Translations under genes and position numbers: made by a program
Part shown: positions 1 through 64,000 of the stretch, in pieces
Position numbering within the stretch: position 1 is the stretch's first letter
How the letters are laid out: each line of letters starts with the position of its first letter
Origin: Halichondria panicea
Lineage: Eukaryota; Porifera; Demospongiae; Suberitida; Halichondriidae
DNA: 64,000 bases
NCBI RefSeq assembly: GCF_963675165.1
Contig: NC_087379.1
Location: 186,001 to 250,000 of the forward strand
Direction of reading: 5' to 3'
Notes under the pieces: model-generated
Seen by the model: only the letters and a program-made list of their open reading frames with translations
The model's database searches: none
Told to the model about the DNA's origin: nothing

Positions 1-480
1 ATACCCAGATATAGGAATCACATGAGCCTAAACACAATCGTCATGGTATTAAATTAGCTGCAAAGAAAGAACATCTTCAAAATGGAGAGAAAGATTCTAA
101 CGTTGTCACGTGGGTTACATTTTGCTCAAACAATCTTTGGGCATGCAATCAACGATTTTCTGATATAAAAATTACATTTCAAATGTTGCCATGAAAGTTC
201 AAATTATTTTGAGCTACAATTGGACACAACCTTAACCATGGATAATAGCAGATGGTCCAAGGCCTAAAAATTACACCAATTGGATTGGATTGAATTAAGC
301 ACATCATTTGAAAGTCTCTATAAACGACGAATATAAATTTTGACATTGGATCAACGGTACTATATAAAGTTTATGGCTGTTTAAAATAATGTGTTTAACT
401 ACCCCTCCCCTCAAGAAGAGTATGTTAGATCTTTAATGGTTACTAAAGCACACTAACTACAAACAAAAGGATTATATGTA
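1..480. repeat. Unit-boundary flank, first copy
   Basis: No gene is visible. The stretch is closely repeated at about 61979-62390, which marks the super-period of the array. It contains the dispersed motif ending in GATCAACGGTACTA. The TTAA at 394-397, within GTGTTTAACTACCCC, is the empty site of the transposon present at 62391-63291 in the other copy. Confidence 0.7.
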
Positions 481-730
481 CTAGCCTCGTTCACCGGCCT
501 ACCCTGGGATCCAGGCTATAATTATATGTACATGACATAATTATGTACAGTACATGACCTTGCAGTATTGACCCTAAACACACACCTGGGTACATACTGT
601 CAAGGAGGTCATGATGAACACGCACTAACCTGAGGAGATAGGTTCTCCCTGGAGAGTACGGAGGGCAGGTACTGGTTGGAGGAGGCCGTGAGAACAGCTG
701 CACCAGACACACCTCCCAGTCTCACACACA

Positions 731-1223
731 CTAGAGCTGCACAACAGACACACCAGGATGGAGCACGCCCAGTTTCCTGATCACCTTCCCACGTAAACAC
801 ACCTCTGCACAACGGCCCAGGAAATAGGTACAGTCTGTGGAGTGTGTGTGCAGGGGAGGGGGCGGTAAACACAAGCAATGCAGAAGTGTGGGTAGTGAGC
901 AAGTGTAGTTGTAGGAATTAATTTTCTGACAAAATAATCTTCCCAACACATACACTTCAAAAAACCTCAAGGCCATTTATTCCCAACAAACTGGACTGAA
1001 TGCATATACAGTAGTTCCTTCACAAGTCCCTAACACACATACACAGCTGTGCTTATGCAACCCTCACCTTCAGCTGCCTTGAGGAAGTATCCACTGCCAT
1101 CTTTGGTGAAGGACACCTCCAGCAGCTACATGACACGGTCCAGTAGTCCATGGATCACTTCAAACCCGGGGGTACGACTATAATACACTGCACACAACCG
1201 ACGATGGTTTCGTGTTCCCACAT
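731..1223 (-). pseudogene. FARSB: FARSB-like 3' exons, unit 1 (phenylalanine--tRNA ligase beta)
   Basis: Two exons of the beta subunit of cytosolic phenylalanyl-tRNA synthetase, which charges tRNA-Phe as an alpha2-beta2 enzyme. The first (1068-1223) reads RNHRRLCAVYYSRTPGFEV, IHGLLDRVM, stop, LLEVSFTKDGSGYFLKAAEG. The second (731-834) reads GRCAEVCLRGKVI then KLGVLHPGVSVVQL and a stop. Both match the C-terminal catalytic-like region of animal FARSB. Acceptor (TGTAG/ATGTGG) and donor (CTGAAG/GTGAGG) are intact. A TAG at 1126-1128 replaces the glutamine of the conserved MQLLDV-type motif, and the last dozen or so residues of the family are missing. No upstream FARSB exons exist in this unit, so a functional product is not expected. 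Confidence 0.85.
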
Positions 1224-1229
1224 CTACAG

Positions 1230-1800
1230 CATAGGACACACAAATTAGTGAGCTTTGGCACTGCGAGCAATTAGCGGTTTTAAGACACTTTAATTGTATA
1301 CAATAGTGCTTTCTCAGAGCTACAGAATGCGTCTTTGAGTTTGTTAAATAGGACGTTCCTAACACAACTTATGGCCTCTAAAAGATAGCTCTAAAAACAA
1401 ACCTGATTTTTCAATAGCCATTACTTTAATACCGTTGATCCAATGTCAAAAATGTTATGATTTTCTGAAAGCTTAGAAAGAGACCTTTCAAATTATGTGT
1501 TTCGATCCGAAATTTTGTTGGGGCAATTTGTCATTTTCCACCTTGGACCATGGGCTATTATTCATGGTATGGCCAAATTGGGAAATACTGTTATCTCTCA
1601 AATATAAACTTTGATGACAAGTCTCTTTCTAAGCTTTCAGAAAATCAGAAAATCATTGAAATTGTATCCACGGAATTCAAGTTATGGCAGCTAAAAGATA
1701 GCTCTGAAAACAGGCCTGATTCTGAAAAAACACTCACGCCTTCCCCTAGAAAACAGAAGATTAATTAATGTCAGCACTTCCGTCTCTCAAAAACTGCTTA
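1230..1800. repeat. Inverted dispersed repeat between FARSB and ABCF3 pieces
   Basis: No gene is seen. A core reading CTTTCTAAGCTTTCAGAAAA occurs in opposite orientations near 1455-1500 and 1610-1660, so the segment can fold back. It is accompanied by GATCAA-type and AAGTTATGGC motifs that recur beside other exons. Diverged copies lie at 26520-26800 and 37560-37850; the latter has lost parts of both arms. Confidence 0.6.
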
Positions 1801-1801
1801 C

Positions 1802-2438
1802 CTTGCAAACAGTGTCCTGGCCTGATAAAATCTCATTCTTCTGTGGAGTGAACCCCAGACCAGCCAGAATACAGCCAGCTCTGTGAGTGAGTGAGCACAG
1901 TGTGTAAGATGGTACTTGATCTACTGGGTACAGTTACCTTGCTGGTGCTTTGTCAGCGTCTATCTCCTGTAGTGGAAGGTATACCTCAGCCAGCTCATCA
2001 GAAGCGCTACACATACAGAGGGAGGGGCAGATGAAAGGTCAATAAAGTACTAAAAATATACACACAAATCATAATCATACGAATGCTCACTAGCAGTCAA
2101 ACACACAGTACACTACACACTAGGATACCTATACACTGGTAACCCTAATTATAGCTGGATACCTATTTGGTAATAAAATTCATTATTGTAATTTTACAAC
2201 ACCTCCCCCCACCCCTAGTATACAGACCTGCCTGCTGCTGTGTTCTTGTCCCCTGAGGCCAGTAGCTCCCCCTCTCTAGCGAGCAGCTGCACTCTCTCAG
2301 TGTCACACTCGAATACACTATCCAGTGCTAGTGTGTTGTCCCCGGTGACCTCTTGCTCCACGTGTAGTACACTCACACCAGCTGGTAGACGCAGCTCACG
2401 ACACGCCATAGAGCGGAGGAGGGTGGACTTGCCAACAC
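1802..2438 (-). pseudogene. ABCF3: ABCF3-like exons, unit 1 (GCN20-type ABC ATPase fragment)
   Basis: Three exons with mutually compatible phases: 2229-2438 (Walker A GVGKSTLLRS, then LPAGVSVLHVEQEVTGDN), 1938-2006 (ASDELAEVYLPLQEIDADKA) and 1802-1880 (AGCILAGLGFT). They match the first nucleotide-binding domain of ABCF3/GCN20, a cytosolic soluble ABC protein tied to ribosomes and translational control. The last exon is damaged. After LAGLGFTP the sequence resumes out of frame at RMRFYQARTLFA, the counterpart of the RMRLALARALFA segment, so the linker and the ABC signature have been deleted. The N-terminal region, second ATPase domain and all later exons are missing, and FARSB sequence follows instead. 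It is a gene fragment, not a working ATPase. Confidence 0.85.
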
Positions 2439-2528
2439 CTGCACTTGTGTGAGGGTGTGTGGTTAGGGCAGGGGAGAGACACACGTGTATCACTACAAGT
2501 ATGCTAGCTGCATGGTTAGATATCTGAC

Positions 2529-2620
2529 ACTATGTCCGGTTTAATGTTCAACCTGTGTGTGTGTGTGTGGGTGGGTGGGTGTGTGTGGGTGGGAGTGTGT
2601 GTGGGTGGCATAATAATTAT
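2529..2620 (-). pseudogene. NUP210: Truncated NUP210 exon 2 abutting ABCF3 segment (unit 1)
   Basis: After a (CA)n tract the minus strand reads RLNIKPDIVS, the start of NUP210 exon 2, and then changes abruptly to the sequence flanking the ABCF3 piece. Full exon 2 copies at 9760-9899 and 16934-17073 continue with VKPLYLEEESGC. The same joint occurs near 28557 and 39107, so it predates the unit duplications. Confidence 0.8.
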
Positions 2621-2824
2621 ACGTGATCATTAATTATTTTTATTGCACTATAATTATATAATAATTATTGGACGCTGGAATTCACCGAGCAATATTAAGC
2701 CACGTTAAAATTGTTTTTAGGCCTAAATCTTTGCACCAAGCTTAATTAATTATTGACTGTAACTCAGGGTCACAGCTTACACCAGTATCCCCCTCCCCTA
2801 CACACACACAGTAGGTACACTAAC

Positions 2825-2994
2825 CAAGAGAAGCAACCTTGAAGGGAGCTCAGAGTGAAGTTGACCTTGACTCCAGTGCTGGAGGGGACATAGTGAAGTA
2901 AAACCACCGGTACCTTCAGCTTCCCCAGAGAGCTGGCTTCATGAAGGGAGCAGACCAGTGTGAGGACCGTGGCTGCTATCAAGGCTGCCTTCAT
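2825..2994 (-). pseudogene. NUP210: NUP210 exon 1, unit 1 (intact signal-peptide exon)
   Basis: Starts MKAALIAATVLTLVCSL, a typical signal peptide. It continues GKLKVPVVLLHYVPS and VKVNFTLSSLQGCFSW, matching the N-terminus of the pore-membrane nucleoporin gp210 (human: KLNIPKVLLPF, RVNFTLEASEGCYRW). Donor at 2824 (CTCTTG/GTTAGT) leaves the phase expected by exon 2. The start codon lies about 175 bp downstream of the kinase stop. Exon 2 is truncated in this unit, so the exon is orphaned even though its reading frame is clean. Confidence 0.85.
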
Positions 2995-3168
2995 CTTGCA
3001 TGATATCTAGTACAGTTTTCAGTGAGCATGAGTCCACATGGCTTTCTGATCTCTGACCCCATATGCAACACCCCCTCATCTTGAGCAGCCCCTCCCCCAC
3101 TTTGTTTGCAGAATAAGCTAACAAAATTTCTTTACACAAATTAATAATAACACACTCATGCACCAATG

Positions 3169-3398
3169 CTAAGACTCAGAGTCCAATTGTTTGATGTGGT
3201 GTAGCACAGTGTCCATGGAGGGTCTGTCCTGAGGGGAGTGAGAGACACAGGAGGTGATGAGTGGGTGGAGCTCCCGCCGTACACCTTCCATACTCGATAG
3301 CAGACCAAGAAATACAGCAGCTTCAGGAAATCTGACATTCATCACTTCACAAGCAAGCACTCCAAAAATGTACACATCATCTTTGTCCATGCACGAGA
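3169..3398 (-). pseudogene. Terminal exon of a protein kinase (C-lobe), unit 1
   Basis: Acceptor CCCCACAG/TCTCGTGC opens an exon reading SCMDKDDVYIFGVLACEV, ..., FPEAAVFLGLL, ..., SCVSHSPQDRPSMDTVLHHI, KQLDSES, stop. DVYxFGVLACE is kinase subdomain IX, and the RPSM segment is subdomain XI of tyrosine or tyrosine-kinase-like kinases. No upstream exon with the lysine, HRD or DFG motifs is present, so only the C-lobe tail was duplicated. This copy has I for S in subdomain IX and M/V changes seen in no other unit. The exact kinase family is not recognisable. Confidence 0.8.
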
Positions 3399-3399
3399 C

Positions 3400-4155
3400 T
3401 GTGGGGGGAGCGAAAATTGGTTCAGGAAATTGCTCACATAAACATAAATAACACAATCTACAATTAAATAGACAGTAGTGTACAACACAGGAATAGGGAC
3501 AGTACTATCCAATGAGAGGTTAATGGATTGTGAATGACACTGTACAAGCTTGATTGCGTTGTAACTATAAATGGGAAATTGCATGACCAATCTATTGAGC
3601 GAATTTCGCAATTCGTAATTGAAAAGTCGCTGTATTTTAAACCCGATAATAATTATTATAGTACCAGGAGTTCATGCACTCCTGATGTAGTACAAAATGG
3701 GACCATCATAATTATACACGTATAATAATTATTATTACAAGCCATGTACAAGACTATGTAGCTGGTACTCTACACAGGTTTAGAATTTAATATCGCATGC
3801 ATGCAGGCTGCTATTCCGTGAAAATTAAATCCGCGAAAACCTTTCAACGGTCATTCTACGAAACTTTATACCCTACCCGCTATACGGTATACAGTACACA
3901 CTGACAGTGGTGTGCCCGGAATATCTTAATTTTTCAAACCTCCATCTCATAAATGATCCTAGTAAACTATAGGCCTTATTCTGTGGGCACATCTCTGAGT
4001 ACAAGGGTCAGAGAATAACGAGCAAATTAGGTACACAAATAAATTCTAGAGAATGGATTACAAATTTCCCAGCAAACCTAGTGATGGATGACTATCGACA
4101 CACCCACTACTTAACTGTAACTGTTTCCACATTAACCCCTTTGAAACGTACGTAC
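3400..4155. other. Spacer between kinase tail and NUP210 exon 3, unit 1
   Basis: No gene is supported. Contents are an AT-rich palindrome (AATAATTATTATTA), one copy of a roughly 50-bp repeat at 3735-3785 (core TGTAGCTGGTACTCTACACA) and a MITE remnant with ATACGGTATAC near 3890. A 63-codon open frame on + (3534-3725) recurs in most units, but only because the spacer itself is duplicated. Confidence 0.6.
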
Positions 4156-4286
4156 CTTCCTCGTAAAAAGCCTGCACACTGAAACGTTCGGCTCCTCCCC
4201 CAACAGCAGCTCCCTCGTACGAGTTGTGATCTCAATACGCTCAATTGAGGCTACAAATACGTCACAACGCAGTGTCTGCCCCGTGG
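4156..4286 (-). pseudogene. NUP210: NUP210 exon 3, unit 1
   Basis: Acceptor CACAG/CCACGG and donor GAGGAAG/GTACGT bound 131 nt. Joined in phase to exon 2, the junction reads ITTGQTLRCD, followed by VFVASIERIEITTRTRELLL. This matches gp210 (human ITTGQVLRCDAIV, STTRELYLED). The frame is open, but the exon lies after exons D and F in transcription order, so normal gp210 splicing is impossible. A (CA)n tract abuts the acceptor. Confidence 0.85.
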
Positions 4287-4411
4287 CTGTGTGTGTGTGT
4301 GTGGGGGGGTGGGTGTGTGTGTGTGTGTGTGTGTGTGGGGGGGTGTGTGTGTGTGTGTGTGGGGGGGTGTGTGTGTGTGTGTGTGGGGGGGTGTGTGTGT
4401 GTGTGGGTGTG
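4287..4411. repeat. (TG)n microsatellite with G runs at exon 3 acceptor
   Basis: Alternating TG tracts are broken by G5-G7 runs. On the transcribed strand this is (CA)n ending exactly at the exon 3 acceptor. Length varies among units (11637-11700, 19624-19724, 30464-30600, 40964-41030, 54764-54838). Open frames inside it are low-complexity artefacts. Confidence 0.95.
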
Positions 4412-5283
4412 ATAAAGTTATGGCCGTTCAACAACCCCATCAGTTTAATCAATGGTTCGAGGACTGCATGTTTACGTTGCCAAAACTTGAATTCAGTGGA
4501 TCATAATTATTTCAACAATTTTCTGATTTTGTGTAAGCTTAGAAAGAGACCTCAAAGTTCATTACTTCCGAAAAACAACAAATTCTGGCCACAACAAAAT
4601 TTTAGATCTAAAAACATAATTTGAAAGGTCTCTTTCTAAGCTTTCAGAAAAAAATATCGTGAGAGTTTTGACATTTGATCAACGGAACTAAAGTTATGGC
4701 TATTGAAAGATGTTCAACTATCCCTCCCCTGCATGCTAACTCATCAATTTCGGCCATTTATTGCTAAACAGGAGATTAGAATGGAGTGTGCGTGGGAGTT
4801 GGATAATCCTCTTTATGAGCTCCTAGCAATAAATATTGCATAATGTACGGTACCTCCGTTTTATCAAAGTGAGTCGTGTTTTTGGTATCCATGGCTACTA
4901 CTAGGGACTTCCCCTTGGTCCCAGTGGTGAGCAATCCCCTCCACCTCACAAGACCATTCAGTCACCTGATATAAAAAATGTATTACAATCGGAATTATAC
5001 AAGTGTCTACTACACTTTTCTTTGATGCAAATGTTCGTATAAACTGTTCTTACGTGCACTTTGTATTCTAAATATTGGTACAGCTCAGGATAGTGACGTT
5101 GAACCTATAGCGGTAGAGCAGTTTTCATTTTTGTATGATGCTCTACAATACGAAAAATACAAACATTTCTACCTCACGTAAATTACTCGCTATACGGTAA
5201 TTATTATTACAAGCCATGTACAAGCCTATGTAGCTGGTACCCTACACAGGTTTAGCTCTCAACAAGCTAGCTAGCACACTCAC
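4412..5283 (-). pseudogene. NUP210: NUP210 exon F fragment and spacer, unit 1
   Basis: At about 4855-4977 the minus strand reads GLLTTGTKGKSLVVAMDTKN, THFDKTE, then a GTACCG donor. This matches gp210 KGVMTTGSDTGFSVIQAHD, NPLHFGEMKV. The 5' part of the exon is out of frame with exon D and meets a stop, so it is broken. The remainder holds inverted CTTTCTAAGC repeats (4525-4660) and a second copy of the roughly 50-bp spacer repeat (5204-5255). Confidence 0.7.
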
Positions 5284-5356
5284 ATTCAATTGGTGCTGGT
5301 ATTTGAACTCTGTTTGGGGGTCCCAGAGAATGACAAGGTTTTTGGGGGTCACTTGC
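5284..5356 (-). pseudogene. NUP210: NUP210 exon D, 5' half replaced by (TG)n, unit 1
   Basis: The 3' half reads VTPKNLVILWDPQTEFKYQ, HQLN, with donor CAATTGAAT/GTGAGT, matching gp210 LYPSILTFPWQPKTGAYQY. Intact copies begin HPDTGEVHDLPTLITKHQVV. Here that half is lost and the exon runs straight into a long (TG)n array (5357-5443). Confidence 0.8.
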
Positions 5357-5361
5357 ATTGT

Positions 5362-5428
<67 letters not shown>

Positions 5429-5443
5429 TGTGTGTGTGTGTGC
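5357..5443. repeat. (TG)n microsatellite replacing part of exon D
   Basis: Nearly pure TG repeat. It joins exon D directly to sequence (TTTCAATAGTTTTATGG) that in complete units lies several hundred bases away beyond another (TG)n (for example 20911-20962). Loss of DNA between two TG tracts is the simplest explanation. Confidence 0.9.
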
Positions 5444-5670
5444 ATTTTGTATGTATGCAATTTCAATAGTTTTATGGTTTTATGAAAGCTAAGAAGAAGC
5501 TCTATAAAATGGCGCAATCAACCCCCACATTTTGAATGCTACAAAATTAGAAAAAGACCAGGACTGTAGTCCATGGTATTGAACTGAAATTGGGCCAACT
5601 ATTTATTAATCATGCCTTGGTGCGCATGCGCAAGCGAGGTTACGGTAGTGTGTTTGTGTGTATGTGTGCA

Positions 5671-5885
5671 GAGGAGGTCCGACAACCGTACGCCTAACAT
5701 TAATATTTGCTGAATCAGCATTAACTTGCCTTTAGAGGTACGTGTTGCACTCTTCTTAGACTTAGTCCTCTGTCTTGTATAGTTTTAGTAACAGGAGCTC
5801 TAACTCTCTCAATGCAGCATCGATCTGTAAAAGCAAATGCTGGTGCAGCAAAAATGTGCTAGGCGCACGGTTGTGGGACCTCCTC
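5671..5885. mobile_element. MITE with GAGGAGGTCC terminal inverted repeats, copy 1
   Basis: The left end GAGGAGGTCCGACAACCGTA and the right end, whose reverse complement is GAGGAGGTCCCACAACCGTG, form inverted repeats of about 26 bp around an AT-rich core with no ORF. The same element lies at 12962-13175. Superfamily is not assigned. Confidence 0.7.
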
Positions 5886-5899
5886 TGGGGTCACCTATA

Positions 5900-6590
5900 G
5901 CTGCCACTATATTATGTCTCATACCTATGGGTCACCAAGTAATGCCATTAGCATAATAATTATTATATGGGTCAAGGGTATATGCACTGCTATTGCTAAT
6001 TTGCCAATTTCGGCCGAATACCGTGACAAAGGTCTAACAGGTGATCGAGGACCATACAGTACAAATGGGCAATATCAGGAGTACGTACATGAAGGGGACT
6101 ATACAGCCCATACAAACGTGTTGTTGTCTGACTCTGTCATACATGTGTGTAATGTGCCCACATCTCAAGTGGCTGCACTCAAACACTGTGGTTAACTACA
6201 TGTACGGTGCAAGCACATTGGTAGAATTTCTGATTGTAGCCTGCCTGCCTTAGCCATGCACACATGGTTATGCCAAACCAAACAGTTTACATTACTATAA
6301 GTTTTGTCTCCTGGTTTTGTGACAGAGAGACAGCAAGGAATGCATATGGTGTGTATAGTAGTTGCTTACTCCCCTTCATGTACTCCTGGCAATATACATA
6401 CTGTACAATGTACGGTACCTCTGTTTCATCAACTGAGCCGTATTGTTGGTATCCACGGCTACCATTTTAGTCTTAGTGAGTTGGATACGCCCCATATTTT
6501 AGTAATAGCGGAATATCTTGGCAACTTCGATTCTACAAAATGTGAATTAAACAAAGACAGAACCTAATTCATCTACCTATTAGTAATAAT
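5900..6590 (-). pseudogene. NUP210: Diverged NUP210 exon F fragment (older copy 1)
   Basis: At about 6418-6472 the minus strand reads TKMVAVDTNNTAQLMKQ and then a GTACCG donor. This is a diverged version of exon F (SLVVAMDTKNTTHFDKTE). Upstream in the same orientation, 6880-6940 retains the exon D donor and intron but not the exon body. The pair therefore derives from an older duplication of the D-F region. Nothing else is recognised here. A second copy lies at about 13678-13737. Confidence 0.55.
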
Positions 6591-6599
6591 ATTATTGGC

Positions 6600-6825
6600 G
6601 CAAGTTGGGTCGTTGCGCAAGTTGGGTCGTTGCCCAATTTCCGAAACGGAAACCAGGCGACGACCCAACTTGATTATGTACTTCCAAGAGTATAATGCAT
6701 TCAAAACTTAGGGAAATTACTCACTGAAATGCAAAAAAATGAAGAAAAGTCTTCAGAAGGGAATCGAATCCACGCCTTATCTTATCATGTGATCTACTAA
6801 GCCACCACCCTAACCACTAAGCCAC
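6600..6825 (-). mobile_element. tRNA-derived SINE with terminal hairpin, copy 1
   Basis: Reading the minus strand from 6825: GTGGCTTAGTGG is a perfect A-box (TRGYNNANNNG). About 50 bases on, GATTCGATTCC (6760-6771) is a B-box, spaced as in tRNA genes. The body ends in an inverted repeat with arms AAGTTGGGTCGT and ACGACCCAACTT and an inner TTTCCGAAACGGAAA stem. In this copy the 16 bases around CAAGTTGGGTCGTT are tandemly doubled; the copy at 13864-14075 has one. It is likely mobilised by a partner LINE (inference). Confidence 0.7.
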
Positions 6826-6944
6826 ATCTATCTTATATATTTGTATTACAAGCAGAATACAACCCATTTACAAGCCCAGCTCGTACCCTACACAGGTTTG
6901 ACAAACTCTCAACAGCTAGCTAGCACACTCACATTCAATAGAAT

Positions 6945-7815
6945 AGTCCTATATTCGTGTAACAGCCTGGAATTTTGATTGTTTTTCAAACGCCCACTAA
7001 CTACTTCTGATATAGCTTCCGCAGTAAAATTATGCTGAGCTGGTACACCCTTTTACATTGAAGTCATCGTAAAATCAATGCGTTTTTGCAGCGTCTGCAT
7101 TCTGCAATAAATTATAAGCGCTACTTATTCCAAAGCAAGGAAGCTTGTGAAGTATTGGCTACACACAATGTTAAAATCCACGATCTTACAAAACTACAAA
7201 ACAATTTCTAAATACGTCGCACATCCACGATTTATTACTTTAGGCCACAAAACTCTACGCAATGAATTAGTGGTAGCACGAATCAACCACACAGATGAGC
7301 AAATTATAGATATTATTCTTATTCTAGGTAATGAAGAAGCTTGTCAACCACACACGACTGCTGCAGGTATGATGCCTAACCTCGTCAATACTAAAACAAC
7401 AATCCAAACATGCAAGCATCCGAGATGTGTAACCTGCAAGCACTACAACGCGGGTAATTCAAGCACATCGACAGGTCGCCAATACACCATTAGAAACTCA
7501 TTCACCTGTAACTCTAACAACATTATCTATACCTAATAACCTGCACTAAAATTAATGTAAGAAGCAATACGGAGGATATACCCAGACAACACTCAAGGAC
7601 ACAATAAACCAACACCAAACAAATATTAAGAATAACAAAACAATCTACGTTTGCGTATATTTCGACCACAAAGCCTCGAACTTATCAGTACAAGCAATAG
7701 ACACAGCAACTACTTTACAAGATAATTAGAAGACTTTTGGATTCACAATTTAGAGACTTATGTCCCAAAAGGACTCAATGTTAGCTTGCGTGATTTGTAA
7801 CTATGTACTACATTG
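6945..7815 (+). mobile_element. Penelope-like retroelement 3' fragment with GIY-YIG, copy 1
   Basis: The frame from 7147 reads PRFITLGHKTLRNELVVARI, then a cysteine cluster (CKHPRCVTCKHY), SFTCNSNNIIY and, after frameshifts, SNLSVQAID and FWIHNLETYVPKGLN. This is the connector plus GIY-YIG endonuclease end of Penelope-like elements. The reverse transcriptase is missing and at least two frameshifts or stops interrupt the endonuclease, so it is inactive. It sits where NUP210 exon D would continue (flank at 6880-6940). Confidence 0.75.
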
Positions 7816-7821
7816 TTACTA

Positions 7822-8023
7822 CCGTATTACTGGAATGTTTTGCGAGAATCAAATATTTGCGAACTTTGTGATGGTTGATCAATTCACAACAATAAAATCC
7901 GCAAAAAACCTAAATTATTACTAGTAAATACACACGATCTTGCCAGAACGCAATAGTTAGATTTTCTGCTGATTTGGCTCATTTGCAGGTTTTTCACCCG
8001 CAAAACATTCTATAGTAATACGG
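7822..8023. mobile_element. TA-flanked MITE, copy 1
   Basis: Terminal inverted repeats CCGTATTACTGGAATGTTTT and its imperfect complement (AAAACATTCTATAGTAATAC then GG) are flanked by TA on each side (7820-7821, 8024-8025). This is the layout of non-autonomous Tc1/mariner elements. Copies lie at 15074-15275 and 51308-51509 at the same place beside the Penelope 3' end. Confidence 0.7.
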
Positions 8024-8079
8024 TAATACTGATCACTGGAACCTGATAACAGTGTAGATACTGCTTACTAGCATTCCAA

Positions 8080-8112
<33 letters not shown>

Positions 8113-8199
8113 CACACACACAAGTAATTATATAATGACAGCACCGCAGGTGCTGATACCTCGGTGGAGGTGCCAAAGCTATAATTATTATAACATAAT

Positions 8200-9247
8200 T
8201 ATGCCTCGGTGCGCATACGCAAGCGAGGTATACGGTAGTGTGTTTGTGTGTTTGTGTGTGTGTCTGTGTGTGTGTGTAGACTGCTACAGCTGCTCAAGGA
8301 TGAATCAAGTGCAAGTAAGAGTTTCTATAGGCTTCTAGTCATGTCTACTTGGATTTTAATTCGTGGATTTGCAAAATAATGCTTCGTTCTCGAGTTATGC
8401 CTAGTTTTGCTTACTTGGAATGCCATTGCAGCCTTTTCAGAAGAGCACGTAGCCAAACTTGTTTACCGAGTGTTGCTACTCTACTTAGTCGTTAGCTCTG
8501 CACTAGAACGCTAGCTATTGGTAGCTGCAAGAGTGAGAAGAGAGCTGCAAGGCTCTGCTAATGCAGCCATTAATTTTAGACTTGAACTTTTGGCATCGAT
8601 CATTTTTAACAACAATCATGGTCGATCATTACCCACTCTGAGTTTTTGCATGCAGCAAAATTAAATTGTTTATCATGTGCATAAAAGCTGCTTTATGTTA
8701 TGTAGCTTTGGCATCTCCACCGAGGCATCAGCACCTGCGGTGCTTTCATTATAGCTAGCTTTTATACACACAATTGATTTATAATTATCATGACGAATAA
8801 TTTTGCTGCATGCGGGAAACTCAAATAGTGGGCAATGATCGACCATGATTGTTGTTAAAAACGATCGATGCCAAAAGTTTAAGTCTAAAATTATGGCAAG
8901 TCAGCAGGTCAGCAGAGCCTTGCAGCTCTCTTCTCACTCTTGCAGGTACCAATAGCTAGCGTTCTAGTGCAGAGCTAACTACTAAGTAGAGTAGCAACAC
9001 TCGATGAACAAATTTTGCTACGGACTCTTCTGAAAAGACTGCAATGGCATTCCAAGTAAGCAAAACTAGGCATAACTCGAGAACGAAGCTTTATTTTGCA
9101 AATCCAACCATTGCAAGCCGAGAAAACATGACTAGAAGCCTATAGAAACTCTTACTTGCACTTCATTGATCCTTGAGCAGCTGAAATAGTCTACACACAC
9201 AGACACACTACCGTATACCTCGCTTGCACATGCGCACCGAGGCATAA
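8200..9247. mobile_element. Large foldback element, copy 1
   Basis: Ends read TATGCCTCGGTGCGCAT and, inverted, ATGCGCACCGAGGCATA. Subterminal sequences (CTTCTAGTCATG, AACTCGAGAACGAAGC, TAGCTAGCGTTCTAGTGCAG) occur in both orientations, giving two arms of roughly 400 bp around a spacer with GGTGGAGATGCC. No transposase ORF. The right end stops 6 nt from the donor of the exon-like block at 9253-9359. Confidence 0.75.
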
Positions 9248-9252
9248 CAAAC

Positions 9253-9359
9253 CTCATGTGCTTTGAACTTGTAGAGGACAAAATCTCTCTTGACCTGACA
9301 CCACCAGTAGCAGGTAGAAGGTAGGCAGCAATCACTGCATCATCCTCCAGAGCTGTCAA
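9253..9359 (-). other. Unidentified exon-like block X, copy 1
   Basis: Between CTCCAG/TTGACAG and CATGAG/GTTTGT the minus strand is open as LTALEDDAVIAAYLLPATGG. A (CA)n tract precedes the acceptor. It lies in the same orientation as the NUP210 exons and downstream of exon 2. I do not recognise the family. Copies at 16459-16565 and 52731-52837 differ by only a few bases. Confidence 0.45.
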
Positions 9360-9360
9360 C

Positions 9361-9477
9361 TGGAGTGTGTGTGTGTGTGTGTGTGTGGGGGGTGGTGGTG
9401 TGGGTGAGGGTGTGTGTGTGTGTGTGGTGGTGGTGGTGGTGGTGTGTGTGGGTGGGTGGGTGTGTGGGTGTGTGTAA
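9361..9477. repeat. (TG)n/(GGT)n microsatellite
   Basis: Mixed TG and GGT repeats, with G6 runs. Counterparts at 16570-16656 and 52842-52948 have different repeat numbers. Confidence 0.9.
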
Positions 9478-9759
9478 ATAATCAATAAAAATTATACCAA
9501 TGACCAAAGACTAATAATGCCTTAATTGTGTTCTTCTCCCTGTTCCAGTATAGCTACCTGGTAGAATGGTCGATTTATATAGCTCCCAACATAATTATTG
9601 TGTGTAAATACTGGAGAGACCTAAACTCACTCTAATTAGCCGAGTCCCTAGGCTACCATTTGTCCCAACAGGCCGTTTATTTGTCATAATTATTATTTTC
9701 AGTACGGTTAGTTTGGCATACAGGCGTCTTAGTTTTAAAGTAAGTCAACCACTTCTCAC

Positions 9760-9899
9760 TGATCTCCTCAGCGATGATAATGCTGCTCAATCTGATTGGC
9801 TGAGTGGACTGAGCTGTGAGCTCCGCCTCCCGAGAGCATCCAGACTCCTCTTCCAAATACAGCGGCTTCACTGACACTATGTCCGGTTTAATGCTCAAC
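9760..9899 (-). pseudogene. NUP210: NUP210 exon 2, unit 1' (intact)
   Basis: Acceptor CACACAG/G and donor GAGATCA/GTGAGA bound 140 nt. Spliced to exon 1 the protein reads GCFSWLSIKPDIVSVKPLYL, then EEESGC and RLSSIIIAEEI; human gp210 has [20 protein letters not shown] and RLTSIIFAEDI. Phases fit both exon 1 and exon 3. It is followed in transcription order by block X and transposons, not by exon 3. Confidence 0.85.
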
Positions 9900-10023
9900 C
9901 TGTGTGTGTGGGTGTGTGTGTGTGTGGGTGGAGTGTGTGTGTGTGTGTGTGTGTGTGGAGTGTGTGTGTGTGTGGAGTGTGGGTGTGTGTGTGTGTGGAG
10001 TGTGTGTGGAGTGTGTGTGGGTG
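9900..10023. repeat. (TG)n microsatellite with GGAG interruptions at exon 2 acceptor
   Basis: Repeated (TG)n-GGAG blocks, immediately 5' (minus strand) of the exon 2 acceptor. Longer in the 17074-17246 copy. Confidence 0.9.
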
Positions 10024-10186
10024 GCATAATTTTATTGCAGGGCACTATAATTGGAAGCTGGAATTCACTGAGTAATATTATTTTTAGGCCTAAATCTAAT
10101 TACATCAAGCTTAATTAACTATTAACTGTAACTCACGGTCACCAGTATCCCCCTCCCCTACACACACACACAGTAGGTACACTGAC

Positions 10187-10360
10187 CAAAAGAAGCAACC
10201 TTGAGGGGAGCTCAGAGTGAAGATAACCTTGACTCCAGTGCTGGAGGGGACATAGGGAAGTAAAACCACAGGTACCTTCAGCTTCCCCAGAGAGTTGGCT
10301 TTATGAAGGAAGCAGACAAGTGTGAGGACCGTGGCTGCATACTATCAAGGCTGCCTTCAT
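10187..10360 (-). pseudogene. NUP210: NUP210 exon 1, unit 1' (frameshifted)
   Basis: Same exon as at 2825-2994, but with four extra bases within the signal-peptide codons (GGCTGCATACTATC against GGCTGCTATC). The frame departs after MKAALI, although the downstream LKVPVVLL-type sequence and donor are preserved. Confidence 0.8.
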
Positions 10361-10526
10361 CTTGATATCTAGTAGTATAGAAGAGATAGTTTATAGTGTC
10401 CACATGGCTTTCTGATCTCTGACCCCATATGCAACACCCCCTCATCTTGAGCAGCCCCTCCCCCACTTTGTGCTCACTAAAAAAATTTTATTATTCAATT
10501 AATAATAACACACTCATGCACCAATG

Positions 10527-10756
10527 CTAAGACTCAGAGTCCAATTGTTTGATGTGGTGTAGCACAGTGTCCATGGAGGGTCTGTCCTGAGGGGAGTGAG
10601 AGACACAGGAGGTGATGAGTGGGTGGAGCTCCCGCCATACACCTTCCATACTCGATAGCAGACCAAGAAATACAGCAGCTTCAGGAAATCTGGCATTCAC
10701 CACTTCACAAGCAAGCACTCTAAAACTGTACACATCATCTTTGTCCATGCACGAGA
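10527..10756 (-). pseudogene. Terminal kinase exon, unit 1'
   Basis: Open through the stop: SCMDKDDVYSFRVLACEVVN, FPEAAVFLGLL and RPSMDTVLHHIKQLDSES. R replaces G in subdomain IX (SFGVLACE in most units). No upstream kinase exon is present. Confidence 0.8.
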
Positions 10757-11505
10757 CTGTGGGGGGAGGGAAAATTGGTTCAGGAAATTGATCACATAAA
10801 CATAAATAACACAATCTACAATTAAATAGACAGTAGTGTACAACACAGGAATAGGGACAGTACTATCCAATGAGAGGTTAATGGATTGTGAATGACACTG
10901 TACAAGCTTGATTGCGTTGTAACTATAAATGGGAAATTGCATGACCAATCTATTGAGCGAATTTCGCAATTCGTAATTGAAAAGTCGCTGTATTTTAAAC
11001 CCGATAATAATTATTATAGTACCAGGAGTTCATGCACTCCTGATGTAGTACAAAATGGGATCATCATAATTATACACGTATAATAATTATTATTACAAGC
11101 CATGTACAAGACTATGTAGCTGGTACCCTACACAGGTTTAGAATTTAATATCGCATGCATGCAGGCTGCTATTCCGTGAAAATTAAATCTGCGAAAACCT
11201 TTCAACGGTCATTCTACGAAAGTTTATACCCTACCTGCTATACGGTATACAGTACACACTGACAGTGGTGTGCCCGGAATATCTTAATCCTCCATCTCAT
11301 AAATGATCCTAGTAAACTATAGGCCTTATTCTGTGGGCACATCTCTGAGTACAAGGGTCAGAGAATAACGAGCAAATTAGGTACACAAATAAATTCTAGA
11401 GAATGGATTACAAATTTCCCAGCAAACCTAGTGATGGATGACTATCAACACACCCACTACTTAACTGTAACTGTTTCCACATTAACCCCTTTGAAACGTA
11501 CGTAC
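10757..11505. other. Spacer, unit 1' (kinase tail to exon 3)
   Basis: Near-identical to 3400-4155, including the roughly 50-bp repeat near 11093-11143 and the ATACGGTATAC remnant. No gene is seen. Confidence 0.6.
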
Positions 11506-11636
11506 CTTCCTCGTAAAAAGCCTGCACACTGAAACGTTCGGCTCCTCCCCCAACAGCAGCTCCCTCGTACGAGTTGTGATCTCAATACGCTCAATTGAGG
11601 CTACAAATACGTCACAACGCAGTGTCTGCCCCATGG
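11506..11636 (-). pseudogene. NUP210: NUP210 exon 3, unit 1'
   Basis: Same 131-nt exon with intact splice sites and open frame (GQTLRCDVFVASIERIEI). The adjoining TG tract is short here (11637-11700). Confidence 0.85.
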
Positions 11637-12204
11637 CTGTGTGTGTGTGTGTGTGGGGGGTGGGTGTGTGTGTGGGTGTGGGTGTGTGTGTGTGGGTGTG
11701 ATAAAGTTATGGCCGTTCAACAACCCCATCAGTTTAATCAATGGTTCGAGGACTGCATGTTTACGTTGCCAAAACTTGAATTCAGTGGATCATAATTATT
11801 TCAACGATTTTCTGATTTTGTGTAAGCTTAGAAAGAGACCTCAAAGTTCATTACTTCCGAAAAACAACAAATTCTGGCCGCAACAAAATTTTAGATCGAA
11901 AAACATAATTTGAAAGGTCTCTTTCTAAGCTTTCAGAAAAAAGCATCGTGAGAGTTTTGGATCAACGGAACTAAAGTTATGGCTATTGAAAGATGTTCAA
12001 CTACCCCTCCCCTGCATGCTAACTCATCAATTTCAGCCATTTATTGCTAAACAGGAGATTAGAATGGAGTGTGCGTGGGAGTTGGATAATCCTCTTTATG
12101 AGCTCCTAGCAATACATATTGCATAATGTACGGTACCTCTGTTTTATCAAAGTGAGCCGTGTTTTTGGTATCCACGGCTACCACTAGGGACTTCCCCTTG
12201 GTCC

Positions 12205-12567
12205 TAGTGGTGAGCAATCCCCTCCACCTCACAAGACCATTCAGTCACCTGATATAAAAAATGTATTACAATCGGAATTATACAAGTGTCTACTACACTT
12301 TTCTTTGATGCAAATGTTCGTATGAACTGTTCTTACGTGCACTTTGTACTCTAAATATTGGTACAGCTCAGGATAGTGACGTTGAACCTATAGCGGTAGA
12401 GCAGTTTTTATTTTTGTATGATGCTCTACAATACGAAAAATACGAACATTTCTACCTCACGTAAATTACTCGCTATACGGTAATTATTATTACAAGCCAT
12501 GTACAAGCCTATGTAGCTGGTACCCTACACAGGTTTAGCTCTCAACAAGCTAGCTAGCACACTCACA
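12205..12567 (-). pseudogene. NUP210: NUP210 exon F region, unit 1'
   Basis: The F exon just 5' of this interval (about 12136-12246) reads LTTRTKGKSLVVAVDTKN with a GTACCG donor. The rest is intron with the second roughly 50-bp repeat near 12490-12540. Same broken phase as in unit 1. Confidence 0.6.
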
Positions 12568-12644
12568 TTCAATTGGTGCTGGTATTTGAACTCTGTTTGG
12601 GGGTCCCAGAGAATGACGAGGTTTTTGGGGGTCACTTGCATTGT

Positions 12645-12691
<47 letters not shown>

Positions 12692-12735
12692 TGTGTGTGT
12701 GGGTGTGTGTATGTGGGTGTGTGTGTGTGTGTGCA
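12567..12735 (-). pseudogene. NUP210: NUP210 exon D truncated by (TG)n, unit 1'
   Basis: Same truncated exon D and (TG)n joint as 5284-5443, with TTTTGGGGGTCACTTGCATT at the boundary. This shows that units 1 and 1' descend from one rearranged ancestor. Confidence 0.8.
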
Positions 12736-12961
12736 TTTTGTATGTATGCAATTTCAATAGTTTTATGGTTTTATGAAAGCTAAGAAGAAGCTCTATAAAA
12801 TGGCGCAATCAACCCCCACATTTTGAATGCTACAAAATTAGAAAAAGACCAGGACTGTAGTCCATGGTATTGAACTGAAATTGGGCCAACTATTTATTAA
12901 TCATGCCTCGGTGCGCATGCGCAAGCGAGGTTACGGTAGTGTGTTTGTGTGTCTGTGTGCA

Positions 12962-13175
12962 GAGGAGGTCCGACAACCGTACGCCTAACATTAATATTTG
13001 CTGAATCAGCATTAACTTGCCTTTAGAGGTACGTGTTGCACTCTTCTTAGACTTAGTCCTCTGTCTTGTATAGTTTTAGTAACAGGAGCTCTAACTCTCT
13101 CAATGCAGCATCGATCTGTAAAAGCAAATGCTGATACAGCAAAAATGTGCTAGGGGCACGGTTGTGGGACCTCCT
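12962..13175. mobile_element. MITE with GAGGAGGTCC inverted repeats, copy 2
   Basis: Same element and position as 5671-5885, with a few substitutions (for example GGGGCACGG at the right end). Confidence 0.7.
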
Positions 13176-13860
13176 CTGGGGTCACCTATAGCTGCCACTA
13201 TTATTATGTCTCATACCTATGGGTCACCCAGTAATACCATTAGCTTATAATTATGGGTCAAGGGTATATGCACTGCTATTGCTAATTTGCCAATTTCGGC
13301 CGAATACCGTGACAAAGGTCTAACAGGTGATCGAGGACCATACAGTACAAATGGGCAATATCAGGAGTACATGAAGGGGACTATACAACCCATACAAACG
13401 TGTTGTTGTCTGACTCTGTCATACATGTGTGTAATGTGCCCACATCTCAAGTGGCTGCACTCACACACTGTGGTTAATTACATGTACGGTGCAAGCACAT
13501 TGGTAGAATTTCTGATTGTAGCCTGCCTGCCTGGCGTTGGTCAAACCAAACAGTTTACATTACTATAAGTTTTGTCTCCTGGTTTTGTGACAGAGAGACA
13601 GCAAGGAATGCATATGGTGTGTATAGTAGTTGCTTACTCCCCTTCATGTACTCCTGGCAATATACATACTGTACAATGTACGGTACCTCTGTTTCATCAA
13701 CTGAGCCGTATTGTTGGTATCCACGGCTACTATTTTAGTCTTAGTGAGTTGGATACGCCCCATATTTTAGTATAGTGGAATATCTTGGCAACTTCGATTC
13801 TACAAAATGTGAATTAAACAAAGACAGAACCTAATTAATCTACCTATTAGTAATAATATT
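13176..13860 (-). pseudogene. NUP210: Diverged NUP210 exon F fragment (older copy 2)
   Basis: Counterpart of 5900-6590. At about 13678-13737 it reads VAVDTNNTAQLMKQ before the donor. Short open frames on + here are not supported as genes. Confidence 0.5.
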
Positions 13861-13863
13861 ATT

Positions 13864-14075
13864 GGCGCAAGTTGGGTCGTTGCCCAATTTCCGAAACGGA
13901 AACCAGGCGACGACCCAACTTGATTATGTACTTCCAAGAGTATAATGCATTCAAAACTTAGGGAAATTACTCACTGAAATGCAAAAAAATGAAGAAAAGT
14001 CTTCAGAAGGGAATCGAATCCACGCCTTATCTTATCATGTGATCTACTAAGCCACCACCCTAACTACTAAGCCAC
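13864..14075 (-). mobile_element. tRNA-derived SINE, copy 2
   Basis: A-box GTGGCTTAGTAG, B-box GATTCGATTCC and terminal AAGTTGGGTCGT hairpin as in copy 1, with a single rather than doubled hairpin arm. Confidence 0.7.
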
Positions 14076-14189
14076 ATCTATCTTATATCTTTGTATTACA
14101 AGCAGAATACAACCCATTTACAAGCCCAGCTCGTACCCTACACAGGTTTGACAAACTCTCAACAGCTAGCTAGCACACTCACATTCAAT

Positions 14190-15065
14190 AGAATAGTCCT
14201 ATATTCGTGTAACAGCCTGGAATTTTGATTGTTTTTCGAACGCCCACTAACTACTTCTGATATAGCTTCCGCAGTAAAATTATGCTGAGCTGGTACACCC
14301 TTTTACATTGAAGTCATCGTAAAATCAATGCGTTTTTGCAGCCTCTGCATTCTGCAATAAATTATAAGCGCTACTTATTCCAAAGCAAGGAAGCTTGTGA
14401 AGTATTGGCTACACACAATGTTAAAATCCACGATCTTACAAAACTACAAAACAATTTCTAAATACGTCGGACATCCACGATAAATTACTTTAGGCCACAA
14501 AACTCTACGCAATGAATTAGTGGTAGCACGAATCAACCACACAGACGAGCAAATTATAGATATTATTCTTATGCTAGGTAATGAAGAAGCTTGTCAACCA
14601 CACACGACTGCTGCAGGTATGATGCCTAACCTCGTCAATACTAAAACAACAATCCAAACATGCAAGCATCCGAGATGTGTAACCTGCAAGCACTACAACA
14701 CGGGTAATTCATTTAAAAGCACATCGACAGGTCGCCAATACACCATTAGAAACTCATTCACCTGTAACTTAAACAACATTATAATAACCTGCACTAAAAT
14801 TAATGTAAGAAGCAATACGGAGGATACACCCAGACAACACTCAAGGACACAATAAACCAACACCAAACAAATATTAAGAATAACAAAACAATCTACGTTT
14901 GCGTATATTTCGACCACAAAGCCTCGAACTTATCAATACAAGCAATAGACACACACAGCAACTACTTTACAAGATAATTAGAAGACTTTTGGATTCACAA
15001 TTTAGAGACTTATGTCCCAAAAGGACTCAATGTTAGCTTGCGTGATTTGTAACTATGTACTACAT
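14190..15065 (+). mobile_element. Penelope-like 3' fragment, copy 2
   Basis: As at 6945-7815. An earlier stop (GATAAATTACTT for GATTTATTACTT) separates the upstream frame. The cysteine cluster CKHPRCVTCKHYNTGN is present, and the GIY-YIG part is frameshifted. Confidence 0.75.
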
Positions 15066-15073
15066 TGTTACTA

Positions 15074-15275
15074 CCGTATTACTGGAATGTTTTGCGAGAA
15101 TCAAATATTTACGAACTTTGTGATGGTTGATCAATTCACAACAATAAAATCCGCAAAAAACCTAAATTATTACTAGTAAATACACACGATCTTGCCAGAA
15201 CGCAATAGTTAGATTTTCTGCTGATTTGGCTCATTTGCAGGTTTTTCACCCGCAAAACATTCTATAGTAATACGG
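15074..15275. mobile_element. TA-flanked MITE, copy 2
   Basis: CCGTATTACTGG and its complement at the ends, TA on both flanks. Near-identical to copy 1. Confidence 0.7.
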
Positions 15276-15328
15276 TAATACTGATCACTGGAACCTGATA
15301 ACAGTGTAGATACTGCTTACTAGCATTC

Positions 15329-15361
<33 letters not shown>

Positions 15362-15429
15362 GTAATTATATAATGACAGCACCTGCGGTGCTGATACCTC
15401 GGTGGAGGTGCCAAAGCTATATAACATAA

Positions 15430-16450
15430 TTATGCCTCGGTGCGCATGCGCAAGCGAGGTATACGGTAGTGTGTGTGTGTGTAGACTGCTACAGCTGCTC
15501 AAGGATGAATCAAGTGCAAGTAAGAGTTTCTATAGGCTTCTAGTCATGTTTACTTGGATTTTAATTCGTGGATTTGCAAATAATGCTTCGTTCTCGAGTT
15601 ATGCCTAGTTTTGCTTACTTGGAATGCCATTGCAGCCTTTTCAGAAGAGCACGTAGCCAAACTTGTTTACCGAGTGTTGCTACTCTACTTAGTCGTTAGC
15701 TCTGCACTAGAACGCTAGCTATTGGTAGCTGCAAGAGTGAGAAGAGAGCTGCAAGGCTCTGCTAATGCAGCCATTAATTTTAGACTTGAACTTTTGGCAT
15801 CGATCGTTTTTAACAATCATGGTCGATCATTACCCAATCTCTGAGTTTTTGCATGCAGCAAAATTAAATTGTTTATCATGTGCATAAAAGCTGCTTTATG
15901 TTATGTAGCTTTGGCATCTCCACCGAGGCATCAGCACCCGTGGTGCTTTCATTATAGCTAGCTTTTATACACACATTGATTGATTTATAATTATCATGAC
16001 GAATAATTTTGCTGCATGCGGGAAACTCAAATAGTGGGTAATGATCGACCATGATTGTTGTTAAAAACGATCGATGCCAAAAGTTTAAGTCTAAAATTAT
16101 GGCAAGTCAGCAGGTCAGCAGAGCCTTGCAGCTCTCTTCTCACTCTTGCAGGTACCAATAGCTAGCGTTCTAGTGCAGAGCTAACTACTAAGTAGAGTAG
16201 CAACACTCGATGAACAAATTTTGCTACGGACTCTTCTGAAAAGACTGCAATGGCATTCCAAGTAAGCAAAACTAGGCATAACTCGAGAACGAAGCTTTAT
16301 TTTGCAAATCCAACCATTGCAAGCCGAGAAAACATGACTAGAAGCCTATAGAAACTCTTACTTGCACTTCATTGATCCTTGAGCAGCTGAAATAGTCTAC
16401 ACACACAGACACACTACCGTATACCTCGCTTGCGCATGCGCACCGAGGCA
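15430..16450. mobile_element. Large foldback element, copy 2
   Basis: Same two-arm structure as 8200-9247. The internal (TG)n near the left end is shorter, and the spacer has GGTGGAGATGCC in inverted form. Confidence 0.75.
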
Positions 16451-16458
16451 TAACAAAC

Positions 16459-16565
16459 CTCACGTGCTTTGAACTTGTAGAGGACAAAATCTCTCTTGAC
16501 CTGACACCACCAGTAGCAGGTAGAAGGTAGGCAGCAATCACTGCATCATCCTCCAGAGCTGTCAA
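16459..16565 (-). other. Unidentified exon-like block X, copy 2
   Basis: Open frame LTALEDDAVIAAYLLPATGG with acceptor and donor kept. One change (CACGTG for CATGTG) near the donor against copy 1. Confidence 0.45.
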
Positions 16566-16933
16566 CTGGAGTGGGTGTGTGTGGGTGTGGGTGAGGGTGT
16601 GTGTGAGGGTGTGTGTGTGTGTGGTGGTGGTGGTGGTGGTGGTGGTGGTGGTGTGTGTAAATAATCAATAAAAATTATACCAATAACCAAAGACTAATAA
16701 TGCCTTGTGTTCTTCTCCCTGTTCCAGTATAGCTACCTGGTAGAATGGTCGATTTATGTAGCTCCCAACATATTGTGTGTAAATACTTGAGAGACCTAAA
16801 CTCACTCTAATTAGCCGAGTCCCTAGGCTACCATTTGTCCCAACAGGCCATTTATTTGTCATAATTATTATTTTCAGCACGTTAGTTTGGCATACAGGTG
16901 TCTTAGTTTTAAAGTAAGTTAACCACTTCTCAC

Positions 16934-17073
16934 TGATCTCCTCAGCGATGATAATGCTGCTCAATCTGATTGGCTGAGTGGACTGAGCTGTGAGCTCCGC
17001 CTCCCGAGAGCATCCAGACTCCTCTTCCAAATACAGCGGCTTCACTGACACTATGTCCGGTTTAATGCTCAAC
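16934..17073 (-). pseudogene. NUP210: NUP210 exon 2, unit 1'' (intact)
   Basis: Same exon and splice phases as 9760-9899, reading LSIKPDIVSVKPLYLEEESG. The region 16570-16933 between X and this exon is TG/GGT repeat plus intron with no further coding signal. Confidence 0.85.
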
Positions 17074-17121
17074 CTGTGTGTGTGGTCAACCTGTGTGTGT
17101 GGGTGTGTGTGTGTGTGGGTG

Positions 17122-17152
<31 letters not shown>

Positions 17153-17246
17153 GAGTGTGTGTGTGTGTGGAGTGTGGGTGTGTGTGTGTGGAGTGTGTGT
17201 GGAGTGTGTGTGTGTGGAGTGTGTGTGGGTGTGGAGTGTGTGGGTG
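17074..17246. repeat. (TG)n with GGAG interruptions, expanded copy
   Basis: Includes a duplicated CAACCTGTGTGTGTGGG segment near 17070-17105, so the exon 2 acceptor boundary itself has been partly repeated. Confidence 0.9.
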
Positions 17247-17276
17247 GCATAATTTTATTGCAGGGCACTATAATTG

Positions 17277-18015
17277 TAGCCTCCTTCGCAGCCTCTCCTT
17301 TTTCTGTTCTTTGTCACAGAAGAGAAAATTGGAGGAACAAAGAAAGAAAGAAGGAAGCAACTAAGAAAAAGGAGAGCCTGCCTTGCTAAGTCGCGTGATC
17401 CCCTACTGACGTAGACAAATTTTAACGAGCGTGGGCGAGAGAAAACCTCAATAACTGTCCTCCCACACAGTACTTGGAGCGCATTTACCAGGAACATAAT
17501 CTGTTATGAACAGTACAGTACAGTGCAGTAGAGTCAGCCTTTGTGAGACCTTTAGTCAGTAGAGGAAGTATGAAAGACTAGAGTAGAGTAGACTATACTG
17601 CTGTAATAATTATATCTACTAATCAAGTGGGTCTGTTCTGAACTCAGGAAAAAAAACTGAGCTAAATTTAGATATTTAGTCTCTTTAGTCTTTACTAGGT
17701 AAGCCCTTGTCTACGATGTTTCCACGCTTAATTCTGGCTTACTATCTACGATGCTAACAGCTTTTATTTAGAGTTTGCAATGCGTAGGCATGCTGTAGCT
17801 TTTTGCTCTGTCAGGCTCCGCCCAGCTAGTGATTGCCCACGTTCATTTTCACTCGTCTACCACTCGTCTACCGTCACGCGACTTAGCAAGGCAGGCTCTC
17901 CTTTTTCTTAGTATCTTCCTTCTTTCTTTCTTTGTTCCTCCAATTCGTCCCGTATTTTATCTTATTGAACTACAGTGACAAAGAACAGAAAAAGGAGAGG
18001 CTGCGAAGGAGGCTA
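17277..18015. mobile_element. TIR transposon with 9-bp target duplication (739 bp)
   Basis: Begins TAGCCTCCTTCGCAGCCTCT and ends with its inverse. Inverted homology continues discontinuously for about 120 bp per side, including GGAGAGCCTGCCTTGC. The flanks are direct CTATAATTG repeats (17268-17276 and 18016-18024), while the sister unit at 10045-10056 has a single copy with nothing inserted. No transposase is seen. A 9-bp duplication with long inverted repeats suggests a Mutator-like non-autonomous element (inference). Confidence 0.85.
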
Positions 18016-18157
18016 CTATAATTGGAAGCTGGAATTCACTGAGTAATATTATTTTTAGGCCTAAATCTAATTACATCAAGCTTAATTAACTATTAACTGT
18101 AACTCACGGTCACCAGTATCACCCTCCCCTACACACACACACAGTAGGTACACTGAC

Positions 18158-18331
18158 CAAAAGAAGCAACCTTGAGGGGAGCTCAGAGTGAAGTTAACCT
18201 TTACTCCAGTGCTGGAGGGGACATAGGGAAGTAAAACCACCGATACGTTCAGCTTCCCCAGAGAGCTGGCTTTATGAAGGAAGCAGACAAGTGTGAGAAC
18301 CGTGGCTGCATGCTATCAAGGCTGCCTTCAT
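18158..18331 (-). pseudogene. NUP210: NUP210 exon 1, unit 1'' (frameshifted)
   Basis: Has the same four-base insertion type as unit 1' (GGCTGCATGCTATC). ATG and donor are retained. Confidence 0.8.
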
Positions 18332-18505
18332 CTTGATATCTAGTAGTATAGGAGAGAGAGTTTATAGCGTCCACATGGCTTTCTGATCTCTGACCCCATA
18401 TGCAACACCCCCTCATCTTGAGCAGCCCCTCCCCAACTTTGTTTGCAGAATAAGCTAACAAAATTTCTTTACACAAATTAATAATAACACACTCATGCAC
18501 CAATG

Positions 18506-18735
18506 CTAAGACTCAGAGTCCAATTGTTTGATGTGGTGTAGCACTGTGTCCATGGAGGGTCTGTCCTGAGGGAAGTGAGAGACACAGGAGGTGATGAGTG
18601 GGTGGAGCTCCCACCACACACCTTCCATACTCAATAGCAGACTAAGAAATACAGCAGCTTCAGGAAATCTGGCATTCACCACTTCACAAGCAAGCACTCC
18701 AAAACTGTACACATCATCTTTGTCCATGCACGAGA
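18506..18735 (-). pseudogene. Terminal kinase exon, unit 1''
   Basis: Open frame with DVYSFGVLACEVVN, FPEAAVFLSLLLSM and QDRPSMDTVLHHIKQLDSES. Confidence 0.8.
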
Positions 18736-19492
18736 CTGTGGGGGGAGGGAAAATAGGTTCAGGAAATTGATCACATAAACATAAATAACACAATCTACAA
18801 TTAAATAGACAGTAGTGTACAACACAGGAATAGGGACAGTACTATCCAATGAGAGGTTAATGGATTGTGAATGACACTGTACAAGCTTGATTGCGTTGTA
18901 ACTATAAATGGGAAATTGCATGACCAATCTATTGAGCAAATTTCGCAATTCGTAATTGAAAAGTCGCTGTATTTTAAACCCGATAATAATTATTATAGTA
19001 CCAGGAGTTCATGTACTCCTGATGTAGTACAAAATGGGATCATCATAATTATACACGTATAATAATTATTATTACAAGCCATGTACAAGACTATGTAGCT
19101 GGTACCCTACACAGGTTTAGAATTTAATATCGCATGCATGCAGGCTGCTATTCCGTGAAAATTAAATCCGCGAAAACCTTTCAACGGTCATTCTACGAAA
19201 GTTTATACCCTACCCGCTATACGGTATACAGTACACACTGACAGTGGTGTGCCCGGAATATCTTAATTTTTCAAACCTCCATCTCATAAATGATCCTAGT
19301 AAACTATAGGCCTTATTCTGTGGGCACATCTCTGAGTACAAGGGTCAGAGAATAACGAGCAAATTAGGTACACAAATAAATTCTAGAGAATGGATTACAA
19401 ATTTCCCAGCAAACCTAGTGATGGATGACTATCGACACACCCACTACTTAACTGTAACTGTTTCCACATTAACCCCTTTGAAACGTACGTAC
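18736..19492. other. Spacer, unit 1''
   Basis: Near-identical to 3400-4155. It holds the roughly 50-bp repeat near 19072-19121. No gene is seen. Confidence 0.6.
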
Positions 19493-19623
19493 CTTCCTCG
19501 TAAAAAGCCTGCACACTGAAACGTTCGGCTCCTCCCCCAACAGCAGCTCCCTCGTACGAGTTGTGATCTCAATACGCTCAATTGAGGCTACAAATACGTC
19601 ACAACGCAGTGTCTGCCCCGTGG
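19493..19623 (-). pseudogene. NUP210: NUP210 exon 3, unit 1''
   Basis: Open 131-nt exon, splice sites as in unit 1; TG/G7 tract at 19624-19724. Confidence 0.85.
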
Positions 19624-20166
19624 CTGCGTGTGTGTGTGTGGGGTGGGGTGTGTGTGTGTGTGTGTGTGTGTGTGGGGGGGTGTGTGTGTGTGTGTGTGGG
19701 GGGGTGTGTGTGTGTGTGGGTGTGATAAAGTTATGGCCGTTCAACAACCCCATCAGTTTAATCAATGGTCCGAGGACTGCATGTTTACGTTGCCAAAACT
19801 TGAATTCAGTGGATCATAATTATTTCAACAATTTTCTGATTTTGTGTAAGCTTAGAAAGAGACCTCAAAGTTCATTACTTCCGAAAAACAACAAATTCTG
19901 GCTACAACAAAATTTTAGATTGAAAAACATAATTTGAAAGGTCTCTTTCTAAGCTTTCAGAAAAAAATATAGTGAGAGTTTTGACATTAAATCAACGGAA
20001 CTAAAGTTATGGCTTTTGAAAGATGTTCAACTATCCCTCCCCTGCATGCTAACTCATCAATTTCGGCCATTTATTGCTAAACAGGAGATTAGAATGGAGT
20101 GTGCGTGGGAGTTGGATAATCCTCTTTATGAGCTCCTAGCAATACATATTGCATAATGTACAGTAC

Positions 20167-20277
20167 CTCCGTTTATCAAAGTGAGCCGTGTTTTTGGTAT
20201 CCATGGCTACCACTAGGGACTTCCCCTTGGTCCTAGTGGTGAGCAATCCCCTCCACCTCACAAGACCATTCAGTCAC
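20167..20277 (-). pseudogene. NUP210: NUP210 exon F, unit 1''
   Basis: Reads KGKSLVVAMDTKN and ends CGGAG/GTACTG. One T is missing in the run before the donor (CGTTTATC against CGTTTTATC), an additional frameshift relative to unit 1. Confidence 0.65.
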
Positions 20278-20595
20278 CTGATATAAAAAATGTATTACAA
20301 TCTGAATTATACAACTGTCTACTACACTTTTCTTTGATGCAAATGTTCATATGAACTGTTCTTACGTGCACTTTGTACTCTAAATATTGGTACAGCTCAG
20401 GATAGTGACGTTGAACCTATAGCGGTAGACCAGTTTTCATTTTTGTATGATGCTCTACAATACGAAAAATACGAACATTTCTACCTCACGTAAATTACTC
20501 GCTATACGGTAATTATTATTACAAGCCATGTACAAGCCTATGTAGCTGGAACCCTACACAGGTTTAGCTCTCAACAAGCTAGCTAGCACACTCAC

Positions 20596-20745
20596 ATTCA
20601 ATTGGTGCTGGTATTTGAACTCTGTTTGGGGGTCCCAGAGAATGACGAGGTGTTTGGGGGTCACTTGCACTGGGTCGTTGATCTCCACCACCTGGTGCTT
20701 GGTTATGAGGGTCGGGAGGTCATGAACCTCACCAGTGTCTGAGTG
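20596..20745 (-). pseudogene. NUP210: NUP210 exon D, unit 1'' (complete)
   Basis: Exactly 150 nt, phase 0 at both ends: HSDTGEVHDLPTLITKHQVV, EINDPVQVTPKHLVILWDP, QTEFKYQHQLN. It aligns with gp210 GVHILQVPVWNQQEVEI and LTFPWQPKTGAYQY. Acceptor TTGCAG/CACTC, donor AAT/GTGAGT. Confidence 0.85.
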
Positions 20746-20912
20746 CTGCAAACAGTCAAGTAACTCAATGACATTATCAGGAATGATCAGAGCCGTGGGT
20801 TATAGTGAGGGCGCCCTTGTTTAGAGGGTGATTGAAGAGCAGTATTTCATTAGACGTCAGTTCTGGTGGATTGCGAAGGAGGAGAGAAAGAAAGAAATTG
20901 ACACTCAGGGAG

Positions 20913-20965
<53 letters not shown>

Positions 20966-21530
20966 CGTGTGGATAAGTACAGTATGGTGTGCAGTATAAT
21001 AAAGAATTACATGTACTGTGTACTAGTATACACGTTGCATGCAGTCAACACAATTCCACCAACCTTATGATACTGGGATACCAGACTACATTATGTTCTG
21101 GTGGTTCAATTTCAATGGTTTTATGAAGCTCTATAAAATAGCACAATCAACCCCCACATTATGAGCAACAAAATGTTAGAAAAAGACCAGGACTGTAGTC
21201 CATGGTATTTAGCTGAAATCTGGCTATAATAATGATCAATTTTAAGCATACCAAATGAATGAGCTCCATTTAACTTAAAAAAAGCTCCCATAACTTCAGA
21301 AAATTGAAATCAGACTACCGAAATTCAAGTTACAGGTTCTCAAAGTGGTACAGCCACCACTGTACACATGTAACTCTTATAGGAAGTTCTATCAGAGTAA
21401 TGGTATGCTAAAATCAGTGGCAAAAGTTGTCCCCCTCAACAACACACTTACTATCTGAGTCCTTGTGTTGTAGTGAGGAGGTCTGGGGGGTGCATGGGTA
21501 GAGCATTCTGATTGGACGATCACCACGTAC
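20746..21530. other. Spacer between exon D and exon G, unit 1''
   Basis: Contains (TG)n at 20911-20962 and AT-rich intron-like sequence. Nothing coding is recognised. The same spacer recurs at 31613-32326, 42046-42770 and 55880-56660. Confidence 0.6.
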
Positions 21531-21843
21531 ATTGAAGTTCCAGTCCGGTGACCCTTGACCTCTGTGAGTGGAGTCTCCCCACTGTCGTATTGGTCAGCTC
21601 CAATGAATACTGCTCTGATGGCATGGTGATGACCTCTAACCTCCCATACTTCCATCTCTCCACCCGAACTCGACAAAGGACAGTGGAAGAATGTACACAT
21701 CCATGGAGGGTTGTAGAATCATGTTCTCAATGACTAGTAGCTTGATGATATCAGGCTCCACCCCCTGTCACGCCCTCTCCCTCAGACAGACCTTGACCTT
21801 GGCCGTACCAGTTTTGACGCCCACCACCAGCACCATGGAGACC
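21531..21843 (-). pseudogene. NUP210: NUP210 exon G, unit 1'' (stop and frameshift)
   Basis: Reads KTGTAKVKVCLRERA, stop, QGVEPDIIKLLVIENMILQP, SMDVYILPL. It matches gp210 [20 protein letters not shown] and LLILENILLNPAYDVYLM. A TGA replaces the tryptophan codon kept in unit 3, and a later indel shifts the frame before EVITMPSEQY. Acceptor CTGCAG/GGTCTC, donor TTCAAT/GTACGT. Lies immediately downstream of the TRIM gene. Confidence 0.8.
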
Positions 21844-22000
21844 CTGCAGCGGAGGGGATACTAAAGGTACGACTATAACAGGAGAGACTCAGTACACGTA
21901 CACGTACACAGGGACAGCATGGGCAAAGAATTCACTGGTTTCAATTTCAATATTCATTAGCAATGTTACAATAACTCAACAATTTAATAACAAAAATAAA

Positions 22001-24203
22001 CTAGGAAAATATTTGCACTCTATTGTTGCCACTATCAGACACATACACCACACCACACTGGTCTACTGCTATGCCATAAGGATCGTCGAACTGTCCTGGT
22101 CCAGATCCATACGATCCAAACAACTTGAGAAACACTCCCTCACACGTGAACACTGAGACACGATTGTTCCCCCGCTCCCCCACATACACCAGATCATCAC
22201 TGTCCACACAGATGCTGGCAGGGAAGGTAAGTTCTCCATTTCCACCGCCTTTCTTCCCAAACTTCCTCAGATAGCCACCATCGGGTGTGAAGACTTGCAC
22301 TCGATGATTATAATAATCAACCACATACACACAACCACTACGATCGGATGCAACGTCCCAGGGATAGTTAAACTGTCCATTACCACTGCCATAGCTGCCG
22401 AACTTGCTGGAGAATGTGAGGTCAGAGTTGAAGATATGAACACAGTAAGCACCAAAATCAACCACATACACCTTCCCATTGACACTGTTGACACAAACAC
22501 CAATCGGATTGTTAAACTGTCTAGGACCATTGCCATGACTACCAACTGCTGTTATCAGGTCTCCTCCACGTGAGAACTTCAACAGTCGAGGATAACCATT
22601 GTCCACCACCAGAATATTGTCATCACCGTCCACTGCAACACCACAAGGACCATTCATCTCCCCAACAGCTGTGCCTCGAGTGTCTAATGTTCGCAGCTTG
22701 TCTCCTGTGGGGCTAAATATCGAGACAATACCAGCAACCTGTTCAGCCACAATTATCTCCCCAGCTTGGTTGAGTGCCACTCCACAAGGTCTTGAGATCA
22801 TTGATAGTCTTGATAACAGTTCCTAGTTTATCGATCGGAGTCTTGACTGCCACAGGGAATGGACTTCCTGCCACCTCCTCTCCACCCACTCTCACGATCA
22901 GCTCGCTGGCCCCGCCCACTGTCAGCTGGTAGGAGATCTCGTACTCTCCCTTCCCTCGTTCCTTCACAACACATTTTGTGGCTTTGTAAGTTATTTTCGA
23001 GATAAGTTTGGCTTCTGGCGGTGCTGAATTTTTGGGAGAGAGAAATCGACAATGTGCAGTTACTTTTTGATGAGCGATCGCTTTTTGAGGAATATTAACA
23101 CAACACAAGGCACCGAATTGTTTGCAATCTTTGACTAGCTGAGCAGAAGGCATAAAACAGGTGTTGGTTGTCTCACGAGGCTCTAGGGTGTTGGGGTCAA
23201 AGGTGTCCACCAGCTCTCTCACTTGCTTCACCACACCTTGCTTCATCTTGAGCACGTCTCCTGGAGACCCGGTACGAACGCTCTCCCTCACGAAATGCAG
23301 GCAGCTGCTACGTTGGGTTTGGAGGATCTCCACCTCCTCTCGCTGAGCAGAGAGGCTCTTGAGCTGTTGTTGGGTGTGGCCTTCCAACTCGGCCATAAGC
23401 TCCCCCTCACGAGCATCAAGAGCTCGGCGAATCTCATCAAATTTTGAGTGGATATTGGTCGCAAGTTTTCCTCCGTGTTCAATAATTTCGGCATGTCGTC
23501 CATCCAGATTGACGAGAGCTGTGTCGGTGGCCTCTAGCTGTTTCTCAACGGGTCCCAGGGAGTCCAGGATCTCTTTCTTGTGGCTCTCAAAGGTGTCGGC
23601 AATCACACAGTACTTGTGGTCTTTGTGTATATGAATGATGCAATCTCGGCAAATCAACTCCCCACAAGGTTCGCAATAAAGTTTCATTTTCTCGTCGTGT
23701 TTAGGGCAGAGAGGGGATACCTTCTTTGGGGAGACCAAGCGAATCAAATCTCCCTCCACTTTTTCGAGAGTAACGACTTCGTGATTCTTGAGCTCGTCCC
23801 ATTCTTTGTGCATATCGGTACACTTCTCGCAGATGAACTTGGTGCATTGTCGGCAAAAGCTGGTGGCTTTACGATTGGTAACAGAACACTTCTCACAGGC
23901 CAATTTCTGAGGCTCTTTCACCTTCTTGAGTGTTTCCTGGATGTCAAAGAGATGGTGTACATTGAAGGCAGCCTGGAGGCCACTCACACCAGTGGGGGGT
24001 AGGGGGGTGGGCCGGCGACACTTGGGGCATTCCAGCTGGCCTTGTCGATTGTGGGCAACTATATCCTCGAGACAATGTTGACAGTAGACGTGGAAACAGG
24101 AGAGCAGTCGAGGGTTGGTGTAGGGCTCCAGACAGACTAGGCATGACAGCTGGTCCTCCACTTTGGAGAGAGCTTCTTGAGCAGCACTCGGCCTCTCAGC
24201 CAT
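22001..24203 (-). pseudogene. TRIM-filamin-NHL protein, copy 1 (2-nt frameshift)
   Basis: First frame (from ATG at 24203): RING (CLVCLEPY ... CPKCRR), two B-boxes (CEKCSVTNRKATSFC and CPKHDEKMKLYCEPCGELIC), coiled coil, and filamin-type Ig repeat (GEYEISYQLTVGG ... AGSPFPVAVK). The second frame (22001 to about 22790) carries six NHL repeats. Near 22785-22795 two bases are missing relative to copy 4 (CCACAAGGTCTTGAG against CCAAAAGGTTTCTTGAG), separating the propeller. Intact family members are E3 ubiquitin ligases or RNA-binding regulators of the TRIM2/3/71 type. As read, a RING/B-box/coiled-coil/filamin protein without NHL would be made. A sequencing error cannot be excluded, since both halves are otherwise clean. 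A variant polyadenylation signal (ATTAAA) lies at 21983-21988. Confidence 0.9.
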
Positions 24204-24213
24204 TGACACAAAA

Positions 24214-24347
24214 CTGAGGGGGGAGAGAAAAGGATAACAACAGGCTAAAAAGGGGGCGTGTCAAGCTTTATAATAATAATAGCAAAGAATTCAAGCAACG
24301 AAAACTACAAACGAATGTATCAGAACATGTACAATAATTATGCTCAC
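24214..24347 (-). other. 5'-UTR intron of TRIM copy 1
   Basis: A donor CTAAAG/GTGAGC and an acceptor CCCCCCTCAG/TTTTGT, 10 nt before the ATG, are conserved at all four TRIM copies (also 35025-35158, 46717-46850, 59342-59475). A short non-coding first exon is inferred upstream. Confidence 0.55.
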
Positions 24348-25239
24348 CTTTAGAAAAGTGTTTAGTAGTAGAAAGAAAAGCTCAAAGCTTGGCAAAAGCA
24401 GCTATAGACTCACAGCTCTCACAGTGACAGGTCAGGTGATGCATGCACAACAATATTCATAGGATCAAAGTATTGATTATGGTTAGACCATAATGGTACA
24501 CACATACTTGTGGCTATATTGCCTAGCAACATTCTACACCCACTCTATTGCTAGCCCTCTGACCAGTTGCCTGAGATACAGACAACACACACTCATACAA
24601 TGTCACCCTCCATGTTAACAACACTCCATACCATGTTGAAATTGATCTCACATTATGCACCCAATGCACACACACACAAGATCACAAAATGTATTCAAAT
24701 TCATCATAATACAAAATCAGCATACATACATACATACATACATACGGATGATAATCTCTATGTGTATAATTATGTTAGAACACTCTTAATTGGGTCCATG
24801 AGATGCATGGTTGAGTGGACTCCATTGCCCCACCCACTCACACCACCGGCCTTCTCTTGTGGTCGGGATATTTACGTATCAAAACTTTTCGTGCTAATGA
24901 CAATAATCCAGTGTTGAAGGAATGAGCAATATATACAAGCTCAACAACGCACCAGGAGATACCCAGCGAGACAGAGACGAAACAATCAACACTAGGCAAT
25001 TATTTCCAAATGCTCATTGTCCATCACAACCCAATGCCCATACAAGCAGCCTGAGACCACTTGTGTACAAGGAACAAACATCATTATTGAGAATACACAC
25101 ATTGATTAAGAGTTGGTGCAACTGAAACCCAGCCTTCAAAAGAAGCTCTAAAACTGTCAGACAGTGGACTAGTGGACCTGCTAGACCCAACCCAATCACT
25201 TAGACCAATCTACACACACGCAGTTTCCAAACTGAACAT
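24348..25239. other. Conserved upstream region of TRIM copy 1
   Basis: No gene. About 250 bp next to the putative first exon is nearly identical at the four TRIM copies and is the likely promoter (inference). A (CATA)n tract occurs at 24722-24746. Confidence 0.5.
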
Positions 25240-25440
25240 AACACCCACCAAAAGAGAACAACCTGAACAATCCCTTACAGATACACCATAATTATATCTA
25301 CAGACGAATGACATTTTAACCGAAATCGAATTATGTAATAACTTACAACTGTACACTCAAGTGTATTCACGAATGCCCACTTTAGAAGCGTACATTGACC
25401 AAACAAAACCAGAATTGGATGAGAAACTAGTCTAGTCTAG
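25240..25440 (+). mobile_element. Penelope-like 5' fragment, boundary of units 1 and 2
   Basis: Encodes TQVYSRMPTLEAYIDQTK-like sequence, which is continued at 60480-61027 by reverse-transcriptase motifs. Here it is truncated at GAGAAACTAG and joined to unit-boundary sequence. Confidence 0.55.
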
Positions 25441-25847
25441 CTCTTTCTAAGCTTTAAGCAAATAATTAACATTGGATCAACGGTACTAAAGTTATGGCTG
25501 TTTAAATGTGTTTAACTACCCCTCCCCTCAAGAAGAGTACGTTAGATCTTTAATGGTTACTAAAGCACACTAACTACAAACAAAAGGATTATATGTACTA
25601 GCCTCGTTCACCGGCCTACCCTGGGATCCAGGCTATAATTATATGTACATGACATAATTATGTACAGTACATGACCTTGCAGTATTGACCCTAAACACAC
25701 ACCTGGGTACATACTGTCAAGGAGGTCATGATGAACACACACTAACCTGAGGAGATAGGTTCTCCCTGGAGAGTACGGAGGGCAGGTACTGGTTGGAGGA
25801 GGCCGTGAGAACAGCTGCACCAGACACACCTCCCAGTCTCACACACA

Positions 25848-26331
25848 CTAGAGCTGCACAACAGACACACCAGGATGGAGCACGCCCAGTTTCCCGATTA
25901 CCTTCCCACGTACACACACCTCTGCACAACGGCCCGGGAAATAGGTACAGTGTGTGTGCAGGGGAGGGGGCGGTAAACACAAGCAGTGCAGAAGTGTGGG
26001 CAGTGAGCAAGTGTAGTTGTAGGAATTAATTTTCTGACAAAATAATCTTCCCAACACATACACTTCAAAAAACCTCAAGGCCATTTATTCCCAACAAACT
26101 GGACTGAATGCATATACAGTAGTTCCTTCACAAGTCCCTAACACACATACACAGCTGTGCTTATGCAACCCTCACCTTCAGCTGCCTTGAGGAAGTATCC
26201 ACTGCCATCTTTGATGAAGGACACCTCCAGCAGTTACATGACACGGTCCAGTAGTCCATGGATCACTTCAAACCCGGGGGTACGACTATAATACACTGCA
26301 CACAACCGACGATGGTTCCGTGTTCCCACAT
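25848..26331 (-). pseudogene. FARSB: FARSB-like 3' exons, unit 2
   Basis: As in unit 1, but the in-frame stop at the conserved glutamine is TAA (26234-26236) rather than TAG. The last exon reads YFPGRCAEVCVRGKVIGKLG, closer to the family consensus (P in PGRC) than unit 1. Confidence 0.85.
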
Positions 26332-26933
26332 CTACAGCATAGGACACACAAATTAGTGAGCTTTGGCACTGCGAGCAATTAGCGGTTTTAAGACACTTTA
26401 ATTGTATACAATAGTGCTTTCTCAGAGCTACAGAATGTGTCTTTGAGTTTGTTAAATAGGACGTTCCTAACACAAGTTATGGCCTCTAAAAGATAGCTCT
26501 AAAAACAAACCTGATTTTTCAACAGCCATTACTTTAATACTGTTGATCCAATGTCAAAAATGTTATGATTTTCTGAAAGCTTAGAAAGAGACCTTTCAAA
26601 TGATGTGTTTCGATCCAAAATTTTGTTGGGGCCATAATTTGTAATTTTTCCGCCTTGGACCATGGGCTATTATTCATGGTATGGCCAAATTGGCAAATAC
26701 TTTTATCTCTCAAATATAAACTTTGATGACACCATTTGAAAGGTCTCTTTCTAAGCTTTCAGAAAATCAGAAAATCATTGAAATTGTATCCACGGAATTC
26801 AAGTTATGGCAGCTAAAAGATAGCTCTGAAAACAGGCCTGATTCTGAAAAAACACCCACACCTTTCCCTAGAAAACAGAAGATTAAATAATGTCAGCACT
26901 TCCGTCTCACAAAAACTGCTTACCTTGCAAACA

Positions 26934-28472
26934 GTGTCCTGGCCAGATAAAATCTTATTCTTCTGTGGAGTGAACCCCAGACCAGCCAGAATACAGCCAG
27001 CTCTGTGAGTGAGTGAGCACAGTGTGTAAGATGGTACTTGATCTACTGGGTACAGTTACCTTGCTGGTGCTTTGTCAGCGTCTATCTCCTGTAGTGGAAG
27101 GTATACCTCAGCCAGCTCATCAGAAGCGCTACACATACAGAGGGAGGGGCAGATGAAAGGTAAATAAAGTACTGAAAATAACTAGTGTTCAAGCTGGCGC
27201 TGTGCTAATGCCTCTCGCCATGGTTTTGCTTTCGCTGAAAAGTATTAGAGTGTTATATTAGTTTCTATAATGAATTTTGTATTAAAGTTAGCTTATCTAT
27301 ATAAAGTCACTGAGAAGAAAAGACTTATTTACATGCATCTATTGTTGTATTATGTGGCTTACTGGGACCTCAAGAAAGAAGAAAATTGATTCTTCCAGGA
27401 TCTGTAGTTCAGTGTATATAATATCTAAGAAGAAAAGACCTGTGTACATGCATATTGTTATCTACCGTATAGCGCGAAATTTTCGAGGGGCTTAATTTTC
27501 GTGGATTTCGTGGGTTAGCAATCTATTGTTATATGGTAGTGTTTTGTGGCTTACCAGGCCCTCAAGACAAAGATGATTCTGCCTGGAGGATCTGGATCTG
27601 GATCTTGGATATCACACATGGGGAATGAGCGCGCATGCGCATTACATCCACAGGAATAATTAAAGGGTGTGTCCAAAGAGATCAATTTCACAAAATGGCT
27701 ACTGCTAGCTAGCTAGCTGTTTTAACAGATATTTTCTGAGTATTGTAGCTAACAAAAAGCTAGCGCTTTAGTGCAAGGCTAACTCGAATAGAAAGTTTGT
27801 GCGGACAGATGACGCTATGAAAGATTCTGAAGAGACTGCAACAGCCTTCAATGTGAGTCAAACTAGCCATAACTCGAGAAAGAAGCTTTAGTTTGTTAAT
27901 CCACGAATCAAAATCCAAGAGAACGTGGCTAGAAGCCTATAGAAGCTGTTAGTTTTCGTTACATTGCAACCGTTGAGCAGTTATAGCTGGAATACACACA
28001 CACACAGACAGACAGACAGACAGACAAACAGTCAGCTTTACCGTATCCCTCATGCGGCTACGCCTCGAGGCATAACTACTGAAAATATACACACAAACCA
28101 TAATCATACGAATGCTCACTAGCAGTCAAACACACAGTACACTACACACTAGGACACCTACACACTGGTAACCCTAATTATAGCTGGACACCAATTTGGT
28201 AATAAAATTCATTATTGTAATTTTACTGTACTTAAAACACCTCCCCCCACCCCTAGTATACAGACCTGCCTGCTGCTGTGTCCTTGTCCCCTGAGGCCAT
28301 GCAGTAGCTCCCCCTCTCTAGCGAGCAGCTGCACTCTTTCAGTGTCACACTTGAGTACAGTATCCAGTGCTAGTGTGTTGTCCCCGGTGACCTCTTGCTC
28401 CACGTGTAGTACACTCACACCAGCTGGTAGACGCAGCTCACGACACGCCATAGAGGGTGGACTTGCCAACAC
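26934..28472 (-). pseudogene. ABCF3: ABCF3-like exons, unit 2, with insertion
   Basis: Exons at 28266-28472, 27060-27128 and 26934-27002. Eight bases are missing just after the Walker A lysine region (CATAGAGGGTGG against CATAGAGCGGAGGAGGGTGG), which shifts the frame inside the nucleotide-binding loop. An 896-bp insertion (27181-28076) occupies the intron. Confidence 0.8.
27181..28076. mobile_element. Inserted element with 11-bp target duplication
   Basis: Flanked by direct TACTGAAAATA repeats (27170-27180 and 28077-28087). Unit 1 has one undisturbed site (about 2049-2060) and unit 3 has two adjacent copies with no insert. The 3' part resembles a diverged arm of the foldback family (AACTCGAGAAAGAAGC, GCCTCGAGGCATA) and contains (CAGA)n. 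It also includes a TACCGTATAGCG MITE end near 27466. No ORF. Confidence 0.7.
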
Positions 28473-28556
28473 CTGCACTTGTGTGAGGGGTGTGGTTAAG
28501 GCAGGGGAGAGACACACATGTATCACTACAAGTATGCTAGCTGCATGGTTAGATAT

Positions 28557-28793
28557 CTGACACTATGTCCGGTTTAATGTTCAACCTGTGTGTGTGTGTG
28601 TGTGGGTAGGAGTGTGTGTGTGTGTGTGGGTAGGAGTGTGTGTGTGTGTGTGGGTAGGAGTGTGTGTGTGTGTGTGTGTGTGGGTGGGAGTGTGTGTGGG
28701 TAGGAGTGTGTGTGTGTGTGTGGGTAGGAGTGTGTGTGTGTGTGTGTGTGTGGGTGGGAGTGTGTGTGGGTGGGAGTGTGTGTGTGGGTGGCA
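28557..28793. repeat. NUP210 exon 2 remnant plus (TG)n-GGTAGGAG repeat, unit 2
   Basis: The minus-strand remnant LNIKPDIVS at 28557-28587 is followed by a longer TG array with regular GGTAGGAG interruptions. Confidence 0.85.
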
Positions 28794-29007
28794 TAATAAT
28801 TATACGTGATCATTAATTATTTTTATTGCACTATAATTATATAATAATTATTGGACGCTGGAATTCACCGAGCAATATTAAGCCATGTTAAAATTGTTTT
28901 TAGGCCTAAATCTTTGCACCAAGCTTAATTAACTATTGACTGTAACTCAGGGTCACAGCTTGCACCAGTATCCCCCTCCCCTACACACACACAGTAGGTA
29001 CACTGAC

Positions 29008-29177
29008 CAAAAGAAGCAACCTTGAGGAGAGCTCAGAGTGAAGTTGACCTTGACTCCAGTGCTGGAGGGGACATAGGAAAGTAAAACCACGGGTACCTTC
29101 AGCTTCCCCAGAGAGCTGGCTTTATGAAGGGAGCAGACGAGTGTGAGGACCGTAGCTGCTATCAAGGCTGCCTTTAT
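29008..29177 (-). pseudogene. NUP210: NUP210 exon 1, unit 2 (start codon lost)
   Basis: The ATG is ATA (CTTTATCTT against CTTCATCTT on +). The remainder reads AALIAATVLTLVCSLHKASS and LKVPVVLLSYVPS, with the donor kept. Confidence 0.8.
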
Positions 29178-29345
29178 CTTGCATGATATCTAGTACAGTT
29201 TTCAGTGAGTCCACATGGCTTTCTGATCTCTGACCCCATATGCAACACCCCCTCATCTTGAGCAGCCCCTCCCCCACTTTGTTTGCAGAATAAGTTAACA
29301 AAATTTCATTACACAAATTAATAATAACACACTCATGCACCAATG

Positions 29346-29575
29346 CTAAGACTCAGAGTCCAATTGTTTGATGTGGTGTAGCACAGTGTCCATGGAGGGT
29401 CTGTCCTGAGGGGAGTGAGAGACACAGGAGGTGATGAGTGGGTGGAGCTCCCTCCATACACCTTCCATACTCAATAGCAGACCAAGAAATACAGCAGCTT
29501 CAGGATATCTGGCATTCACCACTTCACAAGCAAGCACTCCAAAACTGTACACATCATCTTTGTCCATGCACGAGA
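29346..29575 (-). pseudogene. Terminal kinase exon, unit 2
   Basis: Open frame: DVYSFGVLACEVVNARYPEA, then QDRPSMDTVLHHIKQLDSES. The upstream CAATTTCCTGAACC intron tract is shared by all copies. The spacer 29576-30332 matches 3400-4155. Confidence 0.8.
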
Positions 29576-30332
29576 CTGTGGGGGGAGGGAAAATTGGTTC
29601 AGGAAATTGCTGATATAAACATAAATAACACAATCTACAATTAAATAGACAGTAGTGTACAACACAGGAATAGGGACAGTACTATCCAATGAGAGGTTAA
29701 TGGATTGTGAATGACACTGTACAAGCTTGATTGCGTTGTAACTATAAATGGGAAATTGCATGACCAATCTATTGAGCGAATTTCGCAATTCGTAATTGAA
29801 AAGTCGCTGTATTTTAAACCCGATAATAATTATTATAGTACCAGGAGTTCATGCACTCCTGATGTAGTACAAAATGGGATCATCATAATTATACACGTAT
29901 AATAATTATTATTACAAGCCATGTACAAGACTATGTAGCTGGTACCCTACACAGGTTTAGAATTTAATATCGCATGCATGCAGGCTGCTATTCCGTGAAA
30001 ATTAAATCCGCGAAAACCTTTCAACGGTCATTCTACGAAAGTTTATACCCTACCCGCTATACGGTATACAGTACACACTGACAGTGGTGTGCCCGGAATA
30101 TCTTAATTTTTCAAACCTCCATCTCATAAATGATCCTAGTAAACTATAGGCCTTATTCTGTGGGCACATCTCTGAGTACAAGGGTCAGAGAATAACGAGC
30201 AAATTAGGTACACAAATAAATTCTAGAGAATGGATTACAAATTTCCCAGCAAACCTAGTGATGGATGACTATCAACACACCCACTACTTAACTGTAACTG
30301 TTTCCACATTAACCCCTTTGAAACGTACGTAC

Positions 30333-30463
30333 CTTCCTCGTAAAAAGCCTGCACACTGAAACGTTCGGCTCCTCCCCCAACAGCAGCTCCCTCGTACGAG
30401 TTGTGATCTCAATACGCTCAATTGAGGCTACAAATACGTCACAACGCAGTGTCTGCCCCGTGG
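30333..30463 (-). pseudogene. NUP210: NUP210 exon 3, unit 2
   Basis: Intact 131-nt exon. Its flanking TG tract (30464-30600) is the longest near-pure TG array in the window. Confidence 0.85.
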
Positions 30464-30514
30464 CTGCGTGTGTGTGTGGGGGGTGGGTGTGTGTGTGTGT
30501 GTGTGTGTGTGTGG

Positions 30515-30602
<88 letters not shown>

Positions 30603-31019
30603 TAAAGTTATGGCCGTTCAACAACCCCATCGGTTTAATCAATGGTTCGAGGACTGCATGTTTACGTTGCCAAAACTTGAGTTCAGTGGATCATAATTAT
30701 TTCAACGATTTTCTGATTTTGTGTAAGCTTAGAAAGAGACCTCAAAGTTCATTACTTCCGAAAAACAACAAATTCTGTCCACAACAAAATTTTAGATTGA
30801 AAAACATAATTTGAAAGGTCTCTTTCTAAGCTTTCAGAAAAAAGTATCGTGAGAGTTTTGACATTAGATAAAGTTACGGCTATTGAAAGATGTTCAACTA
30901 TCCCTCCCCTGCATGCTAACTCATTAATTTCGGCCATTTATTACTAAACAGGAGATTAGAATGGAGTGTGCGTGGGAGTTGGATAATCCTCTTTATGAGC
31001 TCCTAGCAATACATATTGC

Positions 31020-31612
31020 ATAATGTACGATACCTCCGTTTATCAAAGTGAGTCGTGTTTTTGGTATCCATGGCTACCACTAGGGCCTTCCCCTTGGTCC
31101 CAGTGGTGAGCAATCCCCTCCACCTCACAAGACCATTCAGTCACTTGATATAAAAAATGTATTACAATCTGAATTATACAATTGTCTACTACACTTTTCT
31201 TTGATGCAAATATTCGTATGAACTGTTCTTACGTGCACTTTGTACTCTAAATATTGGTACAGCTCAGGATAGTGACGTTGAACCTATAGCGGTAGAGCAG
31301 TTTTCATTTTTGTATGATGCTCTACAATACGAAAAATACGAACATTTCTACCTCACGTAAATTACTCGCTATACGGTAATTATTATTACAAGCCATGTAC
31401 AAGCCTATGTAGCTGGTACCCTACACAGGTTTAGCTCTCAACAAGCTAGCTAGCACACTCACATTCAATTGGTGCTGGTATTTGAACTCTGTTTGGGGGT
31501 CCCAGAGAATGACGAGGTGTTTGGGGGTCACTTGCACTGGGTCGTTGATCTCCACCACCTGGTGCTTGGTTATGAGGGTCGGGAGGTCATGAACCTCACC
31601 AGTGTCTGGGTG
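31020..31612 (-). pseudogene. NUP210: NUP210 exons D and F, unit 2
   Basis: Exon D is complete at 31463-31612 (HPDTGEVHDLPTLITKHQVV). Exon F lies at about 31030-31143 (GKALVVAMDTKN) with the one-base loss before its donor. Confidence 0.75.
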
Positions 31613-31779
31613 CTGCAAACAGTCAAGTAACTCAATGACGTTATCAGGAATGATCAGAGCCGTGGGTTATAGTGAGGGCGCCCTTGTTTAGAGGGTAATT
31701 GAAGAGCAGTATTTCATTAGACGTCAGTTCTGGTGGATTGCGAAGGAGGAGAGAAAGAAAGAAATTGACACTCAGGGAG

Positions 31780-31842
<63 letters not shown>

Positions 31843-32326
31843 GATAAGTACAGTATGGTGTGCAGTATAATAAAGAATTACATGTACTGTGTACTAGTAT
31901 ACACGTTGCATGCAGTCAACACAATTCCACCAACCTTATGATACTGGGATACCAGACTACATTATGTTCTGGTGGTTCAATTTCAATGGTTTTATGAAGC
32001 TCTATAAAATAGCACAATCAACCCCCACATTATGAGCAACAAAATGTCAGAAAAAGACCAGGACTGTAGTCCATGGTATTTAGCTGAAATCTGGCTATAA
32101 TTATGATCAATTTTAAGCATACCAAATGAATGCTCCATTTAACTTAAAAAAAGCTCCCATAACTTTCAGAAAATTGAAATCAGACTACCGAAATTCAAGT
32201 TACAGGTTCTCAAAGTGGTACAGCCACCACTGTACACATGTAACTCTTATAGGAAGTTCTATCAAAGTAATGGTATGCTAAAATCAGTGGCAAAAGTTGT
32301 CCCCCTCAACAACACACTTACTATCT

Positions 32327-32615
32327 ATGACCTCTGTGAGTGGAGTCTCCCCACTGTCGTATTGGTCAGCTCCAATGAATACTACTCTGATGGCATGGTG
32401 ATGACCTCTAACCTCCCATACTTCCATCTCTCCACCCGAACTCGACAAAGGACAGTGGAAGAATGTACACATCCATGGAGGGTTGTAGAATCATGTTCTC
32501 AATGACTAGTAGCTTGATGATATCAGGCTCCACCCCCTGTCACGCCCTCTCCCTCAGACAGACCTTGACCTTGGCCGTACCAGTTTTGACGCCCACCACC
32601 AGCACCATGGAGACC
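32327..32615 (-). pseudogene. NUP210: NUP210 exon G, unit 2 (3' truncated)
   Basis: Carries the same TGA and frameshift as unit 1''. In addition about 90 bases, including the GTACGT donor, are deleted near 32327. Confidence 0.75.
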
Positions 32616-32770
32616 CTGCAGCGGAGGGGATACTAAAGGTACGACTATATAACAGGAGAGACTCAGTACACACGTACACAGGGACAGCATGGGCAAAGAA
32701 TTCACTGATTTCAATTTCAATATTCATTAGCAATGTTACAATAACTCAAGAATTTAATAACAAAAATAAA

Positions 32771-35014
32771 CTAGGATAATATTTGCACTCTATTGTTGCC
32801 ATAATCAGACACATACACCACACCACACTGGTCTACTGCTATGCCATTAGGACCGTTGAACTGTCCTGGTCCAGATCCATACGATCCAAACGACTTGAGA
32901 AACACTCCCTCACACGTGAACACTGAGACACGATTGTTCTCACTCTCCCCCACATACACCAGATCATCACTGTCCACACAGATGCTGGCAGGGCGGTTAA
33001 GTTCTCCATTTCCACTGCCTTTCTTCCCAAACTGCCTCAGATAGCCACCATCGGGTGTGAAGACTTGCACTCGATGATTATAATAATCAGCCACATACAC
33101 ACAACCACTACGATCAGATGCAACGTCATAGGGATAGTTAAACTGTCCATTACCAATGCCTTTACTACCGAACTTGCTGGAGAATGTGAGGTCAGAGTTG
33201 AAGATGTGAACACAGTTAGCACCATAATCAACCACATACACCTTCCCATTGACACTGTTGACACAAACACCAAAATGATTGTTTAACTGTCCAGGACCAT
33301 CGCCATGACTACCAACTGCTGCTATCAGGTCTCCTCCACGTGAGAATTTCAACAGTCGATGATTACCACGATCCACCACCAGAATATTGTCATCACCGTC
33401 CACTGCCACACCTTGAGGATTCTTCATCTCCCCAACAGCTGTGCCTCGAGTGTCTAATGTTCGCAGCTTGTCTCCTGTGGGGTTAAATATCGAGACAATA
33501 CCAGCACCCTGTTCAGCCACAATTATCTCCCCAGGTTGGTTGAGTGCCACTCCATCAGGCCTAGGTGACTTGAGATCACCGATAGTCTTGATAACAGTTC
33601 CTAGTTTATCGATCGGACTCTTGACTGCCACAGGGAATGGACTTCCTGCCACCTCCTCTCCACCCACTCTCACGATCAGCTCGCTGGCCCCGCCCACTGT
33701 CGGCTGGTAGGAGATCTCGTACTCTCCCTTCCCTCGTTCCTTCACAATACATTGTGTTATCTGATTCGTTGATTTTGATATAAGTTCGGCTTTAATGGTT
33801 GAGGACGGAATTTGGATCAGCTGATGTTTTATGTTTGAAGTTTGAAGACTGGCAACTACTTGCACTCTGGTCTTGTCGGGTCTTTTTGTAGGGGTAACAG
33901 TTACTGATGGTATGCCAATGGCTCCAAATTCTTTGCACTCTTTGACTAGCTGAGCAGAAGGCACAAAACAGGTGTTGGTTGTCTCACGAGGCTCTAGGGT
34001 GTTGGGGTCAAAGGTGTCCACCAGCTCTCTCACTTGCTTCACCACACCTTGCTTCATCTTGAGCACGTCTCCTGGAGACCCGGTACGAATGCTCTCCCTC
34101 ACGAAATGCAGGCAGCTGCTACGTTGGGTTTGGAGGATCTCCACCTCCTCTCGCTGAGCAGAGAGGCTCTTGAGCTGTTGTTGGGTGTGGCCTTCCAACT
34201 CCGCCATAAGCTCCCCCTCACGAGCATACAGAGCTTGATGGATTTCATCAAATTTCGAGTGGATATTGGTCGCAATTTTTCTTCCATGTTCAATAATTTC
34301 AGCATGTCGTCCATCCAGATTAACGAGAGCTGTGTCGGTGGCCTCTAGCTGTTTCTCAACGGGTCCCAGGGAGTCCAGGATCTCTTTCTTGTGGCTCTCA
34401 AAGGTGTCGGCAATCACACAGTACTTGTGGTCTTTGTGTATATGAACAAGGCAATCTCGGCAAATTAACTCCCCACAAGGTTCGCAATAAAGTTTCATTT
34501 TCTCGTCGTGTTTAGGGCAGCTAGGGGACGTCTTCTTTGGGGAGACCAAGCGAATCAAATCTCCCTCCACTTTTTCGAGAGTAACGATTTCGTGACCTTC
34601 GAACTCCTCGTATTCTTTATGTATGCTCGTACACAGGTCGCAGATGAACTTGGTGCATTGTCGGCAAAAGCTGGTGGCTTTACGAGTCGTTTTGGAGCAT
34701 TTCTCACAGGCTAATTTCTGAGGTTCTTTCACCTTCTTGAGTGTTTCCTGGATGTCAAAGAGATGGTGTACATTGAAGGCAGCCTGGAGGCCACTCACAC
34801 CAGTGGGGGGTAGGGGGGTGGGCCGGCGACACTTGGGGCATTCCAGCTGGCCTTGTCGATTGTGGGCAACTATATCCTCGAGACAATGCTGACAGTAGAC
34901 GTGGAAACAGGAGAGCAGTCGAGGGTTGGTGTAGGGCTCCAGACAGACTAGGCATGACAGCTGGTCCTCCACTTTGGAGAGAGCTTCTTGAGCAGCACTT
35001 GGCCTCTCAGCCAT
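32771..35014 (-). CDS. TRIM-filamin-NHL protein, copy 2 (intact, 747 aa)
   Basis: Single uninterrupted coding exon. The ATG at 35014 is chosen because the two codons before it begin with GTG and lie just after the UTR acceptor. Approximate domains: RING 21-62 (CLVCLEPY, CFHVYCQHC, CPKCRR); B-box 1 103-143; B-box 2 166-204 (CPKHDEKMKLYCEPCGELIC); coiled coil 208-330; filamin-type Ig 375-465; six NHL blades 483-747. This is the TRIM2/TRIM3/TRIM71 layout, known for E3 ubiquitin ligase activity and propeller-mediated RNA or protein binding in the cytoplasm. The linker before the filamin domain (about 362-420) is strongly diverged from copies 1, 3 and 4. Target unknown. Confidence 0.92.
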   Translation of the reverse strand: MAERPSAAQEALSKVEDQLSCLVCLEPYTNPRLLSCFHVYCQHCLEDIVAHNRQGQLECPKCRRPTPLPPTGVSGLQAAFNVHHLFDIQETLKKVKEPQKLACEKCSKTTRKATSFCRQCTKFICDLCTSIHKEYEEFEGHEIVTLEKVEGDLIRLVSPKKTSPSCPKHDEKMKLYCEPCGELICRDCLVHIHKDHKYCVIADTFESHKKEILDSLGPVEKQLEATDTALVNLDGRHAEIIEHGRKIATNIHSKFDEIHQALYAREGELMAELEGHTQQQLKSLSAQREEVEILQTQRSSCLHFVRESIRTGSPGDVLKMKQGVVKQVRELVDTFDPNTLEPRETTNTCFVPSAQLVKECKEFGAIGIPSVTVTPTKRPDKTRVQVVASLQTSNIKHQLIQIPSSTIKAELISKSTNQITQCIVKERGKGEYEISYQPTVGGASELIVRVGGEEVAGSPFPVAVKSPIDKLGTVIKTIGDLKSPRPDGVALNQPGEIIVAEQGAGIVSIFNPTGDKLRTLDTRGTAVGEMKNPQGVAVDGDDNILVVDRGNHRLLKFSRGGDLIAAVGSHGDGPGQLNNHFGVCVNSVNGKVYVVDYGANCVHIFNSDLTFSSKFGSKGIGNGQFNYPYDVASDRSGCVYVADYYNHRVQVFTPDGGYLRQFGKKGSGNGELNRPASICVDSDDLVYVGESENNRVSVFTCEGVFLKSFGSYGSGPGQFNGPNGIAVDQCGVVYVSDYGNNRVQILS

Positions 35015-35024
35015 TGACACAAAA

Positions 35025-35530
35025 CTGAGGGGGGAAAGAAAAGGATAACAATAGGCTAAAAAGGGGGCGTGTCAAGCTTTATAATAATAATAGCAAAGAA
35101 TTCAAGCAACGAAAACTACAAACGAATGTATCAGAACGTGTACAATAATTATGCTCACCTTTAGAAAAGTGTTTAGTAGTAGAAAGAAAAGCTCAAAGCT
35201 TGGCAAAAGCAGCTATAGACTCACAGCTCTCACAGTGACAGGTCAGGTGATGCATGCACAACAATATTCATAGGATCAAAGTATTGATTATGGTTAGACC
35301 ATAATGGTACACACATACTTGTGGCTATATTGCCTAGCAACATTCTACACCCACTCTATTGCTAGCCCTCTGACCAGTTGCCTGAGATACAGACAACACA
35401 CACTCATACAATGTCACCCTCCATGTTAACAACACTCCATACCATGTTGAAATTGATCTCACATCATGCACCCAATGCACACACACAAGATCACAAAATG
35501 TATTCAAATTCATTATAATACAAAATCAGC
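35025..35530. other. TRIM copy 2 UTR intron and conserved upstream region
   Basis: UTR intron 35025-35158 with conserved splice sites, then sequence nearly identical to that upstream of copy 1. The (CATA)n tract is contracted here and joined to CAACACTAGGC. Confidence 0.5.
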
Positions 35531-35619
35531 ATACATACATCAACACTAGGCAATTATTTCCAAGTGCTCATTGTCCATCACAACCCAATGCCCATACAAG
35601 CAGCCTGAGATCACTTGTG

Positions 35620-36110
35620 TAGTGCACAAAACAACAATTTGTAAATGTTCAGCCATAATTATGTCCGAACAAACAAACTGGCCATTAGACAAAATTGGTA
35701 AGACACATAATGTTTGTCAATCAGCAAAGAACAATGATTACAGTATGAAAAGTTCAAATAACATAAAAAAAGTATCGCAATCAGCTAGCAAGTCATCTTC
35801 ACCTTGACTAGTTTTCATGACGACGAATCTTCTCTCTACACCACGGGAACAAGGAGTAGCACTATCGGTAACCATCGGATCCTCAGGACCTGGCCTAGAC
35901 CTTTCACTATTACTTGAAAGCCTACATGTAGCTAGCCAGCTAGCTCATACTAAAATAATAAGCTGACATAGCAATAATTGCCATGTGGATAAATGCGTAT
36001 TGCCAATACTTGAGCAGACATTGAACCAAACAACAGTAACTGTTACTTAGCTCGAAAATAAAGCTATTTGTGCGGAAAATGGCAAATGGCCGACTGTTAT
36101 TAACAAACAT
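35620..36110. other. Unit-2-specific insertion of unknown origin
   Basis: About 490 bp absent from the other boundaries, where CACTTGTGTACAAGG runs on to AACAAACATCATT. No terminal repeats or clear target duplication. An open frame of 78 codons (35571-35807) has no recognised domain. Confidence 0.4.
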
Positions 36111-36269
36111 CATTATTGAGAGGGATTGAGAATACACACATTGATTAAGAGTTGGTGCAACTGAAACCCAGCCTTCAAGAGAAGCTCTAAAACTGTTAGA
36201 CAGTGGACTAGTGGACCTGCTAGACCCAACCCAGTCACTTAGACCAATCTACACACACGCAGTTTCCAA

Positions 36270-36475
36270 ACTGAACATAACACCCACCAAAAGAGAACAA
36301 CCTGAACAATCCCTTACAGATACACCATAATTATATCTACAGACGAATGACATTTTAACCAAAATCGAATTATGTAATAACTTACAACTGTACACTCAAG
36401 TATATTCACGAATGCCCACTTTAGAAGCGTACATTGACCAAACAAAAACAGAATTGGACGAGAAACTAGTCTAGT
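36270..36475 (+). mobile_element. Penelope-like 5' fragment, boundary of units 2 and 3
   Basis: Same truncated fragment as 25240-25440, ending at the same GAAACTAG joint. Confidence 0.55.
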
Positions 36476-36885
36476 CTAGCTCTTTCTAAGCTTTAAGCAA
36501 ATAATTGACATTGGATCAACGGTACTAAAGTTATGGCTGTTTAAATGTGTTTAACTACCCCTCCCCTCAAGAAGAGTATGTTAGATCTTTAATGGTTACT
36601 AAAGCACACTAACTACAAACAAAAGGATTATATGTACTAGCCTCGTTCACCGGCCTACCCTGGGATCCAGGCTATAATTATATGTACATGACATAATTAT
36701 GTACAGTACATGACCTTGCAGTATTGACCCTAAACACACACCTGGGTACATACTGTCAAGGAGGTCATGATGACCACACACTAACCTGAGGAGATAGGTT
36801 CTCCCTGGAGAGTACGGAGGGCAGGTACTGGTTGAGGAGGCCGTGAGAACAGCTGCACCAGACACACCTCCCAGTCTCACACACA

Positions 36886-38390
36886 CTAGAGCTGCACAAC
36901 AGACACACCAGGATGGAGCACGCCCAGTTTCCCGATCACCTTCCCACGTAAACACACCTCTGCACAACGGCCCAGGAAATAGGTACAGTCTGTGGAGTGT
37001 GTGTGCAGAGGAGGGGGCGGTAAACACAAGCAGTGCAGAAGTATGGGCAGTGAGCAAGTGTAGTTGTAGGAATTAATTTTCTGACAAAATAATCTTCCAA
37101 ACACATACACTTCAAAAAACCTCAAGGCCATTTATTCCCAACAAACTGGACTGAATGCATATACAGTAGTTCCTTCACAAGTCCCTAACACACATACACA
37201 GTTGTGCTTATGTAACCCTCACCTTCAGCTGCCTTGAGGAAGTATCCACTGCCATCTTTGGTGAAGGACACCTCCAGCAGCTACATGACACGGTCCAGTA
37301 GTCCATGGATCACTTCAAACCCGGGGGTGCGACTATAATACACTGCACACAACCGACGATGGTTTCGTGTTCCCACATCTACAGCATAGGACACACAAAT
37401 TAGTGAGCTTTGGCACTGCGAGCAATTAGCGGTTTTAAGACACTTTAATTGTATACAATAATGCTTTCTCAGAGCTACAGAATGCGTTTTTGAAATAAGA
37501 CGTTTCTAACACAAGTTATGGCCTCTAAAAGATAGCTCTAAAAACAAACCTGATTTTTCAACACGCATTAACTTTAATACCGTTGATCCAATGTCAAAAA
37601 ATGTTTATGATTTTCTGAAAGTGACCTTTCAAATGATGTGTTTCATTCGTTGGGGCCATAATTTGTAATTTTCCGCCTTGGACCATGGGCTATTCATGGT
37701 ATGGCCAAATTGGCAAATACTTTTATCTCTCAAATATAAACTTCGATGACACCATTTGAAAGGTCTCTTTCAGAAAATCAGAAAATCATTAAAATTGGAT
37801 CCATGGAATTCAAGTTATGGCAGCTAAAAGATAGCTCTGAAAACAGGCCTGATTCTGAAAAACACCCACGCCTTCCCCCAGAAAACATAAGATTTGGGCC
37901 CGAATGCAATCACTGATCTTATAAGCACACCATTATTATTGTAGCACTACCAAATAGTTACTAAATATCTTTTACTTTGGAAATTGGACATTCCTACTAT
38001 ACTCAAGTTAAGACCTCTCAGAGCTATCTACAGTGAGCCTATACTTGCATGTAACTTCTGCCCACCTTTCTCTGTGTCCTTCAGCACAATGTCAGAGATC
38101 TCAAAGATCTTCATGGGCAGAGGCATCTTCTTGTTTGCTGCCACAGTCTTGAGTAGTCCGGAGAGGAGGGTCGTCCGGGCCACCTATTAGGATGACAAAG
38201 GGAGGCCAGTGAACAACAGGGGAGGGCTAAAAATTCTTGAAACAGAAGTTTCAACAAGAGGTATAATAACTCGATACAGTGTCTTATACCTGAAACTCTA
38301 GAGTCTTTAGGTTGCTGATATGCACAGCAGGTATGTCTTTAATATCCTTCCTCAACCTCATGGATATGTCATCCCTGGAGCACTGTCTGT
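36886..38390 (-). pseudogene. FARSB: FARSB-like gene, four exons, unit 3
   Basis: The longest FARSB stretch. About 38290-38385 reads CSRDDISMRLRKDIKDIP, AVHISNLKTLEFQ. Exon 38066-38183 reads [39 protein letters not shown]. Exon at about 37221-37376 includes DVGTRNHRRLCAVYYSRTPG and a TAG at the conserved glutamine. The last exon ends at 36886. These match human [20 protein letters not shown] and KLFEISDIVIKDS. All introns have GT-AG ends, but the first exon is fused at its 5' side to ABCF3 exon sequence near 38395. Confidence 0.85.
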
Positions 38391-38395
38391 ATCTC

Positions 38396-39015
38396 CGGAG
38401 TGAACCCCAGACCAGCCAGAATACAGCCAGCTCTGTGAGTGAGTGAGCACAGTGTGTAAGATGGTACTTGATCTACTGGGTACAGTTACCTTGCTGGTGC
38501 TTTGTCAGCGTCTTTCTCCTGTAGTGGAAGGTATACCTCAGCCAGCTCATCAGAAGCGCTACACATACAGAGGGAGGGGCAGATGAAAGGTAAATAAAGT
38601 ACTGAAAATAAGTACTGAAAATATACACACAAACCATAATCATACGAATGCTCACTAGCAATCAAACACACAGTACACTACACACTAGGACACCTACACA
38701 CTGGTAACCCTAATTATAGCTGGATACTAATTTGGTAATAAAATAATTATTGTAATTTTACTATACTTAAAACACCTCACCCCCCCCCCCCCCTGGTACA
38801 CAGACCTGCCTGCTGCTGTGTCCTTGTCCCCTGAGGCCAGTAGCTCCCCCTCTCTAGCAAGCAGCTGCACTCTCTCAGTGTCACACTTGATACACTATCC
38901 AGTGCTAGTGTGTTGTCCCCGGTGACCTCTTGCTCCACGTGTAGTACACTCACACCAGCTGGTAGACGCAGCTCACGACACACCATAGAGCGGAGGAGGG
39001 TGGACTTACCAACAC
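38396..39015 (-). pseudogene. ABCF3: ABCF3-like exons, unit 3
   Basis: Exons 38806-39015, 38490-38558 and the 5' part of the third (38396-38432, AGCILAGLGFTPE). One base lost within the SVFEC codons shifts the frame of the first exon. The third exon passes directly into FARSB coding sequence. A C12-C13 run lies at 38780-38793. Confidence 0.8.
38598..38625. repeat. Adjacent duplicate of the TACTGAAAATA target
   Basis: Reads AGTACTGAAAATA twice in succession. Unit 1 has one copy, and unit 2 has an 896-bp element between the two copies. Confidence 0.75.
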
Positions 39016-39403
39016 CTGCACTTGTGTGAGGGGGTGTGTGGTTAGGGCAGGGGAGAGACACACGTGTATCACTACAAGTATGCTAGCTGCATGGTTAGAT
39101 ATCTGACACTATGTCCGGTTTAATGTTCAACCTGTGTGTGTGTGTGTGTGGGAGTGTGTGTGTGTGGGTGGGAGTGTGTGTGGGTGGCATAATAATTATA
39201 CGTGATCATTAATTATTTTTATTGCACTATAATTATATAATAATTATTGGACGCTGGAATTCACCGAGCAATATTAAGCCACGTTAAAATTGTTTTTAGG
39301 CCTAAATCTTTGCACCAAGCTTAATTAACTATTGACTGTAACTCAGGGTCACAGCTTGCACCAGTATCCCCCTCCCCTACACACACACAGTAGGTACACT
39401 GAC

Positions 39404-39587
39404 CAAGAGAAGCAACCTTGAGAGGAGCTCAGAGTGAAGTTGACCTTGACTCCAGTGCTGGCCGGAGGGGACATAGGGAAGTGAAACCACCGGTACGCGT
39501 ACGTTCAGCTTCCCCAGAGAGCTGGCTTTATGAAGGGAGCAGACGAGTGTGAGGACCGTGGCTGCATGCTATCAAGGCTGCCTTTAT
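39404..39587 (-). pseudogene. NUP210: NUP210 exon 1, unit 3 (start lost, frameshifted)
   Basis: ATG to ATA as in unit 2, plus the four-base insertion of units 1' and 1''. Extra bases also occur at GCTGGCCGGAGG and GTACGCGTACG. Confidence 0.8.
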
Positions 39588-39846
39588 CTTGATATCTAGT
39601 ACACGTACATATAAATAGCTTTTATTCACATGGCTTTCTGACCTCTGACCCCATTCAACACCCCCTCATTTTGAGCAGCCCCTCCCCCACTTTGTTTGCA
39701 GAATAAGCTAACAAAATTTCTTTGTTTGCAGAGAACATGTTATAAAATTGACAAAATAATTATCACACAAATAAACTAAGTACAAAATAATGATTAACAT
39801 GCATGGGGTAGTCGAAAACTATTTCACACGTTTATAAATAAATGTC

Positions 39847-40075
39847 CTAAGGCTCAGAGTCCAATTGTTTGATGTGGTGTAGCACAGTGTCCATGGAGGG
39901 TCTGTCCTGAGGGGAGTGAGAGACACAGGAGGTGATGAGTGGGTGGAGCTCCCTCCATACACCTTCCATACTCATAGCAGACCAAGAAATACAGCAGCTT
40001 CAGGAAATCTGCCATTCACCACTTCACAAGCAAGCACTCCAAAACTGTACACATCATCTTTGTCCATGCACGAGA
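39847..40075 (-). pseudogene. Terminal kinase exon, unit 3 (frameshifted)
   Basis: One base lost at CCATACTCATAGCAG (others CTCGATAGCAG or CTCAATAGCAG) shifts the frame between FLGLL and MEGVW. The 3' flank also differs (39600-39845 is partly unique). The spacer 40076-40832 matches the other units. Confidence 0.75.
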
Positions 40076-40832
40076 CTGTGGGGGGAGGGAAAATAGGTTC
40101 AGGAAATTGCTCACATAAACATAAATAACACAATCTACAATTAAATAGACAGTAGTGTACAACACAGGAATAGGGACAGTACTATCCAATGAGAGGTTAA
40201 TGGATTGTGAATGACACTGTACAAGCTTGATTGCGTTGTAACTATAAATGGGAAATTGCATGACCAATCTATTGAGCGAATTTCGCAATTCGTAATTGAA
40301 AAGTCGCTGTATTTTAAACCCGATAATAATTATTATAGTCCCAGGAGTTCATGCACTCCTGATGTAGTACAAAATGGGATCATCATAATTATACACGTAT
40401 AATAATTATTATTACAAGCCATGTACAAGACTATGTAGCTGGTACCCTACACAGGTTTAGAATTTAATATCGCATGCATGCAGGCTGCTATTCAGTGAAA
40501 ATTAAATCCGCGAAAACCTTTCAACGGTCATTCTACGAAAGTTTATACCCTACCCGCTATACGGTATACAGTACACACTGACAGTGGTGTGCCCGGAATA
40601 TTTTAATTTTTCAAACCTCCATCTCATAAATGATCCTAGTAAACTATAGGCCTTATTCTGTGGGCACATCTCTGAGTACAAGGGTCAGAGAATAACGAGC
40701 AAATTAGGTACACAAATAAATTCTAGAGAATGGATTACAAATTTCCCAGCAAACCTAGTGATGGATGACTATCGACACACCCACTACTTAACTGTAACTG
40801 TTTCCACATTAACCCCTTTGAAACGTACGTAC

Positions 40833-40963
40833 CTTCCTCGTAAAAAGCCTGCACACTGAAACGTTCGACTCCTCCCCCAACAGCAGCTCCCTCGTACGAG
40901 TTGTGATCTCAATACGCTCAATTGAGGCTACAAATACGTCACAACGCAGTGTCTGCCCCATGG
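40833..40963 (-). pseudogene. NUP210: NUP210 exon 3, unit 3
   Basis: Open 131-nt exon. S replaces P in GEEPNVS. Confidence 0.85.
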
Positions 40964-41454
40964 CTGCGTGTGTGTGTGGGGGGTGGGTGTGTGTGTGGAT
41001 GTGGGTGTGTGTGTGTGGGTGTGATAAAGTTATGGCCGTTCAACAACCCCATCAGTTTAATCAATGGTCCGAGCACTGCATGTTTACGTTGCCAAAACTT
41101 GAATTCAGTGGATCATAATTATTTCAACGATTTTCTGATTTTGTGTAAGCTTAGAAAGAGACCTCAAAGTTCATTACTTCCGAAAAACAACAAATTCTGG
41201 CCGCAACAAAATTTTAGATCGAAAAACATAATTTTAAAGGTCTCTTTCTAAGCTTTCAGAAAAAAGTATCGTGAGAGTTTTGACATTAGATCAACGGAAC
41301 TAAAGTTATGGCTATTGAAAGATGTTCAACTACCCCTCCCCTGCATGCTAACTCATCAATTTCGGTCATTTATTGCTAAACAGGAGATTAGAATGGAGTG
41401 TGCGTGGGAGTTGGATAATCCTCTTTATGAGCTCCTAGCAATACATATTGCATA

Positions 41455-42045
41455 ATGTATGGTACCTCCATTTTATCAAAGTGAGCCGTGTTTTTGGTAT
41501 CCATGGCTACCACTAGGGACTTCCCCTTGGTCCTAGTGGTGAGCAATCCCCTCCACCTCACAAGACCATTCAGTCACCTGATATAAAAAATGTATTACAA
41601 TCGGAATTATACAAGTGTCTACTACACTTTTCTTTGATGCAAATGTTCGTATAAACTGTTCTTACGTGCACTTTGTATTCTAAATATTGGTACAGCTCAG
41701 GATAGTGACGTTGAACCTATAGCGGTAGAGCAGTTTTCATTTTTGTATGATGCTCTACAATACGAAAAATACGAACATTTCTACCTCACGTAAATTACTC
41801 GCTATACGGTAATTATTATTACAAGCCATGTACAAGCCTATGTAGCTGGTACCCTACACAGGTTTAGCTCTCAACAAGCTAGCTAGCACACTCACATTCA
41901 ATTGGTGCTGGTATTTGAACTCTGTTTGGGGGTCCCAGAGAATGACGAGGTGTTTGGGGGTCACTTGCACTGGGTCGTTGATCTCCACCACCTGGTGCTT
42001 GGTTATGAGGGTCGGGAGGTCATGAACCTCACCAGTGTCTGGGTG
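41455..42045 (-). pseudogene. NUP210: NUP210 exons D and F, unit 3
   Basis: Exon D is complete at 41896-42045. Exon F lies at about 41463-41577 with the TTTT run retained. Confidence 0.75.
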
Positions 42046-42202
42046 CTGCAAACAGTCAAGTAACTCAATGGAATGATCAGAGCCGTGGGTTATAGTGAGG
42101 GCGCCCTTGTTTAGAGGGTGATTGAAGAGCAGTATTTCATTAGACGTCAGTTCTGGTGGATTGCGAAGGAGGAGAGAAAGAAAGAAATTGACACTCAGGG
42201 AG

Positions 42203-42247
<45 letters not shown>

Positions 42248-42826
42248 TGTGGATAAGTACAGTATGGTGTGCAGTATAATAAAGAATTACATGTACCGTG
42301 TACTAGTATACACGTTGCATGCAGTCAACACAATTCCACCAACCTTATGATACTGGGATACCAGACTACATTATGTTCTGGTGGTCCAATTTCAATGGTT
42401 TTATGGTTTTATGAAATAGCACAATCAACCCCCACATTATGAGCAACAAAATGTCAGAAAAAGACCAGGACTGTAGTCCATGGTATTTAGCTGAAATCTG
42501 GCTATAATTATGATCAATTTTAAGCATACCAAATGAATGAGCTCCATTTAACTTAAAAAAAGCTCCCATAACTTTCAGAAAATTGAAATCAGACTACCGA
42601 AATTCAAGTTACAGGTTCTCAAAGTGGTACAGCCACCACTGTACACATGTAACTCTTATAGGAAGTTCTATCAAAGTAATGGTATGCTAAAATCAGTGGC
42701 AAAAGTTGTCCCCCTCAACAACACACTTACTATCTGAGTTCTTGTGTTGTAGTGAGGAGGTCTGGGGGGTGCATGATAGTATGGTCACACACACACACAT
42801 AGTGCAGTCCAATTAGAGCCAGTGAG

Positions 42827-44215
42827 CTAATACTTGGTAACACTTTTCCACGGCTTTTCCTTCCTCCACAGCACAATCTCCTGCTGCAGGGGGAGGAGGG
42901 TTTATATTATACACAACAGTATACGCACTGCAATCGTAATTATAATTCCCTATCGTTAAAACGATTGAATCACTGCATGGTACTTACACATGCACAAACG
43001 TATTTATGTACCGTAGAAACTGGATTATTATAGCGCATGCGCTTTTGGGGTCAATAGCAGAGCTCTATACGCTTATAATCGAGAATGCGCCTATAATGCA
43101 GTCATTTCGAGCCCCACCCAGCAACCGGATGTCTCTGTGATGAGTGCTGACTCGCAAGCTGGCTAGAAAGTGAGCAAGCAAGGAAAGCAGGCAACCCTAA
43201 CTGGATCTATATCATACTATTATGTTACAGTTCAGTTCATTTACATCATTGAAATTCATATTATAAAAACAAAAACATTCATATTGACCAGGAACTTGGA
43301 ATAAAAGGACCTCATCCATGTCTCACATTCTCTTAGCATTCGGACAAGGTAACAGCATGCCCAGAGAGTCCTTCCAGATGGATATCACCAGCTATATAGC
43401 TATCATGCACTGTACAAGCTAACTAGCTCATTAGATGAATCAATTTTAAAATTTCACTAATAACCGTCGCATAATTGGAAAAGCGCTTCAATTTGAGTAT
43501 AAAAAGCCTGCAGTTGAGCATGCGCTTAAAATAAAGATACGCTTATGGTCGAGTAAGCGCTAATAATCCAGTTTCTACGGTAGCTTACCTACACATTCTT
43601 TCGTACTAAATAGAACGAGATAATATTATAACTCCAGTTAGCAATAGAACGTAGAGTACTAGTAGCAGTTTCCATGAAGGCTGCTATCATATAAAGATCA
43701 GTTGTACAGTCATGTAGTATTGATTTAAGGCCGCGTTACAGTTTTTTTTCTTTCTAATTACATGTATACTTATAGCGCCAGCCAGCAAAAAAAATATTTC
43801 CAGAAAGGAATACTTGGCGCTCAATTGGAGTAAATAAAAATTATTTTGTGGAGTTGGTCGCTTCTATTAGAGTGGTGCTGTAATTAGAAGATGGTACACA
43901 TTGTTTCATGTACACTAGCTACACCACACTCCACCGTTACCAATGGATACTCCCCTAGCAACCCCCTAGCAACACAACACCCCCTCACCTGGTATTTGAA
44001 GTATCTCCTCTCCTCCTCATCCACCAACACGAGGTTGAGGTAGTAGCGGACACTGAACTTCTTGTTAATGTCCCTCATAGTGGGAGTGAGGTTATAGCCT
44101 GCCAGGAACAGACGGATGGGGATGGATGGGGATGGACCCCCCCCCTCACTGGAGCACCATCCGGCTATGATCTCATATTTGGCCACCTGCTCATTCTCAG
44201 TGTAGATATTAGGAG
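42827..44215 (-). pseudogene. VPS26: VPS26 retromer subunit, last two exons
   Basis: Exon 43989-44215 reads NEQVAKYEII, then IPIRLFLAGYNLTPTMRDIN and KKFSVRYYLNLVLVDEEERR, YFKYQ. Exon 42827-42883 reads QEIVLWRKEKPWKSVTKY and a stop. This is the C-terminal arrestin-like lobe of VPS26, the cargo-recognition subunit of endosomal retromer. Around GWCSSEGGGPS two compensating indels replace the usual DGAPVRGES-like loop, beside a G9 run. The tail after LWRK is much shorter than in VPS26A/B. No upstream exons are present. It sits only in unit 3, between NUP210 exons D and G. Confidence 0.88.
43009..43582. mobile_element. TA-flanked TIR element in VPS26 intron
   Basis: Inverted ends CCGTAGAAACTGGATTATTA flanked by TA on both sides, about 570 bp, no transposase. 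Subterminal GCGCATGCGC and GCGCTTATG motifs. Layout of a non-autonomous Tc1/mariner element. Confidence 0.75.
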
Positions 44216-44425
44216 CTGTGTGTGTGTGTGTGGGGGGGGGGGGGTAGGAGCTGTGTGTGTGTGGGGGGGTATGAGCTGTGTGTGTGTGTGTGTGGGGGGG
44301 GGGGGGTAGGAGCTGTGTGTGTGTGTGGGGGGGGGTAGGAGCTGTGTGTGTGTGGGGGGGGTATGAGCTGTGTGTGTGTGTGGGGGGGGGGTAGGAGCTG
44401 TGTGTGTGTGTGTATGTGGGGGGCA
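44216..44425. repeat. TG/poly-G minisatellite at VPS26 exon acceptor
   Basis: Six to seven units of TAGGAGC or TATGAGC, (TG)n and G6-G12. It directly abuts the exon acceptor. Successive G runs could form quadruplexes on the + strand. Confidence 0.9.
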
Positions 44426-44814
44426 GTTAAACCTGACAACAATCAATGAATTATTCAGTGCTAGAAAACTGACATTTTCAACGCACAATTGTACTTATAA
44501 GCTTGACAACAGACGCGAGATCACTCAAAGCAACTATAGAGTCCATCAACACGTACACTATATTGCAATACTCTGCACAGGAACTGTAGACAATTATGTA
44601 ATTACGATAACTACAGTGCAGCAAGTGTACCTGAATATTGTGATTGTTGGTCTGAGTCAATAGAGGGCAGTCTGGCATATGACCAATCACTGGTCGTATC
44701 GTCATGGAAACAGGCTCGAAACAAGAGATTCTGCAAGGACAAATGTAGCTCTAGCAAGGAGACAATTATCAGGAGCATGCACGTGGTGTGGCTGTACGTG
44801 CCTGGCTATAATTG
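44426..44814. other. Sequence upstream of VPS26 fragment
   Basis: Unique in the window. No gene is recognised. It ends where NUP210 exon G resumes at ATTGGTCAGCTCC. Confidence 0.5.
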
Positions 44815-45074
44815 GTCAGCTCCAATGAATACTGCTCTGATGTCATGGTGATGACCTCTGACCTCTCATGCTTCCGTCTCTCCACCAGATACTCGACAAA
44901 AAACAGTGGCAGAATGTACACATCCATGGAGGGTTGTAGCATCATGTTCTCAATGACTAGTAGCTTAATGATATCAGGCTCCACCCCCTGCCACGCCCTC
45001 TCCCTCAGACAAACCTTGACCTTGGTAATACCGCTGTTGACGCCCGCCACCTGCACGATATCACCATGGACACC
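44815..45074 (-). pseudogene. NUP210: NUP210 exon G, unit 3 (open frame)
   Basis: The best preserved G exon: TKVKVCLRERAWQGVEPDII, KLLVIENMMLQPSMDVYILP, and EVITMTSEQYSLELTN. It keeps the tryptophan that is TGA elsewhere and has no frameshift. The 3' end and donor are lost at the VPS26 junction. Confidence 0.85.
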
Positions 45075-45233
45075 CTGCAGCGGAGGGGTGGGGTGGGGTG
45101 AGGTACGATACTAAAGGTACGACTATAAAACAGGAGAGACTCAGTACACACGTATACAGGGACAGCATGGGCAAAGAATTCACTGGTTTCAATTTCAATA
45201 TTCATTACCAATGTTACAATAACTCAACAAAAT

Positions 45234-46706
45234 TTAATTAACAAAAATAAACTTTTGCACTCTATTGTTCCAAACATCAGACACATACACCATACCACAC
45301 TGGTCTACTACTATGCCATAAGGACTGCTGAACTGTCCTGGTCTAGATCCCTCTGATCCAAATGACTTGAGAAACACTCCCTCACACGTGAACACTGAGA
45401 CACGATGGCTCCCATTCTCCCCCACATACACGAGATCATTACTGTCCACGCAGATGCTGATAGGGGAGTTAAGTTCTCCATTTCCACTGCCACTCTTCCC
45501 AAACTGCCTCAGATAGCCACCATCGGGTGTAAAGACTTTCACTCGATGATGATAACAATCAGCCACATACACACAACCACTATGATCGAATGCAACGTCC
45601 CAGGGAGAGTTAAACTGTCCATTACCATTGCCTTCACTGCCGAGCTTGCTCGAGAAGGTGAGGTCAGAGTTAAAGATGTGAACACAGTGAGCACCATAAT
45701 CAACCACATACACCTTCCCATTGACACTATTGACACAAACACCCATCGGATCGTTAAACTGTCCTGGACCATCGCCATGACTACCAATTGCTGCTATCAG
45801 GTCTCCTTCACGTGAGAACTTCAACAGTCGATGATTACCACCTTCCACCACCAGAATATTGTCATCACCGTCCACTGCCACACCTTGAGGATTCTTCATC
45901 GCTGTGCCTCGAGTGTCTAATGTTCGCAGCTTGTCTCCTGTGGGGCTAAATATCGAGACAATACCAGCATCTCCTTCAGCCACAATTATCTCCCCAGCTT
46001 GGTTGAGTGCCACTCCATACGGTTTATTGAGATCATTGATAACAGTTCCTAGTTTATCGATCAGAGCCACAGGGAATGGACTTCCTACCACCTCCTCTCC
46101 ACCCACTCTCACGATCAGCTCGCTGCCTCCGCCCACTGTTGGCTGGTAGGAGATCTCGATCTCGTACTCTCCCTTCTCTCGTTCCTTCACAACACATTTT
46201 GTGGCTTTGTTAGTTATTTTGGAAATAAGTTTGGCTTCTGGCGGTGCTGAATTTAGGGGACAGATGAATCGATAATATGCAGTTACTTTTTGTTCAGTGA
46301 TAGCTTTGCGAGGAATATCAGCATAATACACGATACCGAATTTCTTGCAATCTTTGACTAGCTGAGCAGAAGGCACAAAACAGGTGTTGGTTGTCTCACG
46401 AGGCTCTAGGGTGTTGGGGTCAAAGCTGCGTTGGGTTTGGAGGATCTCCACCTCCTTTCGCTGAGCAGAGAGGCTTTTGACCTGTTGTTTGGTGTGGCCT
46501 TCCAACTTGGCCATAAGCTCCCCCTCACGAGCATACAGAGCTTGATGGAGTTCATCGAACTTCGAGTGGATATTGATCGCAAGTTTTTCTCCGTGTTCAA
46601 CAATTTCGGCATGTCGTCGATCCAGATTGATAACAGCTGTGTCGGTGGCCTCTAGCAGGCCACTCACACCAGTGGGGGGTAGGGCAGCACTCGGCCTCTC
46701 AGCCAT
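45234..46706 (-). CDS. TRIM-derived filamin-NHL protein, copy 3 (no RING or B-box, 490 aa)
   Basis: One open frame from ATG at 46706. After MAERPSAA it jumps to LPPTGVSGL (RING deleted), then to LEATDTAVINLD (B-boxes deleted), then from LQTQRS to FDPNTLEP (part of the coiled coil deleted). Smaller in-frame changes include PVALIDKLG (four residues lost), GTAMKNP (three lost) and EYEIEIS (two gained). The filamin repeat and six NHL blades remain, ending NNRVQKFIFVN. Every indel keeps the frame. Such a protein would lack ubiquitin ligase activity but could still dimerise and bind targets, for example as a competitor (inference). UTR intron 46717-46850 is conserved. Confidence 0.85.
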   Translation of the reverse strand: MAERPSAALPPTGVSGLLEATDTAVINLDRRHAEIVEHGEKLAINIHSKFDELHQALYAREGELMAKLEGHTKQQVKSLSAQRKEVEILQTQRSFDPNTLEPRETTNTCFVPSAQLVKDCKKFGIVYYADIPRKAITEQKVTAYYRFICPLNSAPPEAKLISKITNKATKCVVKEREKGEYEIEISYQPTVGGGSELIVRVGGEEVVGSPFPVALIDKLGTVINDLNKPYGVALNQAGEIIVAEGDAGIVSIFSPTGDKLRTLDTRGTAMKNPQGVAVDGDDNILVVEGGNHRLLKFSREGDLIAAIGSHGDGPGQFNDPMGVCVNSVNGKVYVVDYGAHCVHIFNSDLTFSSKLGSEGNGNGQFNSPWDVAFDHSGCVYVADCYHHRVKVFTPDGGYLRQFGKSGSGNGELNSPISICVDSNDLVYVGENGSHRVSVFTCEGVFLKSFGSEGSRPGQFSSPYGIVVDQCGMVYVSDVWNNRVQKFIFVN

Positions 46707-46850
46707 TGACACAAAACTGAGGGGGGAGAGAAAAGGATAACAATAGGCTCAAAAGGGAGCGTGTCAAGCTTTATAATAATAATGGCAAAGAATTCAAGCA
46801 ACGAAAACTACAAACGAATGTATCAGAACATGTACAATAATTATGCTCAC

Positions 46851-47600
46851 CTTTAGAAAAGTGTTTAGTAGTAGAAAGAAAAGCTCAAAGCTTGGCAAAA
46901 GCAGCTATAGACTCACAGCTCTCACAGTGACAGGTCAGGTGATGCATGCACAACAATATTCATAGGATCAAAGTATTGATTATGGTTAGACCATAATGGT
47001 ACACACATACTTGTGGCTATATTGCCCAGATAAACGAATTTTTACCCCACGAAAATTACCCGCTATACGGTAATCTAGTGCACCTGTGTGGTAGAAGTAC
47101 ATGAAAGACTGTTGGGGTGCATGTAGGGTTGATATACATGCGGCATCTATAATTATGATGTACATGTACAGGGCAGAGCTAGTAACAATTACAGTAGTGG
47201 TCAAAAAAGTTCACGCTAGTACTGCTGGCCTGGGGTCAGAATCTCTGCCAGAGATAACGTTAAGACTATCATGTAAAACAGTCTTAGGAATAGCTAGGAT
47301 CTTTGAGCTACTGTGAACCAGAATGTAATGTGAGTTTTCTACAATCTTCTTTCTCCCAGTTCAACAGTGTGTACTAAGTGTCTTCACGTTTAGACAGATC
47401 GTGTGCAGAACTTTTATTTTCAAATGTTTCCTCACATCTAACGTCTAGAAGGATTTACGCATAGCTCACCGGCTGGAGAAATCAGAACTTGTGAAATAAT
47501 CACATATAAAAAAACCCGCAGATTGTCCGTAGACGCTCCATTGTGGCCGCGGTCACAACAATTAATGCCAGGAACGCCAGGGGTGTATTCTATCGTCCAC
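46851..47600. other. TRIM copy 3 upstream region and breakpoint
   Basis: Identical in layout to other TRIM upstream regions until about 47027, where GCTATATTGCC changes to unique sequence beginning with a CCCGCTATACGGTA MITE end. No gene is recognised. Confidence 0.5.
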
Positions 47601-47629
47601 TCCTGTTAACGCTGCGAAGAATCGCTTAT

Positions 47630-47800
47630 CAGTACAAGGTGTATCTGGAATTAAGCCTTTAAGGAACACTTATCAGTACAAGGGGAAGCCTTGAAGGAAC
47701 ACTTAACAGTACAAGGGGAAGCCTTGAAGGAACACTTATCAATACAAAGGGGAAGCCTTGGAAGGAGCACTTATCAGTACAAGGTGTACCAGGAAGCCTT
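47630..47800. repeat. Degenerate 33-34 bp tandem repeat
   Basis: About four and a half copies built on ACACTTATCAGTACAAGG and GGAAGCCTTGAAGG, with small indels. Confidence 0.8.
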
Positions 47801-47831
47801 AATTGTTAGTACACCACCATTTACGATAGCC

Positions 47832-47875
47832 TCGATACCAGGCCGCTCTTCCTCGAAGAGCGGGCCTGGTATCGA
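47832..47875. repeat. Perfect-stem hairpin
   Basis: Arms TCGATACCAGGCCGCTCTT and AAGAGCGGGCCTGGTATCGA pair over 19 bp with one bulged base and a CCTCG loop. Followed by GCGCATGCGCC. Confidence 0.85.
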
Positions 47876-47989
47876 CTGTTTGCGCATGCGCCACATAATC
47901 CCCAGAAACTGGGGACTCCGGGTATCATCAAATAATGCTCAGTAAAACAATGATGTCACAACGAACGGAAGTGGATCCAAGAAGTAATA

Positions 47990-48050
47990 ATGTTATGTTA
48001 TGTAGCTTTGGCATCTCCACCGAGGCATCAGCACCTGTAGTGCTTTCGTA
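47990..48050. mobile_element. Foldback-element spacer fragment
   Basis: TTATGTAGCTTTGGCATCTC and CACCGAGGCATCAGCACC match the centre of the foldback elements. The arms are absent. Confidence 0.6.
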
Positions 48051-49140
48051 AAGCAGGTCACTAAAAGTTGGTGCAACACTTTGCTACTTGTACAAACTGT
48101 GGCATCACCACTATGAACTGTTTACACTGGCACATAATAATTAGTGATCACTTATCAAAACACACATGAAAACATTCCAGTACACATTACAAAAACAGTT
48201 TAGTCCACGTTTCGTACTAAGCTCAGCTTTTCTTTGCCAACCATTACTTTAAAACTATCAAAAGGAGCCGTGAATGATGAGTCACAAATTACCCTCATAG
48301 CTTCATAAAAGTTAATCCAAGAGTAGTACCAGCGCATTTTTGTCTTTCATACACTATAGCTGGTCCCTTAATTAGTAATCTTGACAGTTGGTAGACTAGT
48401 ACGTGCTTCATCAATAGTTAGGCCAATACTCCAGAGTACAGTGTTCACCAGCATACTCAGCAACTGTAGCCATTGCAAGTGAATAGAAGCATAGATAGAA
48501 GTTTGAGCTAGTTATCTAAATCCGCACCTTTCAGTTAGAAAAAACAAATGTTTAACTCCCTGTCCTAGGTAATTTAACCCTGCTGATTCTGAATCTGAGT
48601 GTACAACAGTACGTTATCTCCCCCAACACGCTTTAAAACACCATTAACTCGACTTTAATTGGTAGCTAGCACAAAATAACACCAGATTCGAAATCAGCAC
48701 TATAAAATAGCCCTATCTACTTCTAACATTCACTCTTTAAACTCCTATATACTGCTGAACAAGAGAATAAGCAGTTAATTAGAATCACCAGGAACAAAGA
48801 GTATACAAAATGAATAGTGCTTCCAGAGCCGGCCACTCCAGTTTCAAGTGTCAGCTAATTCAACAGCTCAGCAATTAAACTTCAAAGGATAATCGCATTC
48901 ATGACACTCTTCATCTACCACACAATCCAATATCAGTTGATCAATAATTATTGACAAGTTGATAGCATGCTCCTTTGTTACAACAATTTGACTGGTAAAG
49001 GGTTATCTTCAAACAGTGTGAGAGTGTTTGACGAAAAAAGTCAATCAATCCAACATGCACATGTGAAACACTCTCTTTCACAAATTGTTTAATTGCTTAT
49101 GCTGTGGTGTAGTTATTATTGTGGCAGAAATTTACATTTG
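48051..49140. other. Unique intergenic sequence
   Basis: No coding, RNA or repeat signal was recognised on either strand. Confidence 0.4.
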
Positions 49141-49146
49141 CATAAG

Positions 49147-49324
49147 TTGACTGTACAGTCGTGTACACCAAGCCCTTGACTGTACAGTCGTGTACACCAA
49201 GCCCTTGCCTGTACAGTCGTGTACACCAAGCCCTTGCCTGTACAGTCGTGTACACCAAGCCCTTGACTGTACAGTCGTGTACACCAAGCCCTTGCCTGTA
49301 CAGTCGTGTACACCAAGCCCTTGC
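49147..49324. repeat. 29-bp tandem repeat, six copies
   Basis: Unit starts are 49147, 49176, 49205, 49234, 49263 and 49292. Each unit contains the palindromes GACTGTACAGTC (or the A-to-C variant) and GTGTACAC, then CAAGCCCTT. The only difference is one base, A A C C A C in order. All three minus frames stay open, so the short ORFs there are by-products. Confidence 0.95.
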
Positions 49325-49329
49325 CATAT

Positions 49330-50550
49330 AATTATGTTGCAACTGTAGTTACAGCAGAGGAAACGGAAGCAGCTCACGTGATGCACTCCCACGAAACTAT
49401 TTTATATAATTATTTTAATTCAAATGCATACATCTCAAAGCCCCATAAACCAGTAACTTGATTGTCGCTAAGTAGCTAGAGAACGATACACATAGTGTGT
49501 ACATAGCTAAGTAGTGTGCTGTACGTGTCCTGTAGGGCCTCAAATATGAAGTGGAAGTGGAAGCAAAATAACATTATTTTAACGCCTTCCCATGTTAGAA
49601 CTAAGCCTCGAGGGATACACGGATGGTTCTACTTAATCTCCTCCCTCTTCTATTTATGCTGTAAAACTAGTTGCATAACAAGTTGGGCTTGGTTGTACAC
49701 TAGCTAATTGTGCACATCTTACAACAGTTTCTAATGGTTGCGTGATGTGTTCTTGAAATCTGTTCTTCCATACTCCATTCCATTCCACACTTCGCCTTTT
49801 ACAACATTCCGTGTAGGTGGGAGTGCATGTTAATTAATGAGTTTACTGGAAATAGATTCACTAAAACAATGCTCTATTACTAGACCTTAATTATCAAAAG
49901 TGGTGCCAATCCTAGTAAAGCATAATTATTGGCTTTAACACGATGTATAAGGTTACGGTAAACCGTTTACTTATGAATATCAATAACAATTTTTGAAATT
50001 ATGAATGCCATGATAGAAGTTTGAAGCACAGACAAGTCACGATAAATAGAATTATTGGTGTATCATTCTGATTGACAAGTATCGATCTTGAAACACAAAA
50101 AGCAAACGGTTTACCATAGCCTATAAGGCCAGATCAATTGCTTTGCTAAAGGCCAAAACTATGCATGAAAACTCACTAATAATGCACACACCAATCTAGC
50201 ACCCCCCCCCCCCCCCCCTAGGTCAGTTAGGTACTCTGGGGAGTCAGGGTCAAGGGCCAGCCACAGGCTATCTAACCAGAAACTCTATCAGAAGATGTAT
50301 AGTACTAAAATGGGAAGACTAAAGGCACACATGCATTTTGATCAAAGGGCAGGTGCATGTACATGTGCCACAAAATTAATTTTGAGTGTAGAAGTTGGGA
50401 AACTTTCATACAGGTCAGTGCTGGCCAGTCAGCTATATACAATGGACACCTGTAGCTGAGGTCTTATGGGGGGCACATAGTATTACCAAGGGCGTATAAA
50501 AGAAGAGAGAGCAATTCAGCCCACTCACGCAAATTATATAACGGTATTAT
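49330..50550. other. Unique intergenic sequence with a small MITE
   Basis: A candidate MITE at 49953-50121 has GGTAAACCGTTT ends inverted and TATAAGG on both flanks. A C17-18 run lies at about 50203-50219. Nothing else is recognised. Confidence 0.45.
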
Positions 50551-50559
50551 TCAACGTAT

Positions 50560-51300
50560 AAAGATAGACAGCGATACCTTTCACCAACACCACCCCAAAA
50601 CTCTACGCGACAACCAATCCTAAACTGTTTACCTCCACCAGTATTTAGTCTGTTAAAATCCACAATCTTACAAAACTACAAAACAATTTCTAAATACGTC
50701 GGACATCCACGATTTATTACTTTAGGCCACAAAACTCTACGCAATGAATTAGTGGTAGCACGAATCAACCACACAGACGAGCAAATTATAGATATTATTC
50801 TTATGCTAGGTAATGAAGGAGCTTGTCAACCACACATGACTGCTGCAGGTATGATGCCTAACCTCGTCAATACTAAAACAACAATCCAAACATGCAAGCA
50901 TCCGAGATGTGTAACCTGCAAGCACTACAATGCGAGTAATTCATTTAAAAGCACATCGACAGGTCGCCAATACACCATTAGAAACTCATTCACCTGTAAC
51001 TCAAACAACATTATCTACCTAATAACCTGCACTAAAATTAATGTAAGAAGCAATACGGAGGATACACCCAGACAACACTCAAGGACACAATAAACCAACA
51101 CCAAACAAATATTAAGAATAACAAAACAATCTACGTTTGCGTATATTTCAACCACAAAGCCTTGAACTTATCAGTACAAGCAGTAGACACAGCAACTACT
51201 TTACAAGATAATTAGAAGACTTTTGGATTCACAATTTAGAGACTTATGTCCCAAAAGGACTCAATGTTAGCTTGCGTGATTTGTAACTATGTACTACATT
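50560..51300 (+). mobile_element. Penelope-like 3' fragment, copy 3
   Basis: Longest open stretch: ELVVARINHTDEQIID, CKHPRCVTCKHYNASNSFKS, SFTCNSNNIIYLITCTKIN. It is then frameshifted within GIY-YIG before FWIHNLETYVPKGLN. Its 5' flank is unlike copies 1 and 2. Confidence 0.75.
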
Positions 51301-51307
51301 GTTACTA

Positions 51308-51509
51308 CCGTATTACTGGAATGTTTTGCGAGAATCAAATATTTGCGAACTTTGTGATGGTTGATCAATTCACAACAATAAAATCCGCAAAAAACCTAAA
51401 TTATTACTAGCAAATACACACGATCTTGCCAGAACGCAATAGTTAGATTTTCTGCTGATTTGGCTCATTTGCAGGTTTTTCACCCGCAAAACATTCTATA
51501 GTAATACGG
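51308..51509. mobile_element. TA-flanked MITE, copy 3
   Basis: Same ends and flanks as copies 1 and 2. Confidence 0.7.
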
Positions 51510-51562
51510 TAATACTGATCACTGGAACCTGATAACAGTGTACACACTGCTTACTAGCATTC

Positions 51563-51599
<37 letters not shown>

Positions 51600-51669
51600 G
51601 TAATTATATAATGACAGCACCGCAGGTGCTGATACCTCGGTGGAGGTGCCAAAGCTATATAACATAATT

Positions 51670-52725
51670 ATGCCTCGGTGCGCATGCGCAAGCGAGGTAT
51701 ACGGTAGTGTGTTTGTGTGTCTGTGTGTGTGTCTGTGTGTGTGTGTAGACTGCTACAGCTGCTCAAGGATGAATCAAGTGCAAGTAAGAGTTTCTATAGG
51801 CTTCTAGTCATGTTTACTTGGATTTTAATTCGTGGATTTGCAAAATAATGCTTCGTTCTCGAGTTATGCCTAGTTTTGCTTACTTGGAATGCCATTGCAG
51901 CCTTTTCAGAAGAGCACGTAGCCAAACTTGTTTACCGAGTGTTGCTACTCTACTTAGTCGTTAGCTCTGCACTAGAACGCTAGCTATTGGTAGCTGCAAG
52001 AGTGAGAAGAGAGCTGCAAGGCTCTGCTAATGCAGCCATTAATTTTAGACTTGAACTTTTGGCATCGATCGTTTTTAACAACAATCATGGTCGATCATTA
52101 CCCAATCTCTGAGTTTTTGCATGCAGCAAAATTAATTAAATTGTTTATCATGTGCATAAAAGCTGCTTTATGTTATGTAGCTTTGGCATCTCCACCGAGG
52201 CATCAGCACCCGTGGTGCTTTCATTATAGCTAGCTTTTATACACACATTGATTGATTTATAATTATCATGACGAATAATTTTGCTGCATGCGGGAAACTC
52301 AAATAGTGGGTAATGATCGACCATGATTATTGTTAAAAACGATCGATGCCAAAAGTTTAAGTCTAAAATTATGGCAAGTCAGCAGGTCAGCAGAGCCTTG
52401 CAGCTCTCTTCTCACTCTTGCAGGTACCAATAGCTAGCGTTCTAGTGCAGAGCTAACTACTAAGTAGAGTAGCAACACTCGATGAACAAATTTTGCTACG
52501 GACTCTTCTGAAAAGACTGCAATGGCATTCCAAGTAAGCAAAACTAGGCATAACTCGAGAACGAAGCTTTATTTTGCAAATCCAACCATTGCAAGCCGAG
52601 AAAACATGACTAGAAGCCTATAGAAACTCTTACTTGCACTTCATTGATCCTTGAGCAGCTGAAATAGTCTACACACACAGACACACTACCGTATACCTCG
52701 CTTGCGCATGCGCACCGAGGCATAA
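51670..52725. mobile_element. Large foldback element, copy 3
   Basis: Two-arm structure as in copy 1. Ends TGCCTCGGTGCGCATGCGCA and its inverse. Confidence 0.75.
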
Positions 52726-52730
52726 CAAAC

Positions 52731-52837
52731 CTCACGTGCTGTGAACTTGTAGAGGACAAAATCTCTCTTGACCTGACACCACCAGTAGCAGGTAGAAGGT
52801 AGGCAGCAATCACTGCATCATCCTCCACAGCTGTCAA
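52731..52837 (-). other. Unidentified exon-like block X, copy 3
   Basis: LTAVEDDAVIAAYLLPATGG; V for L at the fourth residue. Splice sites kept. (TG)n/(GGT)n at 52842-52948. Confidence 0.45.
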
Positions 52838-53231
52838 CTGGAGTGTGTGTGTGTGTGTGTGGGGGGGGTGGTGGTGTGGGTGAGGGTGTGTGTGTGTGTG
52901 GTGGTGGTGGTGGTGGTGTGTGTGGGTGTGTGGGTGTGTGGGTGTGTGTAAATAATCAATAAAAATTACCAATGACCAAAGACTAATAATGCCTTAATTG
53001 TGTTCTTCTCCCTGTTCCAGTATAGCTACCTGGTAGAATGGTCGATTTATATAGCTCCCAACATAATTATTGTGTGTAAATACTGGAGAGACCTAAACTC
53101 ACTCTAATTAGCCGAGTCCCTAGGCTACCATTTGTCCCAACAGGCCGTTTATTTGTCATAATTATTATTTTCAGCACAGTTAGTAAGGCATACAGGTGTC
53201 TTAGTTTTAAAGTAAGTTAACCACTTCTCAC

Positions 53232-53366
53232 CGATCAGCGATGATGATACTGCTCAATCTGATTGGCTGAGTGGACTGAGCCGTGAGCTCCGCCTCCCGA
53301 GAGCATCCAGACTCCTCTTCCAAATACAGCGGCTTCACTGACACTATGTCCGGTTTAATGTTCAAC
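53232..53366 (-). pseudogene. NUP210: NUP210 exon 2, unit 4 (3' deletion)
   Basis: Loss of several bases near the 3' end (ATCGCTGATCG/GTGAGA against GCTGAGGAGATCA/GTGAGA) changes the exit phase. A second copy of the TATACGTGATCATT intron sequence of A-type units follows directly on + after a very short TG tract. Confidence 0.75.
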
Positions 53367-53601
53367 CTGTGTGTGTGGGCGTGGCATAATAATTATACGT
53401 GATCATTAATTATTTTTATTGCACTATAATTATATAATAATTATTGGACGCTGGAATTCACCGAGCAATATTAAGCCACGTTAAAATTGTTTTTAGGCCT
53501 AAATCTTTGCACTAAGCTTAATTAACTATTGACTGTAACTCAGGGTCACAGCTTGCACCAGTATCCCCCCTCCCCTACACACACACAGTAGGTACACTGA
53601 C

Positions 53602-53771
53602 CAAGAGAAGCAACCTTGAGGGGAGCTCAGAGTGAAGTTGACCTTGACTCCAGTGCTGGAGGGGACATAGGGAAGTAAAACCACCTGTACCTTCAGCTTC
53701 CCCAGAGAGTTGGCTTTATGAAGGGAGCAGACGAGTGTGAGGACCGTGGCTGCTATCAAGGCTGCCTTCAT
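53602..53771 (-). pseudogene. NUP210: NUP210 exon 1, unit 4 (open frame)
   Basis: ATG intact: MKAALIAATVLTLVCSLHKA, LKVQVVLLPYVPS, FTLSSPQGCFSW. With unit 1, one of only two copies with a clean signal-peptide exon. Confidence 0.85.
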
Positions 53772-53939
53772 CTTGCATGATATCTAGTACAGTTTTCAGT
53801 GAGTCCACATGGCTTTCTGATCTCTGACCCCATATGCAACACCCCCTCATCTTGAGCAGCCCCTCCCCCACTTTGTTTGCAGAATAAGCTAACAAAATTT
53901 CATTACACAAATTAATAATAACACACTCATGCACCAATG

Positions 53940-54167
53940 CTAAGACTCAGAGTTCAATTGTTTGATGTGGTGTAGCACAGTGTCCATGGAGGGTCTGTCC
54001 TGAGGGGAGTGAGAGACACAGGAGGTGATGAGTGGGTGGAGCTCCCGCCATACACCTTCCATACTCGAGCAGACCAAGAAATACAGCAGCTTCAGGAAAT
54101 CTGGCATTCACCACTTCACAAGCAAGCACTCCAAAACTGTACACATCATCTTTGTCCATGCACGAGA
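53940..54167 (-). pseudogene. Terminal kinase exon, unit 4 (frameshifted)
   Basis: Two bases missing at CATACTCGAGCAGACC shift the frame after FLGLL. The spacer is shortened: a deletion at about 54429 removes the roughly 50-bp repeat region present elsewhere. Confidence 0.75.
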
Positions 54168-54632
54168 CTGTGGGGGGAGAAAAAATAGGTTCAGGAAATT
54201 GCTCACATAAACATAAATAACACAATCTACAATTAAATAGAGAGTAGTGTACAACACAGGAATAGGGACAGTACTATCCAATGAGAGGTTAATGGATTGT
54301 GAATGACACTGTACAAGCTTGATTGCGTTGTAACTATAAATGGGAAATTGCATGACCAATCTATTGAGCGAATTTCACAATTCGTAATTGAAAAGTCGCT
54401 GTATTTTAAACCCGATAATAATTATTATAGTGATCCTAGTAAACTATAGGCCTTATTCTGTGGGCACATCTCTGAGTACAAAGGTCAGAGAATAACGAGC
54501 AAATTAGGTACACAAATAAATTCTAGAGAATGGATTACAAATTTCCCAGCAAACCTAGTGATGGATGACTATCAACACACCCACTACTTAACTGTAACTG
54601 TTTCCACATTAACCCCTTTGAAACGTACGTAC

Positions 54633-54763
54633 CTTCCTCGTAAAAATCTTGCACACTGAAACGTTCGGCTCCTCCCCCAACAGCAGCTCCCTCGTACGAG
54701 TTGTGATCTCAATACTCTCAATTGAGGCTACAAATACGTCACAACGCAGTGTCTGCCCCGTGG
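54633..54763 (-). pseudogene. NUP210: NUP210 exon 3, unit 4
   Basis: Open 131-nt exon with two private changes (VCKIFTRK for VCRLFTRK, and IESIE for IERIE). Confidence 0.85.
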
Positions 54764-54783
54764 CTGCGTGTGTGTGTGGGGTG

Positions 54784-54822
<39 letters not shown>

Positions 54823-55019
54823 TGTGTGTGGATGTGATAAAGTTGTGGCCGTTCAACAACCCTATCAGTTTAATCAATGGTCCGAGGACTGCATGTTTAC
54901 GTTGCCAAAACTTGAATTCAGTGGATCATAATTATTTCAACAATTTTCTGATTTTATGTAAGCTTAGAAAGAGACCTCAAAGTTCATTACTTCCGAAAAA
55001 CAACAAATTCTGGCTGCAA

Positions 55020-55080
55020 CAAAAGTGACAGGCTCTGGGAAAAAAATTTAATTTTAATTTAAAATTAAATTTTAGAGATC
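55020..55080. repeat. AT-rich palindrome insertion, unit 4
   Basis: TTTAATTTTAATTTAAAATT and inverse, about 45 bp, absent from the same place in other units. Confidence 0.6.
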
Positions 55081-55317
55081 GAAAAACATAATTTGAAAGG
55101 TCTCTTTCTAAGCTTTCCGAAAAAAGTATCGTGAGAGTTTTGACATTAGATCAACGGAACTAAAGTTATGGCTATTGAAAGATGTTCAACTATCCCTCCC
55201 CTGCATGCTAAGTCATCAATTTCGGCCATTTATTGCTAAACAGGAGATTAGAATGGAGTGTGCGTGGGAGTTGTATAATCCTCTTTATGAGCTCCTAGCA
55301 ATACATATTGCATAATG

Positions 55318-55879
55318 TACGGTACCTCCGTTTATCAAAGTGAGTCGTGTTTTTGGTATCCATGGCTATCACTAGGGACTTCCCCTTGGTCCTAGTGGTG
55401 AGCAATCCCCTCCACCTCACAAGACCATTCAGTCACCTGATATAAAAAAATCTGAATTATACAACTGTCTATGCAAATGTTCGTATGAACTGTTCTTATA
55501 TGCACTTTGTACTCTAAATATTGGTACAGCTCAGGATAGTGATGTTGAACCTATAGCGGTAGAGCAGTTTTCATTTTTGTATGATGCTCTACAATACGAA
55601 AAATACAAACATTTCTACCTCACGTAAATTACTCGCTATACGGTAATTATTATTACAAGCCATGTACAAGCCTATGTAGCTGGTACCCTACACAGGTTTA
55701 GCTCTCAACAAGCTAGCTAGCACACTCACATTCAATTGGTGCTGGTATTTGAACTCTGTTTGGGGGTCCCAGAGAATGACGAGGTGTTTGGGGGTCACTT
55801 GCACTGGGTCGTTGATCTCCACCACCTGGTGCTTGGTTATGAGGGTCGGGAGGTCATGAACCTCACCAGTGTCTGGGTG
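55318..55879 (-). pseudogene. NUP210: NUP210 exons D and F, unit 4
   Basis: Exon D is complete at 55730-55879. Exon F at about 55325-55438 reads KGKSLVIAMDTKN with the donor-proximal base lost. Confidence 0.75.
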
Positions 55880-56046
55880 CTGCAAACAGTCAAGTAACTC
55901 AATGACATTATCAGGAATAATCAGAGCCGTGGGTTATAGTGAGGGCGCCCTTGTTTAGAGGGTGATTGAAGAGCAGTATTTCATTAGACGTCAGTTCTGG
56001 TGGATTGCGAAGGAGGAGAGAAAGAAAGAAATTGACACTCAGGGAG

Positions 56047-56100
<54 letters not shown>

Positions 56101-56660
56101 ATAAGTACAGTATGGTGTGCAGTATAATAAAGAATTACATGTACTGTGTACTAGTATACACGTTGCATGCAGTCAACACAATTCCACCAACCTTATGATA
56201 CTGGGATACCAGACTACATTATGTTCTGGTGGTTCAATTTCAATGGTTTTATGGTTTTATGAAATAGCACAATCAACCCCCCCCACATTATGAGCAACAA
56301 AATGTCAGAAAAAGACCAGGACTGTAGTCCATGGTATTTAGCTGAAATCTGGCTATAATTATGATCAATTTTAAGCATACCAAATGAATGAGCTCCATTT
56401 AACTTAAAAAAAGCTCCCATAACTTTCAGAAAATTGAAATCAGACTACCGAAATTCAAGTTACAGGTTCTCAAAGTGGTACAGCCACCACTGTACACATG
56501 TAACTCTTATAGGAAGTTCTATCAAAGTAATGGTATGCTAAAATCAGTGGCAAAAGTTGTCCCCCTCAACAACACACTTACTATCTGAGTCCTTGTGTTG
56601 TAGTGAGGAGGTCTGGGGGGTGCATGGGTAGAGCATTCTGATTGGACGATCACCACGTAC

Positions 56661-56973
56661 ATTGAAGTTCCAGTCCGGTGACCCTTGACCTCTGTGAGTG
56701 GAGTCTCCCCACTGTCGTATTGGTCAGCTCCAATGAATACTGCTCTGATGGCATGGTGATGACTTCTAACCTCCCATACTTCCATCTCTCCACCCGAACT
56801 CGACAAAGGACAGTGGAAGAATGTACACATCCATGAAGGGTTGTAGAATCATGTTCTCAATGACTAGTAGCTTGATGATATCAGGCTCCACCCCCTGTCA
56901 CGCCCTCTCCCTCAGACGGACCTTGACCTTGGCCGTACCAGTTTTGACGCCCACCACCAGCACCATGGAGACC
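56661..56973 (-). pseudogene. NUP210: NUP210 exon G, unit 4
   Basis: Same TGA and frameshift as unit 1''. Full length with the GTACGT donor. Confidence 0.8.
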
Positions 56974-57126
56974 CTGCAGCGGAGGGGATACTAAAGGTAC
57001 GACTATAACAGGAGAGACTCAGTACACACGTACACAGAGACAGCATGGGCAAAGAATTCACTGGTTTCAATTTCAATATTCATTAGCAATGTTACAATAA
57101 CTCAACAATTTAATAACAAAAATAAA

Positions 57127-59331
57127 CTAGGAAAATATTTGCACTCTATTGTTGCTATAATCAGACACATACACCACACCACGCTGGTCTACTGCTATGC
57201 CATAAGGACCATCGAACTGTCCTGGTCCAGATCCCTGTGATCCAAACGACTTGAGAAACACTCCCTCACACGTGAACACTGAGACACGATCGTTCCCAGT
57301 CTCCCCCACATACACCAGATCATCACTGTCCACACAGATGCTGGCAGGGCAGTTAAGTTCTCCATTTCCACTGCCTTCCTTCCCAAACTGCCTCAGATAG
57401 CCACCATCGGGTGTGAAGACTTGCACTCGATAATTATAATAATCAACCACATACACACAACCACTACGATCGGATGCAACGCCAAAGGGAGAGTTAAACT
57501 GTCCATTACCCCTGCCTATACTACCGAACTTGCTGGAGAATGTGAGGTCAGAGTTGAAGATGTGAAGACAGTGCGCACCGTTATCAACCACATACACCTT
57601 CCCATTGACACTGTTGACACACACACCAAAAGGATAGTTAAACTGTCCAGGACCATCGCCACGACTACCAACTGCTGCTATCAGGTCTCCTCCACGTGAG
57701 AACTTCAACAGTCGATGATTACCATGATCCACCACCAGAATATTGTCATCACCGTCCACTGCCACAACACAAGGATACTTCATCTCCCCAACAGCTGTGC
57801 CTCGAGTGTCTAATGTTCGCAGCTTGTCTCCTGTGGGGCTAAATATCGAGACAATACCAGCATCGTGTTCAGCCACAATTATCTCCCCAGCTTGGTTGAG
57901 TGCCACTCCAAAAGGTTTCTTGAGATCATTGATAGTCTTGATAACAGTTCCTAGTTTATCGATCGGAGTCTTGACTGCCACAGGGAATGGACTTCCTGCC
58001 ACCTCCTCTCCACCCACTCTCACGATCAGCTCGCTGGCCCCGCCCACTGTCAGCTGGTAGGAGATCTCGTACTCTCCCTTCCCTCGTTCCTTCACAACAC
58101 ATTTTGTGGCTTTGTCAGTTATTTTCGAGATAAGTTTGGCTTCTGGTGGTGCTGAATTTTTGGGGGAGAGGAATCGACAATATGCAGTTACTTTTTGATC
58201 AGCGATTGCTTTTTGAGGAATATTAACACAACACAAGGCACCGTATTTCTTGCAATCTTTGACTAGCTGAGCAGAAGGCACAAAACAGGTGTTGGTTGTC
58301 TCACGAGGCTCTAGGGTGTTGGGGTCAAAGGTGTCCACCAGCTCTCTCACTTGCTTCACCACACCTTGCTTCATCTTGAGCACGTCTCCTGGAGACCCGG
58401 TACGAATGCTCTCCCTTACGAAATGCAGGCAGCTGCTACGTTGGGTTTGGAGGATCTCCACCTCCTCTCGCTGAGCAGAGAGGCTCTTGAGCTGTTGTTG
58501 GGTGTGGCCTTCCAACTCGGCCATAAGCTCCCCCTCACGAGCATCAACAGCTCGACGAATCTCATCAAATTTCGAGTGGATATTGGTCGCAATTTTTCCT
58601 CCGTGTTCAACAATTTCAGCATGTCGTCCATCCAGATTGACGAGAGCTGTGTCAGTGGCCTCTAGCTGTTTCTCGATGGGTCCCAGGGAGTCCAAGATCT
58701 CTTTCTTGTGGCTCTCAAAGGTGTCGGCAATCACACAGTACTTGTGGTCTTTGTGTATTTGGACGGTGCAATGGATACAGATCAACTCCCCACAAGGTTC
58801 ACAAAAAAGTTTCATATTTTCGTCATGTTTGGGGCAGCGAGGGGACGTCTTCTTTGGGGAAACCAAGCGAATCAAATCCCCCTCCACTTTTTCGATAGTA
58901 ACCACTTCGTGACCTTCGAACTCCTCCCATTCTTTGTGCATATCGGTACACTTCTCGCAGATGAACTTGGTGCATTGTCGGCAAAAGCTGGTGGCTTTAC
59001 GAGTCGTTTTCACACATTTCTCACAGGCCAATTTCTGAGGCTCTTTCACCTTCTTGAGTGTTTCTTGGATGTCAAAGAGATGGTGTATATTGAAGGCAGC
59101 CTGGAGGCCACTCACACCAGTGGGGGGTAGGGGGGTGGGCCGGCGACACTTGGGGCATTCCAGCTGGCCTTGTCGATTGTGGGCAACTATATCCTCGAGA
59201 CAATGTTGACAGTAGACGTGGAAACAGGAGAGCAGTCGAGGGTTGGTGTAGGGCTCCAGACAGACTAGGCATGACAGCTGGTCCTCCACTTTGGAGAGAG
59301 CTTCTTGAGCAGCACTCGGCCTCTCAGCCAT
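57127..59331 (-). CDS. TRIM-filamin-NHL protein, copy 4 (intact, 734 aa)
   Basis: Intact single exon with ATG at 59331 and UTR intron 59342-59475. Approximate domains: RING 21-62; B-box 1 103-143 (CVKTTRKATSFCRQC); B-box 2 166-204, altered to LFCEPCGELICIHC; coiled coil 208-330; filamin repeat about 365-452; six NHL blades to NNRVQIFS. The RING zinc ligands are all visible. It is closest to copy 1 through the coiled coil and filamin linker (KAIADQKVTAYCRFLSPKN) but has its own set of NHL loop residues. Expected to be a cytoplasmic E3 ligase or RNA/protein-binding regulator. Ligand not predictable from sequence. Confidence 0.92.
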   Translation of the reverse strand: MAERPSAAQEALSKVEDQLSCLVCLEPYTNPRLLSCFHVYCQHCLEDIVAHNRQGQLECPKCRRPTPLPPTGVSGLQAAFNIHHLFDIQETLKKVKEPQKLACEKCVKTTRKATSFCRQCTKFICEKCTDMHKEWEEFEGHEVVTIEKVEGDLIRLVSPKKTSPRCPKHDENMKLFCEPCGELICIHCTVQIHKDHKYCVIADTFESHKKEILDSLGPIEKQLEATDTALVNLDGRHAEIVEHGGKIATNIHSKFDEIRRAVDAREGELMAELEGHTQQQLKSLSAQREEVEILQTQRSSCLHFVRESIRTGSPGDVLKMKQGVVKQVRELVDTFDPNTLEPRETTNTCFVPSAQLVKDCKKYGALCCVNIPQKAIADQKVTAYCRFLSPKNSAPPEAKLISKITDKATKCVVKERGKGEYEISYQLTVGGASELIVRVGGEEVAGSPFPVAVKTPIDKLGTVIKTINDLKKPFGVALNQAGEIIVAEHDAGIVSIFSPTGDKLRTLDTRGTAVGEMKYPCVVAVDGDDNILVVDHGNHRLLKFSRGGDLIAAVGSRGDGPGQFNYPFGVCVNSVNGKVYVVDNGAHCLHIFNSDLTFSSKFGSIGRGNGQFNSPFGVASDRSGCVYVVDYYNYRVQVFTPDGGYLRQFGKEGSGNGELNCPASICVDSDDLVYVGETGNDRVSVFTCEGVFLKSFGSQGSGPGQFDGPYGIAVDQRGVVYVSDYSNNRVQIFS

Positions 59332-59341
59332 TGACACAAAA

Positions 59342-60349
59342 CTGAGGGGGGAGAGAAAAGGATAACAATAGGCTAAAAAGGGGGCGTGTCAAGCTTTATA
59401 ATAATAATAGCAAAGAATTCAAGCAACGAAAACTACAAACGAATGTATCAGAACGTGTACAATAATTATGCTCACCTTTAGAAAAGTGTTTAGTAGTAGA
59501 AAGAAAAGCTCAAAGCTTGGCAAAAGCAGCTATAGACTCACAGCTCTCACAGTGACAGGTCAGGTGATGCATGCACAACAATATTCATAGAATCAAAGTA
59601 TTGATTATGGTTAGACCATAATGGTACACACATACTTGTGGCTATATTGCCTAGCAACATTCTACACCCACTCTATTGCTAGCCCTCTGACCAGTTGCCT
59701 GAGATACAGACAACACACACTCATACAATGTCACCCTCCATGTTAACAACACTCCATACCATGTTGAAATTGATCTCACATCATGCACCCAATGCACACA
59801 CACAAGATCACAAAATGTATTCAAATTCATCATAATACAAAATCAGCATACATACATACATACATACATACGGATGATAATCTCTATGTGTATAATTATG
59901 TTAGAACACTCTTAATTGGGTCCATGAGATGCATGGTTGAGTGGACTCCATTGCCCCACCCACTCACACCACCGGCCTTCACTTGTGGTCGGGATATTTA
60001 CGTATCAAAACTTTTCTTGCTAATGACAATAATCCAGTGTTGAAGGAATGAGCAATATATACAAGCTCAACAACGCACCAGGGAATACCCAGCGAGACAG
60101 AGACGAAACAATCGGCAATTATTTCCAAATGCTCATTGTCCATCACCCCAATGCCCATACAAGCAGCCTGAGACCACTTGTGTACAAGGAACAAACATCA
60201 TTATTGAGAGGGATTGAGAATACACACATTGATTAAGAGTTGGTGCAACTGAACCCCAGCCTTCAAGAGAAGCTCTAAAACTGTCAGACAGTGGACTAGT
60301 GGACCTGCTAGACCCAACCCAATCCTTAGACCAATCTACACACACGCAG
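59342..60349. other. TRIM copy 4 upstream region
   Basis: Same conserved first-exon region and (CATA)n tract as copy 1. No other gene is seen. Confidence 0.5.
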
Positions 60350-61027
60350 TTTCCAAACTGAACATAACACCCACCAAAAGAGAACAACCTGAACAATCCC
60401 TTACAGATACACCATAATTATATCTACAGACGAATGACATTTTAACCGAAATCGAATTATGTAACTTACAACTGTACACTCAAGTATATTCACGAATGCC
60501 CACTTTAGAAGCGTACATTGACAAAACAAAAACAGAATTGGACGAAAAACTACCACTCATATTTAACCAAACAACATCCAACCTGAACAAACACACGATA
60601 TGCCCTCGCCAAGCTTAAAAAACAAAGAACCAAAGTCACCATAAAACCAGCAGACACAAATCTTGGCATAGATACGGACGACTACATACAACAATGCTCT
60701 CTTGTACTCTGTGACCAAAGTACGTACAGATTAACACAATAACACCAACTCAAGATATAGAACATCAACTACAAGAAACCACCAGACATTTTTCACCACA
60801 ACTAAACGCAATACACAAAAACCTCAAAAATGTTTACTTCCCAACCCCAAAAATACACAACCTCCCAAGTTCTATGGAATACACAAAATCAACAAGCAAT
60901 GTACGACACTACCCCGGTACAACCAATAATTTCCCATTCTAATTCCATGCTCTCCCCTTCTGCCCACTTCATGGATCACGTACTACAACCACTCGCACGC
61001 TCTTACACAGATTACCTACAAAACTAA
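60350..61027 (+). mobile_element. Penelope-like 5' fragment with reverse-transcriptase motifs
   Basis: Continues past the point where the other boundary copies stop. In shifting frames it reads TKVTIKPADTNLGID, LKNVYFPTPKIHNL, KFYGIHKINKQC and VLQPLARSYTDYLQN, the N-terminal part of a Penelope-type RT. Many frameshifts make it inactive. Confidence 0.7.
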
Positions 61028-61393
61028 AGTCTAATTAATTTTGTGTTGAGTTCGACCCCGGAAGTTATGTGGTAATTATGGCTTCATTTATGCTTTATGT
61101 GGTGGACAAGTATGCCTGGGACTTCTACATGGAAATGCCTGGTTGGAGCTTTACAGCATATAGATAGAAGCGCTTTTTAACAAGGAATCCAATGGTATAT
61201 GAAACTTTGAATTTCAGTAAAGTATGACAAAGTTATAGCAAATTTATGAAGGTCAAACTTAGACTTTTAATTATAGCTATTTTGACTGCTAATGGCAAAT
61301 CCAACTAAGGTTAGATCTTATACATACCCCCTTTCCAAACACACACACATACACACACACACAAGTAATTAGCAAATCCACATTGAGAACCAA
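61028..61393. other. Intergenic sequence 3' of Penelope fragment
   Basis: No gene. GCAAATCCA ... AAGGTTAGATC occurs twice in tandem fashion around 61294-61402. Confidence 0.45.
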
Positions 61394-61402
61394 GGTTAGA
61401 TC

Positions 61403-61916
61403 ATAGATTAAAGAGTTAGAGGGATAGGAAACGGTTGGTATCTCGAGTAACATCCGCGGTACGCTGCGGTTTAATCGAGGCCATCACAACAATATCTATT
61501 TCTACACCCAGTGCATAATAAACTACAAGTAACTGTGCTTAGTCCATGCAACTCACTTATATTTCAAGGTCTATACCTATTGTAGTAGTCATAACCAGCA
61601 CGCTTACACGTTACATGTTCCAATAGCTCTAAAACAGCCTTGGGAACATATAACTTTATTGGAAAGTCTCTTTTTACTGGGTGTGGTCAGTCATTAGCAA
61701 GTACTACACGTGGCTCATGGACTAGGCGTGTTATAAGTTGCTGAAAGAGATGATGTCTCGAGGAAACACAGCTTTGGGAGTTACCCGGCAAAAATGTGGT
61801 TAATAGCCTTGTTCATAGGGCGTAGCGCGGATAATTTTCGAGGCTCCACTGCAGATTCAATGTAAAATCATCACGTGCACCACTCCGTTTCCTATCCCTC
61901 TAACTCTTTAATCTAT
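61403..61916. mobile_element. TIR element with 9-bp target duplication (514 bp)
   Basis: Inverted ends ATAGATTAAAGAGTTAGAGG, extending through GATAGGAAACGG, about 32 bp identical. Flanked by direct GGTTAGATC repeats (61394-61402, 61917-61925). No ORF. Mutator-like size of duplication (inference). Confidence 0.8.
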
Positions 61917-61978
61917 GGTTAGATCTGACACTGATTGTACATGTAGCTACAAGCCACAAAACACCTCAACGTAAGATG

Positions 61979-62390
61979 ATACCCAGATATGAGAATCACA
62001 TGAGCCTAAACACAATCGATCATCATGGTATTAAAATAAGATGCAACGAAAAAAATCCACGAAATGGAAAAGAGCTAACGTCGTCACGTGCATGTGTTAC
62101 ATTTTGCTCATCTGACTACTACATCAAACAATAGTACGATCTTTGGGCATTCAATTTCAACGATTTTCTAATATTCTGTAAGATATACCTTTCAAATGTT
62201 GCCATCAAAGTTCAAAACTAATTTGGACACAACCATGAATAATAGCTGGTGGTCCAAGGCCGAAAAATTACACCAAAGAAATTTCAGCAAATCATTTGAA
62301 AGTCTCTTTCTAAGCTTTAAGCAAATAATATAAATTTTAACATTGGATCAACGGTACTAAAGTTATGGCTGTTTAAAATAATGTGTTTAA
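61979..62390. repeat. Unit-boundary flank, second copy
   Basis: Repeats 1-397 of the window with scattered indels; ends at the TTAA target of the next element. Confidence 0.75.
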
Positions 62391-63291
62391 CCCTTTCCCT
62401 GCTTTAATTAAAAGTGAATATTCGCATAGTTTGTTTAAAAAATTTATAACTCATGAACCGTATATTAAAAACACTTGTAACAAAGTTCCACAGGTAGAAC
62501 CGGACCTGTCGCATTCATGGAATCATCATTGTTGCCTAGCAACCAACCACCACCCCACAAATAACAATTGTTAACAAAAATTCACAATTATGTACACAAA
62601 CAATATTGTATGATGTTACGAAGTGACTGAACACATGATATAAGTGTTCAGAATGTTCTCACGGTGACATGGCTCACTCAGGACTCAATCAGGATCTGCA
62701 GAAACTTGTATTTGAGGTTCTATCGGCAGACGCCCTTTTCCCGGGAAATATTTTCTTCACCTACACACAGGTTTACAAGTTTAATGGTGGCTCATGATGT
62801 CCACTGTTGTACTAACTAGCCTAAACAAACCTATAGTGAAGCTATCAAGACTACAAATGCTACTCTATAGTGACTTACCAGGTTCAGGAAGATGGTCCAC
62901 CTCAAGTGCGTCTTCCTCAGGATTCTCAGGCTCTTTCTTTTTAGCTTGACCTCTGAAAGGAAGCTTCCTACCTAGCTATGATTCCAGTCACTGTCCTCTC
63001 ACTCTACAAAGCCATAGGCATCGATATTCTCACTCTCTAGCTTCCCTAGAACCTCCCTGAGGTTGTACTACGAAGATCTTGTAGCAATTATAAAACGGTC
63101 ACTTTTCTTTCGACAATTCTGATCGAACTGTACCTCGAAGCAAATTATTAAAAATACCATGTGGAAGAGCAGCTCAATGTGCATGTGCTGGTACCTGCAG
63201 CGTGCGCATAGCTCCAACACAGTGTGCACAATGATTTTTTGAAATTTATCAGTAGCCATGCCGACTATAGTCGGCTAAAGCGGGGAAAGGG
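62391..63291. mobile_element. piggyBac-like non-autonomous element (901 bp)
   Basis: Ends CCCTTTCCCTGCTTTA and, inverted, CCCTTTCCCCGCTTTA, flanked by TTAA at 62387-62390 and 63292-63295. The empty site TTAA is seen at 394-397. A perfect palindrome GCCGACTATAGTCGGC is subterminal (63260-63275). Short minus-strand fragments such as ENIDAYGFVE and EDSDWNHS resemble the acidic N-terminal region of piggyBac transposases but are interrupted by stops (weak). Confidence 0.85.
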
Positions 63292-63627
63292 TTAACTACC
63301 CCTCCCCTCAAGAAGAGTACGTTAGATATTTAATGGTCACTAAAGCACCTTAACTACACACAAAAGGATTATATGTACTAGCCTCGTTCACCGGCCTACC
63401 CTGGGATCCAGGCTATAATTATATGTACATGACATAATTATGTACAGTACATGACCTTGCAGTATTGACCCTAAACACACACCTGGGTACATACTGTCAA
63501 GGAGGTCATGATGAACACACACTAACCTGAGGAGATAGGTTCTCCCTGGAGAGTACGGAGGGCAGGTACTGGTTGGAGGAGGCCGTGAGAACAGCTGCAC
63601 CAGACACACCTCCCAGTCTCACACACA

Positions 63628-63985
63628 CTAGAGCTGCACAACAGACACACCAGGATGGAGCACGCCCAGTTTCCCGATCACCTTCCCACGTACACACACC
63701 TCTGAACAACGACCCGGGAAATAGGTACAGTCTGTGGAGTGTGTGTGCAGGGGAGGGGCGGTAAACACAAGCAGTGCAGAAGTGTGGGCAGTGAGCAAGT
63801 GTAGTTGTAGGAATTAATTTTCTGACAAAATAATCTTCCCAACACATACACTTCAAAAAACATCAAGGCCACTAATTCCCAACAAACTGGACTGAATGCA
63901 TATACAGTAGTTCCTTCACAAGTCCCTAACACACATACACAGCTGTGCTTATGCAACCCTCACCTTCAGCTGCCTTGAGGAAGTA
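63628..63985 (-). pseudogene. FARSB: FARSB-like 3' exons, unit 5 (rearranged)
   Basis: The last exon (63628-63730) is as in unit 2. The preceding exon is cut at about 63985, where GAGGAAGTA passes into GCTCCCCCTCTCTAG, which is ABCF3 exon sequence (compare 2262-2279). The glutamine/stop codon region is deleted. Confidence 0.8.
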
Positions 63986-64000
63986 GCTCCCCCTCTCTAG

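Follow-up and report, generated by a model that had tools for sequence, protein, structure and literature searches.

Tandem TRIM-NHL genes of the sponge Halichondria panicea diversify one predicted face of the NHL propeller

The window considered here is a 64,000-nucleotide stretch of the Halichondria panicea genome (assembly GCF_963675165.1, contig NC_087379.1, positions 186,001 to 250,000), and it contains four copies of a TRIM-NHL gene, all on the minus strand, together with a repeated tandem unit. Positions below are those of the window.

18634..20636, no strand assigned: conserved block of the tandem unit, whose six occurrences in the window start near 3.3, 10.7, 18.6, 29.5, 40.0 and 54.1 kb
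22001..22822, minus strand: copy 1 (L033), NHL propeller ORF of 273 aa, in a frame different from the rest of the gene (ORF list and NHL alignment)
22743..24260, minus strand: copy 1, 505 aa ORF that aligns with P0001 residues 1-502 and on that basis covers RING, B-box, the coiled-coil region and the filamin-like part
32771..35071, minus strand: copy 2 (L009, protein P0001), intact single-exon TRIM-NHL gene with a 766 aa ORF carrying RING, two B-boxes, filamin and NHL
32774..33616, minus strand: copy 2, NHL domain, the input for the AlphaFold model (pLDDT 93.0, pTM 0.92)
45234..46748, minus strand: copy 3 (L036), open frame of 504 aa with part of the coiled-coil region, a filamin-like part and NHL
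57127..59388, minus strand: copy 4 (L020), intact single-exon TRIM-NHL ORF of 753 aa (ORF list and match to P0001)
57130..57966, minus strand: copy 4, NHL domain (NHL alignment)

The intact copy 2 has Pfam matches, all over the cut-off, to zf-RING_UBOX (7.5e-8), zf-B_box (9.8e-14, in two stretches), Filamin (1.8e-6) and NHL (1.4e-37), and thereby joins in a single protein the RING, B-boxes, filamin domain and NHL repeats, the last forming a six-bladed propeller, that define TRIM-NHL (class VII) proteins. The putative coiled-coil region, residues 223-385, is set by its position between the B-boxes and filamin. No SPRY, NACHT or WD40 appears among the Pfam matches of this protein, and its C terminus is NHL. 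Copy 1 has a frame break near 22790, while copy 3 is without RING and B-boxes and its filamin-like part scores under the Pfam cut-off. The coordinates given in the sequence-only reading are correct, and by a count from the ORF list the first ATG (MAERP) of copy 4 starts at position 59331. A tblastn search of the window at E 1e-3 detected no TRIM-NHL gene in the first and second tandem units.

The window copies belong to a family, family 1, with at least 34 copies, and the genome holds two further arrays with at least 34 (family 2) and at least 61 (family 3) places; all data come from one assembly. In family 1, 23 of the 34 copies are full-length and open, and the domain and cassette counts rest on these; three have stops in the NHL reading (L010, L038, L040), and in eight (L036-L043) the NHL reading frame contains no RING. 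The selection set comprises 31 of the 34, the three with NHL stops being omitted; L034 and L035 are two pieces of one place, and L041 was additionally left out of the conversion rerun and of the segment-tree, face-composition and third-base analyses. The family 2 sample is 27 distinct sequences of 28 fetched, out of 34 places, with L067 and L073 fetched but omitted as more distant, and that of family 3 is 16 of 20 fetched, out of 61 places, four near-identical ones being omitted.

The sequence-only reading had described four NHL domains with a near-identical framework, differing mainly at a few recurring positions of each blade. Every residue string that it quoted is present in the ORFs, and identity to the copy 2 domain is 87, 82 and 84% for the remaining three of the window. 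Among the window sites with at least three residues in the four copies, 18 of 23 fall in the noted loop classes (P-1, P+1, D+1, D+2 and GSxG). The same classes predict variability in the 26 family 1 members located elsewhere than the window, where 25 of the 28 positions in these classes are hypervariable (entropy of at least 1.2 bits), against 9 of the 237 other positions (odds ratio 211). Hypervariable sites number 34 of the 265 NHL sites in family 1, and D+4 and P-2 are hypervariable positions beyond the noted classes. The expectation that these sites would lie on one face of the propeller also holds on the AlphaFold model: with top and bottom assigned from the strand limits of the model, 33 of the 34 hypervariable sites are predicted to be on the top face, and none of the 56 bottom-loop sites is hypervariable. 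The variable face would consist of the d-a loops, the first part of strand a and the b-c loops, in all six blades. There are 30 distinct faces in 31 copies, with a median difference at 25 of the 34 sites.

An excess of residue-changing over silent substitution at these sites, also anticipated from the sequence, is borne out in family 1 by rate, site-wise and third-base tests. Codon positions 1 and 2 of the hypervariable sites differ in 50% and 43% of pairs, whereas for four-fold silent sites of the NHL domain the figure is 7%. A site-wise dN/dS test of the FUBAR type (our own code, not HyPhy, with a single-tree assumption that recombination breaks) places 34 of 265 sites at a posterior of at least 0.9; separate trees for three segments give 41 selected sites, 31 of them shared, and each of three null simulations, on the family 1 tree only, gives 0 of 265. 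By counting, family 1 pN/pS is 1.94 (1.33-2.94) at sites picked by the other family and 0.67 elsewhere, a comparison that is non-circular because of that choice of sites; the family 2 value is 1.08 (0.76-1.57), not above 1. Neither of the two patterns named beforehand as telling against the sequence-only reading, equal substitution at synonymous and framework sites or a scatter over both faces, is seen.

Substitution of this kind might instead reflect targeted hypermutation, in which a base- or loop-specific mutator, resembling a diversity-generating retroelement or a deaminase, alters the loop codons and selection plays a minor part. Codon positions 1, 2 and 3 at hypervariable sites differ in 0.50, 0.43 and 0.23 of pairs, a profile like that of the NNC/NNT codons that are a feature of diversity-generating retroelements, and A is the commonest base at hypervariable positions (858 of 2036). 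Path-counted pS is likewise higher at hypervariable than at other sites (0.179 v 0.088 in family 1, 0.287 v 0.154 in family 2, 0.233 v 0.080 in family 3), as is mean alpha in the FUBAR-like model (1.58 v 0.66). In pairs sharing bases 1 and 2, which are the closer pairs, silent third-base differences are however no commoner at hypervariable codons (0.053 v 0.065, ratio 0.82, 0.41-1.38), but residue-changing ones are sevenfold commoner (0.144 v 0.021). This suggests that the raised path-counted pS and alpha stem from multi-step codons, to which deeper ancestry or some mutational excess may add. The family 2 pattern in two-fold boxes is alike (silent 0.067 v 0.081, changing 0.148 v 0.039). Earlier two-fold-box pair counts were 256 silent to 275 changing at sites picked by family 2 and 1705 to 736 elsewhere, and a count of third bases by prefix group, with silent differences in 28 of 235 groups, residue-changing ones in 29 and both in 5, does not discriminate on its own.

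Framework codons (entropy below 0.7, 208 sites, with 23 middle-entropy sites omitted) within two codons of a hypervariable site show synonymous change of 0.089 against 0.078 further off, a difference equalled or exceeded in 1459 of 5000 permutations; by distance the values are 0.103 (1), 0.072 (2), 0.087 (3-4), 0.076 (5-8) and 0.067 (beyond). Regional hypermutation was considered and finds no support in this near and far comparison. As for A-rich copies, none is mostly A at hypervariable positions by base counts (maximum 0.50), and the conserved prolines between hypervariable codons are mostly written with one codon (27-30 of 29-30 copies at five sites), Pro599 being an exception with three (17, 8 and 2 of 30). 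Since silent change at the hypervariable codons is not raised, targeted hypermutation is a very improbable account. For the target of a diversity-generating retroelement in particular, where changes would be confined to template adenines, it is the silent third-base and neighbour comparisons that weigh against.

Relaxed constraint or pseudogene decay, with loops drifting in redundant genes, would fit the broken and short copies (three of 34 with NHL stops, one broken frame and the eight lacking an in-frame RING). The majority that is full-length and open speaks against it, as does a RING beta/alpha of 0.24/0.53 in the full-length family 1 copies. Moreover, top-loop rates exceed the silent level rather than equal it and the bottom loops remain conserved, so that decay is scarcely credible.

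The substitution pattern behind the preferred reading, diversifying selection on the face, recurs in the other two arrays, where largely the same columns vary. Column overlap with family 1 has an odds ratio of 49 in family 2 (20-54 over six threshold pairs) and 40 in family 3 (28 at a lower threshold). Family 2 has 16 sites that pass the selection test and family 3 has 31, some of the family 3 hits being framework sites in strands.

The rest of the gene has a more composite history. The array had been called young, a description that suits the framework (four-fold p 0.047 for the N-terminus plus RING, 0.070 for NHL) but not the B-box cassettes, which are much more diverged (0.254). With cassette types assigned by short signature motifs, 19 combinations of B-box1, B-box2 and filamin occur in the 23 intact family 1 copies, although reshuffling is incomplete, because 6 of the 10 comparisons between segment distance matrices still show a correlation (Mantel p < 0.05). 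An initial search for gene conversion by run length yielded nothing, being dominated by L039 and L041, which are nearly identical; once L041 is removed, none of 2000 permutations reaches the observed sum of squared runs, a sum that site-rate variation may inflate. Within NHL, one of 435 pairs passes the maximum-z threshold for conversion (L019/L021, residues 667-757).

What the face binds is suggested by its composition. Tyr makes up 15% and Asn 13% of hypervariable-face residues, and His is 9-fold and Trp at least 27-fold enriched over the framework. One alternative is that these are sequence-specific RNA-binding regulators of the Brat or LIN41 type, diversified against many RNAs such as those of transposons or viruses. 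The LIN41 RNA-contact residues (PMC5908797) fall on hypervariable columns in 8 of 10 cases, and the ten columns have a median entropy of 2.37 against 0.26. Net charge at these columns is -2 to +3 here and +7 in LIN41, so that the conserved basic RNA-binding pocket of TRIM71/LIN41 is not found in them, and the Trp, Tyr, His and Asn enrichment resembles, in our judgement, protein-binding loops. The RNA-binding reading is on these grounds unlikely, if still to be reckoned with; as the face is not basic like that of LIN41, proteins are likelier ligands than RNA in general, and the ligands would be mostly proteins or peptides.

We consider it probable that the arrays are a germline-diversified repertoire of putative E3 ubiquitin ligases, whose NHL face is a recognition surface under strong diversifying selection. 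In such a scheme little would change in the RING, the linkers, the propeller framework and the greater part of the coiled-coil region while tandem duplication supplied new copies; recombination would reassort B-box1, B-box2 and filamin cassettes of older date and would, in one or more cases, have led neighbours to share a block of blades; and selection would then diversify the face among copies. Each ligase, given the E3 activity expected of the copies, would bind its own ligand at the face and ubiquitylate it or signal through it. The substitution pattern suggests an immune or self/non-self recognition role, with non-self, either pathogens or other individuals, as the presumed selective agent. 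That the face tells self from non-self tissue, in allorecognition instead of anti-microbial recognition, seems improbable: the closest mechanistic parallel, the fungal HET-D/HET-E WD40 propellers, does perform allorecognition (PMC1805685), but the predicted domain architecture suits an intracellular ligase, and the copies are numerous instead of being a few highly polymorphic loci.

Going beyond the repertoire of ligases itself, one may tentatively picture an antibody-less animal whose germline encodes about 100 cytosolic receptors with open frames, each a propeller joined to a ubiquitin ligase. A single protein would then carry an antibody-like hypervariable face on a fixed scaffold together with an effector that marks the target for destruction; mixing of B-box, filamin and blade cassettes would multiply the combinations, and shortened copies, without RING or with the propeller alone, would serve as decoys or regulators. 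For an animal that probably lacks adaptive immunity, the arrays are a concrete candidate system of intracellular recognition that can be put to the test, and the 74 copies aligned across the three arrays provide natural variation on closely related scaffolds with which NHL ligand choice could be mapped.

NHL-type TRIMs are members of the conserved TRIM group 1 and are seen as a slow, conserved branch, so that hypervariability of their NHL face under diversifying selection would come as a surprise. TRIM genes have been sorted into groups, of which group 1 is conserved (PMC2533329). Most RNA-contact residues are identical among LIN41 orthologues (PMC5908797); the sponge copies differ from TRIM71/LIN41, Brat, Thin and TRIM2/TRIM3 in that the LIN41-contact columns are among the most variable, and in forming large single-exon arrays. 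A lineage-specific expansion of NHL-repeat and B-box orthogroups is likewise reported for merulinid corals, and the accessible part of that report contains no selection or face analysis (PMC11639872). A literature search of titles and abstract openings, with subscription papers mostly outside its scope, returned no comparable TRIM-NHL selection pattern.

TRIM expansion together with positive selection on the recognition domain likens the sponge arrays to the finTRIMs of fish and to primate TRIM5. In TRIM5 alpha it is the SPRY domain that is under positive selection (PMC2533329). The domain concerned is B30.2/SPRY in finTRIM and TRIM5 and an NHL propeller here.

The closest parallel is with the NWD (NACHT-WD40) genes HET-D and HET-E of the fungus Podospora. 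There, diversified codons occupy equivalent places of each blade, as pairs in the d-a loop and the b-c turn, each beside a conserved residue on the top face, and the framework undergoes concerted evolution (PMC1805685). This geometry matches the P-flanking and VD-xx-N-x-R positions of the TRIM-NHL copies, in which positive selection likewise acts at corresponding top-face places from blade to blade, as judged with our own FUBAR-like code and a predicted model. The fungal proteins are WD40 and NACHT receptors, and their diversity lies among near-identical repeats, both inside one gene and from gene to gene. In the sponge copies NHL is combined with a RING ligase, the six blades differ in framework and the diversity is among paralogues. 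The best reading, by analogy, is that the TRIM-NHL arrays may work like the fungal WD40 receptors; if so, diversified d-a and b-c loops on the top face of a propeller would be the same solution, reached with another propeller and another effector.

The window spans positions 186001-250000 of contig C3 in an assembly of 131 Mb and 39 contigs. It carries four single-exon TRIM-NHL gene copies, all on the minus strand, and every one of the residue strings quoted from their propellers in the sequence-only reading was found in them. The 766 aa protein (P0001) comprises a RING, two B-boxes, a filamin domain and an NHL domain by Pfam.

22001-24260, minus strand: TRIM-NHL copy, frame broken near 22790
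32771-35071, minus strand: full-length open TRIM-NHL frame, 766 aa
45234-46748, minus strand: TRIM-NHL copy without RING and B-boxes
57127-59388, minus strand: full-length open TRIM-NHL frame, 753 aa
43887-44426 and 44772-45110, minus strand: matches to Vps26 (E 1.8e-20) and to NUP210 Ig-like (E 4.8e-12)
3169-3504, 10527-10862, 18506-18841, 29346-29681 and 53947-54273: kinase-like fragment, recurring with the tandem units
8262-9208, 15578-16414 and 51731-52686: inverted repeats

The Vps26 and NUP210 Ig-like stretches adjoin the RING-less copy and are probably exons or fragments swept into the duplications. The kinase-like fragment, of which the one copy scanned (3172-3504) matches PF07714 at E 2.5e-4, short of the curated cut-off, is present also in tandem units 1 and 2, both of which are without a TRIM-NHL gene. 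In the inverted repeats the arms measure 186-298 nt, are 91-95% complementary and stand about 350-360 nt apart; they look like a foldback mobile element.

The array that includes these genes (family 1) returned 24 full-length-type matches at 76-100% identity, plus partial ones, in a protein search of the assembly; the set studied has 34 copies, five of them partial and from an NHL search; one lies on contig C8 and the other 33 on C3. Across the 34 the NHL framework is nearly invariant, and in the 31 without stops entropy reaches 1.2 bits or more at 34 of 265 NHL sites, here termed hypervariable. The proposal that variation clusters at recurring blade positions was borne out: five position classes (P-1, P+1, D+1, D+2 and GSxG), defined on the four window copies, were checked against 26 copies from beyond the window, and 25 of the 28 positions in these classes are hypervariable vs 9 of 237 other sites. 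Adding P-2 and D+4, chosen post hoc after the data were inspected, covers 32 of the 34. The set of residues at these sites is distinct in 30 of 31 copies, and the median number of differences between two copies is 25 of the 34.

Among the 23 full-length family 1 copies, 50%, 43% and 23% of pairs differ at the first, second and third positions of hypervariable codons, and 7% at four-fold NHL sites. In a FUBAR-like grid codon model coded for this analysis, the posterior of beta > alpha was at least 0.9 at 34 of 265 NHL sites and at 0 of 265 in each of three null simulations; with a separate tree for each of three segments the count was 41, including 31 sites of the single-tree result. To keep sites from being selected by their own variability, pN/pS was also taken at those that are hypervariable in the other family; there family 1 gave pN 0.347 and pS 0.179 (ratio 1.94, 1.33-2.94; elsewhere 0.67) and family 2, a second array, 1.08 (0.76-1.57; elsewhere 0.40). 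A third array, family 3, had pN 0.324 and pS 0.233 at such sites, and 0.043 and 0.080 elsewhere.

A purely selective reading is challenged by path-counted pS, which is about twofold to threefold higher at hypervariable sites, yet a direct third-base count does not bear this rise out. In family 1 pairs sharing bases 1 and 2, silent third-base differences had a frequency of 0.053 at hypervariable sites and 0.065 at the rest (ratio 0.82, bootstrap 0.41-1.38), and residue-changing ones in two-fold boxes 0.144 vs 0.021; the pattern in family 2 is similar. A caveat to this count is that pairs of this kind are closer relatives. Framework codons close to hypervariable ones had no excess of synonymous change (0.089 near vs 0.078 far). 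It is concluded, from these sequence comparisons, that protein-level selection is the main cause of the loop diversity.

Family 2 (27 distinct copies) has about 39% overall identity to family 1, and its variable columns are largely the same: the odds ratio is 49, and Spearman correlation over 255 columns reaches 0.49, where none of 245 circular shifts exceeded 0.27. The selection test singles out 16 sites, nine of them common to family 1; by the strand limits of the AlphaFold model 13 of the 16 lie on the top face (d-a loops, with the start of strand a, and b-c loops) and three in strands. For the 16 copies of family 3 the correlation with family 1 columns is 0.38 (shift maximum 0.23; odds ratio 40), and 31 sites pass, 17 common to family 1; by the same strand limits 25 of the 31 are top-face and one is in a bottom loop. 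With 16 copies and null simulations run on the family 1 tree, some of the 31 may be false. The same face is diversified in three arrays of one genome, independently or as the continuation of an older habit.

Counted as places, which are not always whole genes and give lower bounds, family 2 has at least 34 at 81% identity or more to its query P0002 (one on C9 and the other 33 on C3; an internal stop in three) and family 3 at least 61, all on C11, of which 54 are uninterrupted by a stop within the match. Most places in both read through as one long open frame of about 720-790 codons, and about a hundred copies look open in the three arrays together. Family 3 also includes a recent segmental amplification, a two-gene pair with members about 4.1 kb apart that recurs five times:

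G000:C11 945229-950489
G000:C11 1034592-1039851
G000:C11 1102294-1107543
G000:C11 1193187-1198482
G000:C11 1240596-1245800

The first genes of these pairs (L087-L091) are nearly identical to each other, and the second gene of each pair has one or two stops.

Outside the propeller, signature motifs assign the 23 full-length family 1 copies to three types of B-box1, six of B-box2 and three of the filamin part, in 19 combinations. Four-fold distance is highest in the B-boxes (0.254), lower in filamin (0.138) and the coiled-coil region (0.082) and lowest in the N-terminus and RING (0.047), a stepwise course within one gene that would be expected if old cassettes were reshuffled onto a homogenised background. 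Between segments, distance matrices show weak to moderate correlation (rho 0.11-0.49), with Mantel p < 0.05 in 6 of 10 comparisons, so linkage is partly kept. The neighbours L019 and L021 have in common an unbroken NHL tract (residues 667-757, 11 hypervariable sites) and are otherwise different. The B-box cassettes (P0001 residues 122-222) are of a few old types, with high silent divergence within otherwise young genes. Several shortened family 1 copies with an open frame are RING-less, with filamin and NHL (L036, L037), or propeller-only (L039, L041, L042, L043), with a similar leader upstream of the first ATG; they are possible decoys.

The face is rich in Tyr (15%) and Asn (13%), with Gly, Ser, His, Arg and Asp, and Trp is at least 27-fold above the framework, where its frequency was given a floor of 0.1%. 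Net charge over the 34 face sites is scattered (-4 to +8), and at LIN41 contact columns it is -2 to +3 vs +7 in LIN41; by composition and scattered charge the face is closer to protein-binding loops of a general kind than to a basic RNA pocket. A repertoire of ligases is the likeliest mechanism, each of which would draw a different target via its own face and then tag it with ubiquitin. Pathogens, tissue non-self and transposons are candidates for the selecting agent. TRIM32 is reportedly the host ligase in a study of a Salmonella effector. Action of NHL-type TRIMs on pathogens has precedents, in the portions of the sources available: TRIM32 with influenza PB1 (PMC4461266), a Salmonella effector with a host ligase (PMC10989757), and TRIM56 with Zika (PMC6623546).

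By architecture the family is NHL-type TRIM, and the new element is the diversified NHL face, for which literature searches on the subject listed no earlier report in TRIM-NHL proteins. Membership in the Podospora NWD family is ruled out, NACHT and WD40 being absent from P0001 by Pfam. That family is the nearest parallel: in the portion of the source available, its selected codons map to two places of each WD40 repeat, 7 and 9 to the d-a loop and 25 and 27 to the b-c turn, both pairs flanking a conserved site (PMC1805685), and the hypervariable NHL positions are their counterparts. The working principle looks the same in both.
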